Shown piece after piece: positions 1 through 64,000 of a stretch of DNA of 64,000 nucleotides (position 1 is the first letter of the stretch; every line of letters begins with the position of its first letter). Under the pieces are notes generated by a model. That model was not told where the DNA came from. It did not search any database and saw nothing but the letters and a program-made list of their open reading frames with translations. A program made the position numbers and the translations under genes. Origin of the DNA: Brachyhypopomus gauderio (Eukaryota; Chordata; Actinopteri; Gymnotiformes; Hypopomidae); contig NW_027506876.1 of assembly GCF_052324685.1 (NCBI RefSeq), forward strand, positions 124,001-188,000, read 5' to 3'.

Positions 1-124
1 ATGTTTTGTCTTAAAGCAAAGTAGACCTACTGCTTAGCCATTGTTGACATGATGACTTCCATGCTATGATAGAATGAGGAAACGCCCACGAGAGATGTGC
101 CCGTTCAGACAAGCAAGGTTTCTG

Positions 125-135
125 TAGTGTAGTGG
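125..135 (+). promoter_or_regulatory. Internal Pol III box A (representative)
   Basis: TAGTGTAGTGG fits the tRNA A-box consensus TRGYNNARNNG, at gene positions 8-18. It is preserved in nearly all 116 loci. Changed copies: G10T at 16976, 17485, 21457 and 21966; A9G at 4201 and 8288; G12A at 55853; G18A at 42063. Confidence 0.85.
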
Positions 136-168
136 TCATCACGTTCGCCTCACACGCAAAAGGTCCCT

Positions 169-179
169 GGTTCGATACC
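169..179 (+). promoter_or_regulatory. Internal Pol III box B (representative)
   Basis: GGTTCGATACC fits the B-box consensus GGTTCGANNCC, the TFIIIC site, at gene positions 52-62. Fifteen CAC copies carry G52A. Rarer changes are G57A, T54A, C56T and T59C, noted in individual entries. Confidence 0.85.
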
Positions 180-213
180 AGGCAGAAACATGCTTCTTGA
201 TAGAATGACAAAC

Positions 214-232
214 ACCACTGCTGTTTAGTGAT
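214..232 (+). other. Short hairpin 3' of tRNA (representative)
   Basis: About 24 nt after the tRNA end, ACCACT and AGTGGT can pair around a 7-nt loop GCTGTTT in most units. In this first unit the 3' arm reads AGTGAT, which weakens it. It lies in the probable 3' trailer; no known family is recognised. Confidence 0.35.
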
Positions 233-463
233 TTGTTGCCAGTGTAAAGGCTATCGGGGAGCGCTTGCCTTTAGATCCTCAAAGTGAGCTGTCAGTCTCA
301 TGTGATCGATACAGGAATGTTCTAAATCGCCATGTACCTTGATAGCAGTACTAATGCAGCCGGTTCAATCAAAATTACACTCCGTGGAAACTTACCTAGT
401 GCTTTGTCATGTTGTCTCCCAACGTAGAAAACTCATGCTACTCGGTTGATTTGTAGACGTTTG

Positions 464-475
464 TGTTATAAAGGT
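464..475 (+). promoter_or_regulatory. Conserved TATAAAG motif in spacer (representative)
   Basis: GTGTTATAAAGG is found in essentially every unit, including the tRNA-less 198-bp units. It lies about 160 bp upstream of the next tRNA, too far to be that gene's upstream TATA element. It could be a Pol II-type TATA box driving spacer transcription, or simply conserved repeat sequence. Function is inferred only. Confidence 0.25.
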
Positions 476-627
476 ATCGAATGATATCAACATTTGGTGT
501 TTGGATGTGAATGTTTTGTCTTAAAGCAGAGTAGACTTACTGCTTAGCCATTGTTGACATGATGACTTCCATGCTCTGATAGAATGAGGAAACGCCCACG
601 AGAGATGTGACCGTTCAGACAAGCAAG

Positions 628-700
628 GTTTCTGTAGTGTAGTGGTCATCACGTTTGCCTCACACCCGAAAGGTCCCTGGTTCGATACCAGGCAGAAACA
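628..700 (+). tRNA. tRNA-Val (CAC), locus 2
   Basis: Anticodon 661-663. C29T and G39C: pair 31-39 becomes C-C and 29-41 becomes U-G. Confidence 0.88.
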
Positions 701-1137
701 TGCTTCTTGATAGAATGACAAACACCACTGCTGTTTAGTGGTTTGTTGCCAGTGTAAAGGCTATCGGGGAGCGCTTGCCTTTAGATCCTCAAAGTGAGCT
801 GTCAGTCTCATGTGATCGATACAGGAATGTTCTAAATCGCCATGTACCTTGATAGCAGTACTAATGCAGCCGGTTCAATCAAAATTACACTCCGTGGAAA
901 CTTACCTAGTGCTTTGTCATGTTGTCTCCCAACATAGAAAACTCATGCTACTCGGTTGATTTGTAGACGTTTGTCTTATAAAGGTATCGAATGATGTCAA
1001 CATTTGGTGTTTCGATGTGAATGTTTTGTCTTAAAGCAGAGTAGACCTACTGCTTAACCATTGTTGACATGATGACTTCCATGCTCTGATAGAATGAGGA
1101 AACGCCCACGAGAGATGTGCCCGTTCAGACAAGCAAG

Positions 1138-1210
1138 GTTTCTGTAGTGTAGTGGTCATCACGTTCGCCTCACACGCAAAAGGTCCCTGGTTCGATACCA
1201 GGCAGAAACA
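1138..1210 (+). tRNA. tRNA-Val (CAC), locus 3
   Basis: Anticodon 1171-1173. G41A (C29-A41 mismatch). Confidence 0.9.
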
Positions 1211-1647
1211 TGCTTCTTGATAGAATGACAAAAACCACTGCTGTTTAGTGATTTGTTGCCAGTGTAAAGGCTATCGGGGAGCGCTTGCCTTTAGATCCTC
1301 AAAGTGAGCTGTCAGTCTCATGTGATCGATACAGGAATGTTCTAAATCGCCATGTACCTTGATAACAGTACTAATGCAGCCGGTTCAATCAAAATTACAC
1401 TCCGTGGAAACTTACCTAGTGCTTTGTCATGTTGTCTCCCAACATAGAAAACTCATGCTACTCGGTTGATTTGTAGACGTTTGTGTTATAAAGGTATCGA
1501 ATGATGTCAACATTTGGTGTTTGGATGTGAATGTTTTGTCTTAAAGCAGAGTAGACCTACTGCTTAGCCATTGTTGACATGATGACTTCCATGCTCTGAT
1601 AGAATGAGGAAACGCCCACGAGAGATGTGACCGTTCAGACAAGCAAG

Positions 1648-1720
1648 GTTTCTGTAGTGTAGTGGTCATCACGTTTGCCTCACACCCGAAAGGTCCCTGG
1701 TTCGATACCAGGCAGAAACA
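1648..1720 (+). tRNA. tRNA-Val (CAC), locus 4
   Basis: Anticodon 1681-1683. C29T, G39C. Confidence 0.88.
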
Positions 1721-2157
1721 TGCTTCTTGATAGAATGACAAACACCACTGCTGTTTAGTGGTTTGTTGCCAGTGTAAAGGCTATCGGGGAGCGCTTGCCT
1801 TTAGATCCTCAAAGTGAGCTGTCAGTCTCATGTGATCGATACAGGAATGTTCTAAATCGCCATGTACCTTGATAGCAGTACTAATGCAGCCGGTTCAATC
1901 AAAATTACACTTCGTGGAAACTTACCTAGTGCTTTGTCATGTTGTCTCCCAACATAGAAAACTCATGCTACTCGGTTGATTTGTAGACGTTTGTCTTATA
2001 AAGGTATCGAATGATGTCAACATTTGGTGTTTCGATGTGAATGTTTTGTCTTAAAGCAGAGTAGACCTACTGCTTAACCATTGTTGACATGATGACTTCC
2101 ATGCTCTGATAGAATGAGGAAACGCCCACGAGAGATGTGCCCGTTCAGACAAGCAAG

Positions 2158-2230
2158 GTTTCTGTAGTGTAGTGGTCATCACGTTCGCCTCACACGCAAA
2201 AGGTCCCTGGTTCGATACCAGGCAGAAACA
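2158..2230 (+). tRNA. tRNA-Val (CAC), locus 5
   Basis: Anticodon 2191-2193. G41A. Confidence 0.9.
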
Positions 2231-2667
2231 TGCTTCTTGATAGAATGACAAAAACCACTGCTGTTTAGTGATTTGTTGCCAGTGTAAAGGCTATCGGGGA
2301 GCGCTTGCCTTTAGATCCTCAAAGTGAGCTGTCAGTCTCATGTGATCGATACAGGAATGTTCTAAATCGCCATGTACCTTGATAACAGTACTAATGCAGC
2401 CGGTTCAATCAAAATTACACTCCATGGAAACTTACCTAGTGCTTTGTCATGTTGTCTCCCAACATAGAAAACTCATGCTACTCGGTTGATTTGTAGACGT
2501 TTGTGTTATAAAGGTATCGAATGATGTCAACATTTGGTGTTTGGATGTGAATGTTTTGTCTTAAAGCAGAGTAGACCTACTGCTTAGCCATTGTTGACAT
2601 GATGACTTCCATGCTCTGATAGAATGAGGAAACGCCCACGAGAGATGTGCCCATTCAGACAAGCAAG

Positions 2668-2740
2668 GTTTCTGTAGTGTAGTGGTCATCACGTTCGCCT
2701 AACACGCGAAAGGTCCCTGGTTCGATACCAGGCAGAAACA
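2668..2740 (+). tRNA. tRNA-Val (AAC), locus 6
   Basis: Anticodon 2701-2703. Identical to the reference body with all stems paired; A34 would be expected to become inosine. First AAC gene of the window, in a CAC-type flank (GAATGACATACACACC). Confidence 0.96.
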
Positions 2741-3178
2741 TGCTTCTTGATAGAATGACATACACACCACTGCTGTTTAGTGGTTGTTGCCAGTGTAAAG
2801 GCTATCAGCGAGCTCTTCCCTTTAGATCCTCAAAGTGAGCTGTCAGTCTCATGTGATCGATACAGGAATGTTCTAAATCGCCATGTACCTTGATAGCAGT
2901 ACTAATGCAGCCAGTTCAATCAAAATGAAACTCAGTGGAAACTTACCTAGTGCTTTGTCATGTTGTCTCCCAACATAGAAAACTCATGCTACTCGGTTGA
3001 TTTGTAGACGTTTGTGTTATAAAGGTATCGAATGATGTCAACATTTGGTGTTTGGATGTGAATGTTTTGTCTTAAAGCAGAGTAGACCTACTGCTTAGCC
3101 ATTGTTGACATGATGACTTCCATGCTCTGATTGTATGAGGAAACGCCCACGAGAGATGTGCCCATTCAGACATGCAAG

Positions 3179-3251
3179 GTTTCTGTAGTGTAGTGGTCAT
3201 CACGTTTGCCTCACACGCGAAAGGTCCCTAGTTCGATACCAGGCAGAAACA
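3179..3251 (+). tRNA. tRNA-Val (CAC), locus 7
   Basis: Anticodon 3212-3214. C29T (U-G pair) and G52A, which breaks T-stem pair 52-62 and the first base of box B. Confidence 0.86.
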
Positions 3252-3690
3252 TGCTTCTTGATAGAATGACATACACACCACTGCTGTTTAGTGGTTTGTT
3301 GCCAGTGTAAAGGCTATCGGCAAACTCTTCCCTTTAGATCCTCAAAGTGAGCTGTCAGTCTCATGTGATTGATACAGGAATGTTCTAAATCGCCATGTAC
3401 CTTGATAGCAGTACTAATGCAGCCAGTTCAATCAAAATGAAACTCAGTGGAAACTTACCTAGTGCTTTGTCATGTTGTCTCCCAACATAGAAAACTCATG
3501 CTACTCGGTTGATTTGTAGACGTTTGTGTTATAAAGGGATCGAATGATGTCAACATTTGGTGTTTGGATGTGAATGTTTTGTCTTAAAGCAAAGTAGACC
3601 TACTGCTTAGCCATTGTTGACATGATGACTTCCATGCTATGATAGAATGAGGAAACGCCCACGAGAGATGTGCCCGTTCAGACAAGCAAG

Positions 3691-3763
3691 GTTTCTGTAG
3701 TGTAGTGGTCATCACGTTCGCCTCACACGCAAAAGGTCCCTGGTTCGATACCAGGCAGAAACA
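3691..3763 (+). tRNA. tRNA-Val (CAC), locus 8
   Basis: Anticodon 3724-3726. G41A. Confidence 0.9.
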
Positions 3764-4200
3764 TGCTTCTTGATAGAATGACAAACACCACTGCTGTTTA
3801 GTGATTTGTTGCCAGTGTAAAGGCTATCGGGGAGCGCTTGCCTTTAGATCCTCAAAGTGAGCTGTCAGTCTCATGTGATCGATACAGGAATGTTCTAAAT
3901 CGCCATGTACCTTGATAGCAGTACTAATGCAGCCGGTTCAATCAAAATTACACTCCGTGGAAACTTACCTAGTGCTTTGTCATGTTGTCTCCCAACGTAG
4001 AAAACTCATGCTACTCGGTTGATTTGTAGACGTTTGTGTTATAAAGGGATCGAATGATGTCAACATTTGGTGTTTGGATGTGAATGTTTTGTCTTAAAGC
4101 AGAGTAGACCTACTGCTTAGCCATTGTTGACATCATGACTTCCATGCTCTGATTGTATGAGGAAACGCCTACGAGAGATGTGCCCGTTCAGACAAGCAAG

Positions 4201-4273
4201 GTTTCTGTGGTGTAGTGGTCATCACGTTTGCCTCACACCCGAAAGATCCCTGGTTCGATACCAGGCAGAAACA
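4201..4273 (+). tRNA. tRNA-Val (CAC), locus 9
   Basis: Anticodon 4234-4236. C29T, G39C, plus A9G and G46A, two tertiary-core positions. Confidence 0.85.
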
Positions 4274-4712
4274 TGCTTCTTGATAGAATGACATACACAC
4301 CACTGCTGTTTAGTGGTTTGTTGCCAGTGTAAAGGCTATCGGCGAGCTCTTCCCTTTAGATCCTCAAAGTGAGCTGTCAGTCTCATGTGATCGATACAGG
4401 AATGTTCTAAATCGCCATGTACCTTGATAGCAGTACTAATGCAGCCAGTTCAATCAAAATGAAACTCAGTGGAAACTTACCTAGTGCTTTGTCATGTTGT
4501 CTCCCAACATAGAAAACTCATGCTACTCGGTTGATTTGTAGACGTTTGTGTTATAAAGGTATCGAATGATGTCAACATTTGGTGTTTGGATGTGAATGTT
4601 TTGTCTTAAAGCAGAGTAGACCTACTGCTTAGCCATTGTTGACATGATGACTTCCATGCTCTGATTGTATGAGGAAACGCCCACGAGAGATGTGCCCATT
4701 CAGACATGCAAG

Positions 4713-4785
4713 GTTTCTGTAGTGTAGTGGTCATCACGTTCGCCTCACACGTGAAAGGTCCCTAGTTCGATACCAGGCAGAAACA
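4713..4785 (+). tRNA. tRNA-Val (CAC), locus 10
   Basis: Anticodon 4746-4748. C40T (G30-U40 wobble) and G52A. Confidence 0.86.
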
Positions 4786-5224
4786 TGCTTCTTGATAGAA
4801 TGACATACACACCACTGCTGTTTAGTGGTTTGTTGCCAGTGTAAAGGCTATCGGCGAACTCTTCCCTTTAGATCCTCAAAGTGAGCTGTCAGTCTCATGT
4901 GATCGATACAGGAATGTTCTAAATCGCCATGTACCTGGATAGCAGTACTAATGCAGCCAGTTCAATCAAAATGAAACTCAGTGGAAACTTACCTAGTGCT
5001 TTGTCATGTTGTCTCCCAACATAGAAAACTCATGCTACTCGGTTGATTTGTAGACGTTTGTGTTATAAAGGGATCGAATGATGTCAACATTTGGTGTTTG
5101 GATGTGAATGTTTTGTCTTAAAGCAGAGTAGACCTACTGCTTAGCCATTGTTGACATGATGACTTCCATGCTCTGATTGTATGAGGAAACGCCTACGAGA
5201 GATGTGCCCATTCAAACATGCAAG

Positions 5225-5297
5225 GTTTCTGTAGTGTAGTGGTCATCACGTTCTCCACACACGCGAAAGGTTCCTGGTTCGATACCAGGCAGAAACA
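5225..5297 (+). tRNA. tRNA-Val (CAC), locus 11, U33A
   Basis: Anticodon 5258-5260. Loop CACACAC: U33 replaced by A. Also G30T (mismatch with C40) and C48T. Likely non-functional in decoding. Confidence 0.75.
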
Positions 5298-5734
5298 TGC
5301 TTCTTGATAGAATGACAAACACCACTGCTGTTTAGTGGTTTGTTGCCAGTGTAAAGGCTATCGGGGAGCTCTTCCCTTTAGATCCTCAAAGTGAGCTCTC
5401 AGTCTCATGTGATCGATACAGGAATGTTCTAAATCGCCATGTACCTTGATAGCAGTACAAATGCAATCGGTTCAATCAAAATTACACTCCGTGGAAACTT
5501 ACCTAGTGCTTTGTCATGTTGTCTCCCAACATAGAAAACTCATGCTACTCGGTTGATTTGTAGACGTTTGTGTTATAAAGGTATCGAATGATGTCAACAT
5601 TTGGTGTTTGGATGTGAATGTTTTGTCTTAAAGCAGAGTAGACCTACTGCTTAGCCATTGTTGACATGATCACTTCCATGCTTTTATTGTATGAGGAAAT
5701 GCCCACGAGAGATGTGCCCATTCAGACAAGCAAG

Positions 5735-5807
5735 GTTTCTGTAGTGTAGTGGTCATCACGTTTGCCTCACACCCGAAAGGTCCCTGGTTCGATACCAGGC
5801 AGAAACA
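5735..5807 (+). tRNA. tRNA-Val (CAC), locus 12
   Basis: Anticodon 5768-5770. C29T, G39C. The 5' flank carries the GCTTTTATTG variant. Confidence 0.88.
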
Positions 5808-6244
5808 TGCTTCTTGATAGAATGACAAACACCACTGCTGTTTAGTGATTTGTTGCCAGTGTAAAGGCTATCGGGGAGCGCTTGCCTTTAGATCCTCAAA
5901 GTGAGCTGTCAGTCTCATGTGATCGATACAGGAATGTTCTAAATCGCCATGTACCTTGATAGCAGTACTAATGCAGCCAGTTCAATCAAAATGAAACTCA
6001 GTGGAAACTTACCTGGTGCTTTGTCATGTTGTCTCCCAACATAGAAAACTCATGCTACTCGGTTGATTTGTAGACGTTTGTGTTATAAAGGGATCGAATG
6101 ATGTCAACATTTGGTGTTTGGATGTGAATGTTTTGTCTTAAAGCAGAGTAGACCTACTGCTTAGCCATTGTTGACATGATGACTTCCATGCTCTGATAGA
6201 ATGAGGAAACGCCCACGAGAGATGTGCCCGTTCAGACAAGCAAG

Positions 6245-6317
6245 GTTTCTGTAGTGTAGTGGTCATCACGTTCGCCTCACACGCAAAAGGTCCCTGGTTC
6301 GATACCAGGCAGAAACA
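6245..6317 (+). tRNA. tRNA-Val (CAC), locus 13
   Basis: Anticodon 6278-6280. G41A. Confidence 0.9.
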
Positions 6318-6754
6318 TGCTTCTTGATAGAATGACAAACACCACTGCTGTTTAGTGATTTGTTGCCAGTGTAAAGGCTATCGGGGAGCGCTTGCCTTTA
6401 GATCCTCAAAGTGAGCTGTCAGTCTCATGTGATCGATACAGGAATGTTCTAAATCGCCATGTACCTTGATAACAGTACTAATGCAGCCGGTTCAATCAAA
6501 ATTACACTCCGTGGAAACTTACCTAGTGCTTTGTCATGTTGTCTCCCAACATAGAAAACTCATGCTACTCGGTTGATTTGTAGACGTTTGTGTTATAAAG
6601 GTATCGAATGATGTCAACATTTGGTGTTTGGATGTGAATGTTTTGTCTTAAAGCAGAGTAGACCTACTGCTTAGCCATTGTTGACATGATGACTTCCATG
6701 CTCTGATAGAATGAGGAAACGCCCACGAGAGATGTGCCCATTCAGACAAGCAAG

Positions 6755-6827
6755 GTTTCTGTAGTGTAGTGGTCATCACGTTCGCCTCACACGCGAAAGG
6801 TACCTGGTTCGATACCAGGCAGAAACA
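6755..6827 (+). tRNA. tRNA-Val (CAC), locus 14
   Basis: Anticodon 6788-6790. All stems paired; only C48A in the variable loop. One of three structurally sound CAC genes. Confidence 0.95.
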
Positions 6828-7265
6828 TGCTTCTTGATAGAATGACATACACACCACTGCTGTTTAGTGGTTGTTGCCAGTGTAAAGGCTATCGGCGAGC
6901 TCTTCCCTTTAGATCCTCAAAGTGAGCTGTCAGTCTCATGTGATCGATACAGGAATGTTCTAAATCGCCATGTACCTTGATAGCAGTACTAATGCAGCCA
7001 GTTCAATCAAAATGAAACTCAGTGGAAACTTACCTAGTGCTTTGTCATGTTGTCCCCCAACATAGAAAACTCATGCTACTCGGTTGATTTGTAGACGTTT
7101 GTGTTATAAAGGTATCGAATGATGTCAACATTTGGTGTTTGGATGTGAATGTTTTGTCTTAAAGCAGAGTAGACCTACTGCTTAGCCATTGTTGACATGA
7201 TGACTTCCATGCTCTGATTGTATGAGGAAACGCCCACGAGAGATGTGCCCATTCAGACATGCAAG

Positions 7266-7338
7266 GTTTCTGTAGTGTAGTGGTCATCACGTTCGCCTCA
7301 CACGCGAAAGGTCCCTAGTTCGATACCAGGCAGAAACA
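7266..7338 (+). tRNA. tRNA-Val (CAC), locus 15
   Basis: Anticodon 7299-7301. G52A (box B, T stem). Confidence 0.88.
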
Positions 7339-7777
7339 TGCTTCTTGATAGAATGACATACACACCACTGCTGTTTAGTGGTTTGTTGCCAGTGTAAAGG
7401 CTATCGGCGAACTCTTCCCTTTAGATCCTCAAAGTGAGCTGTCAGTCTCATGTGATTGATACAGGAATGTTCTAAATCGCCATGTACCTTGATAGCAGTA
7501 CTAATGCAGCCAGTTCAATCAAAATGAAACTCAGTGGAAACTTACCTAGTGCTTTGTCATGTTGTCTCCCAACATAGAAAACTCATGCTACTCGGTTGAT
7601 TTGTAGACGTTTGTGTTATAAAGGGATCGAATTATGTCAACATTTGGTGTTTGGATGTGAATGTTTTGTCTTAAAGCAGAGTAGACCTACTGCTTAGCCA
7701 TTGTTGACATGATGACTTCCATGCTATGATAGAATGAGGAAACGCCCACGAGAGATGTGCCCGTTCAGACAAGCAAG

Positions 7778-7850
7778 GTTTCTGTAGTGTAGTGGTCATC
7801 ACGTTCGCCTCACACGCAAAAGGTCCCTGGTTCGATACCAGGCAGAAACA
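7778..7850 (+). tRNA. tRNA-Val (CAC), locus 16
   Basis: Anticodon 7811-7813. G41A. Confidence 0.9.
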
Positions 7851-8287
7851 TGCTTCTTGATAGAATGACAAACACCACCGCTGTTTAGTGATTTGTTGCC
7901 AGTGTAAAGGCTATCGGGGAGCGCTTGCCTTTAGATCCTCAAAGTGAGCTGTCAGTCTCATGTGATCGATACAGGAATGTTCTAAATCGCCATGTACCTT
8001 GATAGCAGTACTAATGCAGCCGGTTCAATCAAAATTACACTCCGTGGAAACTTACCTAGTGCTTTGTCATGTTGTCTCCCAACGTAGAAAACTCATGCTA
8101 CTCGGTTGATTTGTAGACGTTTGTGTTATAAAGGGATCGAATGATGTCAACATTTGGTGTTTGGATGTGAATGTTTTGTCTTAAAGCAGAGTAGACCTAC
8201 TGCTTAGCCATTGTTGACATCATGACTTCCATGCTCTGATTGTATGAGGAAACGCCTACGAGAGATGTGCCCGTTCAGACAAGCAAG

Positions 8288-8360
8288 GTTTCTGTGGTGT
8301 AGTGGTCATCACGTTTGCCTCACACCCGAAAGATCCCTGGTTCGATACCAGGCAGAAACA
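8288..8360 (+). tRNA. tRNA-Val (CAC), locus 17
   Basis: Anticodon 8321-8323. C29T, G39C, A9G, G46A; twin of 4201. Confidence 0.85.
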
Positions 8361-8799
8361 TGCTTCTTGATAGAATGACATACACACCACTGCTGTTTAG
8401 TGGTTTGTTGCCAGTGTAAAGGCTATCGGCGAGCTCTTCCCTTTAGATCCTCAAAGTGAGCTGTCAGTCTCATGTGATCGATACAGGAATGTTCTAAATC
8501 GCCATGTACCTTGATAGCAGTACTAATGCAGCCAGTTCAATCAAAATGAAACTCAGTGGAAACTTACCTAGTGCTTTGTCATGTTGTCTCCCAACATAGA
8601 AAACTCATGCTACTCGGTTGATTTGTAGACGTTTGTGTTATAAAGGTATCGAATGATGTCAACATTTGGTGTTTGGATGTGAATGTTTTGTCTTAAAGCA
8701 GAGTAGACCTACTGCTTAGCCATTGTTGACATGATGACTTCCATGCTCTGATTGTATGAGGAAACGCCCACGAGAGATGTGCCCATTCAGACATGCAAG

Positions 8800-8872
8800 G
8801 TTTCTGTAGTGTAGTGGTCATCACGTTCGCCTCACACGTGAAAGGTCCCTAGTTCGATACCAGGCAGAAACA
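8800..8872 (+). tRNA. tRNA-Val (CAC), locus 18
   Basis: Anticodon 8833-8835. C40T and G52A; twin of 4713. Confidence 0.86.
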
Positions 8873-9311
8873 TGCTTCTTGATAGAATGACATACACACC
8901 ACTGCTGTTTAGTGGTTTGTTGCCAGTGTAAAGGCTATCGGCGAACTCTTCCCTTTAGATCCTCAAAGTGAGCTGTCAGTCTCATGTGATCGATACAGGA
9001 ATGTTCTAAATCGCCATGTACCTTGATAGCAGTACTAATGCAGCCAGTTCAATCAAAATGAAACTCAGTGGAAACTTACCTAGTGCTTTGTCATGTTGTC
9101 TCCCAACATAGAAAACTCATGCTACTCGGTTGATTTGTAGACGTTTGTGTTATAAAGGGATCGAATGATGTCAACATTTGGTGTTTGGATGTGAATGTTT
9201 TGTCTTAAAGCAGAGTAGACCTACTGCTTAGCCATTGTTGACATGATGACTTCCATGCTCTGATTGTATGAGGAAACGCCTACGAGAGATGTGCCCATTC
9301 AGACATGCAAG

Positions 9312-9384
9312 GTTTCTGTAGTGTAGTGGTCATCACGTTCGCCACACACGCGGAAGGTTCCTGGTTCGATACCAGGCAGAAACA
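9312..9384 (+). tRNA. tRNA-Val (CAC), locus 19, U33A
   Basis: Anticodon 9345-9347. U33A, A42G (U-G pair), C48T. Confidence 0.76.
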
Positions 9385-9821
9385 TGCTTCTTGATAGAAT
9401 GACAAACACCACTGCTGTTTAGTGGTTTGTTGCCAGTGTAAAGGCTATCGGGGAGCTCTTCCCTTTAGATCCTCAAAGTGAGCTGTCAGTCTCATGTGAT
9501 CGATACAGCAATGTTCTAATTCGCCATGTACCTTGATAGCAGTACTAATGCAGCCGGTTCAATCAAAATTACACTCCGTGGAAACTTACCTAGTGCTTTG
9601 TCATGTTGTCTCCCAACGTAGAAAACTCATGCTACTCGGTTGATTTGTAGACGTTTGTGTTATAAAGGGATCGAATGATGTCAACATTTGGTGTTTGGAT
9701 GTGAATGTTTTGTCTTAAATCAGAGTAGACCTACTGCTTAGCCATTGTTGACATGATGACTTCCATGCTCTGATTGTATGAGGAAACGCCCACGAGAGAT
9801 GTGCCCATTCAGACTGGCAAG

Positions 9822-9894
9822 GTTTCTGTAGTGTAGTGGTCATCACGTTCGCCTAACACGCGAAAGGTCCCTGGTTCAATACCAGGCAGAAACA
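9822..9894 (+). tRNA. tRNA-Val (AAC), locus 20
   Basis: Anticodon 9855-9857. G57A in the T loop, a tolerated purine swap inside box B. 5' flank GACTGGCAAG. Confidence 0.93.
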
Positions 9895-10333
9895 TGCTTC
9901 TTGATAAAATTACAAACACACCACTGCTGTTTAGTGGTTTGTTGCCAGTGTAAAGGCTATCGGGGAGCTCTTCCCTTTAGATCCTCAAAGTGAGCTCTCA
10001 GTCTCATGTGATCGATACAGGAATGTTCTAAATCGCCATGTACCTTGATAGCAGTACAAATGCAATCGGTTCAATCAAAATTACACTCCGTGGAAACTTA
10101 CCTAGTGCTTTGTCATGTTGTCTCCCAACATAGAAAACTCATGCTACTCGGTTGATTTGTAGACGTTTGTGTTATAAAGGTATCGAATGATGTCAACATT
10201 TGGTGTTTGGATGTGAATGTTTTGTCTTAAAGCAGAGTAGACCTACTGCTTAGCCATTGTTGACATGATCACTTCCATGCTTTTATTGTATGAGGAAATG
10301 CCCACGAGAGATGTGCCCATTCAGACAAGCAAG

Positions 10334-10406
10334 GTTTCTGTAGTGTAGTGGTCATCACGTTTGCCTCACACCCGAAAGGTCCCTGGTTCGATACCAGGCA
10401 GAAACA
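10334..10406 (+). tRNA. tRNA-Val (CAC), locus 21
   Basis: Anticodon 10367-10369. C29T, G39C. Confidence 0.88.
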
Positions 10407-10843
10407 TGCTTCTTGATAGAATGACAAACACCACTGCTGTTTAGTGGTTTGTTGCCAGTGTAAAGGCTATCGGGGAGCGCTTGCCTTTAGATCCTCAAAG
10501 TGAGCTGTCAGTCTCATGTGATCGATACAGGAATGTTCTAAATCGCCATGTACCTTGATAGCAGTACTAATGCAGCCGGTTCAATCAAAATTACACTCCG
10601 TGGAAACTTACCTAGTGCTTTGTCATGTTGTCTCCCAACATAGAAAACTCATGCTACTCGGTTGATTTGTAGACGTTTGTGTTATAAAGGTATCGAATGA
10701 TGTCAACATTTGGTGTTTGGATGTGAATGTTTTGTCTTAAAGCAGAGTAGACCTACTGCTTAGCCATTGTTGACATGATGACTTCCATGCTCTGATTGTA
10801 TGAGGAAACGCCCACGAGAGATGTGCCCATTCAGACATGCAAG

Positions 10844-10916
10844 GTTTCTGTAGTGTAGTGGTCATCACGTTCGCCTCACACGCGAAAGGTCCCTAGTTCG
10901 ATACCAGGCAGAAACA
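10844..10916 (+). tRNA. tRNA-Val (CAC), locus 22
   Basis: Anticodon 10877-10879. G52A. Confidence 0.88.
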
Positions 10917-11355
10917 TGCTTCTTGATAGAATGACATACACACCACTGCTGTTTAGTGGTTTGTTGCCAGTGTAAAGGCTATCGGCGAACTCTTCCCTTT
11001 AGATCCTCAAAGTGAGCCGTCAGTCTCATGTGATCGATACAGGAATGTTCTAAATCGCCATGTACCTTGATAGCAGTACTAATGCAGCCAGTTCAATCAA
11101 AATGAAACTCAGTGGAAACTTACCTGGTGCTTTGTCATGTTGTCTCCCAACATAGAAAACTCATGCTACTCGGTTGATTTGTAGACGTTTGTGTTATAAA
11201 GGGATCGAATGATGTCAACATTTGGTGTTTGGATGTGAATGTTTTGTCTTAAAGCAGAGTAGACCTACTGCTTAGCCATTGTTGACATGATGACTTCCAT
11301 GCTCTGATTGTATGAGGAAACGCCTACGAGAGATGTGCCCATTCAGACATGCAAG

Positions 11356-11428
11356 GTTTCTGTAGTGTAGTGGTCATCACGTTCGCCACACACGCGAAAG
11401 GTTCCTGGTTCGATACCAGGCAGAAACA
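11356..11428 (+). tRNA. tRNA-Val (CAC), locus 23, U33A
   Basis: Anticodon 11389-11391. U33A, C48T. Confidence 0.77.
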
Positions 11429-11865
11429 TGCTTCTTGATAGAATGACAAACACCACTGCTGTTTAGTGGTTTGTTGCCAGTGTAAAGGCTATCGGGGAGC
11501 TCTTCCCTTTAGATCCTCAAAGTGAGCTGTCAGTCTCATGTGATCGATACAGCAATGTTCTAATTCGCCATGTACCTTGATAGCAGTACTAATGCAGCCA
11601 GTTCAATCAAAATGAAACTCAGTGGAAACTTACCTAGTGCTTTGTCATGTTGTCTCCCAACGTAGAAAACTCATGCTACTCGGTTGATTTGTAGACGTTT
11701 GTGTTATAAAGGGATCGAATGATGTCAACATTTGGTGTTTGGATGTGAATGTTTTGTCTTAAAGCAGAGTAGACCTACTGCTTAGCCATTGTTGACATGA
11801 TGACTTCCATGCTCTGATTGTATGAGGAAACGCCCACGAGAGATGTGCCCATTCAGACATGCAAG

Positions 11866-11938
11866 GTTTCTGTAGTGTAGTGGTCATCACGTTCGCCTCA
11901 CACGCGAAAGGTCCCTAGTTCGATACCAGGCAGAAACA
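11866..11938 (+). tRNA. tRNA-Val (CAC), locus 24
   Basis: Anticodon 11899-11901. G52A. Confidence 0.88.
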
Positions 11939-12377
11939 TGCTTCTTGATAGAATGACATACACACCACTGCTGTTTAGTGGTTTGTTGCCAGTGTAAAGG
12001 CTATCGGCGAACTCTTCCCTTTAGATCCTCAAAGTGAGCTGTCAGTCTCATGTGATCGATACAGGAATGTTCTAAATCGCCATGTACCTTGATAGCAGTA
12101 CTAATGCAGCCAGTTCAATCAAAATGAAACTCAGTGGAAACTTACCTAGTGCTTTGTCATGTTGTCTCCCAACATAGAAAACTCATGCTACTCGGTTGAT
12201 TTGTAGACGTTTGTGTTATAAAGGGATCGAATGATGTCAACATTTGGTGTTTGGATGTGAATGTTTTGTCTTAAAGCAGAGTAGACCTACTGCTTAGCCA
12301 TTGTTGACATGATGACTTCCATGCTCTGATTGTATGAGGAAACGCCTACGAGAGATGTGCCCATTCAGACATGCAAG

Positions 12378-12450
12378 GATTCTGTAGTGTAGTGGTCATC
12401 ACGTTCGCCACACACGCGAAAGGTTCCTGGTTCGATACCAGGCAGAAACA
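12378..12450 (+). tRNA. tRNA-Val (CAC), locus 25, U33A
   Basis: Anticodon 12411-12413. U33A, C48T and T2A, so acceptor pair 2-71 is A-A. Probable pseudogene. Confidence 0.7.
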
Positions 12451-12887
12451 TGCTTCTTGATAGAATGACAAACACCACTGCTGTTTAGTGGTTTGTTGCC
12501 AGTGTAAAGGCTATCGGGGAGCTCTTCCCTTTAGATCCTCAAAGTGAGCTGTCAGTCTCATGTGATCGATACAGCAATGTTCTAATTCGCCATGTACCTT
12601 GATAGCAGTACTAATGCAGCCAGTTCAATCAAAATGAAACTCAGTGGAAACTTACCTAGTGCTTTGTCATGTTGTCTCCCAACGTAGAAAACTCATGCTA
12701 CTCGGTTGATTTGTAGACGTTTGTGTTATAAAGGGATCGAATGATGTCAACATTTGGTGTTTGGATGTGAATGTTTTGTCTTAAAGCAGAGTAGACCTAC
12801 TGCTTAGCCATTGTTGACATGATGACTTCCATGCTCTGATTGTATGAGGAAACGCCTACGAGAGATGTGCCCATTCAGACATGCAAG

Positions 12888-12960
12888 GTTTCTGTAGTGT
12901 AGTGGTCATCACGTTCGCCACACACGCGAAAGGTTCCTGGTTCGATACCAGGCAGAAACA
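12888..12960 (+). tRNA. tRNA-Val (CAC), locus 26, U33A
   Basis: Anticodon 12921-12923. U33A, C48T. Its downstream spacer switches to the GCGCTTGCC and then the GCAATCAGTTCAAAC form, a mosaic unit. Confidence 0.77.
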
Positions 12961-13397
12961 TGCTTCTTGATAGAATGACAAACACCACTGCTGTTTAGTG
13001 GTTTGTTGCCAGTGTAAAGGCTATCGGGGAGCGCTTGCCTTTAGATCCTCAAAGTGAGCTGTCAGTCTCATGTGATCGATACAGGAATGTTCTAAATCGC
13101 CATGTACCTTGATAGCAGTACTAATGCAATCAGTTCAAACAAAATGAAACTCAGTGGAAACGTACCTAGTGCTTTGTCATGTTGTCTCCCAACGTAGAAA
13201 ACTCATGCTGCTCGGTTGATTTGTAGACGTTTGTGTTATAAAGGGATCGAATGATGTCAACATTTGGTGTTTGGATGTGAATGTTTTGTCTTAAAGCAGA
13301 GTAGACCTACTGCTTAGCCATTGTTGACATGATGACTTCCATGCTCTGCTTGTATGAGGAAACGCCCACGAGAGATGTGCCCATTCAGACAGGTAAG

Positions 13398-13470
13398 GTT
13401 TCTGTAGTGTAGTGGTCATCACGTTCGCCTAACACGCGGAAGGTCCCTGGTTCGATACCAGGCAGAAACA
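13398..13470 (+). tRNA. tRNA-Val (AAC), locus 27
   Basis: Anticodon 13431-13433. A42G (U28-G42 wobble). 5' flank CAGGTAAG. Confidence 0.94.
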
Positions 13471-13909
13471 TGCTTCTTGATAGAATTACAAACACACCAC
13501 TGCTGTTTAGTGGTTTGTTGCCAGTGTAAAGGCTATCGGGGAGCTCTTCCCTTTAGATCCTCAAAGTGAGCTCTCATTCTCATGTGATCGATACAGGAAT
13601 GTTCTAAATCGCCATGTACCTTGATAGCAGTACTAATGCAATCAGTTCAAACAAAATGAAACTCAGTGGAAACGTACCTAGTGCTTTGTCATGTTGTCTC
13701 CCAACGTAGAAAACTCATGCTACTTGGTTGATTTGTAGACGTTTGTGTTATAAAGGGATCGAATGATGTGAACATTTGGTGTTTGGATGTGAATGTTTTG
13801 TCTTAAAGCAGAGTAGACCTACTGCTTAGCCATTGTTGACATGATGACTTCCATGCTCTGATTGTATGAGGAAACGCCCACGAGAGATGTGCCCATTCAG
13901 ACAAGCAAG

Positions 13910-13982
13910 GTTTCTGTAGTGTAGTGGTCATCACGTTTGCCTCACACCCGAAAGGTCCCTGGTTCGATACCAGGCAGAAACA
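13910..13982 (+). tRNA. tRNA-Val (CAC), locus 28
   Basis: Anticodon 13943-13945. C29T, G39C. Confidence 0.88.
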
Positions 13983-14419
13983 TGCTTCTTGATAGAATGA
14001 CAAACACCACTGCTGTTTAGTGGTTTGTTGCCAGTGTAAAGGCTATCGGGGAGCGCTTGCCTTTAGATCCTCAAAGTGAGCTGTCAGTCTCATGTGATCG
14101 ATACAGGAATCTTCTAAATCGCCATGTACCTTGATAGCAGTACTAATGCAGCCGGTTCAATCAAAATTACACTCCGTGGAAACTTACCTAGTGCTTTGTC
14201 ATGTTGTCTCCCAACATAGAAAACTCATGCTACTCGGTTGATTTGTAGACGTTTGTGTTATAAAGGTATCGAATGATGTCAACATTTGGTGTTTGGATGT
14301 GAATGTTTTGTCTTAAAGCAGAGTAGACCTACTGCTTAGCCATTGTTGACATGATGACTTCCATGCTCTGCTTGTATGAGGAAACGCCCACGAGAGATGT
14401 GCCCATTCAGACAGGTAAG

Positions 14420-14492
14420 GTTTCTGTAGTGTAGTGGTCATCACGTTCGCCTAACACGCGGAAGGTCCCTGGTTCGATACCAGGCAGAAACA
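14420..14492 (+). tRNA. tRNA-Val (AAC), locus 29
   Basis: Anticodon 14453-14455. A42G; twin of 13398 at +1022. Confidence 0.94.
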
Positions 14493-14931
14493 TGCTTCTT
14501 GATAGAATTACAAACACACCACTGCTGTTTAGTGGTTTGTTGCCAGTGTAAAGGCTATCGGGGAGCTCTTCCCTTTAGATCCTCAAAGTGAGCTCTCATT
14601 CTCATGTGATCGATACAGGAATGTTCTAAATCGCCATGTACCTTGATAGCAGTACTAATGCAATCAGTTCAAACAAAATGAAACTCAGTGGAAACGTACC
14701 TAGTGCTTTGTCATGTTGTCTCCCAACGTAGAAAACTCATGCTACTTGGTTGATTTGTAGACGTTTGTGTTATAAAGGGATCGAATGATGTGAACATTTG
14801 GTGTTTGGATGTGAATGTTTTGTCTTAAAGCAGAGTAGACCTACTGCTTAGCCATTGTTGACATGATGACTTCCATGCTCTGATTGTATGAGGAAACGCC
14901 CACGAGAGATGTGCCCATTCAGACAAGCAAG

Positions 14932-15004
14932 GTTTCTGTAGTGTAGTGGTCATCACGTTTGCCTCACACCCGAAAGGTCCCTGGTTCGATACCAGGCAGA
15001 AACA
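14932..15004 (+). tRNA. tRNA-Val (CAC), locus 30
   Basis: Anticodon 14965-14967. C29T, G39C; twin of 13910 at +1022. Confidence 0.88.
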
Positions 15005-15441
15005 TGCTTCTTGATAGAATGACAAACACCACTGCTGTTTAGTGGTTTGTTGCCAGTGTAAAGGCTATCGGGGAGCGCTTGCCTTTAGATCCTCAAAGTG
15101 AGCTGTCAGTCTCATGTGATCGATACAGGAATCTTCTAAATCGCCATGTACCTTGATAGCAGTACTAATGCAGCCGGTTCAATCAAAATTACACTCCGTG
15201 GAAACTTACCTAGTGCTTTGTCATGTTGTCTCCCAACATAGAAAACTCATGCTACTCGGTTGATTTGTAGACGTTTGTGTTATAAAGGTATCGAATGATG
15301 TCAACATTTGGTGTTTGGATGTGAATGTTTTGTCTTAAAGCAGAGTAGACCTACTGCTTAGCCATTGTTGACATGATGACTTCCATGCTCTGATTGTATG
15401 AGGAAACGCCCACGAGAGATGTGCCCATTCAGACATGCAAG

Positions 15442-15514
15442 GTTTCTGTAGTGTAGTGGTCATCACGTTCGCCTCACACGCGAAAGGTCCCTAGTTCGAT
15501 ACCAGGCAGAAACA
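15442..15514 (+). tRNA. tRNA-Val (CAC), locus 31
   Basis: Anticodon 15475-15477. G52A. Confidence 0.88.
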
Positions 15515-15953
15515 TGCTTCTTGATAGAAGGACATACACACCACTGCTGTTTAGTGGTTTGTTGCCAGTGTAAAGGCTATCGGCGAACTCTTTCCTTTAG
15601 ATCCTCAAAGTGAGCTGTCAGTCTCATGTGATCGATACAGGAATGTTCTAAATCGCCATGTACCTTGATAGCAGTACTAATGCAGCCAGTTCAATCAAAA
15701 TGAAACTCAGTGGAAACTTACCTGGTGCTTTGTCATGTTGTCTCCCAACATAGAAAACTCATGCTACTCGGTTGATTTGTAGACGTTTGTGTTATAAAGG
15801 GATCGAATGATGTCAACATTTGGTGTTTGGATGTGAATGTTTTGTCTTAAAGCAGAGTAGACCTACTGCTTAGCCATTGTTGACATGATGACTTCCATGC
15901 TCTGATTGTATGAGGAAACGCCTACGAGAGATGTGCCCATTCAGACATGCAAG

Positions 15954-16026
15954 GTTTCTGTAGTGTAGTGGTCATCACGTTCGCCACACACGCGAAAGGT
16001 TCCTGGTTCGATACCAGGCAGAAACA
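15954..16026 (+). tRNA. tRNA-Val (CAC), locus 32, U33A
   Basis: Anticodon 15987-15989. U33A, C48T. Confidence 0.77.
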
Positions 16027-16463
16027 TGCTTCTTGATAGAATGACAAACACCACTGCTGTTTAGTGGTTTGTTGCCAGTGTAAAGGCTATCGGGGAGCTC
16101 TTCCCTTTAGATCCTCAAAGTGAGCTGTCAGTCTCATGTGATCGATACAGCAATGTTCTAATTCGCCATGTACCTTGATAGCAGTACTAATGCAGCCAGT
16201 TCAATCAAAATGAAACTCAGTGGAAACTTACCTAGTGCTTTGTCATGTTGTCTCCCAACGTAGAAAACTCATGCTACTCGGTTGATTTGTAGACGTTTGT
16301 GTTATAAAGGGATCGAATGATGTCAACATTTGGTGTTTGGATGTGAATGTTTTGTCTTAAAGCAGAGTAGACCTACTGCTTAGCCATTGTTGACATGATG
16401 ACTTCCATGCTCTGATTGTATGAGGAAACGCCCACGAGAGATGTGCCCATTCAGACATGCAAG

Positions 16464-16536
16464 GTTTCTGTAGTGTAGTGGTCATCACGTTCGCCTCACA
16501 CGCGAAAGGTCCCTAGTTCGATACCAGGCAGAAACA
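16464..16536 (+). tRNA. tRNA-Val (CAC), locus 33
   Basis: Anticodon 16497-16499. G52A. Confidence 0.88.
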
Positions 16537-16975
16537 TGCTTCTTGATAGAATGACATACACACCACTGCTGTTTAGTGGTTTGTTGCCAGTGTAAAGGCT
16601 ATCGGCGAACTCTTCCCTTTAGATCCTCAAAGTGAGCTGTCAGTCTCATGTGATCGATACAGGAATGTTCTAAATCGCCATGTACCTTGATAGCAGTACT
16701 AATGCAGCCAGTTCAATCAAAATGAAACTCAGTGGAAACTTACCTAGTGCTTTGTCATGTTGTCTCCCAACATAGAAAACTCATGCTACTCGGTTGATTT
16801 GTAGACGTTTGTGTTATAAAGGTATCGAATGATATCAACATTTGGTGTTTGGATGTGAATGTTTTGTCTTAAAGCAGAGTAGACCTACTGCTTAGCCATT
16901 GTTGACATGATGACTTCCATGCTCTGATTGTATGAGGAAATGCGCACGAGAGATGTGCCCATTCAGACATGCAAG

Positions 16976-17048
16976 GTTTCTGTATTGTAGTGGTCATCAC
17001 GTTCGCCTCACACGCGAAAGGTCCCTGGTTCGATACCAGGCAGAAACA
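16976..17048 (+). tRNA. tRNA-Val (CAC), locus 34
   Basis: Anticodon 17009-17011. Stems of anticodon and T arms intact; G10T breaks D-stem pair 10-25 and alters box A. Confidence 0.88.
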
Positions 17049-17484
17049 TGCTTCTTGATAGAATGACAAACACCACTGCTGTTTAGTGGTTGTTGCCAGT
17101 GTAAAGGCTATCGGGGAGCTCTTCCCTTTACATCCTCAAAGTGAGCTGTCAGTCTCATGTGATCGATACAGGAATGTTCTAAATCGCCATGTACCTTGAT
17201 AGCAGTACTAATGCAGCCGGTTCAATCAAAATTACACTCAGTGGAAACTTACCTAGTGCTTTGTCATGTTGTCTCCCAACATAGAAAACTCATGCTACTC
17301 GGTTGATTTGTAGACGTTTGTGTTATAAAGGTATCGAATGATATCAACATTTGGTGTTTGGATGTGAATGTTTTGTCTTAAAGCAGAGTAGACCTACTGC
17401 TTAGCCATTGTTGACATGATGACTTCCATGCTCTGATTGTATGAGGAAATGCGCACGAGAGATGTGCCCATTCAGACATGCAAG

Positions 17485-17557
17485 GTTTCTGTATTGTAGT
17501 GGTCATCACGTTCGCCTCACACGCGAAAGGTCCCTGGTTCGATACCAGGCAGAAACA
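17485..17557 (+). tRNA. tRNA-Val (CAC), locus 35
   Basis: Anticodon 17518-17520. G10T; neighbour of 16976 at +509. Confidence 0.88.
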
Positions 17558-17993
17558 TGCTTCTTGATAGAATGACAAACACCACTGCTGTTTAGTGGTT
17601 GTTGCCAGTGTAAAGGCTATCGGGGAGCTCTTCCCTTTAGATCCTCAAAGTGAGCTGTCAGTCTCATGTGATCGATACAGGAATGTTCTAAATTGCCATG
17701 TACCTTGATAGCAGTACTAATGCAGCCAGTTCAATCAAAATGAAACTCAGTGGAAACGTACCTAGTGCTTTGTCATGTTGTCTCCCAACGTAGAATACTC
17801 ATGCTACTTGGTTGATTTGTAGACGTTTGTGTTATAAAGGGATCGAATGATGTCAACATTTGGGGTTTGGATGTGAATGTTTTGTCTTAAAGCAGAGTAG
17901 ACCTACTGCTTAGCCATTGTTGACATGATGACTTCCATGCTCTGATTGTATGAGGAAACGCCCACGAGAGATGTGCCCATTCAGACACGCAAG

Positions 17994-18066
17994 GTTTCTG
18001 TAGTGTAGTGGTCATCACGTTCGCCTAACACGCGAAAGGTCCCTGGTTCGATACCAGGCAGAAACA
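17994..18066 (+). tRNA. tRNA-Val (AAC), locus 36
   Basis: Anticodon 18027-18029. Reference body, fully paired. Confidence 0.96.
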
Positions 18067-18390
18067 TGCTTCTTGATAGAATTACAAACACTCCACTGCT
18101 GTTTAGTGGTTTGTTGCCAGTGTAAAGGCTATCGGGGAGCTCTTCCCTTTAGATCCTCAAAGTGAGCTCTCAGTCTCATGTGATCGATACAGGAATGTTC
18201 TAAATCGCCATGTACCTTGATAGCAGTACTAATGCAATCAGTTCAAACAAAATGAAACTCAGTGGAAACGTACCTAGTGCTTTGTCATGTTGTCTCCCAA
18301 TGTAGAAAACTCATGCTACTCGGTTGATTTGTAGACGTTTGTGTTATAAAGGGATCGAATGATGTCAACATTTGGTGTTTGGATGTGATT

Positions 18391-18588
18391 GTTTTGTCTT
18401 AAAGCAGAGTAGACCTACTGCTTAGCCAGTGTTGATCGGTTCAATCAAAATGAAACTCAGTGGAAACGTACCTAGTGCTTTGTCATGTTGTCTCCCAACG
18501 TAGAAAACTCATGCTACTTGGTTGATTTGTAGACGTTTGTGTTATAAAGGTATCGAATGAAGTCTACATTTGGTGTTTGGATGTGAAT
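18391..18588 (+). repeat. 198-bp unit lacking tRNA (1)
   Basis: The unit has lost about 310 bp including the whole tRNA. The junction reads GCCAGTGTTGATCGGTTC near 18426-18443, joining the 5' flank directly to the late spacer. Preceded by the variant GTGATTGTTTTG. Confidence 0.92.
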
Positions 18589-18703
18589 GTTTTGTCTTAA
18601 AGCAGAGTAGACCTACCGCTTAGCCATTGTTGACATGATGACTTCCATGCTCTGATTGTATGAGGAAACGCCCACGAGAGATGTGCCCATTCAGACAAGC
18701 AAG

Positions 18704-18776
18704 GTTTCTGTAGTGTAGTGGTCATCACGTTCGCCTCACACGCGAAAGGTCCCTGGTTCGATACCAGGCAGAAACA
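18704..18776 (+). tRNA. tRNA-Val (CAC), locus 37
   Basis: Anticodon 18737-18739. Reference body with CAC and no mismatch. Its 5' flank matches locus 39 (AAC) but its 3' flank is CAC-type, so an exchange point lies inside or near the gene. Confidence 0.96.
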
Positions 18777-19212
18777 TGCTTCTTGATAGAATGACAAACA
18801 CCACTGCTGTTTAGTGGTTGTTGCCAGTGTAAAGGCTATCGGGGAGCTCTTCCCTTTAGATCCTCAAAGTGAGCTGTCAGTCTCATGTGATCGATACAGG
18901 AATGTTCTAAATTGCCATGTACCTTGATAGCAGTACTAATGCAGCCAGTTCAATCAAAATGAAACTCAGTGGAAACGTACCTAGTGCTTTGTCATGTTGT
19001 CTCCCAACGTAGAAAACTCATGCTACTTGGTTGATTTGTAGACGTTTGTGTTATAAAGGGATCGAATGATGTCAACATTTGGGGTTTGGATGTGAATGTT
19101 TTGTCTTAAAGCAGAGTAGACCTACTGCTTAGCCATTGTTGACATGATGACTTCCATGCTCTGATTGTATGAGGAAACGCCCACGAGAGATGTGCCCATT
19201 CAGACACGCAAG

Positions 19213-19285
19213 GTTTCTGTAGTGTAGTGGTCATCACGTTCGCCTAACACGCGAAAGGTCCCTGGTTCGATACCAGGCAGAAACA
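19213..19285 (+). tRNA. tRNA-Val (AAC), locus 38
   Basis: Anticodon 19246-19248. Reference body. Confidence 0.96.
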
Positions 19286-19609
19286 TGCTTCTTGATAGAA
19301 TTACAAACACTCCACTGCTGTTTAGTGGTTTGTTGCCAGTGTAAAGGCTATCGGGGAGCTCTTCCCTTTAGATCCTCAAAGTGAGCTCTCAGTCTCATGT
19401 GATCGATACAGGAATGTTCTAAATCGCCATGTACCTTGATAGCAGTACTAATGCAATCAGTTCAAACAAAATGAAACTCAGTGGAAACGTACCTAGTGCT
19501 TTGTCATGTTGTCTCCCAATGTAGAAAACTCATGCTACTCGGTTGATTTGTAGACGTTTGTGTTATAAAGGGATCGAATGATGTCAACATTTGGTGTTTG
19601 GATGTGATT

Positions 19610-19807
19610 GTTTTGTCTTAAAGCAGAGTAGACCTACTGCTTAGCCAGTGTTGATCGGTTCAATCAAAATGAAACTCAGTGGAAACGTACCTAGTGCTTT
19701 GTCATGTTGTCTCCCAACGTAGAAAACTCATGCTACTTGGTTGATTTGTAGACGTTTGTGTTATAAAGGTATCGAATGAAGTCTACATTTGGTGTTTGGA
19801 TGTGAAT
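19610..19807 (+). repeat. 198-bp unit lacking tRNA (2)
   Basis: Same deletion junction as at 18391 (TTGATCGG form); copy at +1219. Confidence 0.92.
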
Positions 19808-19922
19808 GTTTTGTCTTAAAGCAGAGTAGACCTACCGCTTAGCCATTGTTGACATGATGACTTCCATGCTCTGATTGTATGAGGAAACGCCCACGAGAGA
19901 TGTGCCCATTCAGACAAGCAAG

Positions 19923-19995
19923 GTTTCTGTAGTGTAGTGGTCATCACGTTCGCCTAACATGCGAAAGGTCCCTGGTTCGATACCAGGCAGAAACA
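19923..19995 (+). tRNA. tRNA-Val (AAC), locus 39
   Basis: Anticodon 19956-19958. C38T in the anticodon loop (CpG transition). Followed by TGCTGCTTG, not TGCTTCTTG. Confidence 0.92.
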
Positions 19996-20434
19996 TGCTG
20001 CTTGATAGAATTACAAACACACCACTGCTGTTTAGTGGTTTGTTGCCAGTGTAAAGGCTATCGGCGAACTCTTTCCTTTAGATCCTCAAAGTGAGCTGTC
20101 AGTCTCATGTGATCGATACAGGAATGTTCTAAATCGCCATGTACCTTGATAGCAGTACTAATGCAGCCAGTTCAATCAAAATGAAACTCAGTGGAAACTT
20201 ACCTGGTGCTTTGTCATGTTGTCTCCCAACATAGAAAACTCATGCTACTCGGTTGATTTGTAGACGTTTGTGTTATAAAGGGATCGAATGATGTCAACAT
20301 TTGGTGTTTGGATGTGAATGTTTTGTCTTAAAGCAGAGTAGACCTACTGCTTAGCCATTGTTGACATGATGACTTCCATGCTCTGATTGTATGAGGAAAC
20401 GCCTACGAGAGATGTGCCCATTCAGACATGCAAG

Positions 20435-20507
20435 GTTTCTGTAGTGTAGTGGTCATCACGTTCGCCACACACGCGAAAGGTTCCTGGTTCGATACCAGGC
20501 AGAAACA
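20435..20507 (+). tRNA. tRNA-Val (CAC), locus 40, U33A
   Basis: Anticodon 20468-20470. U33A, C48T. Confidence 0.77.
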
Positions 20508-20944
20508 TGCTTCTTGATAGAATGACAAACACCACTGCTGTTTAGTGGTTTGTTGCCAGTGTAAAGGCTATCGGGGAGCTCTTCCCTTTAGATCCTCAAA
20601 GTGAGCTGTCAGTCTCATGTGATCGATACAGCAATGTTCTAATTCGCCATGTACCTTGATAGCAGTACTAATGCAGCCAGTTCAATCAAAATGAAACTCA
20701 GTGGAAACTTACCTAGTGCTTTGTCATGTTGTCTCCCAACGTAGAAAACTCATGCTACTCGGTTGATTTGTAGACGTTTGTGTTATAAAGGGATCGAATG
20801 ATGTCAACATTTGGTGTTTGGATGTGAATGTTTTGTCTTAAAGCAGAGTAGACCTACTGCTTAGCCATTGTTGACATGATGACTTCCATGCTCTGATTGT
20901 ATGAGGAAACGCCCACGAGAGATGTGCCCATTCAGACATGCAAG

Positions 20945-21017
20945 GTTTCTGTAGTGTAGTGGTCATCACGTTCGCCTCACACGCGAAAGGTCCCTAGTTC
21001 GATACCAGGCAGAAACA
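20945..21017 (+). tRNA. tRNA-Val (CAC), locus 41
   Basis: Anticodon 20978-20980. G52A. Confidence 0.88.
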
Positions 21018-21456
21018 TGCTTCTTGATAGAATGACATACACACCACTGCTGTTTAGTGGTTTGTTGCCAGTGTAAAGGCTATCGGCGAACTCTTCCCTT
21101 TAGATCCTCAAAGTGAGCTGTCAGTCTCATGTGATCGATACAGGAATGTTCTAAATCGCCATGTACCTTGATAGCAGTACTAATGCAGCCAGTTCAATCA
21201 AAATGAAACTCAGTGGAAACTTACCTAGTGCTTTGTCATGTTGTCTCCCAACATAGAAAACTCATGCTACTCGGTTGATTTGTAGACGTTTGTGTTATAA
21301 AGGTATCGAATGATATCAACATTTGGTGTTTGGATGTGAATGTTTTGTCTTAAAGCAGAGTAGACCTACTGCTTAGCCATTGTTGACATGATGACTTCCA
21401 TGCTCTGATTGTATGAGGAAATGCGCACGAGAGATGTGCCCATTCAGACATGCAAG

Positions 21457-21529
21457 GTTTCTGTATTGTAGTGGTCATCACGTTCGCCTCACACGCGAAA
21501 GGTCCCTGGTTCGATACCAGGCAGAAACA
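21457..21529 (+). tRNA. tRNA-Val (CAC), locus 42
   Basis: Anticodon 21490-21492. G10T. Confidence 0.88.
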
Positions 21530-21965
21530 TGCTTCTTGATAGAATGACAAACACCACTGCTGTTTAGTGGTTGTTGCCAGTGTAAAGGCTATCGGGGAGC
21601 TCTTCCCTTTACATCCTCAAAGTGAGCTGTCAGTCTCATGTGATCGATACAGGAATGTTCTAAATCGCCATGTACCTTGATAGCAGTACTAATGCAGCCG
21701 GTTCAATCAAAATTACACTCAGTGGAAACTTACCTAGTGCTTTGTCATGTTGTCTCCCAACATAGAAAACTCATGCTACTCGGTTGATTTGTAGACGTTT
21801 GTGTTATAAAGGTATCGAATGATATCAACATTTGGTGTTTGGATGTGAATGTTTTGTCTTAAAGCAGAGTAGACCTACTGCTTAGCCATTGTTGACATGA
21901 TGACTTCCATGCTCTGATTGTATGAGGAAATGCGCACGAGAGATGTGCCCATTCAGACATGCAAG

Positions 21966-22038
21966 GTTTCTGTATTGTAGTGGTCATCACGTTCGCCTCA
22001 CACGCGAAAGGTCCCTGGTTCGATACCAGGCAGAAACA
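21966..22038 (+). tRNA. tRNA-Val (CAC), locus 43
   Basis: Anticodon 21999-22001. G10T. Confidence 0.88.
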
Positions 22039-22474
22039 TGCTTCTTGATAGAATGACAAACACCACTGCTGTTTAGTGGTTGTTGCCAGTGTAAAGGCTA
22101 TCGGGGAGCTCTTCCCTTTAGATCCTCAAAGTGAGCTGTCAGTCTCATGTGATCGATACAGGAATGTTCTAAATTGCCATGTACCTTGATAGCAGTACTA
22201 ATGCAGCCAGTTCAATCAAAATGAAACTCAGTGGAAACGTACCTAGTGCTTTGTCATGTTGTCTCCCAACGTAGAAAACTCATGCTACTTGGTTGATTTG
22301 TAGACGTTTGTGTTATAAAGGGATCGAATGATGTCAACATTTGGGGTTTGGATGTGAATGTTTTGTCTTAAAGCAGAGTAGACCTACTGCTTAGCCATTG
22401 TTGACATGATGACTTCCATGCTCTGATTGTATGAGGAAACGCCCACGAGAGATGTGCCCATTCAGACACGCAAG

Positions 22475-22547
22475 GTTTCTGTAGTGTAGTGGTCATCACG
22501 TTCGCCTAACACGCGAAAGGTCCCTGGTTCGATACCAGGCAGAAACA
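22475..22547 (+). tRNA. tRNA-Val (AAC), locus 44
   Basis: Anticodon 22508-22510. Reference body. Confidence 0.96.
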
Positions 22548-22871
22548 TGCTTCTTGATAGAATTACAAACACTCCACTGCTGTTTAGTGGTTTGTTGCCA
22601 GTGTAAAGGCTATCGGGGAGCTCTTCCCTTTAGATCCTCAAAGTGAGCTCTCAGTCTCATGTGATCGATACAGGAATGTTCTAAATCGCCATGTACCTTG
22701 ATAGCAGTACTAATGCAATCAGTTCAAACAAAATGAAACTCAGTGGAAACGTACCTAGTGCTTTGTCATGTTGTCTCCCAATGTAGAAAACTCATGCTAC
22801 TCGGTTGATTTGTAGACGTTTGTGTTATAAAGGGATCGAATGATGTCAACATTTGGTGTTTGGATGTGATT

Positions 22872-23069
22872 GTTTTGTCTTAAAGCAGAGTAGACCTACT
22901 GCTTAGCCAGTGTTGATCGGTTCAATCAAAATGAAACTCAGTGGAAACGTACCTAGTGCTTTGTCATGTTGTCTCCCAACGTAGAAAACTCATGCTACTT
23001 GGTTGATTTGTAGACGTTTGTGTTATAAAGGTATCGAATGAAGTCTACATTTGGTGTTTGGATGTGAAT
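22872..23069 (+). repeat. 198-bp unit lacking tRNA (3)
   Basis: TTGATCGG junction; +4481 counterpart of 18391. Confidence 0.92.
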
Positions 23070-23184
23070 GTTTTGTCTTAAAGCAGAGTAGACCTACCGC
23101 TTAGCCATTGTTGACATGATGACTTCCATGCTCTGATTGTATGAGGAAACGCCCACGAGAGATGTGCCCATTCAGACAAGCAAG

Positions 23185-23257
23185 GTTTCTGTAGTGTAGT
23201 GGTCATCACGTTCGCCTCACACGCGAAAGGTCCCTGGTTCGATACCAGGCAGAAACA
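23185..23257 (+). tRNA. tRNA-Val (CAC), locus 45
   Basis: Anticodon 23218-23220. Reference body with CAC; +4481 twin of 18704. Confidence 0.96.
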
Positions 23258-23693
23258 TGCTTCTTGATAGAATGACAAACACCACTGCTGTTTAGTGGTT
23301 GTTGCCAGTGTAAAGGCTATCGGGGAGCTCTTCCCTTTAGATCCTCAAAGTGAGCTGTCAGTCTCATGTGATCGATACAGGAATGTTCTAAATTGCCATG
23401 TACCTTGATAGCAGTACTAATGCAGCCAGTTCAATCAAAATGAAACTCAGTGGAAACGTACCTAGTGCTTTGTCATGTTGTCTCCCAACGTAGAAAACTC
23501 ATGCTACTTGGTTGATTTGTAGACGTTTGTGTTATAAAGGGATCGAATGATGTCAACATTTGGGGTTTGGATGTGAATGTTTTGTCTTAAAGCAGAGTAG
23601 ACCTACTGCTTAGCCATTGTTGACATGATGACTTCCATGCTCTGATTGTATGAGGAAACGCCCACGAGAGATGTGCCCATTCAGACACGCAAG

Positions 23694-23766
23694 GTTTCTG
23701 TAGTGTAGTGGTCATCACGTTCGCCTAACACGCGAAAGGTCCCTGGTTCGATACCAGGCAGAAACA
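23694..23766 (+). tRNA. tRNA-Val (AAC), locus 46
   Basis: Anticodon 23727-23729. Reference body. Confidence 0.96.
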
Positions 23767-24090
23767 TGCTTCTTGATAGAATTACAAACACTCCACTGCT
23801 GTTTAGTGGTTTGTTGCCAGTGTAAAGGCTATCGGGGAGCTCTTCCCTTTAGATCCTCAAAGTGAGCTCTCAGTCTCATGTGATCGATACAGGAATGTTC
23901 TAAATCGCCATGTACCTTGATAGCAGTACTAATGCAATCAGTTCAAACAAAATGAAACTCAGTGGAAACGTACCTAGTGCTTTGTCATGTTGTCTCCCAA
24001 TGTAGAAAACTCATGCTACTCGGTTGATTTGTAGACGTTTGTGTTATAAAGGGATCGAATGATGTCAACATTTGGTGTTTGGATGTGATT

Positions 24091-24288
24091 GTTTTGTCTT
24101 AAAGCAGAGTAGACCTACTGCTTAGCCAGTGTTGATCGGTTCAATCAAAATGAAACTCAGTGGAAACGTACCTAGTGCTTTGTCATGTTGTCTCCCAACG
24201 TAGAAAACTCATGCTACTTGGTTGATTTGTAGACGTTTGTGTTATAAAGGTATCGAATGAAGTCTACATTTGGTGTTTGGATGTGAAT
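24091..24288 (+). repeat. 198-bp unit lacking tRNA (4)
   Basis: TTGATCGG junction; +4481 counterpart of 19610. Confidence 0.92.
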
Positions 24289-24403
24289 GTTTTGTCTTAA
24301 AGCAGAGTAGACCTACCGCTTAGCCATTGTTGACATGATGACTTCCATGCTCTGATTGTATGAGGAAACGCCCACGAGAGATGTGCCCATTCAGACAAGC
24401 AAG

Positions 24404-24476
24404 GTTTCTGTAGTGTAGTGGTCATCACGTTCGCCTAACATGCGAAAGGTCCCTGGTTCGATACCAGGCAGAAACA
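24404..24476 (+). tRNA. tRNA-Val (AAC), locus 47
   Basis: Anticodon 24437-24439. C38T. Confidence 0.92.
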
Positions 24477-24915
24477 TGCTGCTTGATAGAATTACAAACA
24501 CACCACTGCTGTTTAGTGGTTTGTTGCCAGTGTAAAGGCTATCGCGGAGCTCTTCCCTTTAGATCCTCAAAGTGAGCTCTCAGTCTCATGTGATCGATAC
24601 AGGAATGTTCTAAATCGCCATGTACCTTGATAGCAGTACTAATGCAATCAGTTCAAACAAAATGAAACTCAGTGGAAACGTACGTAGTGCTTTGTCATGT
24701 TGTCTCCCAACGTAGAAAACTCATGCTACTCGGTTGATTTGTAGACGTTTGTGTTATAAAGGGATCGAATGATGTCAACATTTGGTGTTTGGATGTGAAT
24801 GTTTTGTCTTAAAGCAGAGTAGACCTACTGCTTAGCCATTGTTGACATGATGACTTTCATGCTCTGATTGTATGAGGAAACGCCCACGAGAGATGTGCCC
24901 ATTCAGACAAGCAAG

Positions 24916-24988
24916 GTTTCTGTAGTGTAGTGGTCATCACGTTCGCCTAACATGCGAAAGGTCCCTGGTTCGATACCAGGCAGAAACA
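24916..24988 (+). tRNA. tRNA-Val (AAC), locus 48
   Basis: Anticodon 24949-24951. C38T. Trailer starts TTCTTCTTG. Confidence 0.92.
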
Positions 24989-25427
24989 TTCTTCTTGATA
25001 GAATTACAAACACACCACTGCTGTTTAGTGGTTTGTTGCCAGTGTAAAGGCTATCGGGGAGCTCTTCCCTTTAGATCCTCAAAGTGAGCTCTCAGTCTCA
25101 TGTGATCGATACAGGAATGTTCTAAATCGCCATGTACCTTGATAGCAGTACTAATGCAATCAGTTCAAACAAAATGAAACTCAGTGGAAACGTACCTAGT
25201 GCTTTGTCATGTTGTCTCCCAACGTAGAAAACTCATGCTGCTCGGTTGATTTGTAGACGTTTGTGTTATAAAGGGATCGAATGATGTCAACATTTGGTGT
25301 TTGGATGTGAATGTTTTGTCTTAAAGCAGAGTAGACCTACTGCTTAGCCATTGTTGACATGATGACTTCCATGCTCTGCTTGTATGAGGAAACGCCCACG
25401 AGAGATGTGCCCATTCAGACAGGTAAG

Positions 25428-25500
25428 GTTTCTGTAGTGTAGTGGTCATCACGTTCGCCTAACACGCGGAAGGTCCCTGGTTCGATACCAGGCAGAAACA
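25428..25500 (+). tRNA. tRNA-Val (AAC), locus 49
   Basis: Anticodon 25461-25463. A42G. Confidence 0.94.
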
Positions 25501-25939
25501 TGCTTCTTGATAGAATTACAAACACACCACTGCTGTTTAGTGGTTTGTTGCCAGTGTAAAGGCTATCGGGGAGCTCTTCCCTTTAGATCCTCAAAGTGAG
25601 CTCTCATTCTCATGTGATCGATACAGGAATGTTCTAAATCTCCATGTACCTTGATAGCAGTACTAATGCAATCAGTTCAAACAAAATGAAACTCAGTGGA
25701 AACGTACCTAGTGCTTTGTCATGTTGTCTCCCAACGTAGAAAACTCATGCTACTCGGTTGATTTGTAGACGTTTGTGTTATAAAGGGATCGAATGATGTC
25801 AACATTTGGTGTTTGGATGTGAATGTTTTGTCTTAAAGCAGAGTAGACCTACTGCTTAGCCATTGTTGACATGATGACTTCCATGCTCTGATTGTATGAG
25901 GAAATGCCCACGAAAGATGTGCCCATTCAGACAAGCAAG

Positions 25940-26012
25940 GTTTCTGTAGTGTAGTGGTCATCACGTTCGCCTTACACGCGAAAGGTCCCTGGTTCGATAC
26001 CAGGCAGAATCA
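25940..26012 (+). tRNA. tRNA-Val (TAC), locus 50
   Basis: Anticodon TAC at 25973-25975 on the AAC-type body. A71T gives a U2-U71 mismatch in the acceptor stem. Confidence 0.88.
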
Positions 26013-26451
26013 TGCTTCTTAATAGAATTACAAACACACCACTGCTGTTTAGTGGTTTGTTGCCAGTGTAAAGGCTATCGGGGAGCTCTTCCCTTTAGAT
26101 CCTCAAAGTGAGCTCTCAGTCTCATGTGATCGATACAGGAATGTTCTAAATCGACATGTACCTTGATAGCAGTACTAATGCAATCAGTTCAAACAAAATG
26201 AAACTCAGTGGAAACGTACCTAGTGCTTTGTCATGTTGTCTCCCAACGTAGAAAACTCATGCTACTCGGTTGATTTGTAGACGTTTGTGTTATAAAGGGA
26301 TCGAATGATATCAACATTTGGTGTTTGGATGTGAATGTTTTGTCTTAAAGCAGAGTAGACCTACTGCTTAGCCATTGTTGACATGATGACTTTCATGCTC
26401 TGATTGTATGAGGAAACGCCCACGAGAGATGTGCCCATTCAGACTGGCAAG

Positions 26452-26524
26452 GTTTCTGTAGTGTAGTGGTCATCACGTTCGCCTAACACGCGAAAGGTCC
26501 CTGGTTCAATACCAGGCAGAAACA
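26452..26524 (+). tRNA. tRNA-Val (AAC), locus 51
   Basis: Anticodon 26485-26487. G57A. Confidence 0.93.
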
Positions 26525-26963
26525 TGCTTCTTGATAAAATTACAAACACACCACTGCTGTTTAGTGGTTTGTTGCCAGTGTAAAGGCTATCGGGGAGCTC
26601 TTCCCTTTAGATCCTCAAAGTGAGCTCTCAGTCTCATGTGATCGATACAGGAATGTTCTAAATCGCCATGTACCTTGATAGCAGTACAAATGCAATCGGT
26701 TCAATCAAAATTACACTCCGTGGAAACTTACCTAGTGCTTTGTCATGTTGTCTCCCAACATAGAAAACTCATGCTACTCGGTTGATTTGTAGACGTTTGT
26801 GTTATAAAGGTATCGAATGATGTCAACATTTGGTGTTTGGATGTGAATGTTTTGTCTTAAAGCAGAGTAGACCTACTGCTTAGCCATTGTTGACATGATC
26901 ACTTCCATGCTTTTATTGTATGAGGAAATGCCCACGAGAGATGTGCCCATTCAGACAAGCAAG

Positions 26964-27036
26964 GTTTCTGTAGTGTAGTGGTCATCACGTTTGCCTCACA
27001 CCCGAAAGGTCCCTGGTTCGATACCAGGCAGAAACA
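26964..27036 (+). tRNA. tRNA-Val (CAC), locus 52
   Basis: Anticodon 26997-26999. C29T, G39C. Confidence 0.88.
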
Positions 27037-27473
27037 TGCTTCTTGATAGAATGACAAACACCACTGCTGTTTAGTGGTTTGTTGCCAGTGTAAAGGCTAT
27101 CGGGGAGCGCTTGCCTTTAGATCCTCAAAGTGAGCTGTCAGTCTCATGTGATCGATACAGGAATGTTCTAAATCGCCATGTACCTTGATAGCAGTACTAA
27201 TGCAGCCGGTTCAATCAAAATTACACTCCGTGGAAACTTACCTAGTGCTTTGTCATGTTGTCTCCCAACATAGAAAACTCATGCTACTCGGTTGATTTGT
27301 AGACGTTTGAGTTATAAAGGTATCGAATGATGTCAACATTTGGTGTTTGGATGTGAATGTTTTGTCTTAAAGCAGAGTAGACCTACTGCTTAGCCATTGT
27401 TGACATGATGACTTCCATGCTCTGATTGTATGAGGAAACGCCCACGAGAGATGTGCCCATTCAGACATGCAAG

Positions 27474-27546
27474 GTTTCTGTAGTGTAGTGGTCATCACGT
27501 TCGCCTCACACGCGAAAGGTCCCTAGTTCGATACCAGGCAGAAACA
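27474..27546 (+). tRNA. tRNA-Val (CAC), locus 53
   Basis: Anticodon 27507-27509. G52A. Confidence 0.88.
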
Positions 27547-27985
27547 TGCTTCTTGATAGAATGACATACACACCACTGCTGTTTAGTGGTTTGTTGCCAG
27601 TGTAAAGGCTATCGGCGAACTCTTCCCTTTAGATCCTCAAAGTGAGCTGTCAGTCTCATGTGATCGATACAGGAATGTTCTAAATCGCCATGTACCTTGA
27701 TAGCAGTACTAATGCAGCCAGTTCAATCAAAATGAAACTCAGTGGAAACTTACCTGGTGCTTTGTCATGTTGTCTCCCAACATAGAAAACTCATGCTACT
27801 CGGTTGATTTGTAGACGTTTGTGTTATAAAGGGATCGAATGATGTCAACATTTGGTGTTTGGATGTGAATGTTTTGTCTTAAAGCAGAGTAGACCTACTG
27901 CTTAGCCATTGTTGACATGATGACTTCCATGCTCTGATTGTATGAGGAAACGCCTACGAGAGATGTGCCCATTCAGACATGCAAG

Positions 27986-28058
27986 GTTTCTGTAGTGTAG
28001 TGGTCATCACGTTCGCCACACACGCGAAAGGTTCCTGGTTCGATACCAGGCAGAAACA
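27986..28058 (+). tRNA. tRNA-Val (CAC), locus 54, U33A
   Basis: Anticodon 28019-28021. U33A, C48T. Confidence 0.77.
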
Positions 28059-28495
28059 TGCTTCTTGATAGAATGACAAACACCACTGCTGTTTAGTGGT
28101 TTGTTGCCAGTGTAAAGGCTATCGGTGAGCTCTTCCCTTTAGATCCTCAAAGTGAGCTGTCAGTCTCATGTGATCGATACAGCAATGTTCTAATTCGCCA
28201 TGTACCTTGATAGCAGTACTAATGCAGCCAGTTCAATCAAAATGAAACTCAGTGGAAACTTACCTAGTGCTTTGTCATGTTGTCTCCCAACGTAGAAAAC
28301 TCATGCTACTCGGTTGATTTGTAGACGTTTGTGTTATAAAGGGATCGAATGATGTCAACATTTGGTGTTTGGATGTGAATGTTTTGTCTTAAAGCAGAGT
28401 AGACCTACTGCTTAGCCATTGTTGACATGATGACTTCCATGCTCTGATTGTATGAGGAAACGCCCACGAGAGATGTGCCCATTCAGACATGCAAG

Positions 28496-28568
28496 GTTTC
28501 TGTAGTGTAGTGGTCATCACGTTCGCCTCACACGCGAAAGGTCCCTAGTTCGATACCAGGCAGAAACA
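28496..28568 (+). tRNA. tRNA-Val (CAC), locus 55
   Basis: Anticodon 28529-28531. G52A. Confidence 0.88.
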
Positions 28569-29007
28569 TGCTTCTTGATAGAATGACATACACACCACTG
28601 CTGTTTAGTGGTTTGTTGCCAGTGTAAAGGCTATCGGCGAACTCTTCCCTTTAGATCCTCAAAGTGAGCTGTCAGTCTCATGTGATCGATACAGGAATGT
28701 TCTAAATCGCCATGTACCTTGATAGCAGTACTAATGCAGCCAGTTCAATCAAAATGAAACTCAGTGGAAACTTACCTAGTGCTTTGTCATGTTGTCTCCC
28801 AACATAGAAAACTCATGCTACTCGGTTGATTTGTAGACGTTTGTGTTATAAAGGGATCGAATGATGTCAACATTTGGTGTTTGGATGTGAATGTTTTGTC
28901 TTAAAGCAGAGTAGACCTACTGCTTAGCCATTGTTGACATGATGACTTCCATGCTCTGATTGTATGAGGAAACGCCTACGAGAGATGTGCCTATTCAGAC
29001 ATGCAAG

Positions 29008-29080
29008 GATTCTGTAGTGTAGTGGTCATCACGTTCGCCACACACGCGAAAGGTTCCTGGTTCGATACCAGGCAGAAACA
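29008..29080 (+). tRNA. tRNA-Val (CAC), locus 56, U33A
   Basis: Anticodon 29041-29043. U33A, C48T, T2A. Probable pseudogene. Confidence 0.7.
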
Positions 29081-29517
29081 TGCTTCTTGATAGAATGACA
29101 AACACCACTGCTGTTTAGTGGTTTGTTGCCAGTGTAAAGGCTATCGGGGAGCTCTTCCCTTTAGATCCTCAAAGTGAGCTGTCAGTCTCATGTGATCGAT
29201 ACAGCAATGTTGTAATTCGCCATGTACCTTGATAGCAGTACTAATGCAGCCAGTTCAATCAAAATGAAACTCAGTGGAAACGTACCTAGTGCTTTGTCAT
29301 GTTGTCTCCCAACATAGAAAACTCATGCTACTCGGTTGATTTGTAGACGTTTGTGTTATAAAGGGATCGAATGATGTCAACATTTGGTGTTTGGATGTGA
29401 ATGTTTTGTCTTAAAGCAGAGTAGACCTACTGCTTAGCCATTGTTGACATGATGACTTCCATGCTCTGATTGTATGAGGAAACGCCTACGAGAGATGTGC
29501 CTATTCAGACATGCAAG

Positions 29518-29590
29518 GATTCTGTAGTGTAGTGGTCATCACGTTCGCCACACACGCGAAAGGTTCCTGGTTCGATACCAGGCAGAAACA
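29518..29590 (+). tRNA. tRNA-Val (CAC), locus 57, U33A
   Basis: Anticodon 29551-29553. U33A, C48T, T2A; recent duplicate of 29008 at +510. Confidence 0.7.
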
Positions 29591-30027
29591 TGCTTCTTGA
29601 TAGAATGACAAACACCACTGCTGTTTAGTGGTTTGTTGCCAGTGTAAAGGCTATCGGGGAGCTCTTCCCTTTAGATCCTCAAAGTGAGCTGTCAGTCTCA
29701 TGTGATCGATACAGCAATGTTGTAATTCGCCATGTACCTTGATAGCAGTACTAATGCAGCCAGTTCAATCAAAATGAAACTCAGTGGAAACTTACCTAGT
29801 GCTTTGTCATGTTGTCTCCCAACGTAGAAAACTCATGCTACTCGGTTGATTTGTAGACGTTTGTGTTATAAAGGGATCGAATGATGTCAACATTTGGTGT
29901 TTGGATGTGAATGTTTTGTCTTAAAGCAGAGTAGACCTACTGCTTAGCCATTGTTAACATGATGACTTCCATGCTCTGATAGAATGAGGAAACGCCCACG
30001 AGAGATGTGCCCGTTCAGACAAGCAAG

Positions 30028-30100
30028 GTTTCTGTAGTGTAGTGGTCATCACGTTCGCCTCACACGCAAAAGGTCCCTGGTTCGATACCAGGCAGAAACA
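30028..30100 (+). tRNA. tRNA-Val (CAC), locus 58
   Basis: Anticodon 30061-30063. G41A. Confidence 0.9.
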
Positions 30101-30537
30101 TGCTTCTTGATAGAATGACAAACATCACTGCTGTTTAGTGATTTGTTGCCAGTGTAAAGGCTATCGGGGAGCGCTTGCCTTTAGATCCTCAAAGTGAGCT
30201 GTCAGTCTCATGTGATCGATACAGGAATGTTCTAAATCGCCATGTACCTTGATAGCAGTACTAATGCAATCAGTTCAAACAAAATGAAACTCAGTGGAAA
30301 CGTACCTAGTGCTTTGTCATGTTGTCTCCCAACGTAGAAAACTCATGCTGCTCGGTTGATTTGTAGACGTTTGTGTTATAAAGGGATCGAATGATGTCAA
30401 CATTTGGTGTTTGGATGTGAATGTTTTGTCTTAAAGCAGAGTAGACCTACTGCTTAGCCATTGTTGACATGATGACTTCCATGCTCTGCTTGTATGAGGA
30501 AACGCCCACGAGAGATGTGCCCATTCAGACAGGTAAG

Positions 30538-30610
30538 GTTTCTGTAGTGTAGTGGTCATCACGTTCGCCTAACACGCGGAAGGTCCCTGGTTCGATACCA
30601 GGCAGAAACA
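30538..30610 (+). tRNA. tRNA-Val (AAC), locus 59
   Basis: Anticodon 30571-30573. A42G. Confidence 0.94.
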
Positions 30611-31049
30611 TGCTTCTTGATAGAATTACAAACACACCACTGCTGTTTAGTGGTTTGTTGCCAGTGTAAAGGCTATCGGGGAGCTCTTCCCTTTAGATCC
30701 TCAAAGTGAGCTCTCATTCTCATGTGATCGATACAGGAATGTTCTAAATCGCCATGTACCTTGATAGCAGTACTAATGCAATCAGTTCAAACAAAATGAA
30801 ACTCAGTGGAAACGTACCTAGTGCTTTGTCATGTTGTCTCCCAACGTAGAAAACTCATGCTACTCGGTTGATTTGTAGACGTTTGTGTTATAAAGGGATC
30901 GAATGATATCAACATTTGGTGTTTGGATGTGAATGTTTTGTCTTAAAGCAGAGTAGACCTACTGCTTAGCCATTGTTGACATGATGACTTTCATGCTCTG
31001 ATTGTATGAGGAAACGCCCACGAGAGATGTGCCCATTCAGACTGGCAAG

Positions 31050-31122
31050 GTTTCTGTAGTGTAGTGGTCATCACGTTCGCCTAACACGCGAAAGGTCCCT
31101 GGTTCAATACCAGGCAGAAACA
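31050..31122 (+). tRNA. tRNA-Val (AAC), locus 60
   Basis: Anticodon 31083-31085. G57A. Last gene before the transposon. Confidence 0.93.
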
Positions 31123-31454
31123 TGCTTCTTGATAAAATTACAAACACACCACTGCTGTTTAGTGGTTTGTTGCCAGTGTAAAGGCTATCGGGGAGCTCTT
31201 CCCTTTAGATCCTCAAAGTGAGCTCTCAGTCTCATGTGATCGATACAGGAATGTTCTAAATCGCCATGTACCTTGATAGCAGTACAAATGCAATCGGTTC
31301 AATCAAAATTACACTCCGTGGAAACTTACCTAGTGCTTTGTCATGTTGTCTCCCAACATAGAAAACTCATGCTACTCGGTTGATTTGTAGACGTTTGTGT
31401 TATAAAGGTATCGAATGATGTCAACCTTTGGTGTTTGGATGTGAATGTTTTGTC

Positions 31455-31458
31455 TTAA
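31455..31458. repeat. TTAA target-site duplication, left
   Basis: TTAA of the host unit motif TTTTGTCTTAAAGCAGAG, duplicated at 33582. Confidence 0.92.
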
Positions 31459-31477
31459 CCCTTATATCGTGTTGGGG
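31459..31477 (+). repeat. Left terminal inverted repeat
   Basis: CCCTTATATCGTGTTGGGG; its CCCTTAT, TGTT and GGGG blocks match the right end. Confidence 0.8.
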
Positions 31478-31490
31478 TCAATTTTGACCC
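31475..31490. repeat. Subterminal palindrome (left, outer)
   Basis: GGGTCAATTTTGACCC: 7-bp arms around two bases. A possible transposase or cruciform site; role inferred. Confidence 0.6.
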
Positions 31491-31653
31491 GTTTTCAAAG
31501 TTCAGGTGTGTAAAAAGTACTGTTTGCTTTTTTGTATTGGAATAGGATTTCATGAGATCTTCAGAAACAGCTATTTTAACACAATAAAGGCATTTTTATA
31601 ATTTTTGTAAATTTTAAAATGTCTCAAATTCAAAAGTACCCTTCATGGTGTTA

Positions 31654-31671
31654 CGGGTCACCACTGACCCG
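31654..31671. repeat. Subterminal palindrome (left, inner)
   Basis: CGGGTCA and TGACCCG around the 4-base loop CCAC. Confidence 0.6.
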
Positions 31672-31720
31672 GCATAGAATACTTGCTGTTGCTCCCATCA
31701 CATAAAAGGTGTGACTCACC

Positions 31721-32530
31721 GCACACACCCAAACACCCACCCACACAAACACACACCCATGCACACTCCCACACACACACACCCATCCACACACACACAC
31801 ACCCAAACACCCACCCACACACACACACCCATGCACACTCCCACACACACACACCCATCCACACTCCCACACACACACACCCAAACACCCACCCACACAC
31901 ACACACCCATCCACATTCCCACACACACACACACCCACACAAACACACACCCATGCACACTCCCACACACACACACCCATCCACACTCCCACACACACAC
32001 ACCCAAACACCCACCCACACACACACACCCACACACACAAACACACACCCATCCACACTCCCACACACACACACCCATCCACACTCCCACACAAACACAC
32101 ACCCATGCACACTCCCACACACACACACCCATCCACACTCCCACACACACACACCCATCCACACTCCCACCCACACAAACACACACCCATGCACACTCCC
32201 ACACACACACACCCATCCACATTCCCACACATACACACCCACACACACCCACACAAACACACACCCATGCACACTCTCACACACACACACCCATCCACAC
32301 TCCCACCCACACACACCCAAATACCAACCCACCCACACACACCCATCCACACTCCCACACACACCCCCACACACACCCAAATACCAACCCACCCACACAC
32401 ACCCATCCACCCACTCACCCACCCACACACAACATTCCACACTCCCACACACATACACACACCCACCCACCTACACCCACCACACCACACACATATACCC
32501 ACACACATACACCTACCACACACACACCCT
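31721..32530. repeat. CA-rich minisatellite inside transposon
   Basis: About 810 bp of ACACACCC-type repeats in 18-28 bp sub-units such as CACACCCATCCACACTCC and CACCCAAACACCCACC. Purine and pyrimidine are strongly strand-biased, with almost no G on this strand. Long open frames here are composition artefacts. Confidence 0.9.
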
Positions 32531-32588
32531 ACCCAAGCCCTCTCCATCTGGAATACAAACTTTCCCACAGAATATTGATACATACGTA
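32526..32588. repeat. Internal duplicated segment, copy 1
   Basis: Contains AGCCCTCTCCATCTGGAA and GAATATTGATACATACGT. A diverged copy lies about 283 bp downstream. Confidence 0.8.
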
Positions 32589-32812
32589 TACACACACACA
32601 CAAACCCCCACACACACCCAACCACCCACTCACCCACACACCAATCCACACTCCCACACACATACACCCACACCCACCACATACATATACCCACACACAT
32701 ACATCTACCACACACACACACACACCAATCCACACTCCCATACACCCACACCCACCACACCACATACATATACCCACACACATACATCTACCACACACAC
32801 ACAGACACACCT
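32586..32812. repeat. Second CA-rich stretch inside transposon
   Basis: Degenerate CACACA/CCCACAC repeat with CATATACCCACACACATAC blocks, between the two copies of the internal duplicated segment. Confidence 0.85.
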
Positions 32813-32871
32813 TACCCTAGCCCTCTCAATCTGTAACACAAACTTTTCTGCAGAATATTGATACATACGTA
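32809..32871. repeat. Internal duplicated segment, copy 2
   Basis: Contains AGCCCTCTCAATCTGTAA and the same GAATATTGATACATACGT. With copy 1 it implies an internal duplication of about 283 bp including CA-rich DNA. Confidence 0.8.
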
Positions 32872-32935
32872 CACACACACACGTGCACACATACAAAATT
32901 TTGTTTTTCGATGTTTATAGCTTACACACACAAAC

Positions 32936-33270
32936 AATTGTTCTGGGCATTGTTCTGGGCATTGTTCTGGTCATTGTTCTGGTCACTGTTATGGGCATTG
33001 TTATGGGCATTGTTATGGGCATTGCTCTGGTAATTGTTATGGGCATTGTTATGGTCATTGTTCTGGTCATTGTTCTGGTCATTGTTCTGGGCATTGTTCT
33101 GGGCATTGTTCTGGTAATTGTTCTGGTAATTGTTCTGGGCATTGTTATGGTAATTTTATGGTCATTGTTCTGGGCATTGTTCTTGTCATTGTTCTGGGCA
33201 TTGTTATGGTAATTGTTCTGGGCATTGTTCTGGTAATTGTTATGGGCATTGTTCTGGGCATTGTTATGGT
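32936..33270. repeat. 12-bp minisatellite (ATTGTTCTGGGC)n
   Basis: About 28 tandem 12-mers mixing ATTGTTCTGGGC, ATTGTTATGGGC, ATTGTTCTGGTC and ATTGTTATGGTA. Because 12 is a multiple of three it stays open in several frames, giving repetitive IVLGIVLG-like frames that are not genes. Confidence 0.92.
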
Positions 33271-33370
33271 TTTACAGGGTTCAATCTATAGTTTAATTTT
33301 CAAATTTGCACTTGATAAGTCTGTATAAAAAGTAGTGGATGAATGACAGGCTAGGGTTTGACACACGCAA

Positions 33371-33396
33371 CCCCCCCGCACCCCCCCGGCCCGGGC
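33371..33396. repeat. C-rich tract
   Basis: Two runs of seven C followed by GGCCCGGGC, within otherwise unremarkable transposon sequence (33271-33520). Confidence 0.8.
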
Positions 33397-33520
33397 AAAG
33401 ATCGGCACACATGGAGCCAAAAAAATGAAACCCTGAAATTGAAAACTGTGGTTACATGGATTTAAACACATACTAAGTTAGCTATGAGGTGAGAAACAAG
33501 AATTTTCAGGCCAATTTAAT

Positions 33521-33540
33521 TCGGGTCCGTGATGACCCGA
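33521..33540. repeat. Subterminal palindrome (right)
   Basis: TCGGGTC and GACCCGA around a 6-base loop, mirroring the left-end palindromes. Confidence 0.6.
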
Positions 33541-33558
33541 GACACCAAGAACTGTTTA

Positions 33559-33581
33559 CCCCGTCTAACATAAGATAAGGG
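33559..33581 (-). repeat. Right terminal inverted repeat
   Basis: Imperfect reverse complement of the left end, with 4 extra bases before the GGGG block. Confidence 0.8.
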
Positions 33582-33585
33582 TTAA
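33582..33585. repeat. TTAA target-site duplication, right
   Basis: Matching TTAA, after which the host unit continues with AGCAGAGTAGACC. Confidence 0.92.
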
Positions 33586-33688
33586 AGCAGAGTAGACCTA
33601 CTGCTTAGCCATTGTTGACATGATCACTTCCATGCTTTTATTTTATGAGGAAATGCCCACGAGAGATGTGCCCATTCAGACAAGCAAG

Positions 33689-33761
33689 GTTTCTGTAGTG
33701 TAGTGGTCATCACGTTTGCCTCACACCCGAAAGGTCCCTGGTTCGATACCAGGCAGAAACA
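33689..33761 (+). tRNA. tRNA-Val (CAC), locus 61
   Basis: Anticodon 33722-33724. C29T, G39C. The transposon ends 107 bp upstream, having landed in this unit's 5' flank and left the gene whole. Confidence 0.88.
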
Positions 33762-34198
33762 TGCTTCTTGATAGAATGACAAACACCACTGCTGTTTAGT
33801 GGTTTGTTGCCAGTGTAAAGGCTATCGGGGAGCGCTTGCCTTTAGATCCTCAAAGTGAGCTGTCAGTCTCATGTGATCGATACAGGAATGTTCTAAATCG
33901 CCATGTACCTTGATAGCAGTACTAATGCAGCCGGTTCAATCAAAATTACACTCCGTGGAAACTTACCTAGTGCTTTGTCATGTTGTCTCCCAACATAGAA
34001 AACTCATGCTACTCGGTTGATTTGTAGACGTTTGTGTTATAAAGGTATCGAATGATGTCAACATTTGGTGTTTGGATGTGAATGTTTTGTCTTAAAGCAG
34101 AGTAGACCTACTGCTTAGCCATTGTTGACATGATGACTTCCATGCTCTGATTGTATGAGGAAACGCCCACGAGAGATGTGCCCATTCAGACATGCAAG

Positions 34199-34271
34199 GT
34201 TTCTGTAGTGTAGTGGTCATCACGTTCGCCTCACACGCGAAAGGTCCCTAGTTCGATACCAGGCAGAAACA
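34199..34271 (+). tRNA. tRNA-Val (CAC), locus 62
   Basis: Anticodon 34232-34234. G52A. Confidence 0.88.
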
Positions 34272-34710
34272 TGCTTCTTGATAGAATGACATACACACCA
34301 CTGCTGTTTAGTGGTTTGTTGCCAGTGTAAAGGCTATCGGCGAACTCTTCCCTTTAGATCCTCAAAGTGAGCTGTCAGTCTCATGTGATCGATACAGGAA
34401 TGTTCTAAATCGCCATGTACCTTGATAGCAGTACTAATGCAGCCAGTTCAATCAAAATGAAACTCAGTGGAAACTTACCTGGTGCTTTGTCATGTTGTCT
34501 CCCAACATAGAAAACTCATGCTACTCGGTTGATTTGTAGACGTTTGTGTTATAAAGGGATCGAATGATGTCAACATTTGGTGTTTGGATGTGAATGTTTT
34601 GTCTTAAAGCAGAGTAGACCTACTGCTTAGCCATTGTTGACATGATGACTTCCATGCTCTGATTGTATGAGGAAACGCCTACGAGAGATGTGCCCATTCA
34701 GACATGCAAG

Positions 34711-34783
34711 GTTTCTGTAGTGTAGTGGTCATCACGTTCGCCACACACGCGAAAGGTTCCTGGTTCGATACCAGGCAGAAACA
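34711..34783 (+). tRNA. tRNA-Val (CAC), locus 63, U33A
   Basis: Anticodon 34744-34746. U33A, C48T. Confidence 0.77.
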
Positions 34784-35220
34784 TGCTTCTTGATAGAATG
34801 ACAAACACCACTGCTGTTTAGTGGTTTGTTGCCAGTGTAAAGGCTATCGGTGAGCTCTTCCCTTTAGATCCTCAAAGTGAGCTGTCAGTCTCATGTGATC
34901 GATACAGCAATGTTCTAATTCGCCATGTACCTTGATAGCAGTACTAATGCAGCCAGTTCAATCAAAATGAAACTCAGTGGAAACTTACCTAGTGCTTTGT
35001 CATGTTGTCTCCCAACGTAGAAAACTCATGCTACTCGGTTGATTTGTAGACGTTTGTGTTATAAAGGGATCGAATGATGTCAACATTTGGTGTTTGGATG
35101 TGAATGTTTTGTCTTAAAGCAGAGTAGACCTACTGCTTAGCCATTGTTGACATGATGACTTCCATGCTCTGATTGTATGAGGAAACGCCCACGAGAGATG
35201 TGCCCATTCAGACATGCAAG

Positions 35221-35293
35221 GTTTCTGTAGTGTAGTGGTCATCACGTTCGCCTCACACGCGAAAGGTCCCTAGTTCGATACCAGGCAGAAACA
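35221..35293 (+). tRNA. tRNA-Val (CAC), locus 64
   Basis: Anticodon 35254-35256. G52A. Confidence 0.88.
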
Positions 35294-35732
35294 TGCTTCT
35301 TGATAGAATGACATACACACCACTGCTGTTTAGTGGTTTGTTGCCAGTGTAAAGGCTATCGGCGAACTCTTCCCTTTAGATCCTCAAAGTGAGCTGTCAG
35401 TCTCATGTGATCGATACAGGAATGTTCTAAATCGCCATGTACCTTGATAGCAGTACTAATGCAGCCAGTTCAATCAAAATGAAACTCAGTGGAAACTTAC
35501 CTAGTGCTTTGTCATGTTGTCTCCCAACATAGAAAACTCATGCTACTCGGTTGATTTGTAGACGTTTGTGTTATAAAGGGATCGAATGATGTCAACATTT
35601 GGTGTTTGGATGTGAATGTTTTGTCTTAAAGCAGAGTAGACCTACTGCTTAGCCATTGTTGACATGATGACTTCCATGCTCTGATTGTATGAGGAAACGC
35701 CTACGAGAGATGTGCCCATTCAGACATGCAAG

Positions 35733-35805
35733 GATTCTGTAGTGTAGTGGTCATCACGTTCGCCACACACGCGAAAGGTTCCTGGTTCGATACCAGGCAG
35801 AAACA
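35733..35805 (+). tRNA. tRNA-Val (CAC), locus 65, U33A
   Basis: Anticodon 35766-35768. U33A, C48T, T2A. Probable pseudogene. Confidence 0.7.
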
Positions 35806-36242
35806 TGCTTCTTGATAGAATGACAAACACCACTGCTGTTTAGTGGTTTGTTGCCAGTGTAAAGGCTATCGGGGAGCTCTTCCCTTTAGATCCTCAAAGT
35901 GAGCTGTCAGTCTCATGTGATCGATACAGCAATGTTCTAATTCGCCATGTACCTTGATAGCAGTACTAATGCAGCCAGTTCAATCAAAATGAAACTCAGT
36001 GGAAACTTACCTAGTGCTTTGTCATGTTGTCTCCCAACGTAGAAAACTCATGCTACTCGGTTGATTTGTAGACGTTTGTGTTATAAAGGGATCGAATGAT
36101 GTCAACATTTGGTGTTTGGATGTGAATGTTTTGTCTTAAAGCAGAGTAGACCTACTGCTTAGCCATTGTTAACGTGATGACTTCCATGCTCTGATAGAAT
36201 GAGCAAACGCCCACGAGAGATGTGCCCGTTCAGACAAGCAAG

Positions 36243-36315
36243 GTTTCTGTAGTGTAGTGGTCATCACGTTCGCCTCACACGCAAAAGGTCCCTGGTTCGA
36301 TACCAGGCAGAAACA
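36243..36315 (+). tRNA. tRNA-Val (CAC), locus 66
   Basis: Anticodon 36276-36278. G41A. Confidence 0.9.
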
Positions 36316-36752
36316 TGCTTCTTGATAGAATGACAAACATCACTGCTGTTTAGTGATTTGTTGCCAGTGTAAAGGCTATCGGGGAGCGCTTGCCTTTAGA
36401 TCCTCAAAGTGAGCTGTCAGTCTCATGTGATCGATACAGGAATGTTCTAAATCGCCATGTACCTTGATAGCAGTACTAATGCAATCAGTTCAAACAAAAT
36501 GAAACTCAGTGGAAACGTACCTAGTGCTTTGTCATGTTGTCTCCCAACGTAGAAAACTCATGCTGCTCGGTTGATTTGTAGACGTTTGTGTTATAAAGGG
36601 ATCGAATGATGTCAACATTTGGTGTTTGGATGTGAATGTTTTGTCTTAAAGCAGAGTAGACCTACTGCTTAGCCATTGTTGACATGATGACTTCCATGCT
36701 CTGCTTGTATGAGGAAACGCCCACGAGAGATGTGCCCATTCAGACAGGTAAG

Positions 36753-36825
36753 GTTTCTGTAGTGTAGTGGTCATCACGTTCGCCTAACACGCGGAAGGTC
36801 CCTGGTTCGATACCAGGCAGAAACA
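36753..36825 (+). tRNA. tRNA-Val (AAC), locus 67
   Basis: Anticodon 36786-36788. A42G. Confidence 0.94.
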
Positions 36826-37264
36826 TGCTTCTTGATAGAATTACAAACACACCACTGCTGTTTAGTGGTTTGTTGCCAGTGTAAAGGCTATCGGGGAGCT
36901 CTTCCCTTTAGATCCTCAAAGTGAGCTCTCATTCTCATGTGATCGATACAGGAATGTTCTAAATCGCCATGTACCTTGATAGCAGTACTAATGCAATCAG
37001 TTCAAACAAAATGAAACTCAGTGGAAACGTACCTAGTGCTTTGTCATGTTGTCTCCCAACGTAGAAAACTCATGCTGCTCGGTTGATTTGTAGACGTTTG
37101 TGTTATAAAGGGATCGAATGATGTCAACATTTGGTGTTTGGATGTGAATGTTTTGTCTTAAAGCAGAGTAGACCTACTGCTTAGCCATTGTTGACATGAT
37201 GACTTCCATGCTCTGCTTGTATGAGGAAACGCCCACGAGAGATGTGCCCATTCAGACAGGTAAG

Positions 37265-37337
37265 GTTTCTGTAGTGTAGTGGTCATCACGTTCGCCTAAC
37301 ACGCGGAAGGTCCCTGGTTCGATACCAGGCAGAAACA
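37265..37337 (+). tRNA. tRNA-Val (AAC), locus 68
   Basis: Anticodon 37298-37300. A42G; neighbour duplicate of 36753 at +512. Confidence 0.94.
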
Positions 37338-37776
37338 TGCTTCTTGATAGAATTACAAACAAACCACTGCTGTTTAGTGGTTTGTTGCCAGTGTAAAGGC
37401 TATCGGGGAGCTCTTCCCTTTAGATCCTCAAAGTGAGCTCTCATTCTCATGTGATCGATACAGGAATGTTCTAAATCGCCATGTACCTTGATAGCAGTAC
37501 TAATGCAATCAGTTCAAACAAAATGAAACTCAGTGGAAACGTACCTAGTGCTTTGTCATGTTGTCTCCCAACGTAGAAAACTCATGCTACTCGGTTGATT
37601 TGTAGACGTTTGTGTTATAAAGGGATCGAATGATGTGAACATTTGGTGTTTGGATGTGAATGTTTTGTCTTAAAGCAGAGTAGACCTACTGCTTAGCCAT
37701 TGTTGACATGATGACTTCCATGCTCTGATTGTATGAGGAAACGCCCACGAGAGATGTGCCCATTCAGACAAGCAAG

Positions 37777-37849
37777 GTTTCTGTAGTGTAGTGGTCATCA
37801 CGTTTGCCTCACACCCGAAAGGTCCCTGGTTCGATACCAGGCAGAAACA
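37777..37849 (+). tRNA. tRNA-Val (CAC), locus 69
   Basis: Anticodon 37810-37812. C29T, G39C. Confidence 0.88.
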
Positions 37850-38286
37850 TGCTTCTTGATAGAATGACAAACACCGCTGCTGTTTAGTGGTTTGTTGCCA
37901 GTGTAAAGGCTATCGGGGAGCGCTTGCCTTTAGATCCTCAAAGTGAGCTGTCAGTCTCATGTGATCGATACAGGAATGTTCTAAATCGCCATGTACCTTG
38001 ATAGCAGTACTAATGCAGCCGGTTCAATCAAAATTACACTCCGTGGAAACTTACCTAGTGCTTTGTCATGTTGTCTCCCAACATAGAAAACTCATGCTAC
38101 TCGGTTGATTTGTAGACGTTTGTGTTATAAAGGTATCGAATGATGTCAACATTTGGTGTTTGGATGTGAATGTTTTGTCTTAAAGCAGAGTAGACCTACT
38201 GCTTAGCCATTGTTGACATGATGACTTCCATGCTCTGATTGTATGAGGAAACGCCCACGAGAGATGTGCCCATTCAGACATGCAAG

Positions 38287-38359
38287 GTTTCTGTAGTGTA
38301 GTGGTCATCACGTTCGCCTCACACGCGAAAGGTCCCTAGTTCGATACCAGGCAGAAACA
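38287..38359 (+). tRNA. tRNA-Val (CAC), locus 70
   Basis: Anticodon 38320-38322. G52A. Confidence 0.88.
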
Positions 38360-38798
38360 TGCTTCTTGATAGAATGACATACACACCACTGCTGTTTAGT
38401 GGTTTGTTGCCAGTGTAAAGGCTATCGGCGAACTCTTTCCTTTAGATCCTCAAAGTGAGCTGTCAGTCTCATGTGATCGATACAGGAATGTTCTAAATCG
38501 CCATGTACCTTGATAGCAGTACTAATGCAGCCAGTTCAATCAAAATGAAACTCAGTGGAAACTTACCTGGTGCTTTGTCATGTTGTCTCCCAACATAGAA
38601 AACTCATGCTACTCGGTTGATTTGTAGACGTTTGTGTTATAAAGGGATCGAATGATGTCAACATTTGGTGTTTGGATGTGAATGTTTTGTCTTAAAGCAG
38701 AGTAGACCTACTGCTTAGCCATTGTTGACATGATGACTTCCATGCTCTGATTGTATGAGGAAACGCCTACGAGAGATGTGCCCATTCAGACATGCAAG

Positions 38799-38871
38799 GT
38801 TTCTGTAGTGTAGTGGTCATCACGTTCGCCACACACGCGAAAGGTTCCTGGTTCGATACCAGGCAGAAACA
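38799..38871 (+). tRNA. tRNA-Val (CAC), locus 71, U33A
   Basis: Anticodon 38832-38834. U33A, C48T. Confidence 0.77.
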
Positions 38872-39308
38872 TGCTTCTTGATAGAATGACAAACACCACT
38901 GCTGTTTAGTGGTTTGTTGCCAGTGTAAAGGCTATCGGGGAGCTCTTCCCTTTAGATCCTCAAAGTGAGCTGTCAGTCTCATGTGATCGATACAGCAATG
39001 TTCTAATTCGCCATGTACCTTGATAGCAGTACTAATGCAGCCAGTTCAATCAAAATGAAACTCAGTGGAAACTTACCTAGTGCTTTGTCATGTTGTCTCC
39101 CAACGTAGAAAACTCATGCTACTCGGTTGATTTGTAGACGTTTGTGTTATAAAGGGATCGAATGATGTCAACATTTGGTGTTTGGATGTGAATGTTTTGT
39201 CTTAAAGCAGAGTAGACCTACTGCTTAGCCATTGTTGACATGATGACTTCCATGCTCTGATTGTATGAGGAAACGCCCACGAGAGATGTGCCCATTCAGA
39301 CATGCAAG

Positions 39309-39381
39309 GTTTCTGTAGTGTAGTGGTCATCACGTTCGCCTCACACGCGAAAGGTCCCTAGTTCGATACCAGGCAGAAACA
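39309..39381 (+). tRNA. tRNA-Val (CAC), locus 72
   Basis: Anticodon 39342-39344. G52A. Confidence 0.88.
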
Positions 39382-39820
39382 TGCTTCTTGATAGAATGAC
39401 ATACACACCACTGCTGTTTAGTGGTTTGTTGCCAGTGTAAAGGCTATTGGCGAACTCTTCCCTTTAGATCCTCAAAGTGAGCTGTCAGTCTCATGTGATC
39501 GATACAGGAATGTTCTAAATCGCCATGTACCTTGATAGCAGTACTAATGCAGCCAGTTCAATCAAAATGAAACTCAGTGGAAACTTACCTAGTGCTTTGT
39601 CATGTTGTCTCCCAACATAGAAAACTCATGCTACTCGGTTGATTTGTAGACGTTTGTGTTATAAAGGGATCGAATGATGTCAACATTTGGTGTTTGGATG
39701 TGAATGTTTTGTCTTAAAGCAGAGTAGACCTACTGCTTAGCCATTGTTGACATGATGACTTCCATGCTCTGATTGTATGAGGAAACGCCTACGAGAGATG
39801 TGCCCATTCAGACATGCAAG

Positions 39821-39893
39821 GATTCTGTAGTGTAGTGGTCATCACGTTCGCCACACACGCGAAAGGTTCCTGGTTCGATACCAGGCAGAAACA
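39821..39893 (+). tRNA. tRNA-Val (CAC), locus 73, U33A
   Basis: Anticodon 39854-39856. U33A, C48T, T2A. Probable pseudogene. Confidence 0.7.
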
Positions 39894-40330
39894 TGCTTCT
39901 TGATAGAATGACAAACACCACTGCTGTTTAGTGGTTTGTTGCCAGTGTAAAGGCTATCGGGGAGCGCTTGCCTTTAGATCCTCAAAGTGAGCTGTCAGTC
40001 TCATGTGATCGATACAGGAATGTTCTAAATCGCCATGTACCTTGATAGCAGTACTAATGCAGCCGGTTCAATCAAAATTACACTCCGTGGAAACTTACCT
40101 AGTGCTTTGTCATGTTGTCTCCCAACGTAGAAAACTCATGCTACTCGGTTGATTTGTAGACGTTTGTGTTATAAAGGGATCGAATGATGTCAACATTTGG
40201 TGTTTGGATGTGAATGTTTTGTCTTAAATCAGAGTAGACCAACTGCTTAGCCATTGTTGACATGATGACTTCCATGCTCTGATTGTATGAGGAAACGCCC
40301 ACGAGAGATATGCCCATTCAGACTGGCAAG

Positions 40331-40403
40331 GTTTCTGTAGTGTAGTGGTCATCACGTTCGCCTAACACGCGAAAGGTCCCTGGTTCAATACCAGGCAGAA
40401 ACA
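40331..40403 (+). tRNA. tRNA-Val (AAC), locus 74
   Basis: Anticodon 40364-40366. G57A. Confidence 0.93.
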
Positions 40404-40842
40404 TGCTTCTTGATAGAATTACAAACACACCACTGCTGTTTAGTGGTTTGTTGCCAGTGTAAAGGCTATCGGGGAGCTCTTCCCTTTAGATCCTCAAAGT
40501 GAGCTCTCAGTCTCATGTGATCGATACAGGAATGTTCTAAATCACCATGTACCTTGATAGCAGTACAAATGCAATCGGTTCAATCAAAATTACACTCCGT
40601 GGAAACTTACCTAGTGCTTTGTCATGTTGTCTCCCAACATAGAAAACTCATGCTACTCGGTTGATTTGTAGACGTTTGTGTTATAAAGGTATCGAATGAT
40701 GTCAACATTTGGTGTTTGGATGTGAATGTTTTGTCTTAAAGCAGAGTAGACCAACTGCTTAGCCATTGTTGACATGATGACTTCCATGCTTTTATTGTAT
40801 GAGGAAATGCCCACGAGAGATGTGCCCATTCAGACAAGCAAG

Positions 40843-40915
40843 GTTTCTGTAGTGTAGTGGTCATCATGTTTGCCTCACACCCGAAAGGTCCCTGGTTCGA
40901 TACCAGGCAGAAACA
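40843..40915 (+). tRNA. tRNA-Val (CAC), locus 75
   Basis: Anticodon 40876-40878. C29T, G39C, plus C25T, which turns D-stem pair 10-25 into G-U. Last CAC gene of the window. Confidence 0.86.
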
Positions 40916-41237
40916 TGCTTCTTGATAGAATGACAAACACCACTGCTGTTTAGTGGTTTGTTGCCAGTGTAAAGGCTATCGGGGAGCTCTTCCCTTTAGA
41001 TCCTCAAAGTGAGCTGTCAGTCTCATGTGATCGATACAGGAATGTTCTAAATCGCCATGTACCTTGATAGCAGTACTAATGCAGCCGGTTCAATCAAAAT
41101 TACACTCAGTGGAAACTTACCTAGTGCTTTGTCATGTTGTCTCCCAACATAGAAAACTCATGCTACTCGGTTGATTTGTAGACGTTTGTGTTATAAAGGT
41201 ATCGAATGATATCAACATTTGGTGTTTGGATGTGAAT

Positions 41238-41435
41238 GTTTTGTCTTAAAGCAGAGTAGACCTACTGCTTAGCCAGTGTTGATCGGTTCAATCAAAATGA
41301 AACTCAGTGGAAACGTACCTAGTGCTTTGTCATGTTGTCTCCCAACGTAGAAAACTCATGCTACTCGGTTGATTTGTAGATGTTTGTGTTATAAAGGGAT
41401 CGAATGAAGTCAACATTTGGTGTTTGGATGTGAAT
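41238..41435 (+). repeat. 198-bp unit lacking tRNA (5)
   Basis: TTGATCGG junction. Marks the switch from the CAC-rich to the AAC/TAC part of the array. Confidence 0.92.
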
Positions 41436-41550
41436 GTTTTGTCTTAAAGCAGAGTAGACCTACCGCTTAGCCATTGTTGACATGATGACTTCCATGCTCT
41501 GATTGTATGAGGAAACGCCCACGAGAGATGTGCCCATTTAGACAAGCAAG

Positions 41551-41623
41551 GTTTCTGTAGTGTAGTGGTCATCACGTTCGCCTAACATGCGAAAGGTCCC
41601 TGGTTCGATACCAGGCAGAAACA
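41551..41623 (+). tRNA. tRNA-Val (AAC), locus 76
   Basis: Anticodon 41584-41586. C38T. Confidence 0.92.
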
Positions 41624-42062
41624 TGCTGCTTGATAGAATTACAAACACACCACTGCTGTTTAGTGGTTTGTTGCCAGTGTAAAGGCTATCGCGGAGCTCT
41701 TCCCTTTAGATCCTCAAAGTGAGCTCTCAGTCTCATGTGATCGATACAGGAATGTTCTAAATCGCCATGTACCTTGATAGCAGTACTAATGCAATCAGTT
41801 CAAACAAAATGAAACTCAGTGGAAACGTACGTAGTGCTTTGTCATGTTGTCTCCCAACGTAGAAAACTCATGCTACTCGGTTGATTTGTAGACGTTTGTG
41901 TTATAAAGGGATCGAATGATGTCAACATTTGGTGTTTGGATGTGAATGTTTTGTCTTAAAGCAGAGTAGACCTACTGCTTAGCCATTGTTGACATGATGA
42001 CTTTCATGCTCTGATTGTATGAGGAAACGCCCACGAGAGATGTGCCCATTCAGACAAGCAAG

Positions 42063-42135
42063 GTTTCTGTAGTGTAGTAGTCATCACGTTCGCCTAACAC
42101 GCGAAAGGTCCCTGGTTCGATACCAGGCAGAAACA
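42063..42135 (+). tRNA. tRNA-Val (AAC), locus 77
   Basis: Anticodon 42096-42098. G18A removes the conserved D-loop G that contacts the T loop, and alters box A. Confidence 0.86.
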
Positions 42136-42574
42136 TTCTTCTTGATAGAATTACAAACACACCACTGCTGTTTAGTGGTTTGTTGCCAGTGTAAAGGCTA
42201 TCGGGGAGCTCTTCCCTTTAGATCCTCAAAGTGAGCTCTCAGTCTCATGTGATCGATACAGGAATGTTCTAAATCGCCATGTACCTTGATAGCAGTACTA
42301 ATGCAATCAGTTCAAACAAAATGAAACTCAGTGGAAACGTACCTAGTGCTTTGTCATGTTGTCTCCCAACGTAGAAAACTCATGCTGCTCGGTTGATTTG
42401 TAGACGTTTGTGTTATAAAGGGATCGAATGATGTCAACATTTGGTGTTTGGATGTGAATGTTTTGTCTTAAAGCAGAGTAGACCTACTGCTTAGCCATTG
42501 TTGACATGATGACTTCCATGCTCTGCTTGTATGAGGAAACGCCCACGAGAGATGTGCCCATTCAGACAGGTAAG

Positions 42575-42647
42575 GTTTCTGTAGTGTAGTGGTCATCACG
42601 TTCGCCTAACACGCGGAAGGTCCCTGGTTCGATACCAGGCAGAAACA
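42575..42647 (+). tRNA. tRNA-Val (AAC), locus 78
   Basis: Anticodon 42608-42610. A42G. Confidence 0.94.
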
Positions 42648-43086
42648 TGCTTCTTGATAGAATTACAAACACACCACTGCTGTTTAGTGGTTTGTTGCCA
42701 GTGTAAAGGCTATCGGGGAGCTCTTCCCTTTAGATCCTCAAAGTGAGCTCTCATTCTCATGTGATCGATACAGGAATGTTCTAAATCGCCATGTACCTTG
42801 ATAGCAGTACTAATGCAATCAGTTCAAACAAAATGAAACTCAGTGGAAACGTACCTAGTGCTTTGTCATGTTGTCTCCCAACGTAGAAAACTCATGCTAC
42901 TCGGTTGATTTGTAGACGTTTGTGTTATAAAGGGATCGAATGATGTGAACATTTGGTGTTTGGATGTGAATGTTTTGTCTTAAAGCAGAGTAGACCTACT
43001 GCTTAGCCATTGTTGACATGATGACTTCCATGCTCTGATTGTATGAGGAAACGCCCACGAGAGATGTGCCCATTCAGGCAAGCAAG

Positions 43087-43159
43087 GTTTCTGTAGTGTA
43101 GTGGTCATCACGTTTGCCTAACACGCGAAAGGTCCCTGGTTCGACACCAGGCAGAAACA
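43087..43159 (+). tRNA. tRNA-Val (AAC), locus 79
   Basis: Anticodon 43120-43122. C29T (U-G pair) and T59C. Confidence 0.93.
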
Positions 43160-43598
43160 TGCTTCTTGATAGAATTACAAACACACCACTGCTGTTTAGT
43201 GGTTTGTTGCCAGTGTAAAGGCTATCGGGGAGCTCTTCCCTTTAGATCCTCAAAGTGAGCTCTCAGTCTCATGTGATCGATACAGGAATGTTCTAAATCG
43301 CCATGTACCTTGATAGCAGTACTAATGCAATCAGTTCAAACAAAATGAAACTCAGTGGAAACGTACCTAGTGCTTTGTCATGTTGTCTCCCAACGTAGAA
43401 AACTCATGCTCCTCGGTTGATTTGTAGACGTTTGTGTTATAAAGGGATCGAATGATGTCAACATTTGGTGTTTGGATGTGAATGTTTTGTCTTAAAGCAG
43501 AGTAGACCTACTGCTTAGCCATTGTTGACATGATGACTTCCATGCTCTGCTTGTATGAGGAAACGCCCACGAGAGATGTGCCCATTCAGACAGTCAAG

Positions 43599-43671
43599 GT
43601 TTCTGTAGTGTAGTGGTCATCACGTTCGCCTAACATGCGAAAGGTCCTTGGTTCGATACCAGGCAGAAACA
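43599..43671 (+). tRNA. tRNA-Val (AAC), locus 80
   Basis: Anticodon 43632-43634. C38T and C50T (U-G). A G-to-T change downstream creates TTTT at 43714-43717, 43 nt past the gene. Confidence 0.91.
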
Positions 43672-43995
43672 TGCTTCTTGATAGAATTACAAACACACCA
43701 CTGCTGTTTAGTGTTTTGTTGCCAGTGTAAAGGCTATCGGGGAGCTCTTCCCTTTAGATCCTCAAAGTGAGCTCTCAGTCTCATGTGATCGATACAGGAA
43801 TGTTCTAAATCGCCATGTACCTTGATAGCAGTACTAATGCAATCGGTTCAATCAAAATGAAACTCAGTGAAAACGTACCTAGTGCTTTGTCATGTTGTCT
43901 CCCAATGTAGAAAACTCATGCTACTCGGTTGATTTGTAGACGTTTGTGTTATAAAGGGATCGAATGATGTCAACATTTGGTGTTTGGATGTGATT

Positions 43996-44193
43996 GTTTT
44001 GTCTTAAAGCAGAGTAGACCTACTGCTTAGCCAGTGTTGATCGGTTCAATCAAAATGAAACTCAGTGGAAACGTACCTAGTGCTTTGTCATGTTGTCTCC
44101 CAACGTAGAAAACTCATGCTACTCGGTTGATTTGTAGACGTTTGTGTTATAAAGGGATCGAATGATGTGAACATTTGGTGTTTGGATGTGAAT
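43996..44193 (+). repeat. 198-bp unit lacking tRNA (6)
   Basis: TTGATCGG junction; copy at +2246 (46242). Confidence 0.92.
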
Positions 44194-44308
44194 GTTTTGT
44201 CTTAAAGCAGAGTAGACCTACTGCTTAGCCATTGTTGACATGATGACTTCCATGCTCTGATTGTATGAGGAAACGCCCACGAGAGATGTGCCCATTCAGG
44301 CAAGCAAG

Positions 44309-44381
44309 GTTTCTGTAGTGTAGTGGTCATCACGTTTGCCTAACACGCGAAAGGTCCCTGGTTCGATACCAGGCAGAAACA
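44309..44381 (+). tRNA. tRNA-Val (AAC), locus 81
   Basis: Anticodon 44342-44344. C29T only (U-G pair). Confidence 0.94.
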
Positions 44382-44820
44382 TGCTTCTTGATAGAATTAC
44401 AAACACACCACTGCTGTTTAGTGGTTTGTTGCCAGTGTAAAGGCTATCGGGGAGCTCTTCCCTTTAGATCCTCAAAGTGAGCTCTCAGTCTCATGTGATC
44501 GATACAGGAATGTTCTAAATCGCCATGTACCTTGAAAGCAGTACTAATGCAATCGGTTCAATCAAAATGAAACTCAGTGGAAACGTACCTAGTGCTTTGT
44601 CATGTTGTCTCCCAACGTAGAAAACTCATGCTACTCGGTTGATTTGTAGACGTTTGTGTTATAAAGGGATCGAATGATGTCAACATTTGGTGTTTGGATG
44701 TGAATGTTTTGTCTTAAAGCAGAGTAGACCTACTGCTTAGCCATTGTTGACATGATGACTTCCATGCTCTGATTGTATGAGGAAATGCCCACGAAAGATG
44801 TGCCCATTCAGACAAGCAAG

Positions 44821-44893
44821 GTTTCTGTAGTGTAGTGGTCATCACGTTCGCCTTACACGCGAAAGGTCCCTGGTTCGATACCAGGCAGAATCA
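44821..44893 (+). tRNA. tRNA-Val (TAC), locus 82
   Basis: Anticodon TAC at 44854-44856. A71T (U2-U71 mismatch). Confidence 0.88.
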
Positions 44894-45332
44894 TGCTTCT
44901 TAATAGAATTACAAACACACCACTGCTGTTTAGTGGTTTGTTGCCAGTGTAAAGGCTATCGGGGAGCTCTTCCCTTTAGATCCTCAAAGTGAGCTCTCAG
45001 TCTCATGTGATCGATACAGGAATGTTCTAAATCGACATGTACCTTGATAGCAGTACTAATGCAATCAGTTCAAACAAAATGAAACTCAGTGGAAACGTAC
45101 CTAGTGCTTTGTCATGTTGTCTCCCAACGTAGAAAACTCATGCTACTCGGTTGATTTGTAGACGTTTGTGTTATAAAGGGATCGAATGATATCAACATTT
45201 GGTGTTTGGATGTGAATGTTTTGTCTTAAAGCAGAGTAGACCTACTGCTTAGCCATTGTTGACATGATGACTTTCATGCTCTGATTGTATGAGGAAACGC
45301 CCACGAGAGATGTGCCCATTCAGACAAGCAAG

Positions 45333-45405
45333 GTTTCTGTAGTGTAGTGGTCATCACGTTCGTCTAACACGCGAAAGGTCCCTGGTTCGACACCAGGCAG
45401 AAACA
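45333..45405 (+). tRNA. tRNA-Val (AAC), locus 83
   Basis: Anticodon 45366-45368. C31T (U-G pair closing the loop) and T59C. Confidence 0.92.
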
Positions 45406-45844
45406 TGCTTCTTGATAGAATTACAAACACACCACTGCTGTTTAGTGGTTTGTTGCCAGTGTAAAGGCTATCGGGGAGCTCTTCCCTTTAGATCCTCAAA
45501 GTGAGCTCTCAGTCTCATGTGATCGATACAGGAATGTTCTAAATCGCCATGTACCTTGATAGCAGTACTAATGCAATCAGTTCAAACAAAATGAAACTCA
45601 GTGGAAACGTACCTAGTGCTTTGTCATGTTGTCTCCCAACGTAGAAAACTCATGCTCCTCGGTTGATTTGTAGACGTTTGTGTTATAAAGGGATCGAATG
45701 ATGTCAACATTTGGTGTTTGGATGTGAATGTTTTGTCTTAAAGCAGAGTAGACCTACTGCTTAGCCATTGTTGACATGATGACTTCCATGCTCTGCTTGT
45801 ATGAGGAAACGCCCACGAGAGATGTGCCCATTCAGACAGTCAAG

Positions 45845-45917
45845 GTTTCTGTAGTGTAGTGGTCATCACGTTCGCCTAACATGCGAAAGGTCCTTGGTTC
45901 GATACCAGGCAGAAACA
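45845..45917 (+). tRNA. tRNA-Val (AAC), locus 84
   Basis: Anticodon 45878-45880. C38T, C50T. TTTT at 45960-45963. Confidence 0.91.
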
Positions 45918-46241
45918 TGCTTCTTGATAGAATTACAAACACACCACTGCTGTTTAGTGTTTTGTTGCCAGTGTAAAGGCTATCGGGGAGCTCTTCCCTT
46001 TAGATCCTCAAAGTGAGCTCTCAGTCTCATGTGATCGATACAGGAATGTTCTAAATCGCCATGTACCTTGATAGCAGTACTAATGCAATCGGTTCAATCA
46101 AAATGAAACTCAGTGAAAACGTACCTAGTGCTTTGTCATGTTGTCTCCCAATGTAGAAAACTCATGCTACTCGGTTGATTTGTAGACGTTTGTGTTATAA
46201 AGGGATCGAATGATGTCAACATTTGGTGTTTGGATGTGATT

Positions 46242-46439
46242 GTTTTGTCTTAAAGCAGAGTAGACCTACTGCTTAGCCAGTGTTGATCGGTTCAATCAAA
46301 ATGAAACTCAGTGGAAACGTACCTAGTGCTTTGTCATGTTGTCTCCCAACGTAGAAAACTCATGCTACTTGGTTGATTTGTAGACGTTTGTGTTATAAAG
46401 GTATCGAATGAAGTCAACATTTGGTGTTTGGATGTGAAT
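46242..46439 (+). repeat. 198-bp unit lacking tRNA (7)
   Basis: TTGATCGG junction; followed by a unit with the linked ACCTACCGC variant. Confidence 0.92.
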
Positions 46440-46554
46440 GTTTTGTCTTAAAGCAGAGTAGACCTACCGCTTAGCCATTGTTGACATGATGACTTCCATG
46501 CTCTGATTGTATGAGGAAACGCCCACGAGAGATGTGCCCATTCAGACAAGCAAG

Positions 46555-46627
46555 GTTTCTGTAGTGTAGTGGTCATTACGTTCGCCTAACATGCGAAAGG
46601 TCCATGGTTCGATACCAGGCAGAAACA
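46555..46627 (+). tRNA. tRNA-Val (AAC), locus 85
   Basis: Anticodon 46588-46590. C23T (D stem), C38T and C50A (T-stem mismatch with G64). More decayed than its neighbours. Confidence 0.84.
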
Positions 46628-46951
46628 TGCTTCTTGATAGAATTACAAGCACACCACTGCTGTTTAGTGGTTTGTTGCCAGTGTAAAGGCTATCGGGGAG
46701 CTCTTCCCTTTAGATCCTCAAAGTGAGCTCTCAGTCTCATGTGATCGATACAGGAATGTTCTAAATCGCCATGTACCTTGATAGGAGTACTAATGCAATC
46801 GGTTCAATCAAAATGAAACTCAGTGGAAACGTACCTAGTGCTTTGTCATGTTGTCTCCCAACGTAGAAAACTCATGCTATTCGGTTGATTTGTAGACGTT
46901 TGTGTTATAAAGGGATCGAATGATGTCAACATTTGGTGTTTGGATGTGAAT

Positions 46952-47149
46952 GTTTTGTCTTAAAGCAGAGTAGACCTACTGCTTAGCCAGTGTTGATCGG
47001 TTCAATCAAAATGAAACTCAGTGGAAACGTACCTAGTGCTTTGTCATGTTGTCTCCCAACGTAGAAAACTCATGCTACTCGGTTGATTTGTAGATGTTTG
47101 TGTTATAAAGGGATCGAATGAAGTCAACATTTGGTGTTTGGATGTGAAT
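46952..47149 (+). repeat. 198-bp unit lacking tRNA (8)
   Basis: TTGATCGG junction; +5714 counterpart of 41238. Confidence 0.92.
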
Positions 47150-47264
47150 GTTTTGTCTTAAAGCAGAGTAGACCTACCGCTTAGCCATTGTTGACATGAT
47201 GACTTCCATGCTCTGATTGTATGAGGAAACGCCCACGAGAGATGTGCCCATTCAGACAAGCAAG

Positions 47265-47337
47265 GTTTCTGTAGTGTAGTGGTCATCACGTTCGCCTAAC
47301 ATGCAAAAGGTCCCTGGTTCGATACCAGGCAGAAACA
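47265..47337 (+). tRNA. tRNA-Val (AAC), locus 86
   Basis: Anticodon 47298-47300. C38T, G41A (C29-A41 mismatch). Confidence 0.88.
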
Positions 47338-47776
47338 TGCTGCTTGATAGAATTACAAACACACCACTGCTGTTTAGTGGTTTGTTGCCAGTGTAAAGGC
47401 TATCGCGGAGCTCTTCCATTTAGATCCTCAAAGTGAGCTCTCAGTCTCATGTGATCGATACAGGAATGTTCTAAATCGCCATGTACCTTGATAGCAGTAC
47501 TAATGCAATCAGTTCAAACAAAATGAAACTCAGTGGAAACGTACGTAGTGCTTTGTCATGTTGTCTCCCAACGTAGAAAATTCATGCTACTCGGTTGATT
47601 TGTAGACGTTTGTGTTATAAAGGGATCGAATGATGTCAACATTTGGTGTTTGGATGTGAATGTTTTGTCTTAAAGCAGAGTAGACCTACTGCTTAGCCAT
47701 TGTTGACATGATGACTTTCATGCTCTGATTGTATGAGGAAACGCCCACGAGAGATGTGCCCATTCAGACAAGCAAG

Positions 47777-47849
47777 GTTTCTGTAGTGTAGTGGTCATCA
47801 CGTATGCCTAACACGCGAAAGGTCCCTGGTTCGATACCAGGCAGAAACA
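47777..47849 (+). tRNA. tRNA-Val (AAC), locus 87
   Basis: Anticodon 47810-47812. T28A and C29T: pair 28-42 becomes A-A and 29-41 U-G. Confidence 0.85.
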
Positions 47850-48288
47850 TTCTTCTTGATAGAATTACAAACACACCACTGCTGTTTAGTGGTTTGTTGC
47901 CAGTGTAAAGGCTATCGGGGAGCTCTTCCCTTTAGATCCTCAAAGTGAGCTCTCAGTCTCATGTGATCGATACAGGAATGTTCTAAATCGCCATGTACCT
48001 TGATAACAGTACTAATGCAATCAGTTCAAACAAAATGAAACTCAGTGGAAACGTACCTAGTGCTTTGTCATGTTGTCTCCCAACGTAGAAAACTCATGCT
48101 GCTCGGTTGATTTGTAGACGTTTGTGTTATAAAGGGATCGAATGATGTCAACATTTGGTGTTTGGATGTGAATGTTTTGTCTTAAAGCAGAGTAGACCTA
48201 CTGCTTAGCCATTGTTGACATGATGACTTCCATGCTCTGCTTGTATGAGGAAACGCCCACGAGAGATGTGCCCATTCAGACAGGTAAG

Positions 48289-48361
48289 GTTTCTGTAGTG
48301 TAGTGGTCATCGCGTTCGCCTAACACGCGGAAGGTCCCTGGTTCGATACCAGGCAGAAACA
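48289..48361 (+). tRNA. tRNA-Val (AAC), locus 88
   Basis: Anticodon 48322-48324. A24G (U-G in D stem), A42G. Confidence 0.92.
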
Positions 48362-48800
48362 TGCTTCTTGATAGAATTACAAACACACCACTGCTGTTTA
48401 GTGGTTTGTTGCCAGTGTAAAGGCTATCGGGGAGCTCTTCCCTTTAGATCCTCAAAGTGAGCTCTCATTCTCATGTGATCGATACAGGAATGTTCTAAAT
48501 CGCCATGTACCTTGATAGCAGTACTAATGCAATCAGTTCAAACAAAATGAAACTCAGTGGAAACGTACCTAGTGCTTTGTCATGTTGTCTCCCAACGTAG
48601 AAAACTCATGCTACTCGGTTGATTTGTAGACGTTTGCGTTATAAAGGGATCGAATGATGTGAACATTTGGTGTTTGGATGTGAATGTTTTGTCTTAAAGC
48701 AGAGTAGACCTACTGCTTAGCCATTGTTGACATGATGACTTCCATGCTCTGATTGTATGAGGAAACGCCCACGAGAGATGTGCCCATTCAGGCAAGCAAG

Positions 48801-48873
48801 GTTTCTGTAGTGTAGTGGTCATCACGTTTGCCTAAAACGCGAAAGGTCTCTGGTTCGATACCAGGCAGAAACA
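48801..48873 (+). tRNA. Val-type tRNA body with AAA (Phe) anticodon, locus 89
   Basis: Loop CTAAAAC: C36A converts AAC to AAA at 48834-48836, which would read phenylalanine UUU/UUC. Its +2758 counterpart (51559) keeps AAC with the same C29T and C49T, so the change arose here. ValRS normally relies on A35 and C36, so charging with valine would be impaired. It may be misacylated, mute or pseudogenic; a sequencing error is also possible. Confidence 0.85.
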
Positions 48874-49312
48874 TGCTTCTTGATAGAATTACAAACACAC
48901 CACTGCTGTTTAGTGGTTTGTTGCCAGTGTAAAGGCTATCGGGGAGCTCTTCCCTTTAGATCCTCAAAGTGAGCTCTCAGTCTCATGTGATCGATACAGG
49001 AATGTTCTAAATCGCCATGTACCTTGAAAGCAGTACTAATGCAATCGGTTCAATCAAAATGAAACTCAGTGGAAACGTACCTAGTGCTTTGTCATGTTGT
49101 CTCCCAACGTAGAAAACTCATGCTACTCGGTTGATTTGTAGACGTTTGTGTTATAAAGGGATCGAATGATGTCAACATTTGGTGTTTGGATGTGAATGTT
49201 TTGTCTTAAAGCAGAGTAGACCTACTGCTTAGCCATTGTTGACATGATGACTTCCATGCTCTGATTGTATGAGGAAATGCCCACGAAAGATGTGCCCATT
49301 CAGACAAGCAAG

Positions 49313-49385
49313 GTTTCTGTAGTGTAGTGGTCATCACGTTCGCCTTACACGCGAAAGGTCCCTGGTTCGATACCAGGCAGTATCA
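49313..49385 (+). tRNA. tRNA-Val (TAC), locus 90
   Basis: Anticodon TAC at 49346-49348. A69T and A71T give two U-U mismatches (4-69, 2-71) in the acceptor stem. Confidence 0.83.
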
Positions 49386-49824
49386 TGCTTCTTAATAGAA
49401 TTACAAACACACCACTGCTGTTTAGTGGTTTGTTGCTAGTGTAAAGGCTATCGGGGAGCTCTTCCCTTTAGATCCTCAAAGTGAGCTCTCAGTCTCATGT
49501 GATCGATACAGGAATGTTCTAAATCGACATGTACCTTGATAGCAGTACTAATGCAATCAGTTCAAACAAAATGAAACTCAGTGGAAACGTACCTAGTGCT
49601 TTGTCATGTTGTCTCCCAACGTAGAAAACTCATGCTACTCGGTTGATTTGTAGACGTTTGTGTTATAAAGGGATCGAATGATATCAACATTTGGTGTTTG
49701 GATGTGAATGTTTTGTCTTAAAGCAGAGTAGACCTACTGCTTAGCCATTGTTGACATGATGACTTCCATGCTCTGCTTGTATGAGGAAACGCCCACGAGA
49801 GATGTGCCCATTCAGACAGTCAAG

Positions 49825-49897
49825 GTTTCTGTAGTGTAGTGGTCATCACGTTCGCCTAACATGCAAAAGGTCCTTGGTTCGATACCAGGCAGAAACA
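49825..49897 (+). tRNA. tRNA-Val (AAC), locus 91
   Basis: Anticodon 49858-49860. C38T, G41A, C50T. TTTT 43 nt downstream. Confidence 0.87.
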
Positions 49898-50221
49898 TGC
49901 TTCTTGATAGAATTACAAACACACCACTGCTGTTTAGTGTTTTGTTGCCAGTGTAAAGGCTATCGGGGAGCTCTTCCCTTTAGATCCTCAAAGTGAGCTC
50001 TCAGTCTCATGTGATCGATACAGGAATGTTCTAAATCGCCATGTACCTTGATAGCAGTACTAATGCAATCGGTTCAATCAAAATGAAACTCAGTGAAAAC
50101 GTACCTAGTGCTTTGTCATGTTGTCTCCCAACGTAGAAAACTCATGCTACTTGGTTGATTTGTAGACGTTTGTGTTATAAAGGGATCAAATGATGTCAAC
50201 ATTTGGTGTTTGGATGTGAAT

Positions 50222-50419
50222 GTTTTGTCTTAAAGCAGAGTAGACCTACTGCTTAGCCAGTGTTGATTGGTTCAATCAAAATGAAACTCAGTGGAAACGT
50301 ACCTAGTGCTTTGTCATGTTGTCTCCCAACGTAGAAAACTCATGCTACTCGGTTGATTTGTAGACGTTTGTGTTATAAAGGGATCGAATGATGTCAACAT
50401 TTGGTGTTTGGATGTGAAT
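50222..50419 (+). repeat. 198-bp unit lacking tRNA (9)
   Basis: Junction now TTGATTGG, a CpG-to-TpG change that defines the younger subgroup of short units. Confidence 0.92.
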
Positions 50420-50534
50420 GTTTTGTCTTAAAGCAGAGTAGACCTACTGCTTAGCCATTGTTGACATGATGACTTCCATGCTCTGATTGTATGAGGAAAC
50501 GCCCACGAGAGATGTGCCCATTCAGACAGCTAAG

Positions 50535-50607
50535 GTTTCTGTAGTGTAGTGGTCATCACGTTCGCCTAACACGCGGAAGGTCCCTGGTTCGATACCAGGC
50601 AGAAACA
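50535..50607 (+). tRNA. tRNA-Val (AAC), locus 92
   Basis: Anticodon 50568-50570. A42G. Confidence 0.94.
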
Positions 50608-51046
50608 TGCTGCTTGATAGAATTACAAACACACCACTGCTGTTTAGTGGTTTGTTGCCAGTGTAAAGGCTATCGCGGAGCTCTTCCGTTTAGATCCTCA
50701 AAGTGAGCTCTCAGTCTCATGTGATCGATACAGGAATGTTCTAAATCGCCATGTACCTTGATAGCAGTACTAATGCAATCAGTTCAAACAAAATGAAACT
50801 CAGTGGAAACGTACGTAGTGCTTTGTCATGTTGTCTCCCAACGTAGAAAACTCATGCTACTCGGTTGATTTGTAGACGTTTGTGTTATAAAGGGATCGAA
50901 TGATGTCAACATTTGGTGTTTGGATGTGAATGTTTTGTCTTAAAGCAGAGTAGACCTACTGCTTAGCCATTGTTGACATGATGACTTTCATGCTCTGATT
51001 GTATGAGGAAACGCCCACGAGAGATGTGCCCATTCAGACAAGCAAG

Positions 51047-51119
51047 GTTTCTGTAGTGTAGTGGTCATCACGTTCGCCTAACACGCGAAAGGTCCCTGGT
51101 TCGATACCAGGCAGAAACA
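51047..51119 (+). tRNA. tRNA-Val (AAC), locus 93
   Basis: Anticodon 51080-51082. Reference body. Trailer begins TTCTTCTTG. Confidence 0.96.
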
Positions 51120-51558
51120 TTCTTCTTGATAGAATTACAAACACACCACTGCTGTTTAGTGGTTTGTTGCCAGTGTAAAGGCTATCGGGGAGCTCTTCCC
51201 TTTAGATCCTCAAAGTGAGCTCTCAGTCTCATGTGATCGATACAGGAATGTTCTAAATCGCCATGTACCTTGATAGCAGTACTAATGCAATCAGTTCAAA
51301 CAAAATGAAACTCAGTGGAAACGTACCTAGTGCTTTGTCATGTTGTCTCCCAACGTAGAAAACTCATGCTGCTCGGTTGATTTGTAGACGTTTGTGTTAT
51401 AAAGGGATCGAATGATGTCAACATTTGGTGTTTGGATGTGAATGTTTTGTCTTAAAGCAGAGTAGACCTACTGCTTAGCCATTGTTGACATGATGACTTC
51501 CATGCTCTGATTGTATGAGGAAACGCCCACGAGAGATGTGCCCATTCAGGCAAGCAAG

Positions 51559-51631
51559 GTTTCTGTAGTGTAGTGGTCATCACGTTTGCCTAACACGCGA
51601 AAGGTCTCTGGTTCGATACCAGGCAGAAACA
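51559..51631 (+). tRNA. tRNA-Val (AAC), locus 94
   Basis: Anticodon 51592-51594. C29T and C49T (both U-G pairs). Confidence 0.92.
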
Positions 51632-52070
51632 TGCTTCTTGATAGAATTACAAACACACCACTGCTGTTTAGTGGTTTGTTGCCCGTGTAAAGGCTATCGG
51701 GGAGCTCTTCCCTTTAGATCCTCAAAGTGAGCTCTCAGTCTCATGTGATCGATACAGGAATGTTCTAAATCGCCATGTACCTTGAAAGCAGTACTAATGC
51801 AATCGGTTCAATCAAAATGAAACTCAGTGGAAACGTACCTAGTGCTTTGTCATGTTGTCTCCCAACATAGAAAACTCATGCTACTCGGTTGATTTGTAGA
51901 CGTTTGTGTTATAAAGGGATCGAATGATGTCAACATTTGGTGTTTGGATGTGAATGTTTTGTCTTAAAGCAGAGTAGACCTACTGCTTAGCCATTGTTGA
52001 CATGATGACTTCCATGCTCTGATTGTATGAGGAAATGCCCACGAAAGATGTGCCCATTCAGACAAGCAAG

Positions 52071-52143
52071 GTTTCTGTAGTGTAGTGGTCATCACGTTCG
52101 CCTTACACGCGAAAGGTCCCTGGTTCGATACCAGGCAGTATCA
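52071..52143 (+). tRNA. tRNA-Val (TAC), locus 95
   Basis: Anticodon TAC at 52104-52106. A69T, A71T. Confidence 0.83.
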
Positions 52144-52582
52144 TGCTTCTTAATAGAATTACAAACACACCACTGCTGTTTAGTGGTTTGTTGCTAGTGT
52201 AAAGGCTATCGGGGAGCTCTTCCCTTTAGATCCTCAAAGTGAGCTCTCAGTCTCATGTGATCGATACAGGAATGTTCTAAATCGACATGTACCTTGATAG
52301 CAGTACTAATGCAATCAGTTCAAACAAAATGAAACTCAGTGGAAACGTACCTAGTGCTTTGTCATGTTGTCTCCCAACGTAGAAAACTCATGCTACTCGG
52401 TTGATTTGTAGACGTTTGTGTTATAAAGGGATCGAATGATGTGAACATTTGGTGTTTGGATGTGAATGTTTTGTCTTAAAGCAGAGTAGACCTACTGCTT
52501 AGCCATTGTTGACATGATGACTTCCATGCTCTGATTGTATGAGGAAACGCCCACGAGAGATGTGCCCATTCAGGCAAGCAAG

Positions 52583-52655
52583 GTTTCTGTAGTGTAGTGG
52601 TCATCACGTTTGCCTAACACGCGAAAGGTCCCTGGTTCGATACCAGGCAGAAACA
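52583..52655 (+). tRNA. tRNA-Val (AAC), locus 96
   Basis: Anticodon 52616-52618. C29T. Confidence 0.94.
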
Positions 52656-53094
52656 TGCTTCTTGATAGAATTACAAACACACCACTGCTGTTTAGTGGTT
52701 TGTTGCCAGTGTAAAGGCTATCGGGGAGCTCTTCCCTTTAGATCCTCAAAGTGAGCTCTCAGTCTCATGTGATCGATACAGGAATGTTCTAAATCGCCAT
52801 GTACCTTGATAGCAGTACTAATGCAATCAGTTCAAACAAAATGAAACTCAGTGGAAACGTACCTAGTGCTTTGTCATGTTGTCTCCCAACGTAGAAAACA
52901 CATGCTACTCGGTTGATTTGTAGACGTTTGTGTTATAAAGGGATCGAATGATGTCAACATTTGGTGTTTGGATGTGAATGTTTTGTCTTAAAGCAGAGTA
53001 GACCTACTGCTTAGCCATTGTTGACATGATGACTTCCATGCTCTGATTGTATGAGGAAACGCCCACAAGAGATGTGCCCATTCAGACAAGCAAG

Positions 53095-53167
53095 GTTTCT
53101 GTAGTGTAGTGGTCATCACGTTCGCCTAACACGCGAAAGGTCCCTGGATCGATACCAGGCAGAAACA
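53095..53167 (+). tRNA. tRNA-Val (AAC), locus 97
   Basis: Anticodon 53128-53130. T54A changes the invariant T-loop base and box B (GGATCGA). Confidence 0.86.
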
Positions 53168-53491
53168 TGCTTCTTGATAGAATTACAAACACACCACTGC
53201 TGTTTAGTGGTTTGTTGCCAGTGTAAAGGCTATCGGGGAGCTCTTCCCTTTAGATCCTCAAAGTGAGCTCTCAGTCTCATGTGATCAATACAGGAATGTT
53301 CTAAATCGCCATGTACCTTGAAAGCAGTACTAATGCAATCGGTTCAATCAAAATTAAACTCAGTGGAAACGTACCTAGTGCTTTGTCATGTTGTCTCCCA
53401 ACGTAGAAAACTGATGCTACTCGGTTGATTTGTAGACGTTTGTGTTATAAAGGGATCGAATGATGTCAACATTTGGTGTTTGGATGTGAAT

Positions 53492-53689
53492 GTTTTGTCT
53501 TAAAGCAGAGTAGACCTACTGCTTAGCCAGTGTTGATTGGTTCAATCAAAATGAAACTCAGTGGAAACGTACCTAGTGCTTTGTCATGTTGTCTCCCAAC
53601 GTAGAAAACTCATGCTACTCGGTTGATTTGTAGACGTTTGTGTTATAAAGGGATCGAATGATGTCAACATTTGGTGTTTGGATGTGAAT
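53492..53689 (+). repeat. 198-bp unit lacking tRNA (10)
   Basis: TTGATTGG junction; copy at +2758. Confidence 0.92.
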
Positions 53690-53804
53690 ATTTTGTCTTA
53701 AAGCAGAGTAGACCTACTGCTTAGCCATTGTTGACATGATGACTTCCATGCTCTGATTGTATGAGGAAACGCCCACGAGAGATGTGCCCATTCAGACAAG
53801 CAAG

Positions 53805-53877
53805 GTTTCTGTAGTGTAGTGGTCATCACGTTCGCCTAACATGCGAAAGGTCCCTGGTTCGATACCAGGCAGAAACA
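53805..53877 (+). tRNA. tRNA-Val (AAC), locus 98
   Basis: Anticodon 53838-53840. C38T. Trailer ACATACTTCTTG. Confidence 0.92.
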
Positions 53878-54316
53878 TACTTCTTGATAGAATTACAAAC
53901 ACACCACTGCTGTTTAGTGGTTTGTTGCCAGTGTAAAGGCTATCGGGGAGCTCTTCCCTTTAGATCCTCAAAGTGAGCTCTCAGTCTCATGTGATCGATA
54001 CAGGAATGTTCTAAATCGCCATGTACCTTGATAGCAGTACTAATGCAATCAGTTCAAACAAAATGAAACTCAGTGGAAACGTACCTAGTGCTTTGTCATG
54101 TTGTCTCCCAACGTAGAAAACTCATGCTACTCGGTTGATTTGTAGACGTTTGTGTTATAAAGGGATCGAATGATGTGAACATTTGGTGTTTGGATGTGAA
54201 TGTTTTGTCTTAAAGCAGAGTAGACCTACTGCTTAGCCATTGTTGACATGATGACTTCCATGCTCTGATTGTATGAGGAAACGCCCACGAGAGATGTGCC
54301 CATTCAGGCAAGCAAG

Positions 54317-54389
54317 GTTTCTGTAGTGTAGTGGTCATCACGTTTGCCTAACACGCGAAAGGTCTCTGGTTCGATACCAGGCAGAAACA
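54317..54389 (+). tRNA. tRNA-Val (AAC), locus 99
   Basis: Anticodon 54350-54352. C29T, C49T; +2758 twin of 51559. Confidence 0.92.
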
Positions 54390-54828
54390 TGCTTCTTGAT
54401 AGAATTACAAACACACCACTGCTGTTTAGTGGTTTGTTGCCCGTGTAAAGGCTATCGGGGAGCTCTTCCCTTTAGATCCTCAAAGTGAGCTCTCAGTCTC
54501 ATGTGATCGATACAGGAATGTTCTAAATCGCCATGTACCTTGAAAGCAGTACTAATGCAATCGGTTCAATCAAAATGAAACTCAGTGGAAACGTACCTAG
54601 TGCTTTGTCATGTTGTCTCCCAACGTAGAAAACTCATGCTACTCGGTTGATTTGTAGACGTTTGTGTTATAAAGGGATCGAATGATGTCAACATTTGGTG
54701 TTTGGATGTGAATGTTTTGTCTTAAAGCAGAGTAGACCTACTGCTTAGCCATTGTTGACATGATGACTTCCATGCTCTGATTGTATGAGGAAATGCCCAC
54801 GAAAGATGTGCCCATTCAGACAAGAAAG

Positions 54829-54901
54829 GTTTCTGTAGTGTAGTGGTCATCACGTTCGCCTTACACGCGAAAGGTCCCTGGTTCGATACCAGGCAGTATC
54901 A
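54829..54901 (+). tRNA. tRNA-Val (TAC), locus 100
   Basis: Anticodon TAC at 54862-54864. A69T, A71T. Confidence 0.83.
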
Positions 54902-55340
54902 TGCTTCTTAATAGAATTACAAACACACCACTGCTGTTTAGTGGTTTGTTGCTAGTGTAAAGGCTATCGGGGAGCTCTTCCCTTTAGATCCTCAAAGTGA
55001 GCTCTCAGTCTCATGTGATCGATACAGGAATGTTCTAAATCGACATGTACCTTGATAGCAGTACTAATGCAATCAGTTCAAACAAAATGAAACTCAGTGG
55101 AAACGTACCTAGTGCTTTGTCATGTTGTCTCCCAACGTAGAAAACTCATGCTACTCGGTTGATTTGTAGACGTTTGTGTTATAAAGGGATCGAATGATGT
55201 GAACATTTGGTGTTTGGATGTGAATGTTTTGTCTTAAAGCAGAGTAGACCTACTGCTTAGCCATTGTTGACATGATGACTTCCATGCTCTGATTGTATGA
55301 GGAAACGCCCACGAGAGATGTGCCCATTCAGGCAAGCAAG

Positions 55341-55413
55341 GTTTCTGTAGTGTAGTGGTCATCACGTTTGCCTAACACGCGAAAGGTCCCTGGTTCGATA
55401 CCAGGCAGAAACA
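55341..55413 (+). tRNA. tRNA-Val (AAC), locus 101
   Basis: Anticodon 55374-55376. C29T. Confidence 0.94.
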
Positions 55414-55852
55414 TGCTTCTTGATAGAATTACAAACACACCACTGCTGTTTAGTGGTTTGTTGCCAGTGTAAAGGCTATCGGGGAGCTCTTCCCTTTAGA
55501 TCCTCAAAGTGAGCTCTCAGTCTCATGTGATCGATACAGGAATGTTCTAAATCGCCATGTACCTTGATAGCAGTACTAATGCAATCAGTTCAAACAAAAT
55601 GAAACTCAGTGGAAACGTACCTAGTGCTTTGTCATGTTGTCTCCCAACGTAGAAAACTCATGCTACTCGGTTGATTTGTAGACGTTTGTGTTATAAAGGG
55701 ATCGAATGATGTGAACATTTGGTGTTTGGATGTGAATGTTTTGTCTTAAAGCAGAGTAGACCTACTGCTTAGCCATTGTTGACATGATGACTTCCATGCT
55801 CTGATTGTATGAGGAAACGCCCACGAGAGATGTGCCCGTTCAGACAAGCAAG

Positions 55853-55925
55853 GTTTCTGTAGTATAGTGGTCATCACGTTCGCCTTACACGCGAAAGGTC
55901 CCTGGTTCGATACCAGGCAGAAACA
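55853..55925 (+). tRNA. tRNA-Val (TAC), locus 102
   Basis: Anticodon TAC at 55886-55888. Acceptor stem intact; G12A breaks D-stem pair 12-23 and alters box A. Confidence 0.9.
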
Positions 55926-56249
55926 TGCTTCTTAATAGAATTACAAACACACCACTGCTGTTTAGTGGTTTGTTGCCAGTGTAAAGGCTATCGGGGAGCT
56001 CTTCCCTTTAGATCCTCAAAGTGAGCTCTCAGTCTCATGTGATCGATACAGGAATGTTCTAAATCGACATGTACCTTGATAGCAGTACTAATGCAATCAG
56101 TTCAAACAAAATTAAACTCAGTGGAAACGTACCTAGTGCTTTGTCATGTTGTCTCCCAACGTAGAAAACTCATGCTACTCGGTTGATTTGTAGACGTTTG
56201 TGTTATAAAGGGATCGAATGATGTCAACATTTGGTGTTTGGATGTGAAT

Positions 56250-56447
56250 GTTTTGTCTTAAAGCAGAGTAGACCTACTGCTTAGCCAGTGTTGATTGGTT
56301 CAATCAAAATGAAACTCAGTGGAAACGTACCTAGTGCTTTGTCATGTTGTCTCCCAACGTAGAAAACTCATGCTACTCGGTTGATTTGTAGACGTTTGTG
56401 TTATAAAGGGATCGAATGATGTCAACATTTGGTGTTTGGATGTGAAT
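56250..56447 (+). repeat. 198-bp unit lacking tRNA (11)
   Basis: TTGATTGG junction; counterpart of 53492. Confidence 0.92.
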
Positions 56448-56562
56448 ATTTTGTCTTAAAGCAGAGTAGACCTACTGCTTAGCCATTGTTGACATGATGA
56501 CTTCCATGCTCTGATTGTATGAGGAAACGCCCACGAGAGATGTGCCCATTCAGACAAGCAAG

Positions 56563-56635
56563 GTTTCTGTAGTGTAGTGGTCATCACGTTCGCCTAACAT
56601 GCGAAAGGTCCCTGGTTCGATACCAGGCAGAAACA
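56563..56635 (+). tRNA. tRNA-Val (AAC), locus 103
   Basis: Anticodon 56596-56598. C38T; +2758 twin of 53805. Confidence 0.92.
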
Positions 56636-57074
56636 TACTTCTTGATAGAATTACAAACACACCACTGCTGTTTAGTGGTTTGTTGCCAGTGTAAAGGCTA
56701 TCGGGGAGCTCTTCCCTTTAGATCCTCAAAGTGAGCTCTCAGTCTCATGTGATCGATACAGGAATGTTCTAAATCGCCATGTACTTTGATAGCAGTACTA
56801 ATGCAATCAGTTCAAACAAAATGAAACTCAGTGGAAACGTACCTAGTGCTTTGTCATGTTGTCTCCCAACGTAGAAAACTCATGCTACTCGGTTGATTTG
56901 TAGACGTTTGTGTTATAAAGGGATCGAATGATGTGAACATTTGGTGTTTGGATGTGAATGTTTTGTCTTAAAGCAGAGTAGACCTACTGCTTAGCCATTG
57001 TTGACATGATGACTTCCATGCTCTGATTGTATGAGGAAACGCCCACGAGAGATGTGCCCGTTCAGACAAGCAAG

Positions 57075-57147
57075 GTTTCTGTAGTGTAGTGGTCATCACG
57101 TTCGCCTTACACGCGAAAGGTCCCTGGTTCGATACCAGGTAGAAACA
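57075..57147 (+). tRNA. tRNA-Val (TAC), locus 104
   Basis: Anticodon TAC at 57108-57110. C66T (G7-U66 wobble); otherwise intact. Confidence 0.92.
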
Positions 57148-57586
57148 TGCTTCTTAATAGAATTACAAACACACCACTGCTGTTTAGTGGTTTGTTGCCA
57201 GTGTAAAGGCTATCGGGGAGCTCTTCCCTTTAGATCCTCAAAGTGAGCTCTCAGTCTCATGTGATCGATACAGGAATGTTCTAAATCGACATGTACCTTG
57301 ATAGCAGTACTAATGCAATCAGTTCAAACAAAATGAAACTCAGTGGAAACGTACCTAGTGCTTTGTCATGTTGTCTCCCAACGTAGAAAACTCATGCTAC
57401 TCGGTTGATTTGTAGATGTTTGTGTTATAAAGGGATCGAATGATATCAACATTTGGTGTTTGGATGTGAATGTTTTGTCTTAAAGCAGAGTAGACCTACT
57501 GCTTAGCCATTGTTGACATGATGACTTTCATGCTCTGATTGTATGAGGAAACGTCCACGAGAGATGTGCCCATTCAGACAAGCAAG

Positions 57587-57659
57587 GTTTCTGTAGTGTA
57601 GTGGTCATCACGTTCGTCTAACACGCGAAAGGTCCCTGGTTTGACACCAGGCAGAAACA
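57587..57659 (+). tRNA. tRNA-Val (AAC), locus 105
   Basis: Anticodon 57620-57622. C31T, T59C and C56T, the last removing the invariant T-loop C and changing box B. Confidence 0.84.
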
Positions 57660-58098
57660 TGCTTCTTGATAGAATTACAAACACACCACTGCTGTTTAGT
57701 GGTTTGTTGCCAGTGTAAAGGCTATCGGGGAGCTCTTCCCTTTAGATCCTCAAAGTGAGCTCTCAGTCTCATGTGATCGATACAGGAATGTTCTAAATCG
57801 ACATGTACCTTGATAGCAGTACTAATGCAATCAGTTCAAACAAAATGAAACTCAGTGGAAACGTACCTAGTGCTTTGTCATGTTGTCTCCCAACGTAGAA
57901 AACTCATGCTACTCGGTTGATTTGTAGACGTTTGTGTTATAAAGGGATCGAATGATATCAACATTTGGTGTTTGGATGTGAATGTTTTGTCTTAAAGCAG
58001 AGTAGACCTACTGCTTAGCCATTGTTGACATGATGACTTTCATGCTCTGATTGTATGAGGAAACGCCCACGAGAGATGTGCCCATTCAGACAAGCAAG

Positions 58099-58169
58099 GT
58101 TTATAGTGTAGTGGTCATCACGTTCGTCTAACACCCAAAAGGTCCCTGGTTCGACACCAGGCAGAAACA
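58099..58169 (+). pseudogene. tRNA-Val (AAC) pseudogene, locus 106
   Basis: 71 nt. The 5' acceptor strand reads GTTTATA: C5A plus loss of two bases, so the stem cannot close fully. Also C31T, G39C, G41A and T59C, which ruin the anticodon stem. Anticodon AAC at 58130-58132. Confidence 0.85.
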
Positions 58170-58608
58170 TGCTTCTTGATAGAATTACAAACACACCACT
58201 GCTGTTTAGTGGTTTGTTGCCAGTGTAAAGGCTATCGGGGAGCTCTTCCCTTTAGATCCTCAAAGTGAGCTCTCAGTCTCATGTGATCGATACAGGAATG
58301 TTCTAAATCGACATGTACCTTGATAGCAGTACTAATGCAATCAGTTCAAACAAAATGAAACTCAGTGGAAACGTACCTAGTGCTTTGTCATGTTGTCTCC
58401 CAACGTAGAAAACTCATGCTCCTCGGTTGATTTGTAGACGTTTGTGTTATAAAGGGATCGAATGATGTCAACATTTGGTGTTTGGATGTGAATGTTTTGT
58501 CTTAAAGCAGAGTAGACCTACTGCTTAGCCATTGTTGACATGATGACTTCCATGCTCTGCTTGTATGAGGAAACGCCCACGAGAGATGTGCCCATTCAGA
58601 CAGTCAAG

Positions 58609-58681
58609 GTTTCTGTAGTGTAGTGGTCATCACGTTCGCCTAACATGCGAAAGGTCCCTGGTTCGATACCAGGCAGAAACA
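58609..58681 (+). tRNA. tRNA-Val (AAC), locus 107
   Basis: Anticodon 58642-58644. C38T. TTTT 43 nt downstream. Confidence 0.92.
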
Positions 58682-59120
58682 TGCTTCTTGATAGAATTAC
58701 AAACGCACCACTGCTGTTTAGTGTTTTGTTGCCAGTGTAAAGGCTATCGGGGAGCTCTTCCCTTTAGATCCTCAAAGTGAGCTCTCAGTCTCATGTGATC
58801 GATACAGGAATGTTCTAAATCGACATGTACCTTGATAGCAGTACTAATGCAATCAGTTCAAACAAAATGAAACTCAGTGGAAACGTACCTAGTGCTTTGT
58901 CATGTTGTCTCCCAACGTAGAAAACTCATGCTACTCGGTTGATTTGTAGACGTTTGTGTTATAAAGGGATCGAATGATATCAACATTTGGTGTTTGGATG
59001 TGAATGTTTTGTCTTAAAGCAGAGTAGACCTACTGCTTAGCCATTGTTGACATGATGACTTTCATGCTCTGATTGTATGAGGAAACGCCCACGAGAGATG
59101 TGCCCATTCAGACAAGCAAG

Positions 59121-59193
59121 GTTTCTGTAGTGTAGTGGTCATCACGTTCGTCTAACACGCGAAAGGTCCCTGGTTCGACACCAGGCAGAAACA
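59121..59193 (+). tRNA. tRNA-Val (AAC), locus 108
   Basis: Anticodon 59154-59156. C31T, T59C. Confidence 0.92.
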
Positions 59194-59632
59194 TGCTTCT
59201 TGATAGAATTACAAACACACCACTGCTGTTTAGTGGTTTGTTGCCAGTGTAAAGGCTATCGGGGAGCTCTTCCCTTTAGATCCTCAAAGTGAGCTCTCAG
59301 TCTCATGTGATCGATACAGGAATGTTCTAAATCGACATGTACCTTGATAGCAGTACTAATGCAATCAGTTCAAACAAAATGAAACTCAGTGGAAACGTAC
59401 CTAGTGCTTTGTCATGTTGTCTCCCAACGTAGAAAACTCATGCTCCTCGGTTGATTTGTAGACGTTTGTGTTATAAAGGGATCGAATGATGTCAACATTT
59501 GGTGTTTGGATGTGAATGTTTTGTCTTAAAGCAGAGTAGACCTACTGCTTAGCCATTGTTGACATGATGACTTCCATGCTCTGCTTGTATGAGGAAACGC
59601 CCACGAGAGATGTGCCCATTCAGACAGTCAAG

Positions 59633-59705
59633 GTTTCTGTAGTGTAGTGGTCATCACGTTCGCCTAACATGCGAAAGGTCCCTGGTTCGATACCAGGCAG
59701 AAACA
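59633..59705 (+). tRNA. tRNA-Val (AAC), locus 109
   Basis: Anticodon 59666-59668. C38T. TTTT 43 nt downstream. Confidence 0.92.
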
Positions 59706-60029
59706 TGCTTCTTGATAGAATTACAAACGCACCACTGCTGTTTAGTGTTTTGTTGCCAGTGTAAAGGCTATCGGGGAGCTCTTCCCTTTAGATCCTCAAA
59801 GTGAGCTCTCAGTCTCATGTGATCGATACAGGAATGTTCTAAATCGCCATGTACCTTGATAGCAGTACTAATGCAATCGGTTCAATCAAAATGAAACTCA
59901 GTGAAAACGTACCTAGTGCTTTGTCATGTTGTCTCCCAACGTAGAAAACTCATGCTACTTGGTTGATTTGTAGACGTTTGTGTTATAAAGGGATCAAATG
60001 ATGTCAACATTTGGTGTTTGGATGTGAAT

Positions 60030-60227
60030 GTTTTGTCTTAAAGCAGAGTAGACCTACTGCTTAGCCAGTGTTGATTGGTTCAATCAAAATGAAACTCAGT
60101 GGAAACGTACCTAGTGCTTTGTCATGTTGTCTCCCAACGTAGAAAGCTCATGCTACTCGGTTGATTTGTAGACGTTTGTGTTATAAAGGGATCGAATGAT
60201 GTCAACATTTGGTGTTTGGATGTGAAT
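60030..60227 (+). repeat. 198-bp unit lacking tRNA (12)
   Basis: TTGATTGG junction; carries AGAAAGCTC. Confidence 0.92.
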
Positions 60228-60342
60228 GTTTTGTCTTAAAGCAGAGTAGACCTACTGCTTAGCCATTGTTGACATGATGACTTCCATGCTCTGATTGTAT
60301 GAGGAAACGCCCACAAGAGATGTGCCCATTCAGACAAGCAAG

Positions 60343-60415
60343 GTTTCTGTAGTGTAGTGGTCATCACGTTCACCTTACACGCGAAAGGTCCCTGGTTCGA
60401 TACCAGGCAGAAACA
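60343..60415 (+). tRNA. tRNA-Val (TAC), locus 110
   Basis: Anticodon TAC at 60376-60378. G30A (A30-C40 mismatch); acceptor intact. Confidence 0.89.
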
Positions 60416-60854
60416 TGCTTCTTAATAGAATTACAAACACACCACTGCTGTTTAGTGGTTTGTTGCCAGTGTAAAGGCTATCGGGGAGCTCTTCCCTTTA
60501 GATCCTCAAAGTGAGCTCTCAGTCTCATGTGATCGATACAGGAATGTTCTAAATCGACATGTACCTTGATAGCAGTACTAATGCAATCAGTTCAAACAAA
60601 ATGAAACTCAGTGGAAACGTACCTAGTGCTTTGTCATGTTGTCTCCCAACGTAGAAAACTCATGCTACTCGGTTGATTTGTAGACGTTTGTGTTATAAAG
60701 GGATCGAATGATATCAACATTTGGTGTTTGGATGTGAATGTTTTGTCTTAAAGCAGAGTAGACCTACTGCTTAGCCATTGTTGACATGATGACTTTCATG
60801 CTCTGATTGTATGAGGAAACGCCCACGAGAGATGTGCCCATTCAGACAAGCAAG

Positions 60855-60927
60855 GTTTCTGTAGTGTAGTGGTCATCACGTTCGTCTAACACGCGAAAGG
60901 TCCCTGGTTCGACACCAGGCAGAAACA
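60855..60927 (+). tRNA. tRNA-Val (AAC), locus 111
   Basis: Anticodon 60888-60890. C31T, T59C. Confidence 0.92.
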
Positions 60928-61366
60928 TGCTTCTTGATAGAATTACAAACACACCACTGCTGTTTAGTGGTTTGTTGCCAGTGTAAAGGCTATCGGGGAG
61001 CTCTTCCCTTTAGATCCTCAAAGTGAGCTCTCAGTCTCATGTGATCGATACAGGAATGTTCTAAATCGACATGTACCTTGATAGCAGTACTAATGCAATC
61101 AGTTCAAACAAAATGAAACTCAGTGGAAACGTACCTAGTGCTTTGTCATGTTGTCTCCCAACGTAGAAAACTCATGCTCCTCGGTTGATTTGTAGACGTT
61201 TGTGTTATAAAGGGATCGAATGATGTCAACATTTGGTGTTTGGATGTGAATGTTTTGTCTTAAAGCAGAGTAGACCTACTGCTTAGCCATTGTTGACATG
61301 ATGACTTCCATGCTCTGCTTGTATGAGGAAACGCCCACGAGAGATGTGCCCATTCAGACAGTCAAG

Positions 61367-61439
61367 GTTTCTGTAGTGTAGTGGTCATCACGTTCGCCTA
61401 ACATGCGAAAGGTCCCTGGTTCGATACCAGGCAGAAACA
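61367..61439 (+). tRNA. tRNA-Val (AAC), locus 112
   Basis: Anticodon 61400-61402. C38T. TTTT 43 nt downstream. Confidence 0.92.
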
Positions 61440-61763
61440 TGCTTCTTGATAGAATTACAAACGCACCACTGCTGTTTAGTGTTTTGTTGCCAGTGTAAAG
61501 GCTATCGGGGAGCTCTTCCCTTTAGATCCTCAAAGTGAGCTCTCAGTCTCATGTGATCGATACAGGAATGTTCTAAATCGCCATGTACCTTGATAGCAGT
61601 ACTAATGCAATCGGTTCAATCAAAATGAAACTCAGTGAAAACGTACCTAGTGCTTTGTCATGTTGTCTCCCAACGTAGAAAACTCATGCTACTTGGTTGA
61701 TTTGTAGACGTTTGTGTTATAAAGGGATCAAATGATGTCAACATTTGGTGTTTGGATGTGAAT

Positions 61764-61961
61764 GTTTTGTCTTAAAGCAGAGTAGACCTACTGCTTAGCC
61801 AGTGTTGATTGGTTCAATCAAAATGAAACTCAGTGGAAACGTACCTAGTGCTTTGTCATGTTGTCTCCCAACGTAGAAAGCTCATGCTACTCGGTTGATT
61901 TGTAGACGTTTGTGTTATAAAGGGATCGAATGATATCAACATTTGGTGTTTGGATGTGAAT
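61764..61961 (+). repeat. 198-bp unit lacking tRNA (13)
   Basis: TTGATTGG junction; carries AGAAAGCTC, +1734 counterpart of 60030. Confidence 0.92.
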
Positions 61962-62076
61962 GTTTTGTCTTAAAGCAGAGTAGACCTACTGCTTAGTTAT
62001 TGTTGACATGATGACTTTCATGCTCTGATTGTATGAGGAAACGCCCACGAGAGATGTGCCCATTCAGACAAGCAAG

Positions 62077-62149
62077 GTTTATGTAGTGTAGTGGTCATCA
62101 CGTTCGTCTAACACGCGAAAGGTCCCTGGTTCGACACCAGGCAGAAACA
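62077..62149 (+). tRNA. tRNA-Val (AAC), locus 113
   Basis: Anticodon 62110-62112. C5A (A5-G68 acceptor mismatch), C31T, T59C. Intermediate toward the 71-nt pseudogenes. Confidence 0.86.
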
Positions 62150-62588
62150 TGCTTCTTGATAGAATTACAAACACACCACTGCTGTTTAGTGGTTTGTTGC
62201 CAGTGTAAAGGCTATCGGGGAGCTCTTCCCTTTAGATCCTCAAAGTGAGCTCTCAGTCTCATGTGATCGATACAGGAATGTTCTAAATCGACATGTACCT
62301 TGATAGCAGTACTAATGCAATCAGTTCAAACAAAATGAAACTCAGTGGAAACGTACGTAGTGCTTTGTCATGTTGTCTCCCAACGTAGAAAACTCATGCT
62401 ACTCGGTTGATTTGTAGACGTTTGTGTTATAAAGGGATCGAATGATATCAACATTTGGTGTTTGGATGTGAATGTTTTGTCTTAAAGCAGAGTAGACCTA
62501 CTGCTTAGCCATTGTTGACATGATGACTTTCATGCTCTGATTGTATGAGGAAACGCCCACGAGAGATGTGCCCATTCAGACAAGCAAG

Positions 62589-62659
62589 GTTTATAGTGTA
62601 GTGGTCATCACGTTCGTCTAACACGCGAAAGGTCCCTGGTTCGACACCAGGCAGAAACA
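62589..62659 (+). pseudogene. tRNA-Val (AAC) pseudogene, locus 114
   Basis: 71 nt with the same GTTTATA acceptor lesion as 58099. C31T and T59C present, but the anticodon stem is otherwise intact. Anticodon 62620-62622. Confidence 0.85.
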
Positions 62660-63098
62660 TGCTTCTTGATAGAATTACAAACACACCACTGCTGTTTAGT
62701 GGTTTGTTGCCAGTGTAAAGGCTATCGGGGAGCTCTTCCCTTTAGATCCTCAAAGTGAGCTCTCAGTCTCATGTGATCGATACAGGAATGTTCTAAATCG
62801 CCATGTACCTTGATAGCAGTACTAATGCAATCAGTTCAAACAAAATGAAACTCAGTGGAAACGTACCTAGTGCTTTGTCATGTTGTCTCCCAACGTAGAA
62901 AACTCATGCTCCTCGGTTGATTTGTAGACGTTTGTGTTATAAAGGGATCGAATGATGTCAACATTTGGTGTTTGGATGTGAATGTTTTGTCTTAAAGCAG
63001 AGTAGACCTACTGCTTAGCCATTGTTGACATGATGACTTCCATGCTCTGATTGTATGAGGAAACGCCCACAAGAGATGTGCCCATTCAGACAAGCAAG

Positions 63099-63171
63099 GT
63101 TTCTGTAGTGTAGTGGTCATCACGTTCGCCTTACACGCGAAAGGTCCCTGGTTCGATACCAGGCAGAAACA
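63099..63171 (+). tRNA. tRNA-Val (TAC), locus 115
   Basis: Anticodon TAC at 63132-63134. Reference body with no other change: the cleanest TAC gene here. Confidence 0.96.
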
Positions 63172-63610
63172 TGCTTCCTAATAGAATTACAAACACACCA
63201 CTGCTGTTTAGTGGTTTGTTGCCAGTGTAAAGGCTATCGGGGAGCTCTTCCCTTTAGATCCTCAAAGTGAGCTCTCAGTCTCATGTGATCGATACAGGAA
63301 TGTTCTAAATCGACATGTACCTTGATAGCAGTACTAATGCAATCAGTTCAAACAAAATGAAACTCAGTGGAAACGTACCTAGTGCTTTGTCATGTTGTCT
63401 CCCAACGTAGAAAACTCATGCTACTCGGTTGATTTGTAGACGTTTGTGTTATAAAGGGATCGAATGATATCAACATTTGGTGTTTGGATGTGAATGTTTT
63501 GTCTTAAAGCAGAGTAGACCTACTGCTTAGCCATTGTTGACATGATGACTTTCATGCTCTGATTGTATGAGGAAACGCCCACGAGAGATGTGCCCATTCA
63601 GACAAGCAAG

Positions 63611-63683
63611 GTTTATGTAGTGTAGTGGTCATCACGTTCGTCTAACACGCGAAAGGTCCCTGGTTCGACACCAGGCAGAAACA
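63611..63683 (+). tRNA. tRNA-Val (AAC), locus 116
   Basis: Anticodon 63644-63646. C5A, C31T, T59C; like 62077. Last tRNA in the window. Confidence 0.86.
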
Positions 63684-64000
63684 TGCTTCTTGATAGAATT
63701 ACAAACACACCACTGCTGTTTAGTGGTTTGTTGCCAGTGTAAAGGCTATCGGGGAGCTCTTCCCTTTAGATCCTCAAAGTGAGCTCTCAGTCTCATGTGA
63801 TCGATACAGGAATGTTCTAAATCGACATGTACCTTGATAGCAGTACTAATGCAATCAGTTCAAACAAAATGAAACTCAGTGGAAACGTACGTAGTGCTTT
63901 GTCATGTTGTCTCCCAACGTAGAAAACTCATGCTACTCGGTTGATTTGTAGACGTTTGTGTTATAAAGGGATCGAATGATATCAACATTTGGTGTTTGGA

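What the first reader, a model, noticed from the sequence alone, without database searches (positions are those of the whole stretch)
1..64000. A valine-only tRNA megasatellite with at least 116 loci in 64 kb
A single amino-acid tRNA family is repeated head-to-tail on one strand about every 510 bp across the whole window, and the array continues past both ends. Large tandem tRNA arrays are known in some vertebrates, notably fish, but one window holding all three valine isoacceptor anticodons on one body is striking. It could be a translation-related dosage locus or a satellite that carries Pol III promoters for chromatin or propagation reasons.
Basis: partly seen in the sequence, partly recalled or inferred. 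Interest (0 to 1): 0.8.

Follow-up and report, generated by a model that had tools for sequence, protein, structure and literature searches.

The report
Decaying megabase array of valine tRNAs
A fish-like animal genome carries a very long head-to-tail array of a valine transfer-RNA gene whose copies seem to have become freely mutating satellite DNA, while a small older cluster elsewhere keeps well-preserved versions of the same gene.

Summary
The window holds 116 tRNA-Val-like copies on the + strand (ARAGORN 115; Rfam 108). They belong to an array from C32:1 to 521-530 kb that apparently continues on contig C96 for 411-450 kb. C32 is zoned: TAC-rich, then CAC-rich, then AAC.

Against a dosage locus:
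- disruptive changes among distinct tRNA-body substitutions equal random expectation (44 of 81; 44.1 +/- 2.5);
- 45 of 116 window copies have an intact cloverleaf, CAC 3 of 56;
- in the window the tRNA varies more than its spacer;
- 440 of 478 copies lack TTTT within 60 nt, unlike five dispersed Val genes.

A small C36 cluster is the contrast: its spacers differ by 18-26% from the array units compared, yet five of its nine tRNA copies read have exactly the array's consensus body, with CAC, AAC or TAC, and eight of eight full units have a nearby TTTT.

Best reading: a working three-isoacceptor valine cluster was amplified into a terminator-poor satellite that now drifts. An egg-stage tRNA bank remains possible.

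The parts
1..64000 (+). Part of a head-to-tail tRNA-Val array, G000:C32:124001-188000; 116 tRNA-like copies, unit about 510/512 bp
118..41500 (+). CAC-rich zone with AAC copies mixed in and multi-unit repeats; 53 of the window's 56 CAC copies carry a cloverleaf lesion (such as A52-C62, C31-C39 or C29-A41 mismatch, or loss of U33)
41551..63683 (+). AAC-rich zone with TAC copies and more variants seen once
15954..24915 (+). Two adjacent 4,481-bp blocks (15954-20434 and 20435-24915), 4,465 of 4,481 positions identical: a recent multi-unit duplication
31455..33585 (.). Inserted DNA element at a TTAA target, ends CCCTT...AAGGG, piggyBac-like by its ends (name recalled), with CA-rich and 12-bp internal repeats
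18237..18633 (+). Example of two 198-bp spacer pieces in tandem, which make a 710-bp unit
48801..48873 (+). Copy with anticodon AAA (ARAGORN: Phe) on the valine body
62587..62659 (+). Copy with a different 5' acceptor end; a similar one starts at 58097

Best explanation
The window is part of a megabase-scale satellite whose unit was born from a valine tRNA gene plus about 440 bp of flank. An older cluster of the kind still present on contig C36, with CAC, AAC and TAC genes on one body and TTTT close behind them, is the type of source. One unit type was amplified, mainly by unequal exchange and block duplication, into about 0.95 Mb spread over C32 and C96. The array lacks the TTTT found at the matching place in C36, and its tRNA copies now gain disruptive mutations at the neutral rate. 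The anticodon zones arise because local blocks that happen to carry one anticodon are duplicated. Valine tRNA is probably supplied by the dispersed canonical genes and the well-preserved C36 genes. Shown: array extent in the sampled stretches, zoning, block duplication, neutral pattern of variants, terminator difference, conservation in C36. Inferred: direction of the terminator change, the C96-C32 join, the amplification mechanism, and the lack of a major contribution to the tRNA pool.
For: Neutral pattern: 478 array copies give 81 distinct body substitutions, 44 disruptive against 44.1 +/- 2.5 expected with mutation type matched, and no departure in any of four frequency classes. In the window 36 of 73 tRNA sites vary against 117 of 439 spacer sites (Fisher p 1.7e-4). 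C36 shows the opposite: 8 of 73 against 160 of 442 in eight units (p 6e-6). Lesions shared by many copies: C31-C39 in 49, C29-A41 in 40, A52-C62 in 37 of 478; U33 lost in 41. No TTTT within 60 nt in 440 of 478. GCTGTTTA in 467 of 478 array copies where 5 of 6 C36 units printed read GCTGTTTT; 8 of 8 full C36 units have TTTT by nt 35, and 5 of 5 dispersed genes within 18 nt (read off). CpG transitions are 263 of 677 body differences, from 5 CpG sites, as expected of DNA methylated in the germline. Neighbours share an anticodon in 271 of 403 pairs against 148 +/- 9 shuffled. Near-identical 4,481-bp blocks. Spacer divergence rises with distance, 2.6% to 4.3%.
Against: 209 of 478 copies have intact cloverleaves and 107 of 478 an unchanged body, so the array still holds many plausible genes. 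Of 20 C96 copies 14 are intact, so decay is weaker there than in the window. Selection could act on the array as a whole and be invisible per copy. Pol III can use weaker terminators (recalled). In the left part of the window tRNA sites outside the anticodon arm vary a little less than the spacer (0.161 against 0.219 segregating sites per base). No RNA or chromatin data were available. C36 is not clean either: of nine tRNA copies read, three carry changes at scored pairs or conserved positions and one is truncated (read off). Some genes of another array also lack a close TTTT (Lys on C71, at 56 or 120 nt).
Confidence: 0.64

Rival explanations
1. A maternal (oocyte) tRNA bank: the array is silent in the body but transcribed in oocytes, as high-copy tRNA clusters appear to be in zebrafish, and supplies valine tRNA to the egg. 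Selection acts on the number of good copies, not on each one.
For: In zebrafish, isodecoders of eggs and early embryos are encoded in multi-copy repetitive regions and late ones in scattered genes (PMC11417395, passages). [quoted passage not shown] Here too the array body differs from the canonical body of the dispersed C4 gene at six sites besides the anticodon, four of them two paired changes. 209 of 478 copies are intact. The genome has other tRNA arrays.
Against: Neutral pattern of variants; TTTT missing within 60 nt in 440 of 478 although the Leu, Glu and Ile genes seen in other arrays here have it within 10 nt; amplification of lesioned copies; CpG decay.
Confidence: 0.23
2. A chromatin element: the copies are kept because A and B boxes recruit TFIIIC or Pol III machinery, giving a boundary or heterochromatin domain, whatever the tRNA product.
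For: A/B-box sequence is still unchanged in many copies (variant counts per position). The least variable spacer stretch (unit 385-432) holds the TTTT that is the first one for most copies, and an imperfect palindrome (palindrome read by eye).
Against: The internal promoter region is not spared: G52A in 37 and C56T in 16 of 478 copies. The low-variation stretch is not significant (permutation P = 0.13).
Confidence: 0.09
3. Assembly artefact: repeat units multiplied or joined wrongly.
For: Both contigs begin inside the array, a typical assembly break.
Against: Unit-specific variants and zoned anticodons, single insertions with their own target duplications, no N in the stretches checked.
Confidence: 0.04

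Closest known systems
High-copy clustered tRNA genes of teleosts, best known in zebrafish (PMC2888827 and PMC11417395, passages read)
   Same: Very high copy number, parallel orientation, clusters in repetitive DNA, isodecoder body different from scattered genes.
   Different: Zebrafish neighbours are mostly of different amino acids (PMC2888827 passage). Here one amino acid runs through all sampled stretches of an apparent 0.95 Mb, zoned by anticodon, mostly without nearby TTTT, and with a neutral pattern of decay.
[quoted passage not shown]
   Same: A tRNA-Val array in a fish is already mentioned in print.
   Different: Described there as containing snRNA genes too; the passage gives no size, anticodons or decay. 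Rfam finds no snRNA in this window at gathering score.
Oocyte-specific tandem tRNA genes of Xenopus (commentary PMC11500080, passages read)
   Same: Tandem tRNA repeats in a vertebrate.
   Different: Those are reported active around zygotic genome activation; activity here is unknown and the sequence argues against strong activity.
Arabidopsis tRNA Ser/Tyr (SYY) cluster (PMC12308677, abstract and outline read)
   Same: Tandem tRNA genes reaching into heterochromatin and silent in most tissues.
   Different: Two amino acids, and shown to be reactivated in root tips.
Entamoeba tRNA gene arrays (PMC2652664, search listing with start of abstract only)
   Same: tRNA genes in tandem array units.
   Different: Units with up to five tRNA genes and short tandem repeats between genes; they hold almost all tRNA genes of that organism.

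Membership tests
Teleost-type high-copy tRNA gene cluster | Many tRNA genes close together, mostly in parallel | tested here: met
   116 of 116 window copies on the + strand; + strand in the array-bearing C32 stretches sampled
Teleost-type high-copy tRNA gene cluster | Clustered isodecoder differs from scattered genes of the same isotype | tested here: met
   Five dispersed Val genes found on C1, C4, C16 (two) and C19 carry another body
Teleost-type high-copy tRNA gene cluster | Mixed amino acids among neighbours, as in zebrafish | tested here: not met
   115 of 116 window copies have a Val anticodon, one AAA; paper passage
Maternal (oocyte) tRNA gene array | Transcripts present in eggs | not testable with these tools
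   No RNA data for this organism
Maternal (oocyte) tRNA gene array | Genes able to end Pol III transcription close to the gene (feature chosen by me as a proxy for working genes) | tested here: inconclusive
   TTTT within 60 nt in 38 of 478 copies; weaker terminators not testable
Satellite DNA | Head-to-tail repeats with higher-order blocks and local homogenisation | tested here: met
Satellite DNA | Sequence evolves without constraint on a product | tested here: met
   44 of 81 disruptive against 44.1 +/- 2.5 expected; constraint on the array as a whole not testable
tRNA-derived SINE | Dispersed copies with target duplications and a 3' tail | tested here: not met
   Exact TAC pattern: 246 matches; of the 100 places listed, 62 are on C32, 37 on C96 and 1 on C36, the last in a tandem cluster
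Entamoeba-type tRNA array | Several different tRNA genes per unit | tested here: not met
   One tRNA per unit in the window

The most novel reading that the evidence does not exclude
The array is a germline-active Pol III domain of a new kind: having no close terminator, its promoters drive roughly 400-nt RNAs, each headed by a tRNA and ending at the shared TTTT about 322-325 nt downstream, so the array makes a tRNA-headed long RNA (or chromatin state) rather than, or besides, valine tRNA, in zones of three anticodons.
Probability: 0.08. Interest if true: 0.8.

Novelty: new variant of a known kind. Interest (0 to 1): 0.52.

Why it matters
It seems to catch a tRNA gene family turning into a satellite inside one genome. 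The same tRNA body is preserved in a small older cluster and decaying in a very large array, with a terminator difference at the matching site. That makes a general question testable: whether the very large tRNA arrays of fish genomes are working supply or repeat DNA that gene finders count as genes. It also warns against reading copy number as dosage: this window alone adds 115 ARAGORN gene calls, while 45 of its 116 copies have an intact cloverleaf by my scoring and 6 of 116 have TTTT within 60 nt.

Tried and rejected
Second RNA gene in the spacer: cmscan of window 63100-64000 at E up to 10 gave the two tRNAs and five weak matches below their gathering scores; rejected.

Special conservation of the spacer stretch at unit 385-432: lowest variation, but permutation P = 0.13; not claimed.

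A canonical dispersed Val-TAC gene: the human-like TAC body gave 7 matches, all at 84-86%, of which five are the dispersed AAC/CAC genes and two lie on C96, and three patterns gave 0 matches. Not exhaustive. The array-type TAC gene on C36 may be the well-preserved one; not claimed as proven.

Selection shown by invariant nt 35 and 36: 0 and 1 variant copies of 478, but 26 of 73 sites have one or none, so this is not evidence.

Sampling other arrays without choosing by score: of three stretches only the C71 one gave tRNA calls (where ARAGORN ran with an intron option; its 'Asp' calls there are unreliable, since earlier C71 loci read Leu at that spacing). The terminator comparison with other arrays therefore rests on few loci, eight of them picked by score.

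Literature: nine searches. By titles and abstract starts none listed describes a single-amino-acid tRNA array of this size; [quoted passage not shown] Only openly licensed PMC papers are held, so this is weak evidence of absence. PMC4833346 was looked at in passages and gave nothing on arrays. (Pol III termination) was a listing only.

Organism: not named by any tool. 'Fish-like' is inferred from the 796.5-Mb size, the vertebrate-like tRNA bodies (human sequence recalled) and the other tRNA arrays. Not tested further.

First lesion scoring used wrong D-loop numbering and marked all 482 copies lesioned; redone. Four of the 482 copies, with more than 12 differences, were dropped there: two share an internal deletion (C32:37758, 38764), one is split by an insertion (C32:36736), one was not looked at (C32:80639). 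Dropping broken copies raises the intact share, against my reading. The list of conserved tRNA positions used is recalled.

A first unit search by regex found only 16 copies through a fault of its search order; one search replaces it.

Odds left as they were.
Full report
1. The observation. The window is G000:C32:124001-188000 of a 796.5-Mb assembly in 840 contigs. It holds 116 copies of a 73-base tRNA-Val-like sequence on the + strand and none on the - strand at up to 30 mismatches from the reference body. ARAGORN reports 115 genes, Rfam 108 at gathering score. Anticodons: CAC 56, AAC 50, TAC 9, AAA 1. Of 115 unit lengths, 61 are 512, 33 are 510, 6 are 509, 2 are 511, 12 are 710 and 1 is 708 bp, after taking a 2.1-kb inserted element out of one unit. 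The 710-bp units carry a second copy of a 198-bp spacer piece. The insert, 31455-33585, sits at a TTAA target with CCCTT...AAGGG ends.

2. How far it goes. Of 20 ten-kb stretches sampled between C32:1 and 348,000, 19 are array on the + strand, with 7,082 to 10,000 bases of each covered by the unit; one (278,001-288,000) has only 247 bases. Of the 33 short stretches of 0.3-2 kb that followed on C32, the ones from 270,001 to 521,000 hold array except at 290,001 and 470,001; those at 530,001, 540,001, 550,001 and 560,001 and the 13 from 620,001 to the contig end do not (29 stretches in these two calls). A 37-base spacer core has 1,096 forward and 831 reverse matches genome-wide and none for the reversed control; of the 100 places listed, 99 are on C32 and one, the only reverse one, is on C96. 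Of 12 C96 samples, 10 between position 1 and 411,200 are array in the opposite orientation; those at 450,001 and 500,001 hold three tRNA-Ile genes (anticodon TAT, TTTT at +4), apparently another tandem array. Both contigs begin inside the array, in orientations that would make one continuous head-to-tail array; the join is inferred. Total length is then about 0.93-0.98 Mb. Core matches overcount units, because the 198-bp pieces carry further cores.

3. Anticodon zones. On C32 the first 45 kb are mostly TAC, then CAC prevails to about 160 kb, then AAC; the short samples farther on are AAC only. C96 mixes: 17 CAC and 3 TAC in 20 sampled copies, and the exact TAC pattern has 183 reverse matches, of which the 37 listed are on C96, and 63 forward, 62 on C32 and 1 on C36. 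In 404 copies of the two long C32 stretches, 271 of 403 neighbours share the anticodon against 148 +/- 9 after shuffling. On a tree of 349 spacers (units of 505-513 bp only) the anticodon changes 26 times against 143 for shuffled labels, and 61% of spacers are identical to another one. In the window, two adjacent 4,481-bp blocks agree at 4,465 positions. Block duplication explains the zones; no selection on the anticodon needs to be assumed.

4. Are the tRNAs maintained? I scored cloverleaf pairs and conserved positions (list recalled) in 478 array copies, 458 from C32 and 20 from C96, after dropping four of 482 that were strongly altered. 209 are intact: AAC 142 of 192, CAC 34 of 205, TAC 32 of 79, AAA 1 of 1, GAC 0 of 1; in the window 45 of 116 (AAC 39 of 50, CAC 3 of 56, TAC 2 of 9, AAA 1 of 1); on C96 14 of 20. 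Among 81 distinct substitutions outside the anticodon, 44 are disruptive; 5,000 random draws matched for mutation type give 44.1 +/- 2.5. By my arithmetic, removal of about a quarter of disruptive changes would have shifted this by about two standard deviations. In the window 36 of 73 tRNA sites vary against 117 of 439 spacer sites, p = 1.7e-4 in the direction opposite to conservation; in the left part alone, leaving out the anticodon arm, the tRNA is slightly less variable than the spacer. CpG transitions are 263 of 677 body differences. A hAT-like element (name recalled) sits in the anticodon loop of one copy with an 8-base duplication, and a tRNA with an internal deletion occurs twice nearby (L012).

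5. Terminators. The first TTTT lies 201-330 nt downstream in 383 of 462 copies with enough flank, 61-200 nt in 41 and within 60 nt in 38. The five dispersed Val genes have TTTT within 18 nt (read off). The Leu and Glu genes seen in the C71 array have it at 5 and 10 nt, its Lys genes at 56 or 120, and the three Ile genes on C96 at 4.

6. The contrast cluster. Seven Val genes match a pattern with the canonical T20 exactly: four AAC and one CAC dispersed, and two C96 array copies. No canonical TAC gene was found. One TAC copy with the array body lies on C36. It belongs to an older cluster: 18 copies of its terminator sequence, all listed, span C36:791,741-801,123. I read 797,001-803,000. Nine tRNA-like copies are there: five have a body identical to the array consensus apart from nt 34 (three CAC, one AAC, one TAC), one has one further change (in the acceptor stem), two have 4 and 6 changes, one is truncated. 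Spacers of the three unit types are 73-78% identical to each other, and the six C36 units compared are 74-82% identical to five array units. The eight full units have TTTT by nt 35. Variable sites in these eight are 8 of 73 in the tRNA and 160 of 442 in the spacer (p = 6e-6). So this body has been held constant over a long time, by selection or by conversion limited to the gene, and the array is where that ends. At the matching place 467 of 478 array copies read GCTGTTTA where 5 of 6 C36 units printed read GCTGTTTT. That T4 is ancestral is inferred from its presence in C36 and the dispersed genes.

7. Interpretation. A satellite derived from a valine tRNA gene fits the whole set best. A maternal tRNA bank is the main rival, because zebrafish eggs contain tRNAs encoded in such clusters (PMC11417395, passages), and it cannot be excluded without RNA data. 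Compared with what is known, large teleost tRNA clusters are established (PMC2888827, passages) and a zebrafish tRNA-Val/snRNA array is mentioned (PMC3706591, passages); a single-amino-acid, anticodon-zoned, mostly terminator-less one beside a small preserved cluster is a new variant.

8. Limits. About 298 kb of this genome outside the window could be read. C96 was sampled at 13 points, 12 of them. The copies tested are mostly from C32:1-238,000. C96 copies look healthier than those of the window, so decay may be uneven along the array.

Noticed in passing
C96:450001-451200 and 500001-501200 (L072, L073): Intron-containing tRNA-Ile (TAT) genes with TTTT at +4, apparently a tandem array, lie beyond the valine array.
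   Followed up: partly
C71, L002-L008 and L075: A tandem unit of about 971 bp holds Leu (TAG), Glu (CTC, opposite strand) and, in part of the units, Lys (TTT) tRNA genes; Leu and Glu have close terminators, Lys not.
   Followed up: partly
L012:4284-6768 (C32, about 34.3-36.8 kb): A hAT-like element with 8-base target duplication CCTCACAC is inserted in the anticodon loop of one tRNA copy.
   Followed up: no
window:31455-33585: PiggyBac-like element at TTAA with long CA-rich and ATTGTTCTGGGC repeats inside.
   Followed up: no
window:48801-48873: Valine body with a phenylalanine anticodon AAA and an otherwise intact cloverleaf.
   Followed up: no
C36:797405-799459 (L080, L078): In the older cluster an intact CAC gene and a lesioned AAC copy alternate as a dimer of about 1,027 bp.
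   Followed up: partly
G000:C7:24156421-24287056: The Rfam search lists many high-scoring tRNAs, often 1,219 bp apart, on the - strand: another tRNA array, not identified; one 5-kb stretch taken from a gap in it gave no tRNA.
   Followed up: no
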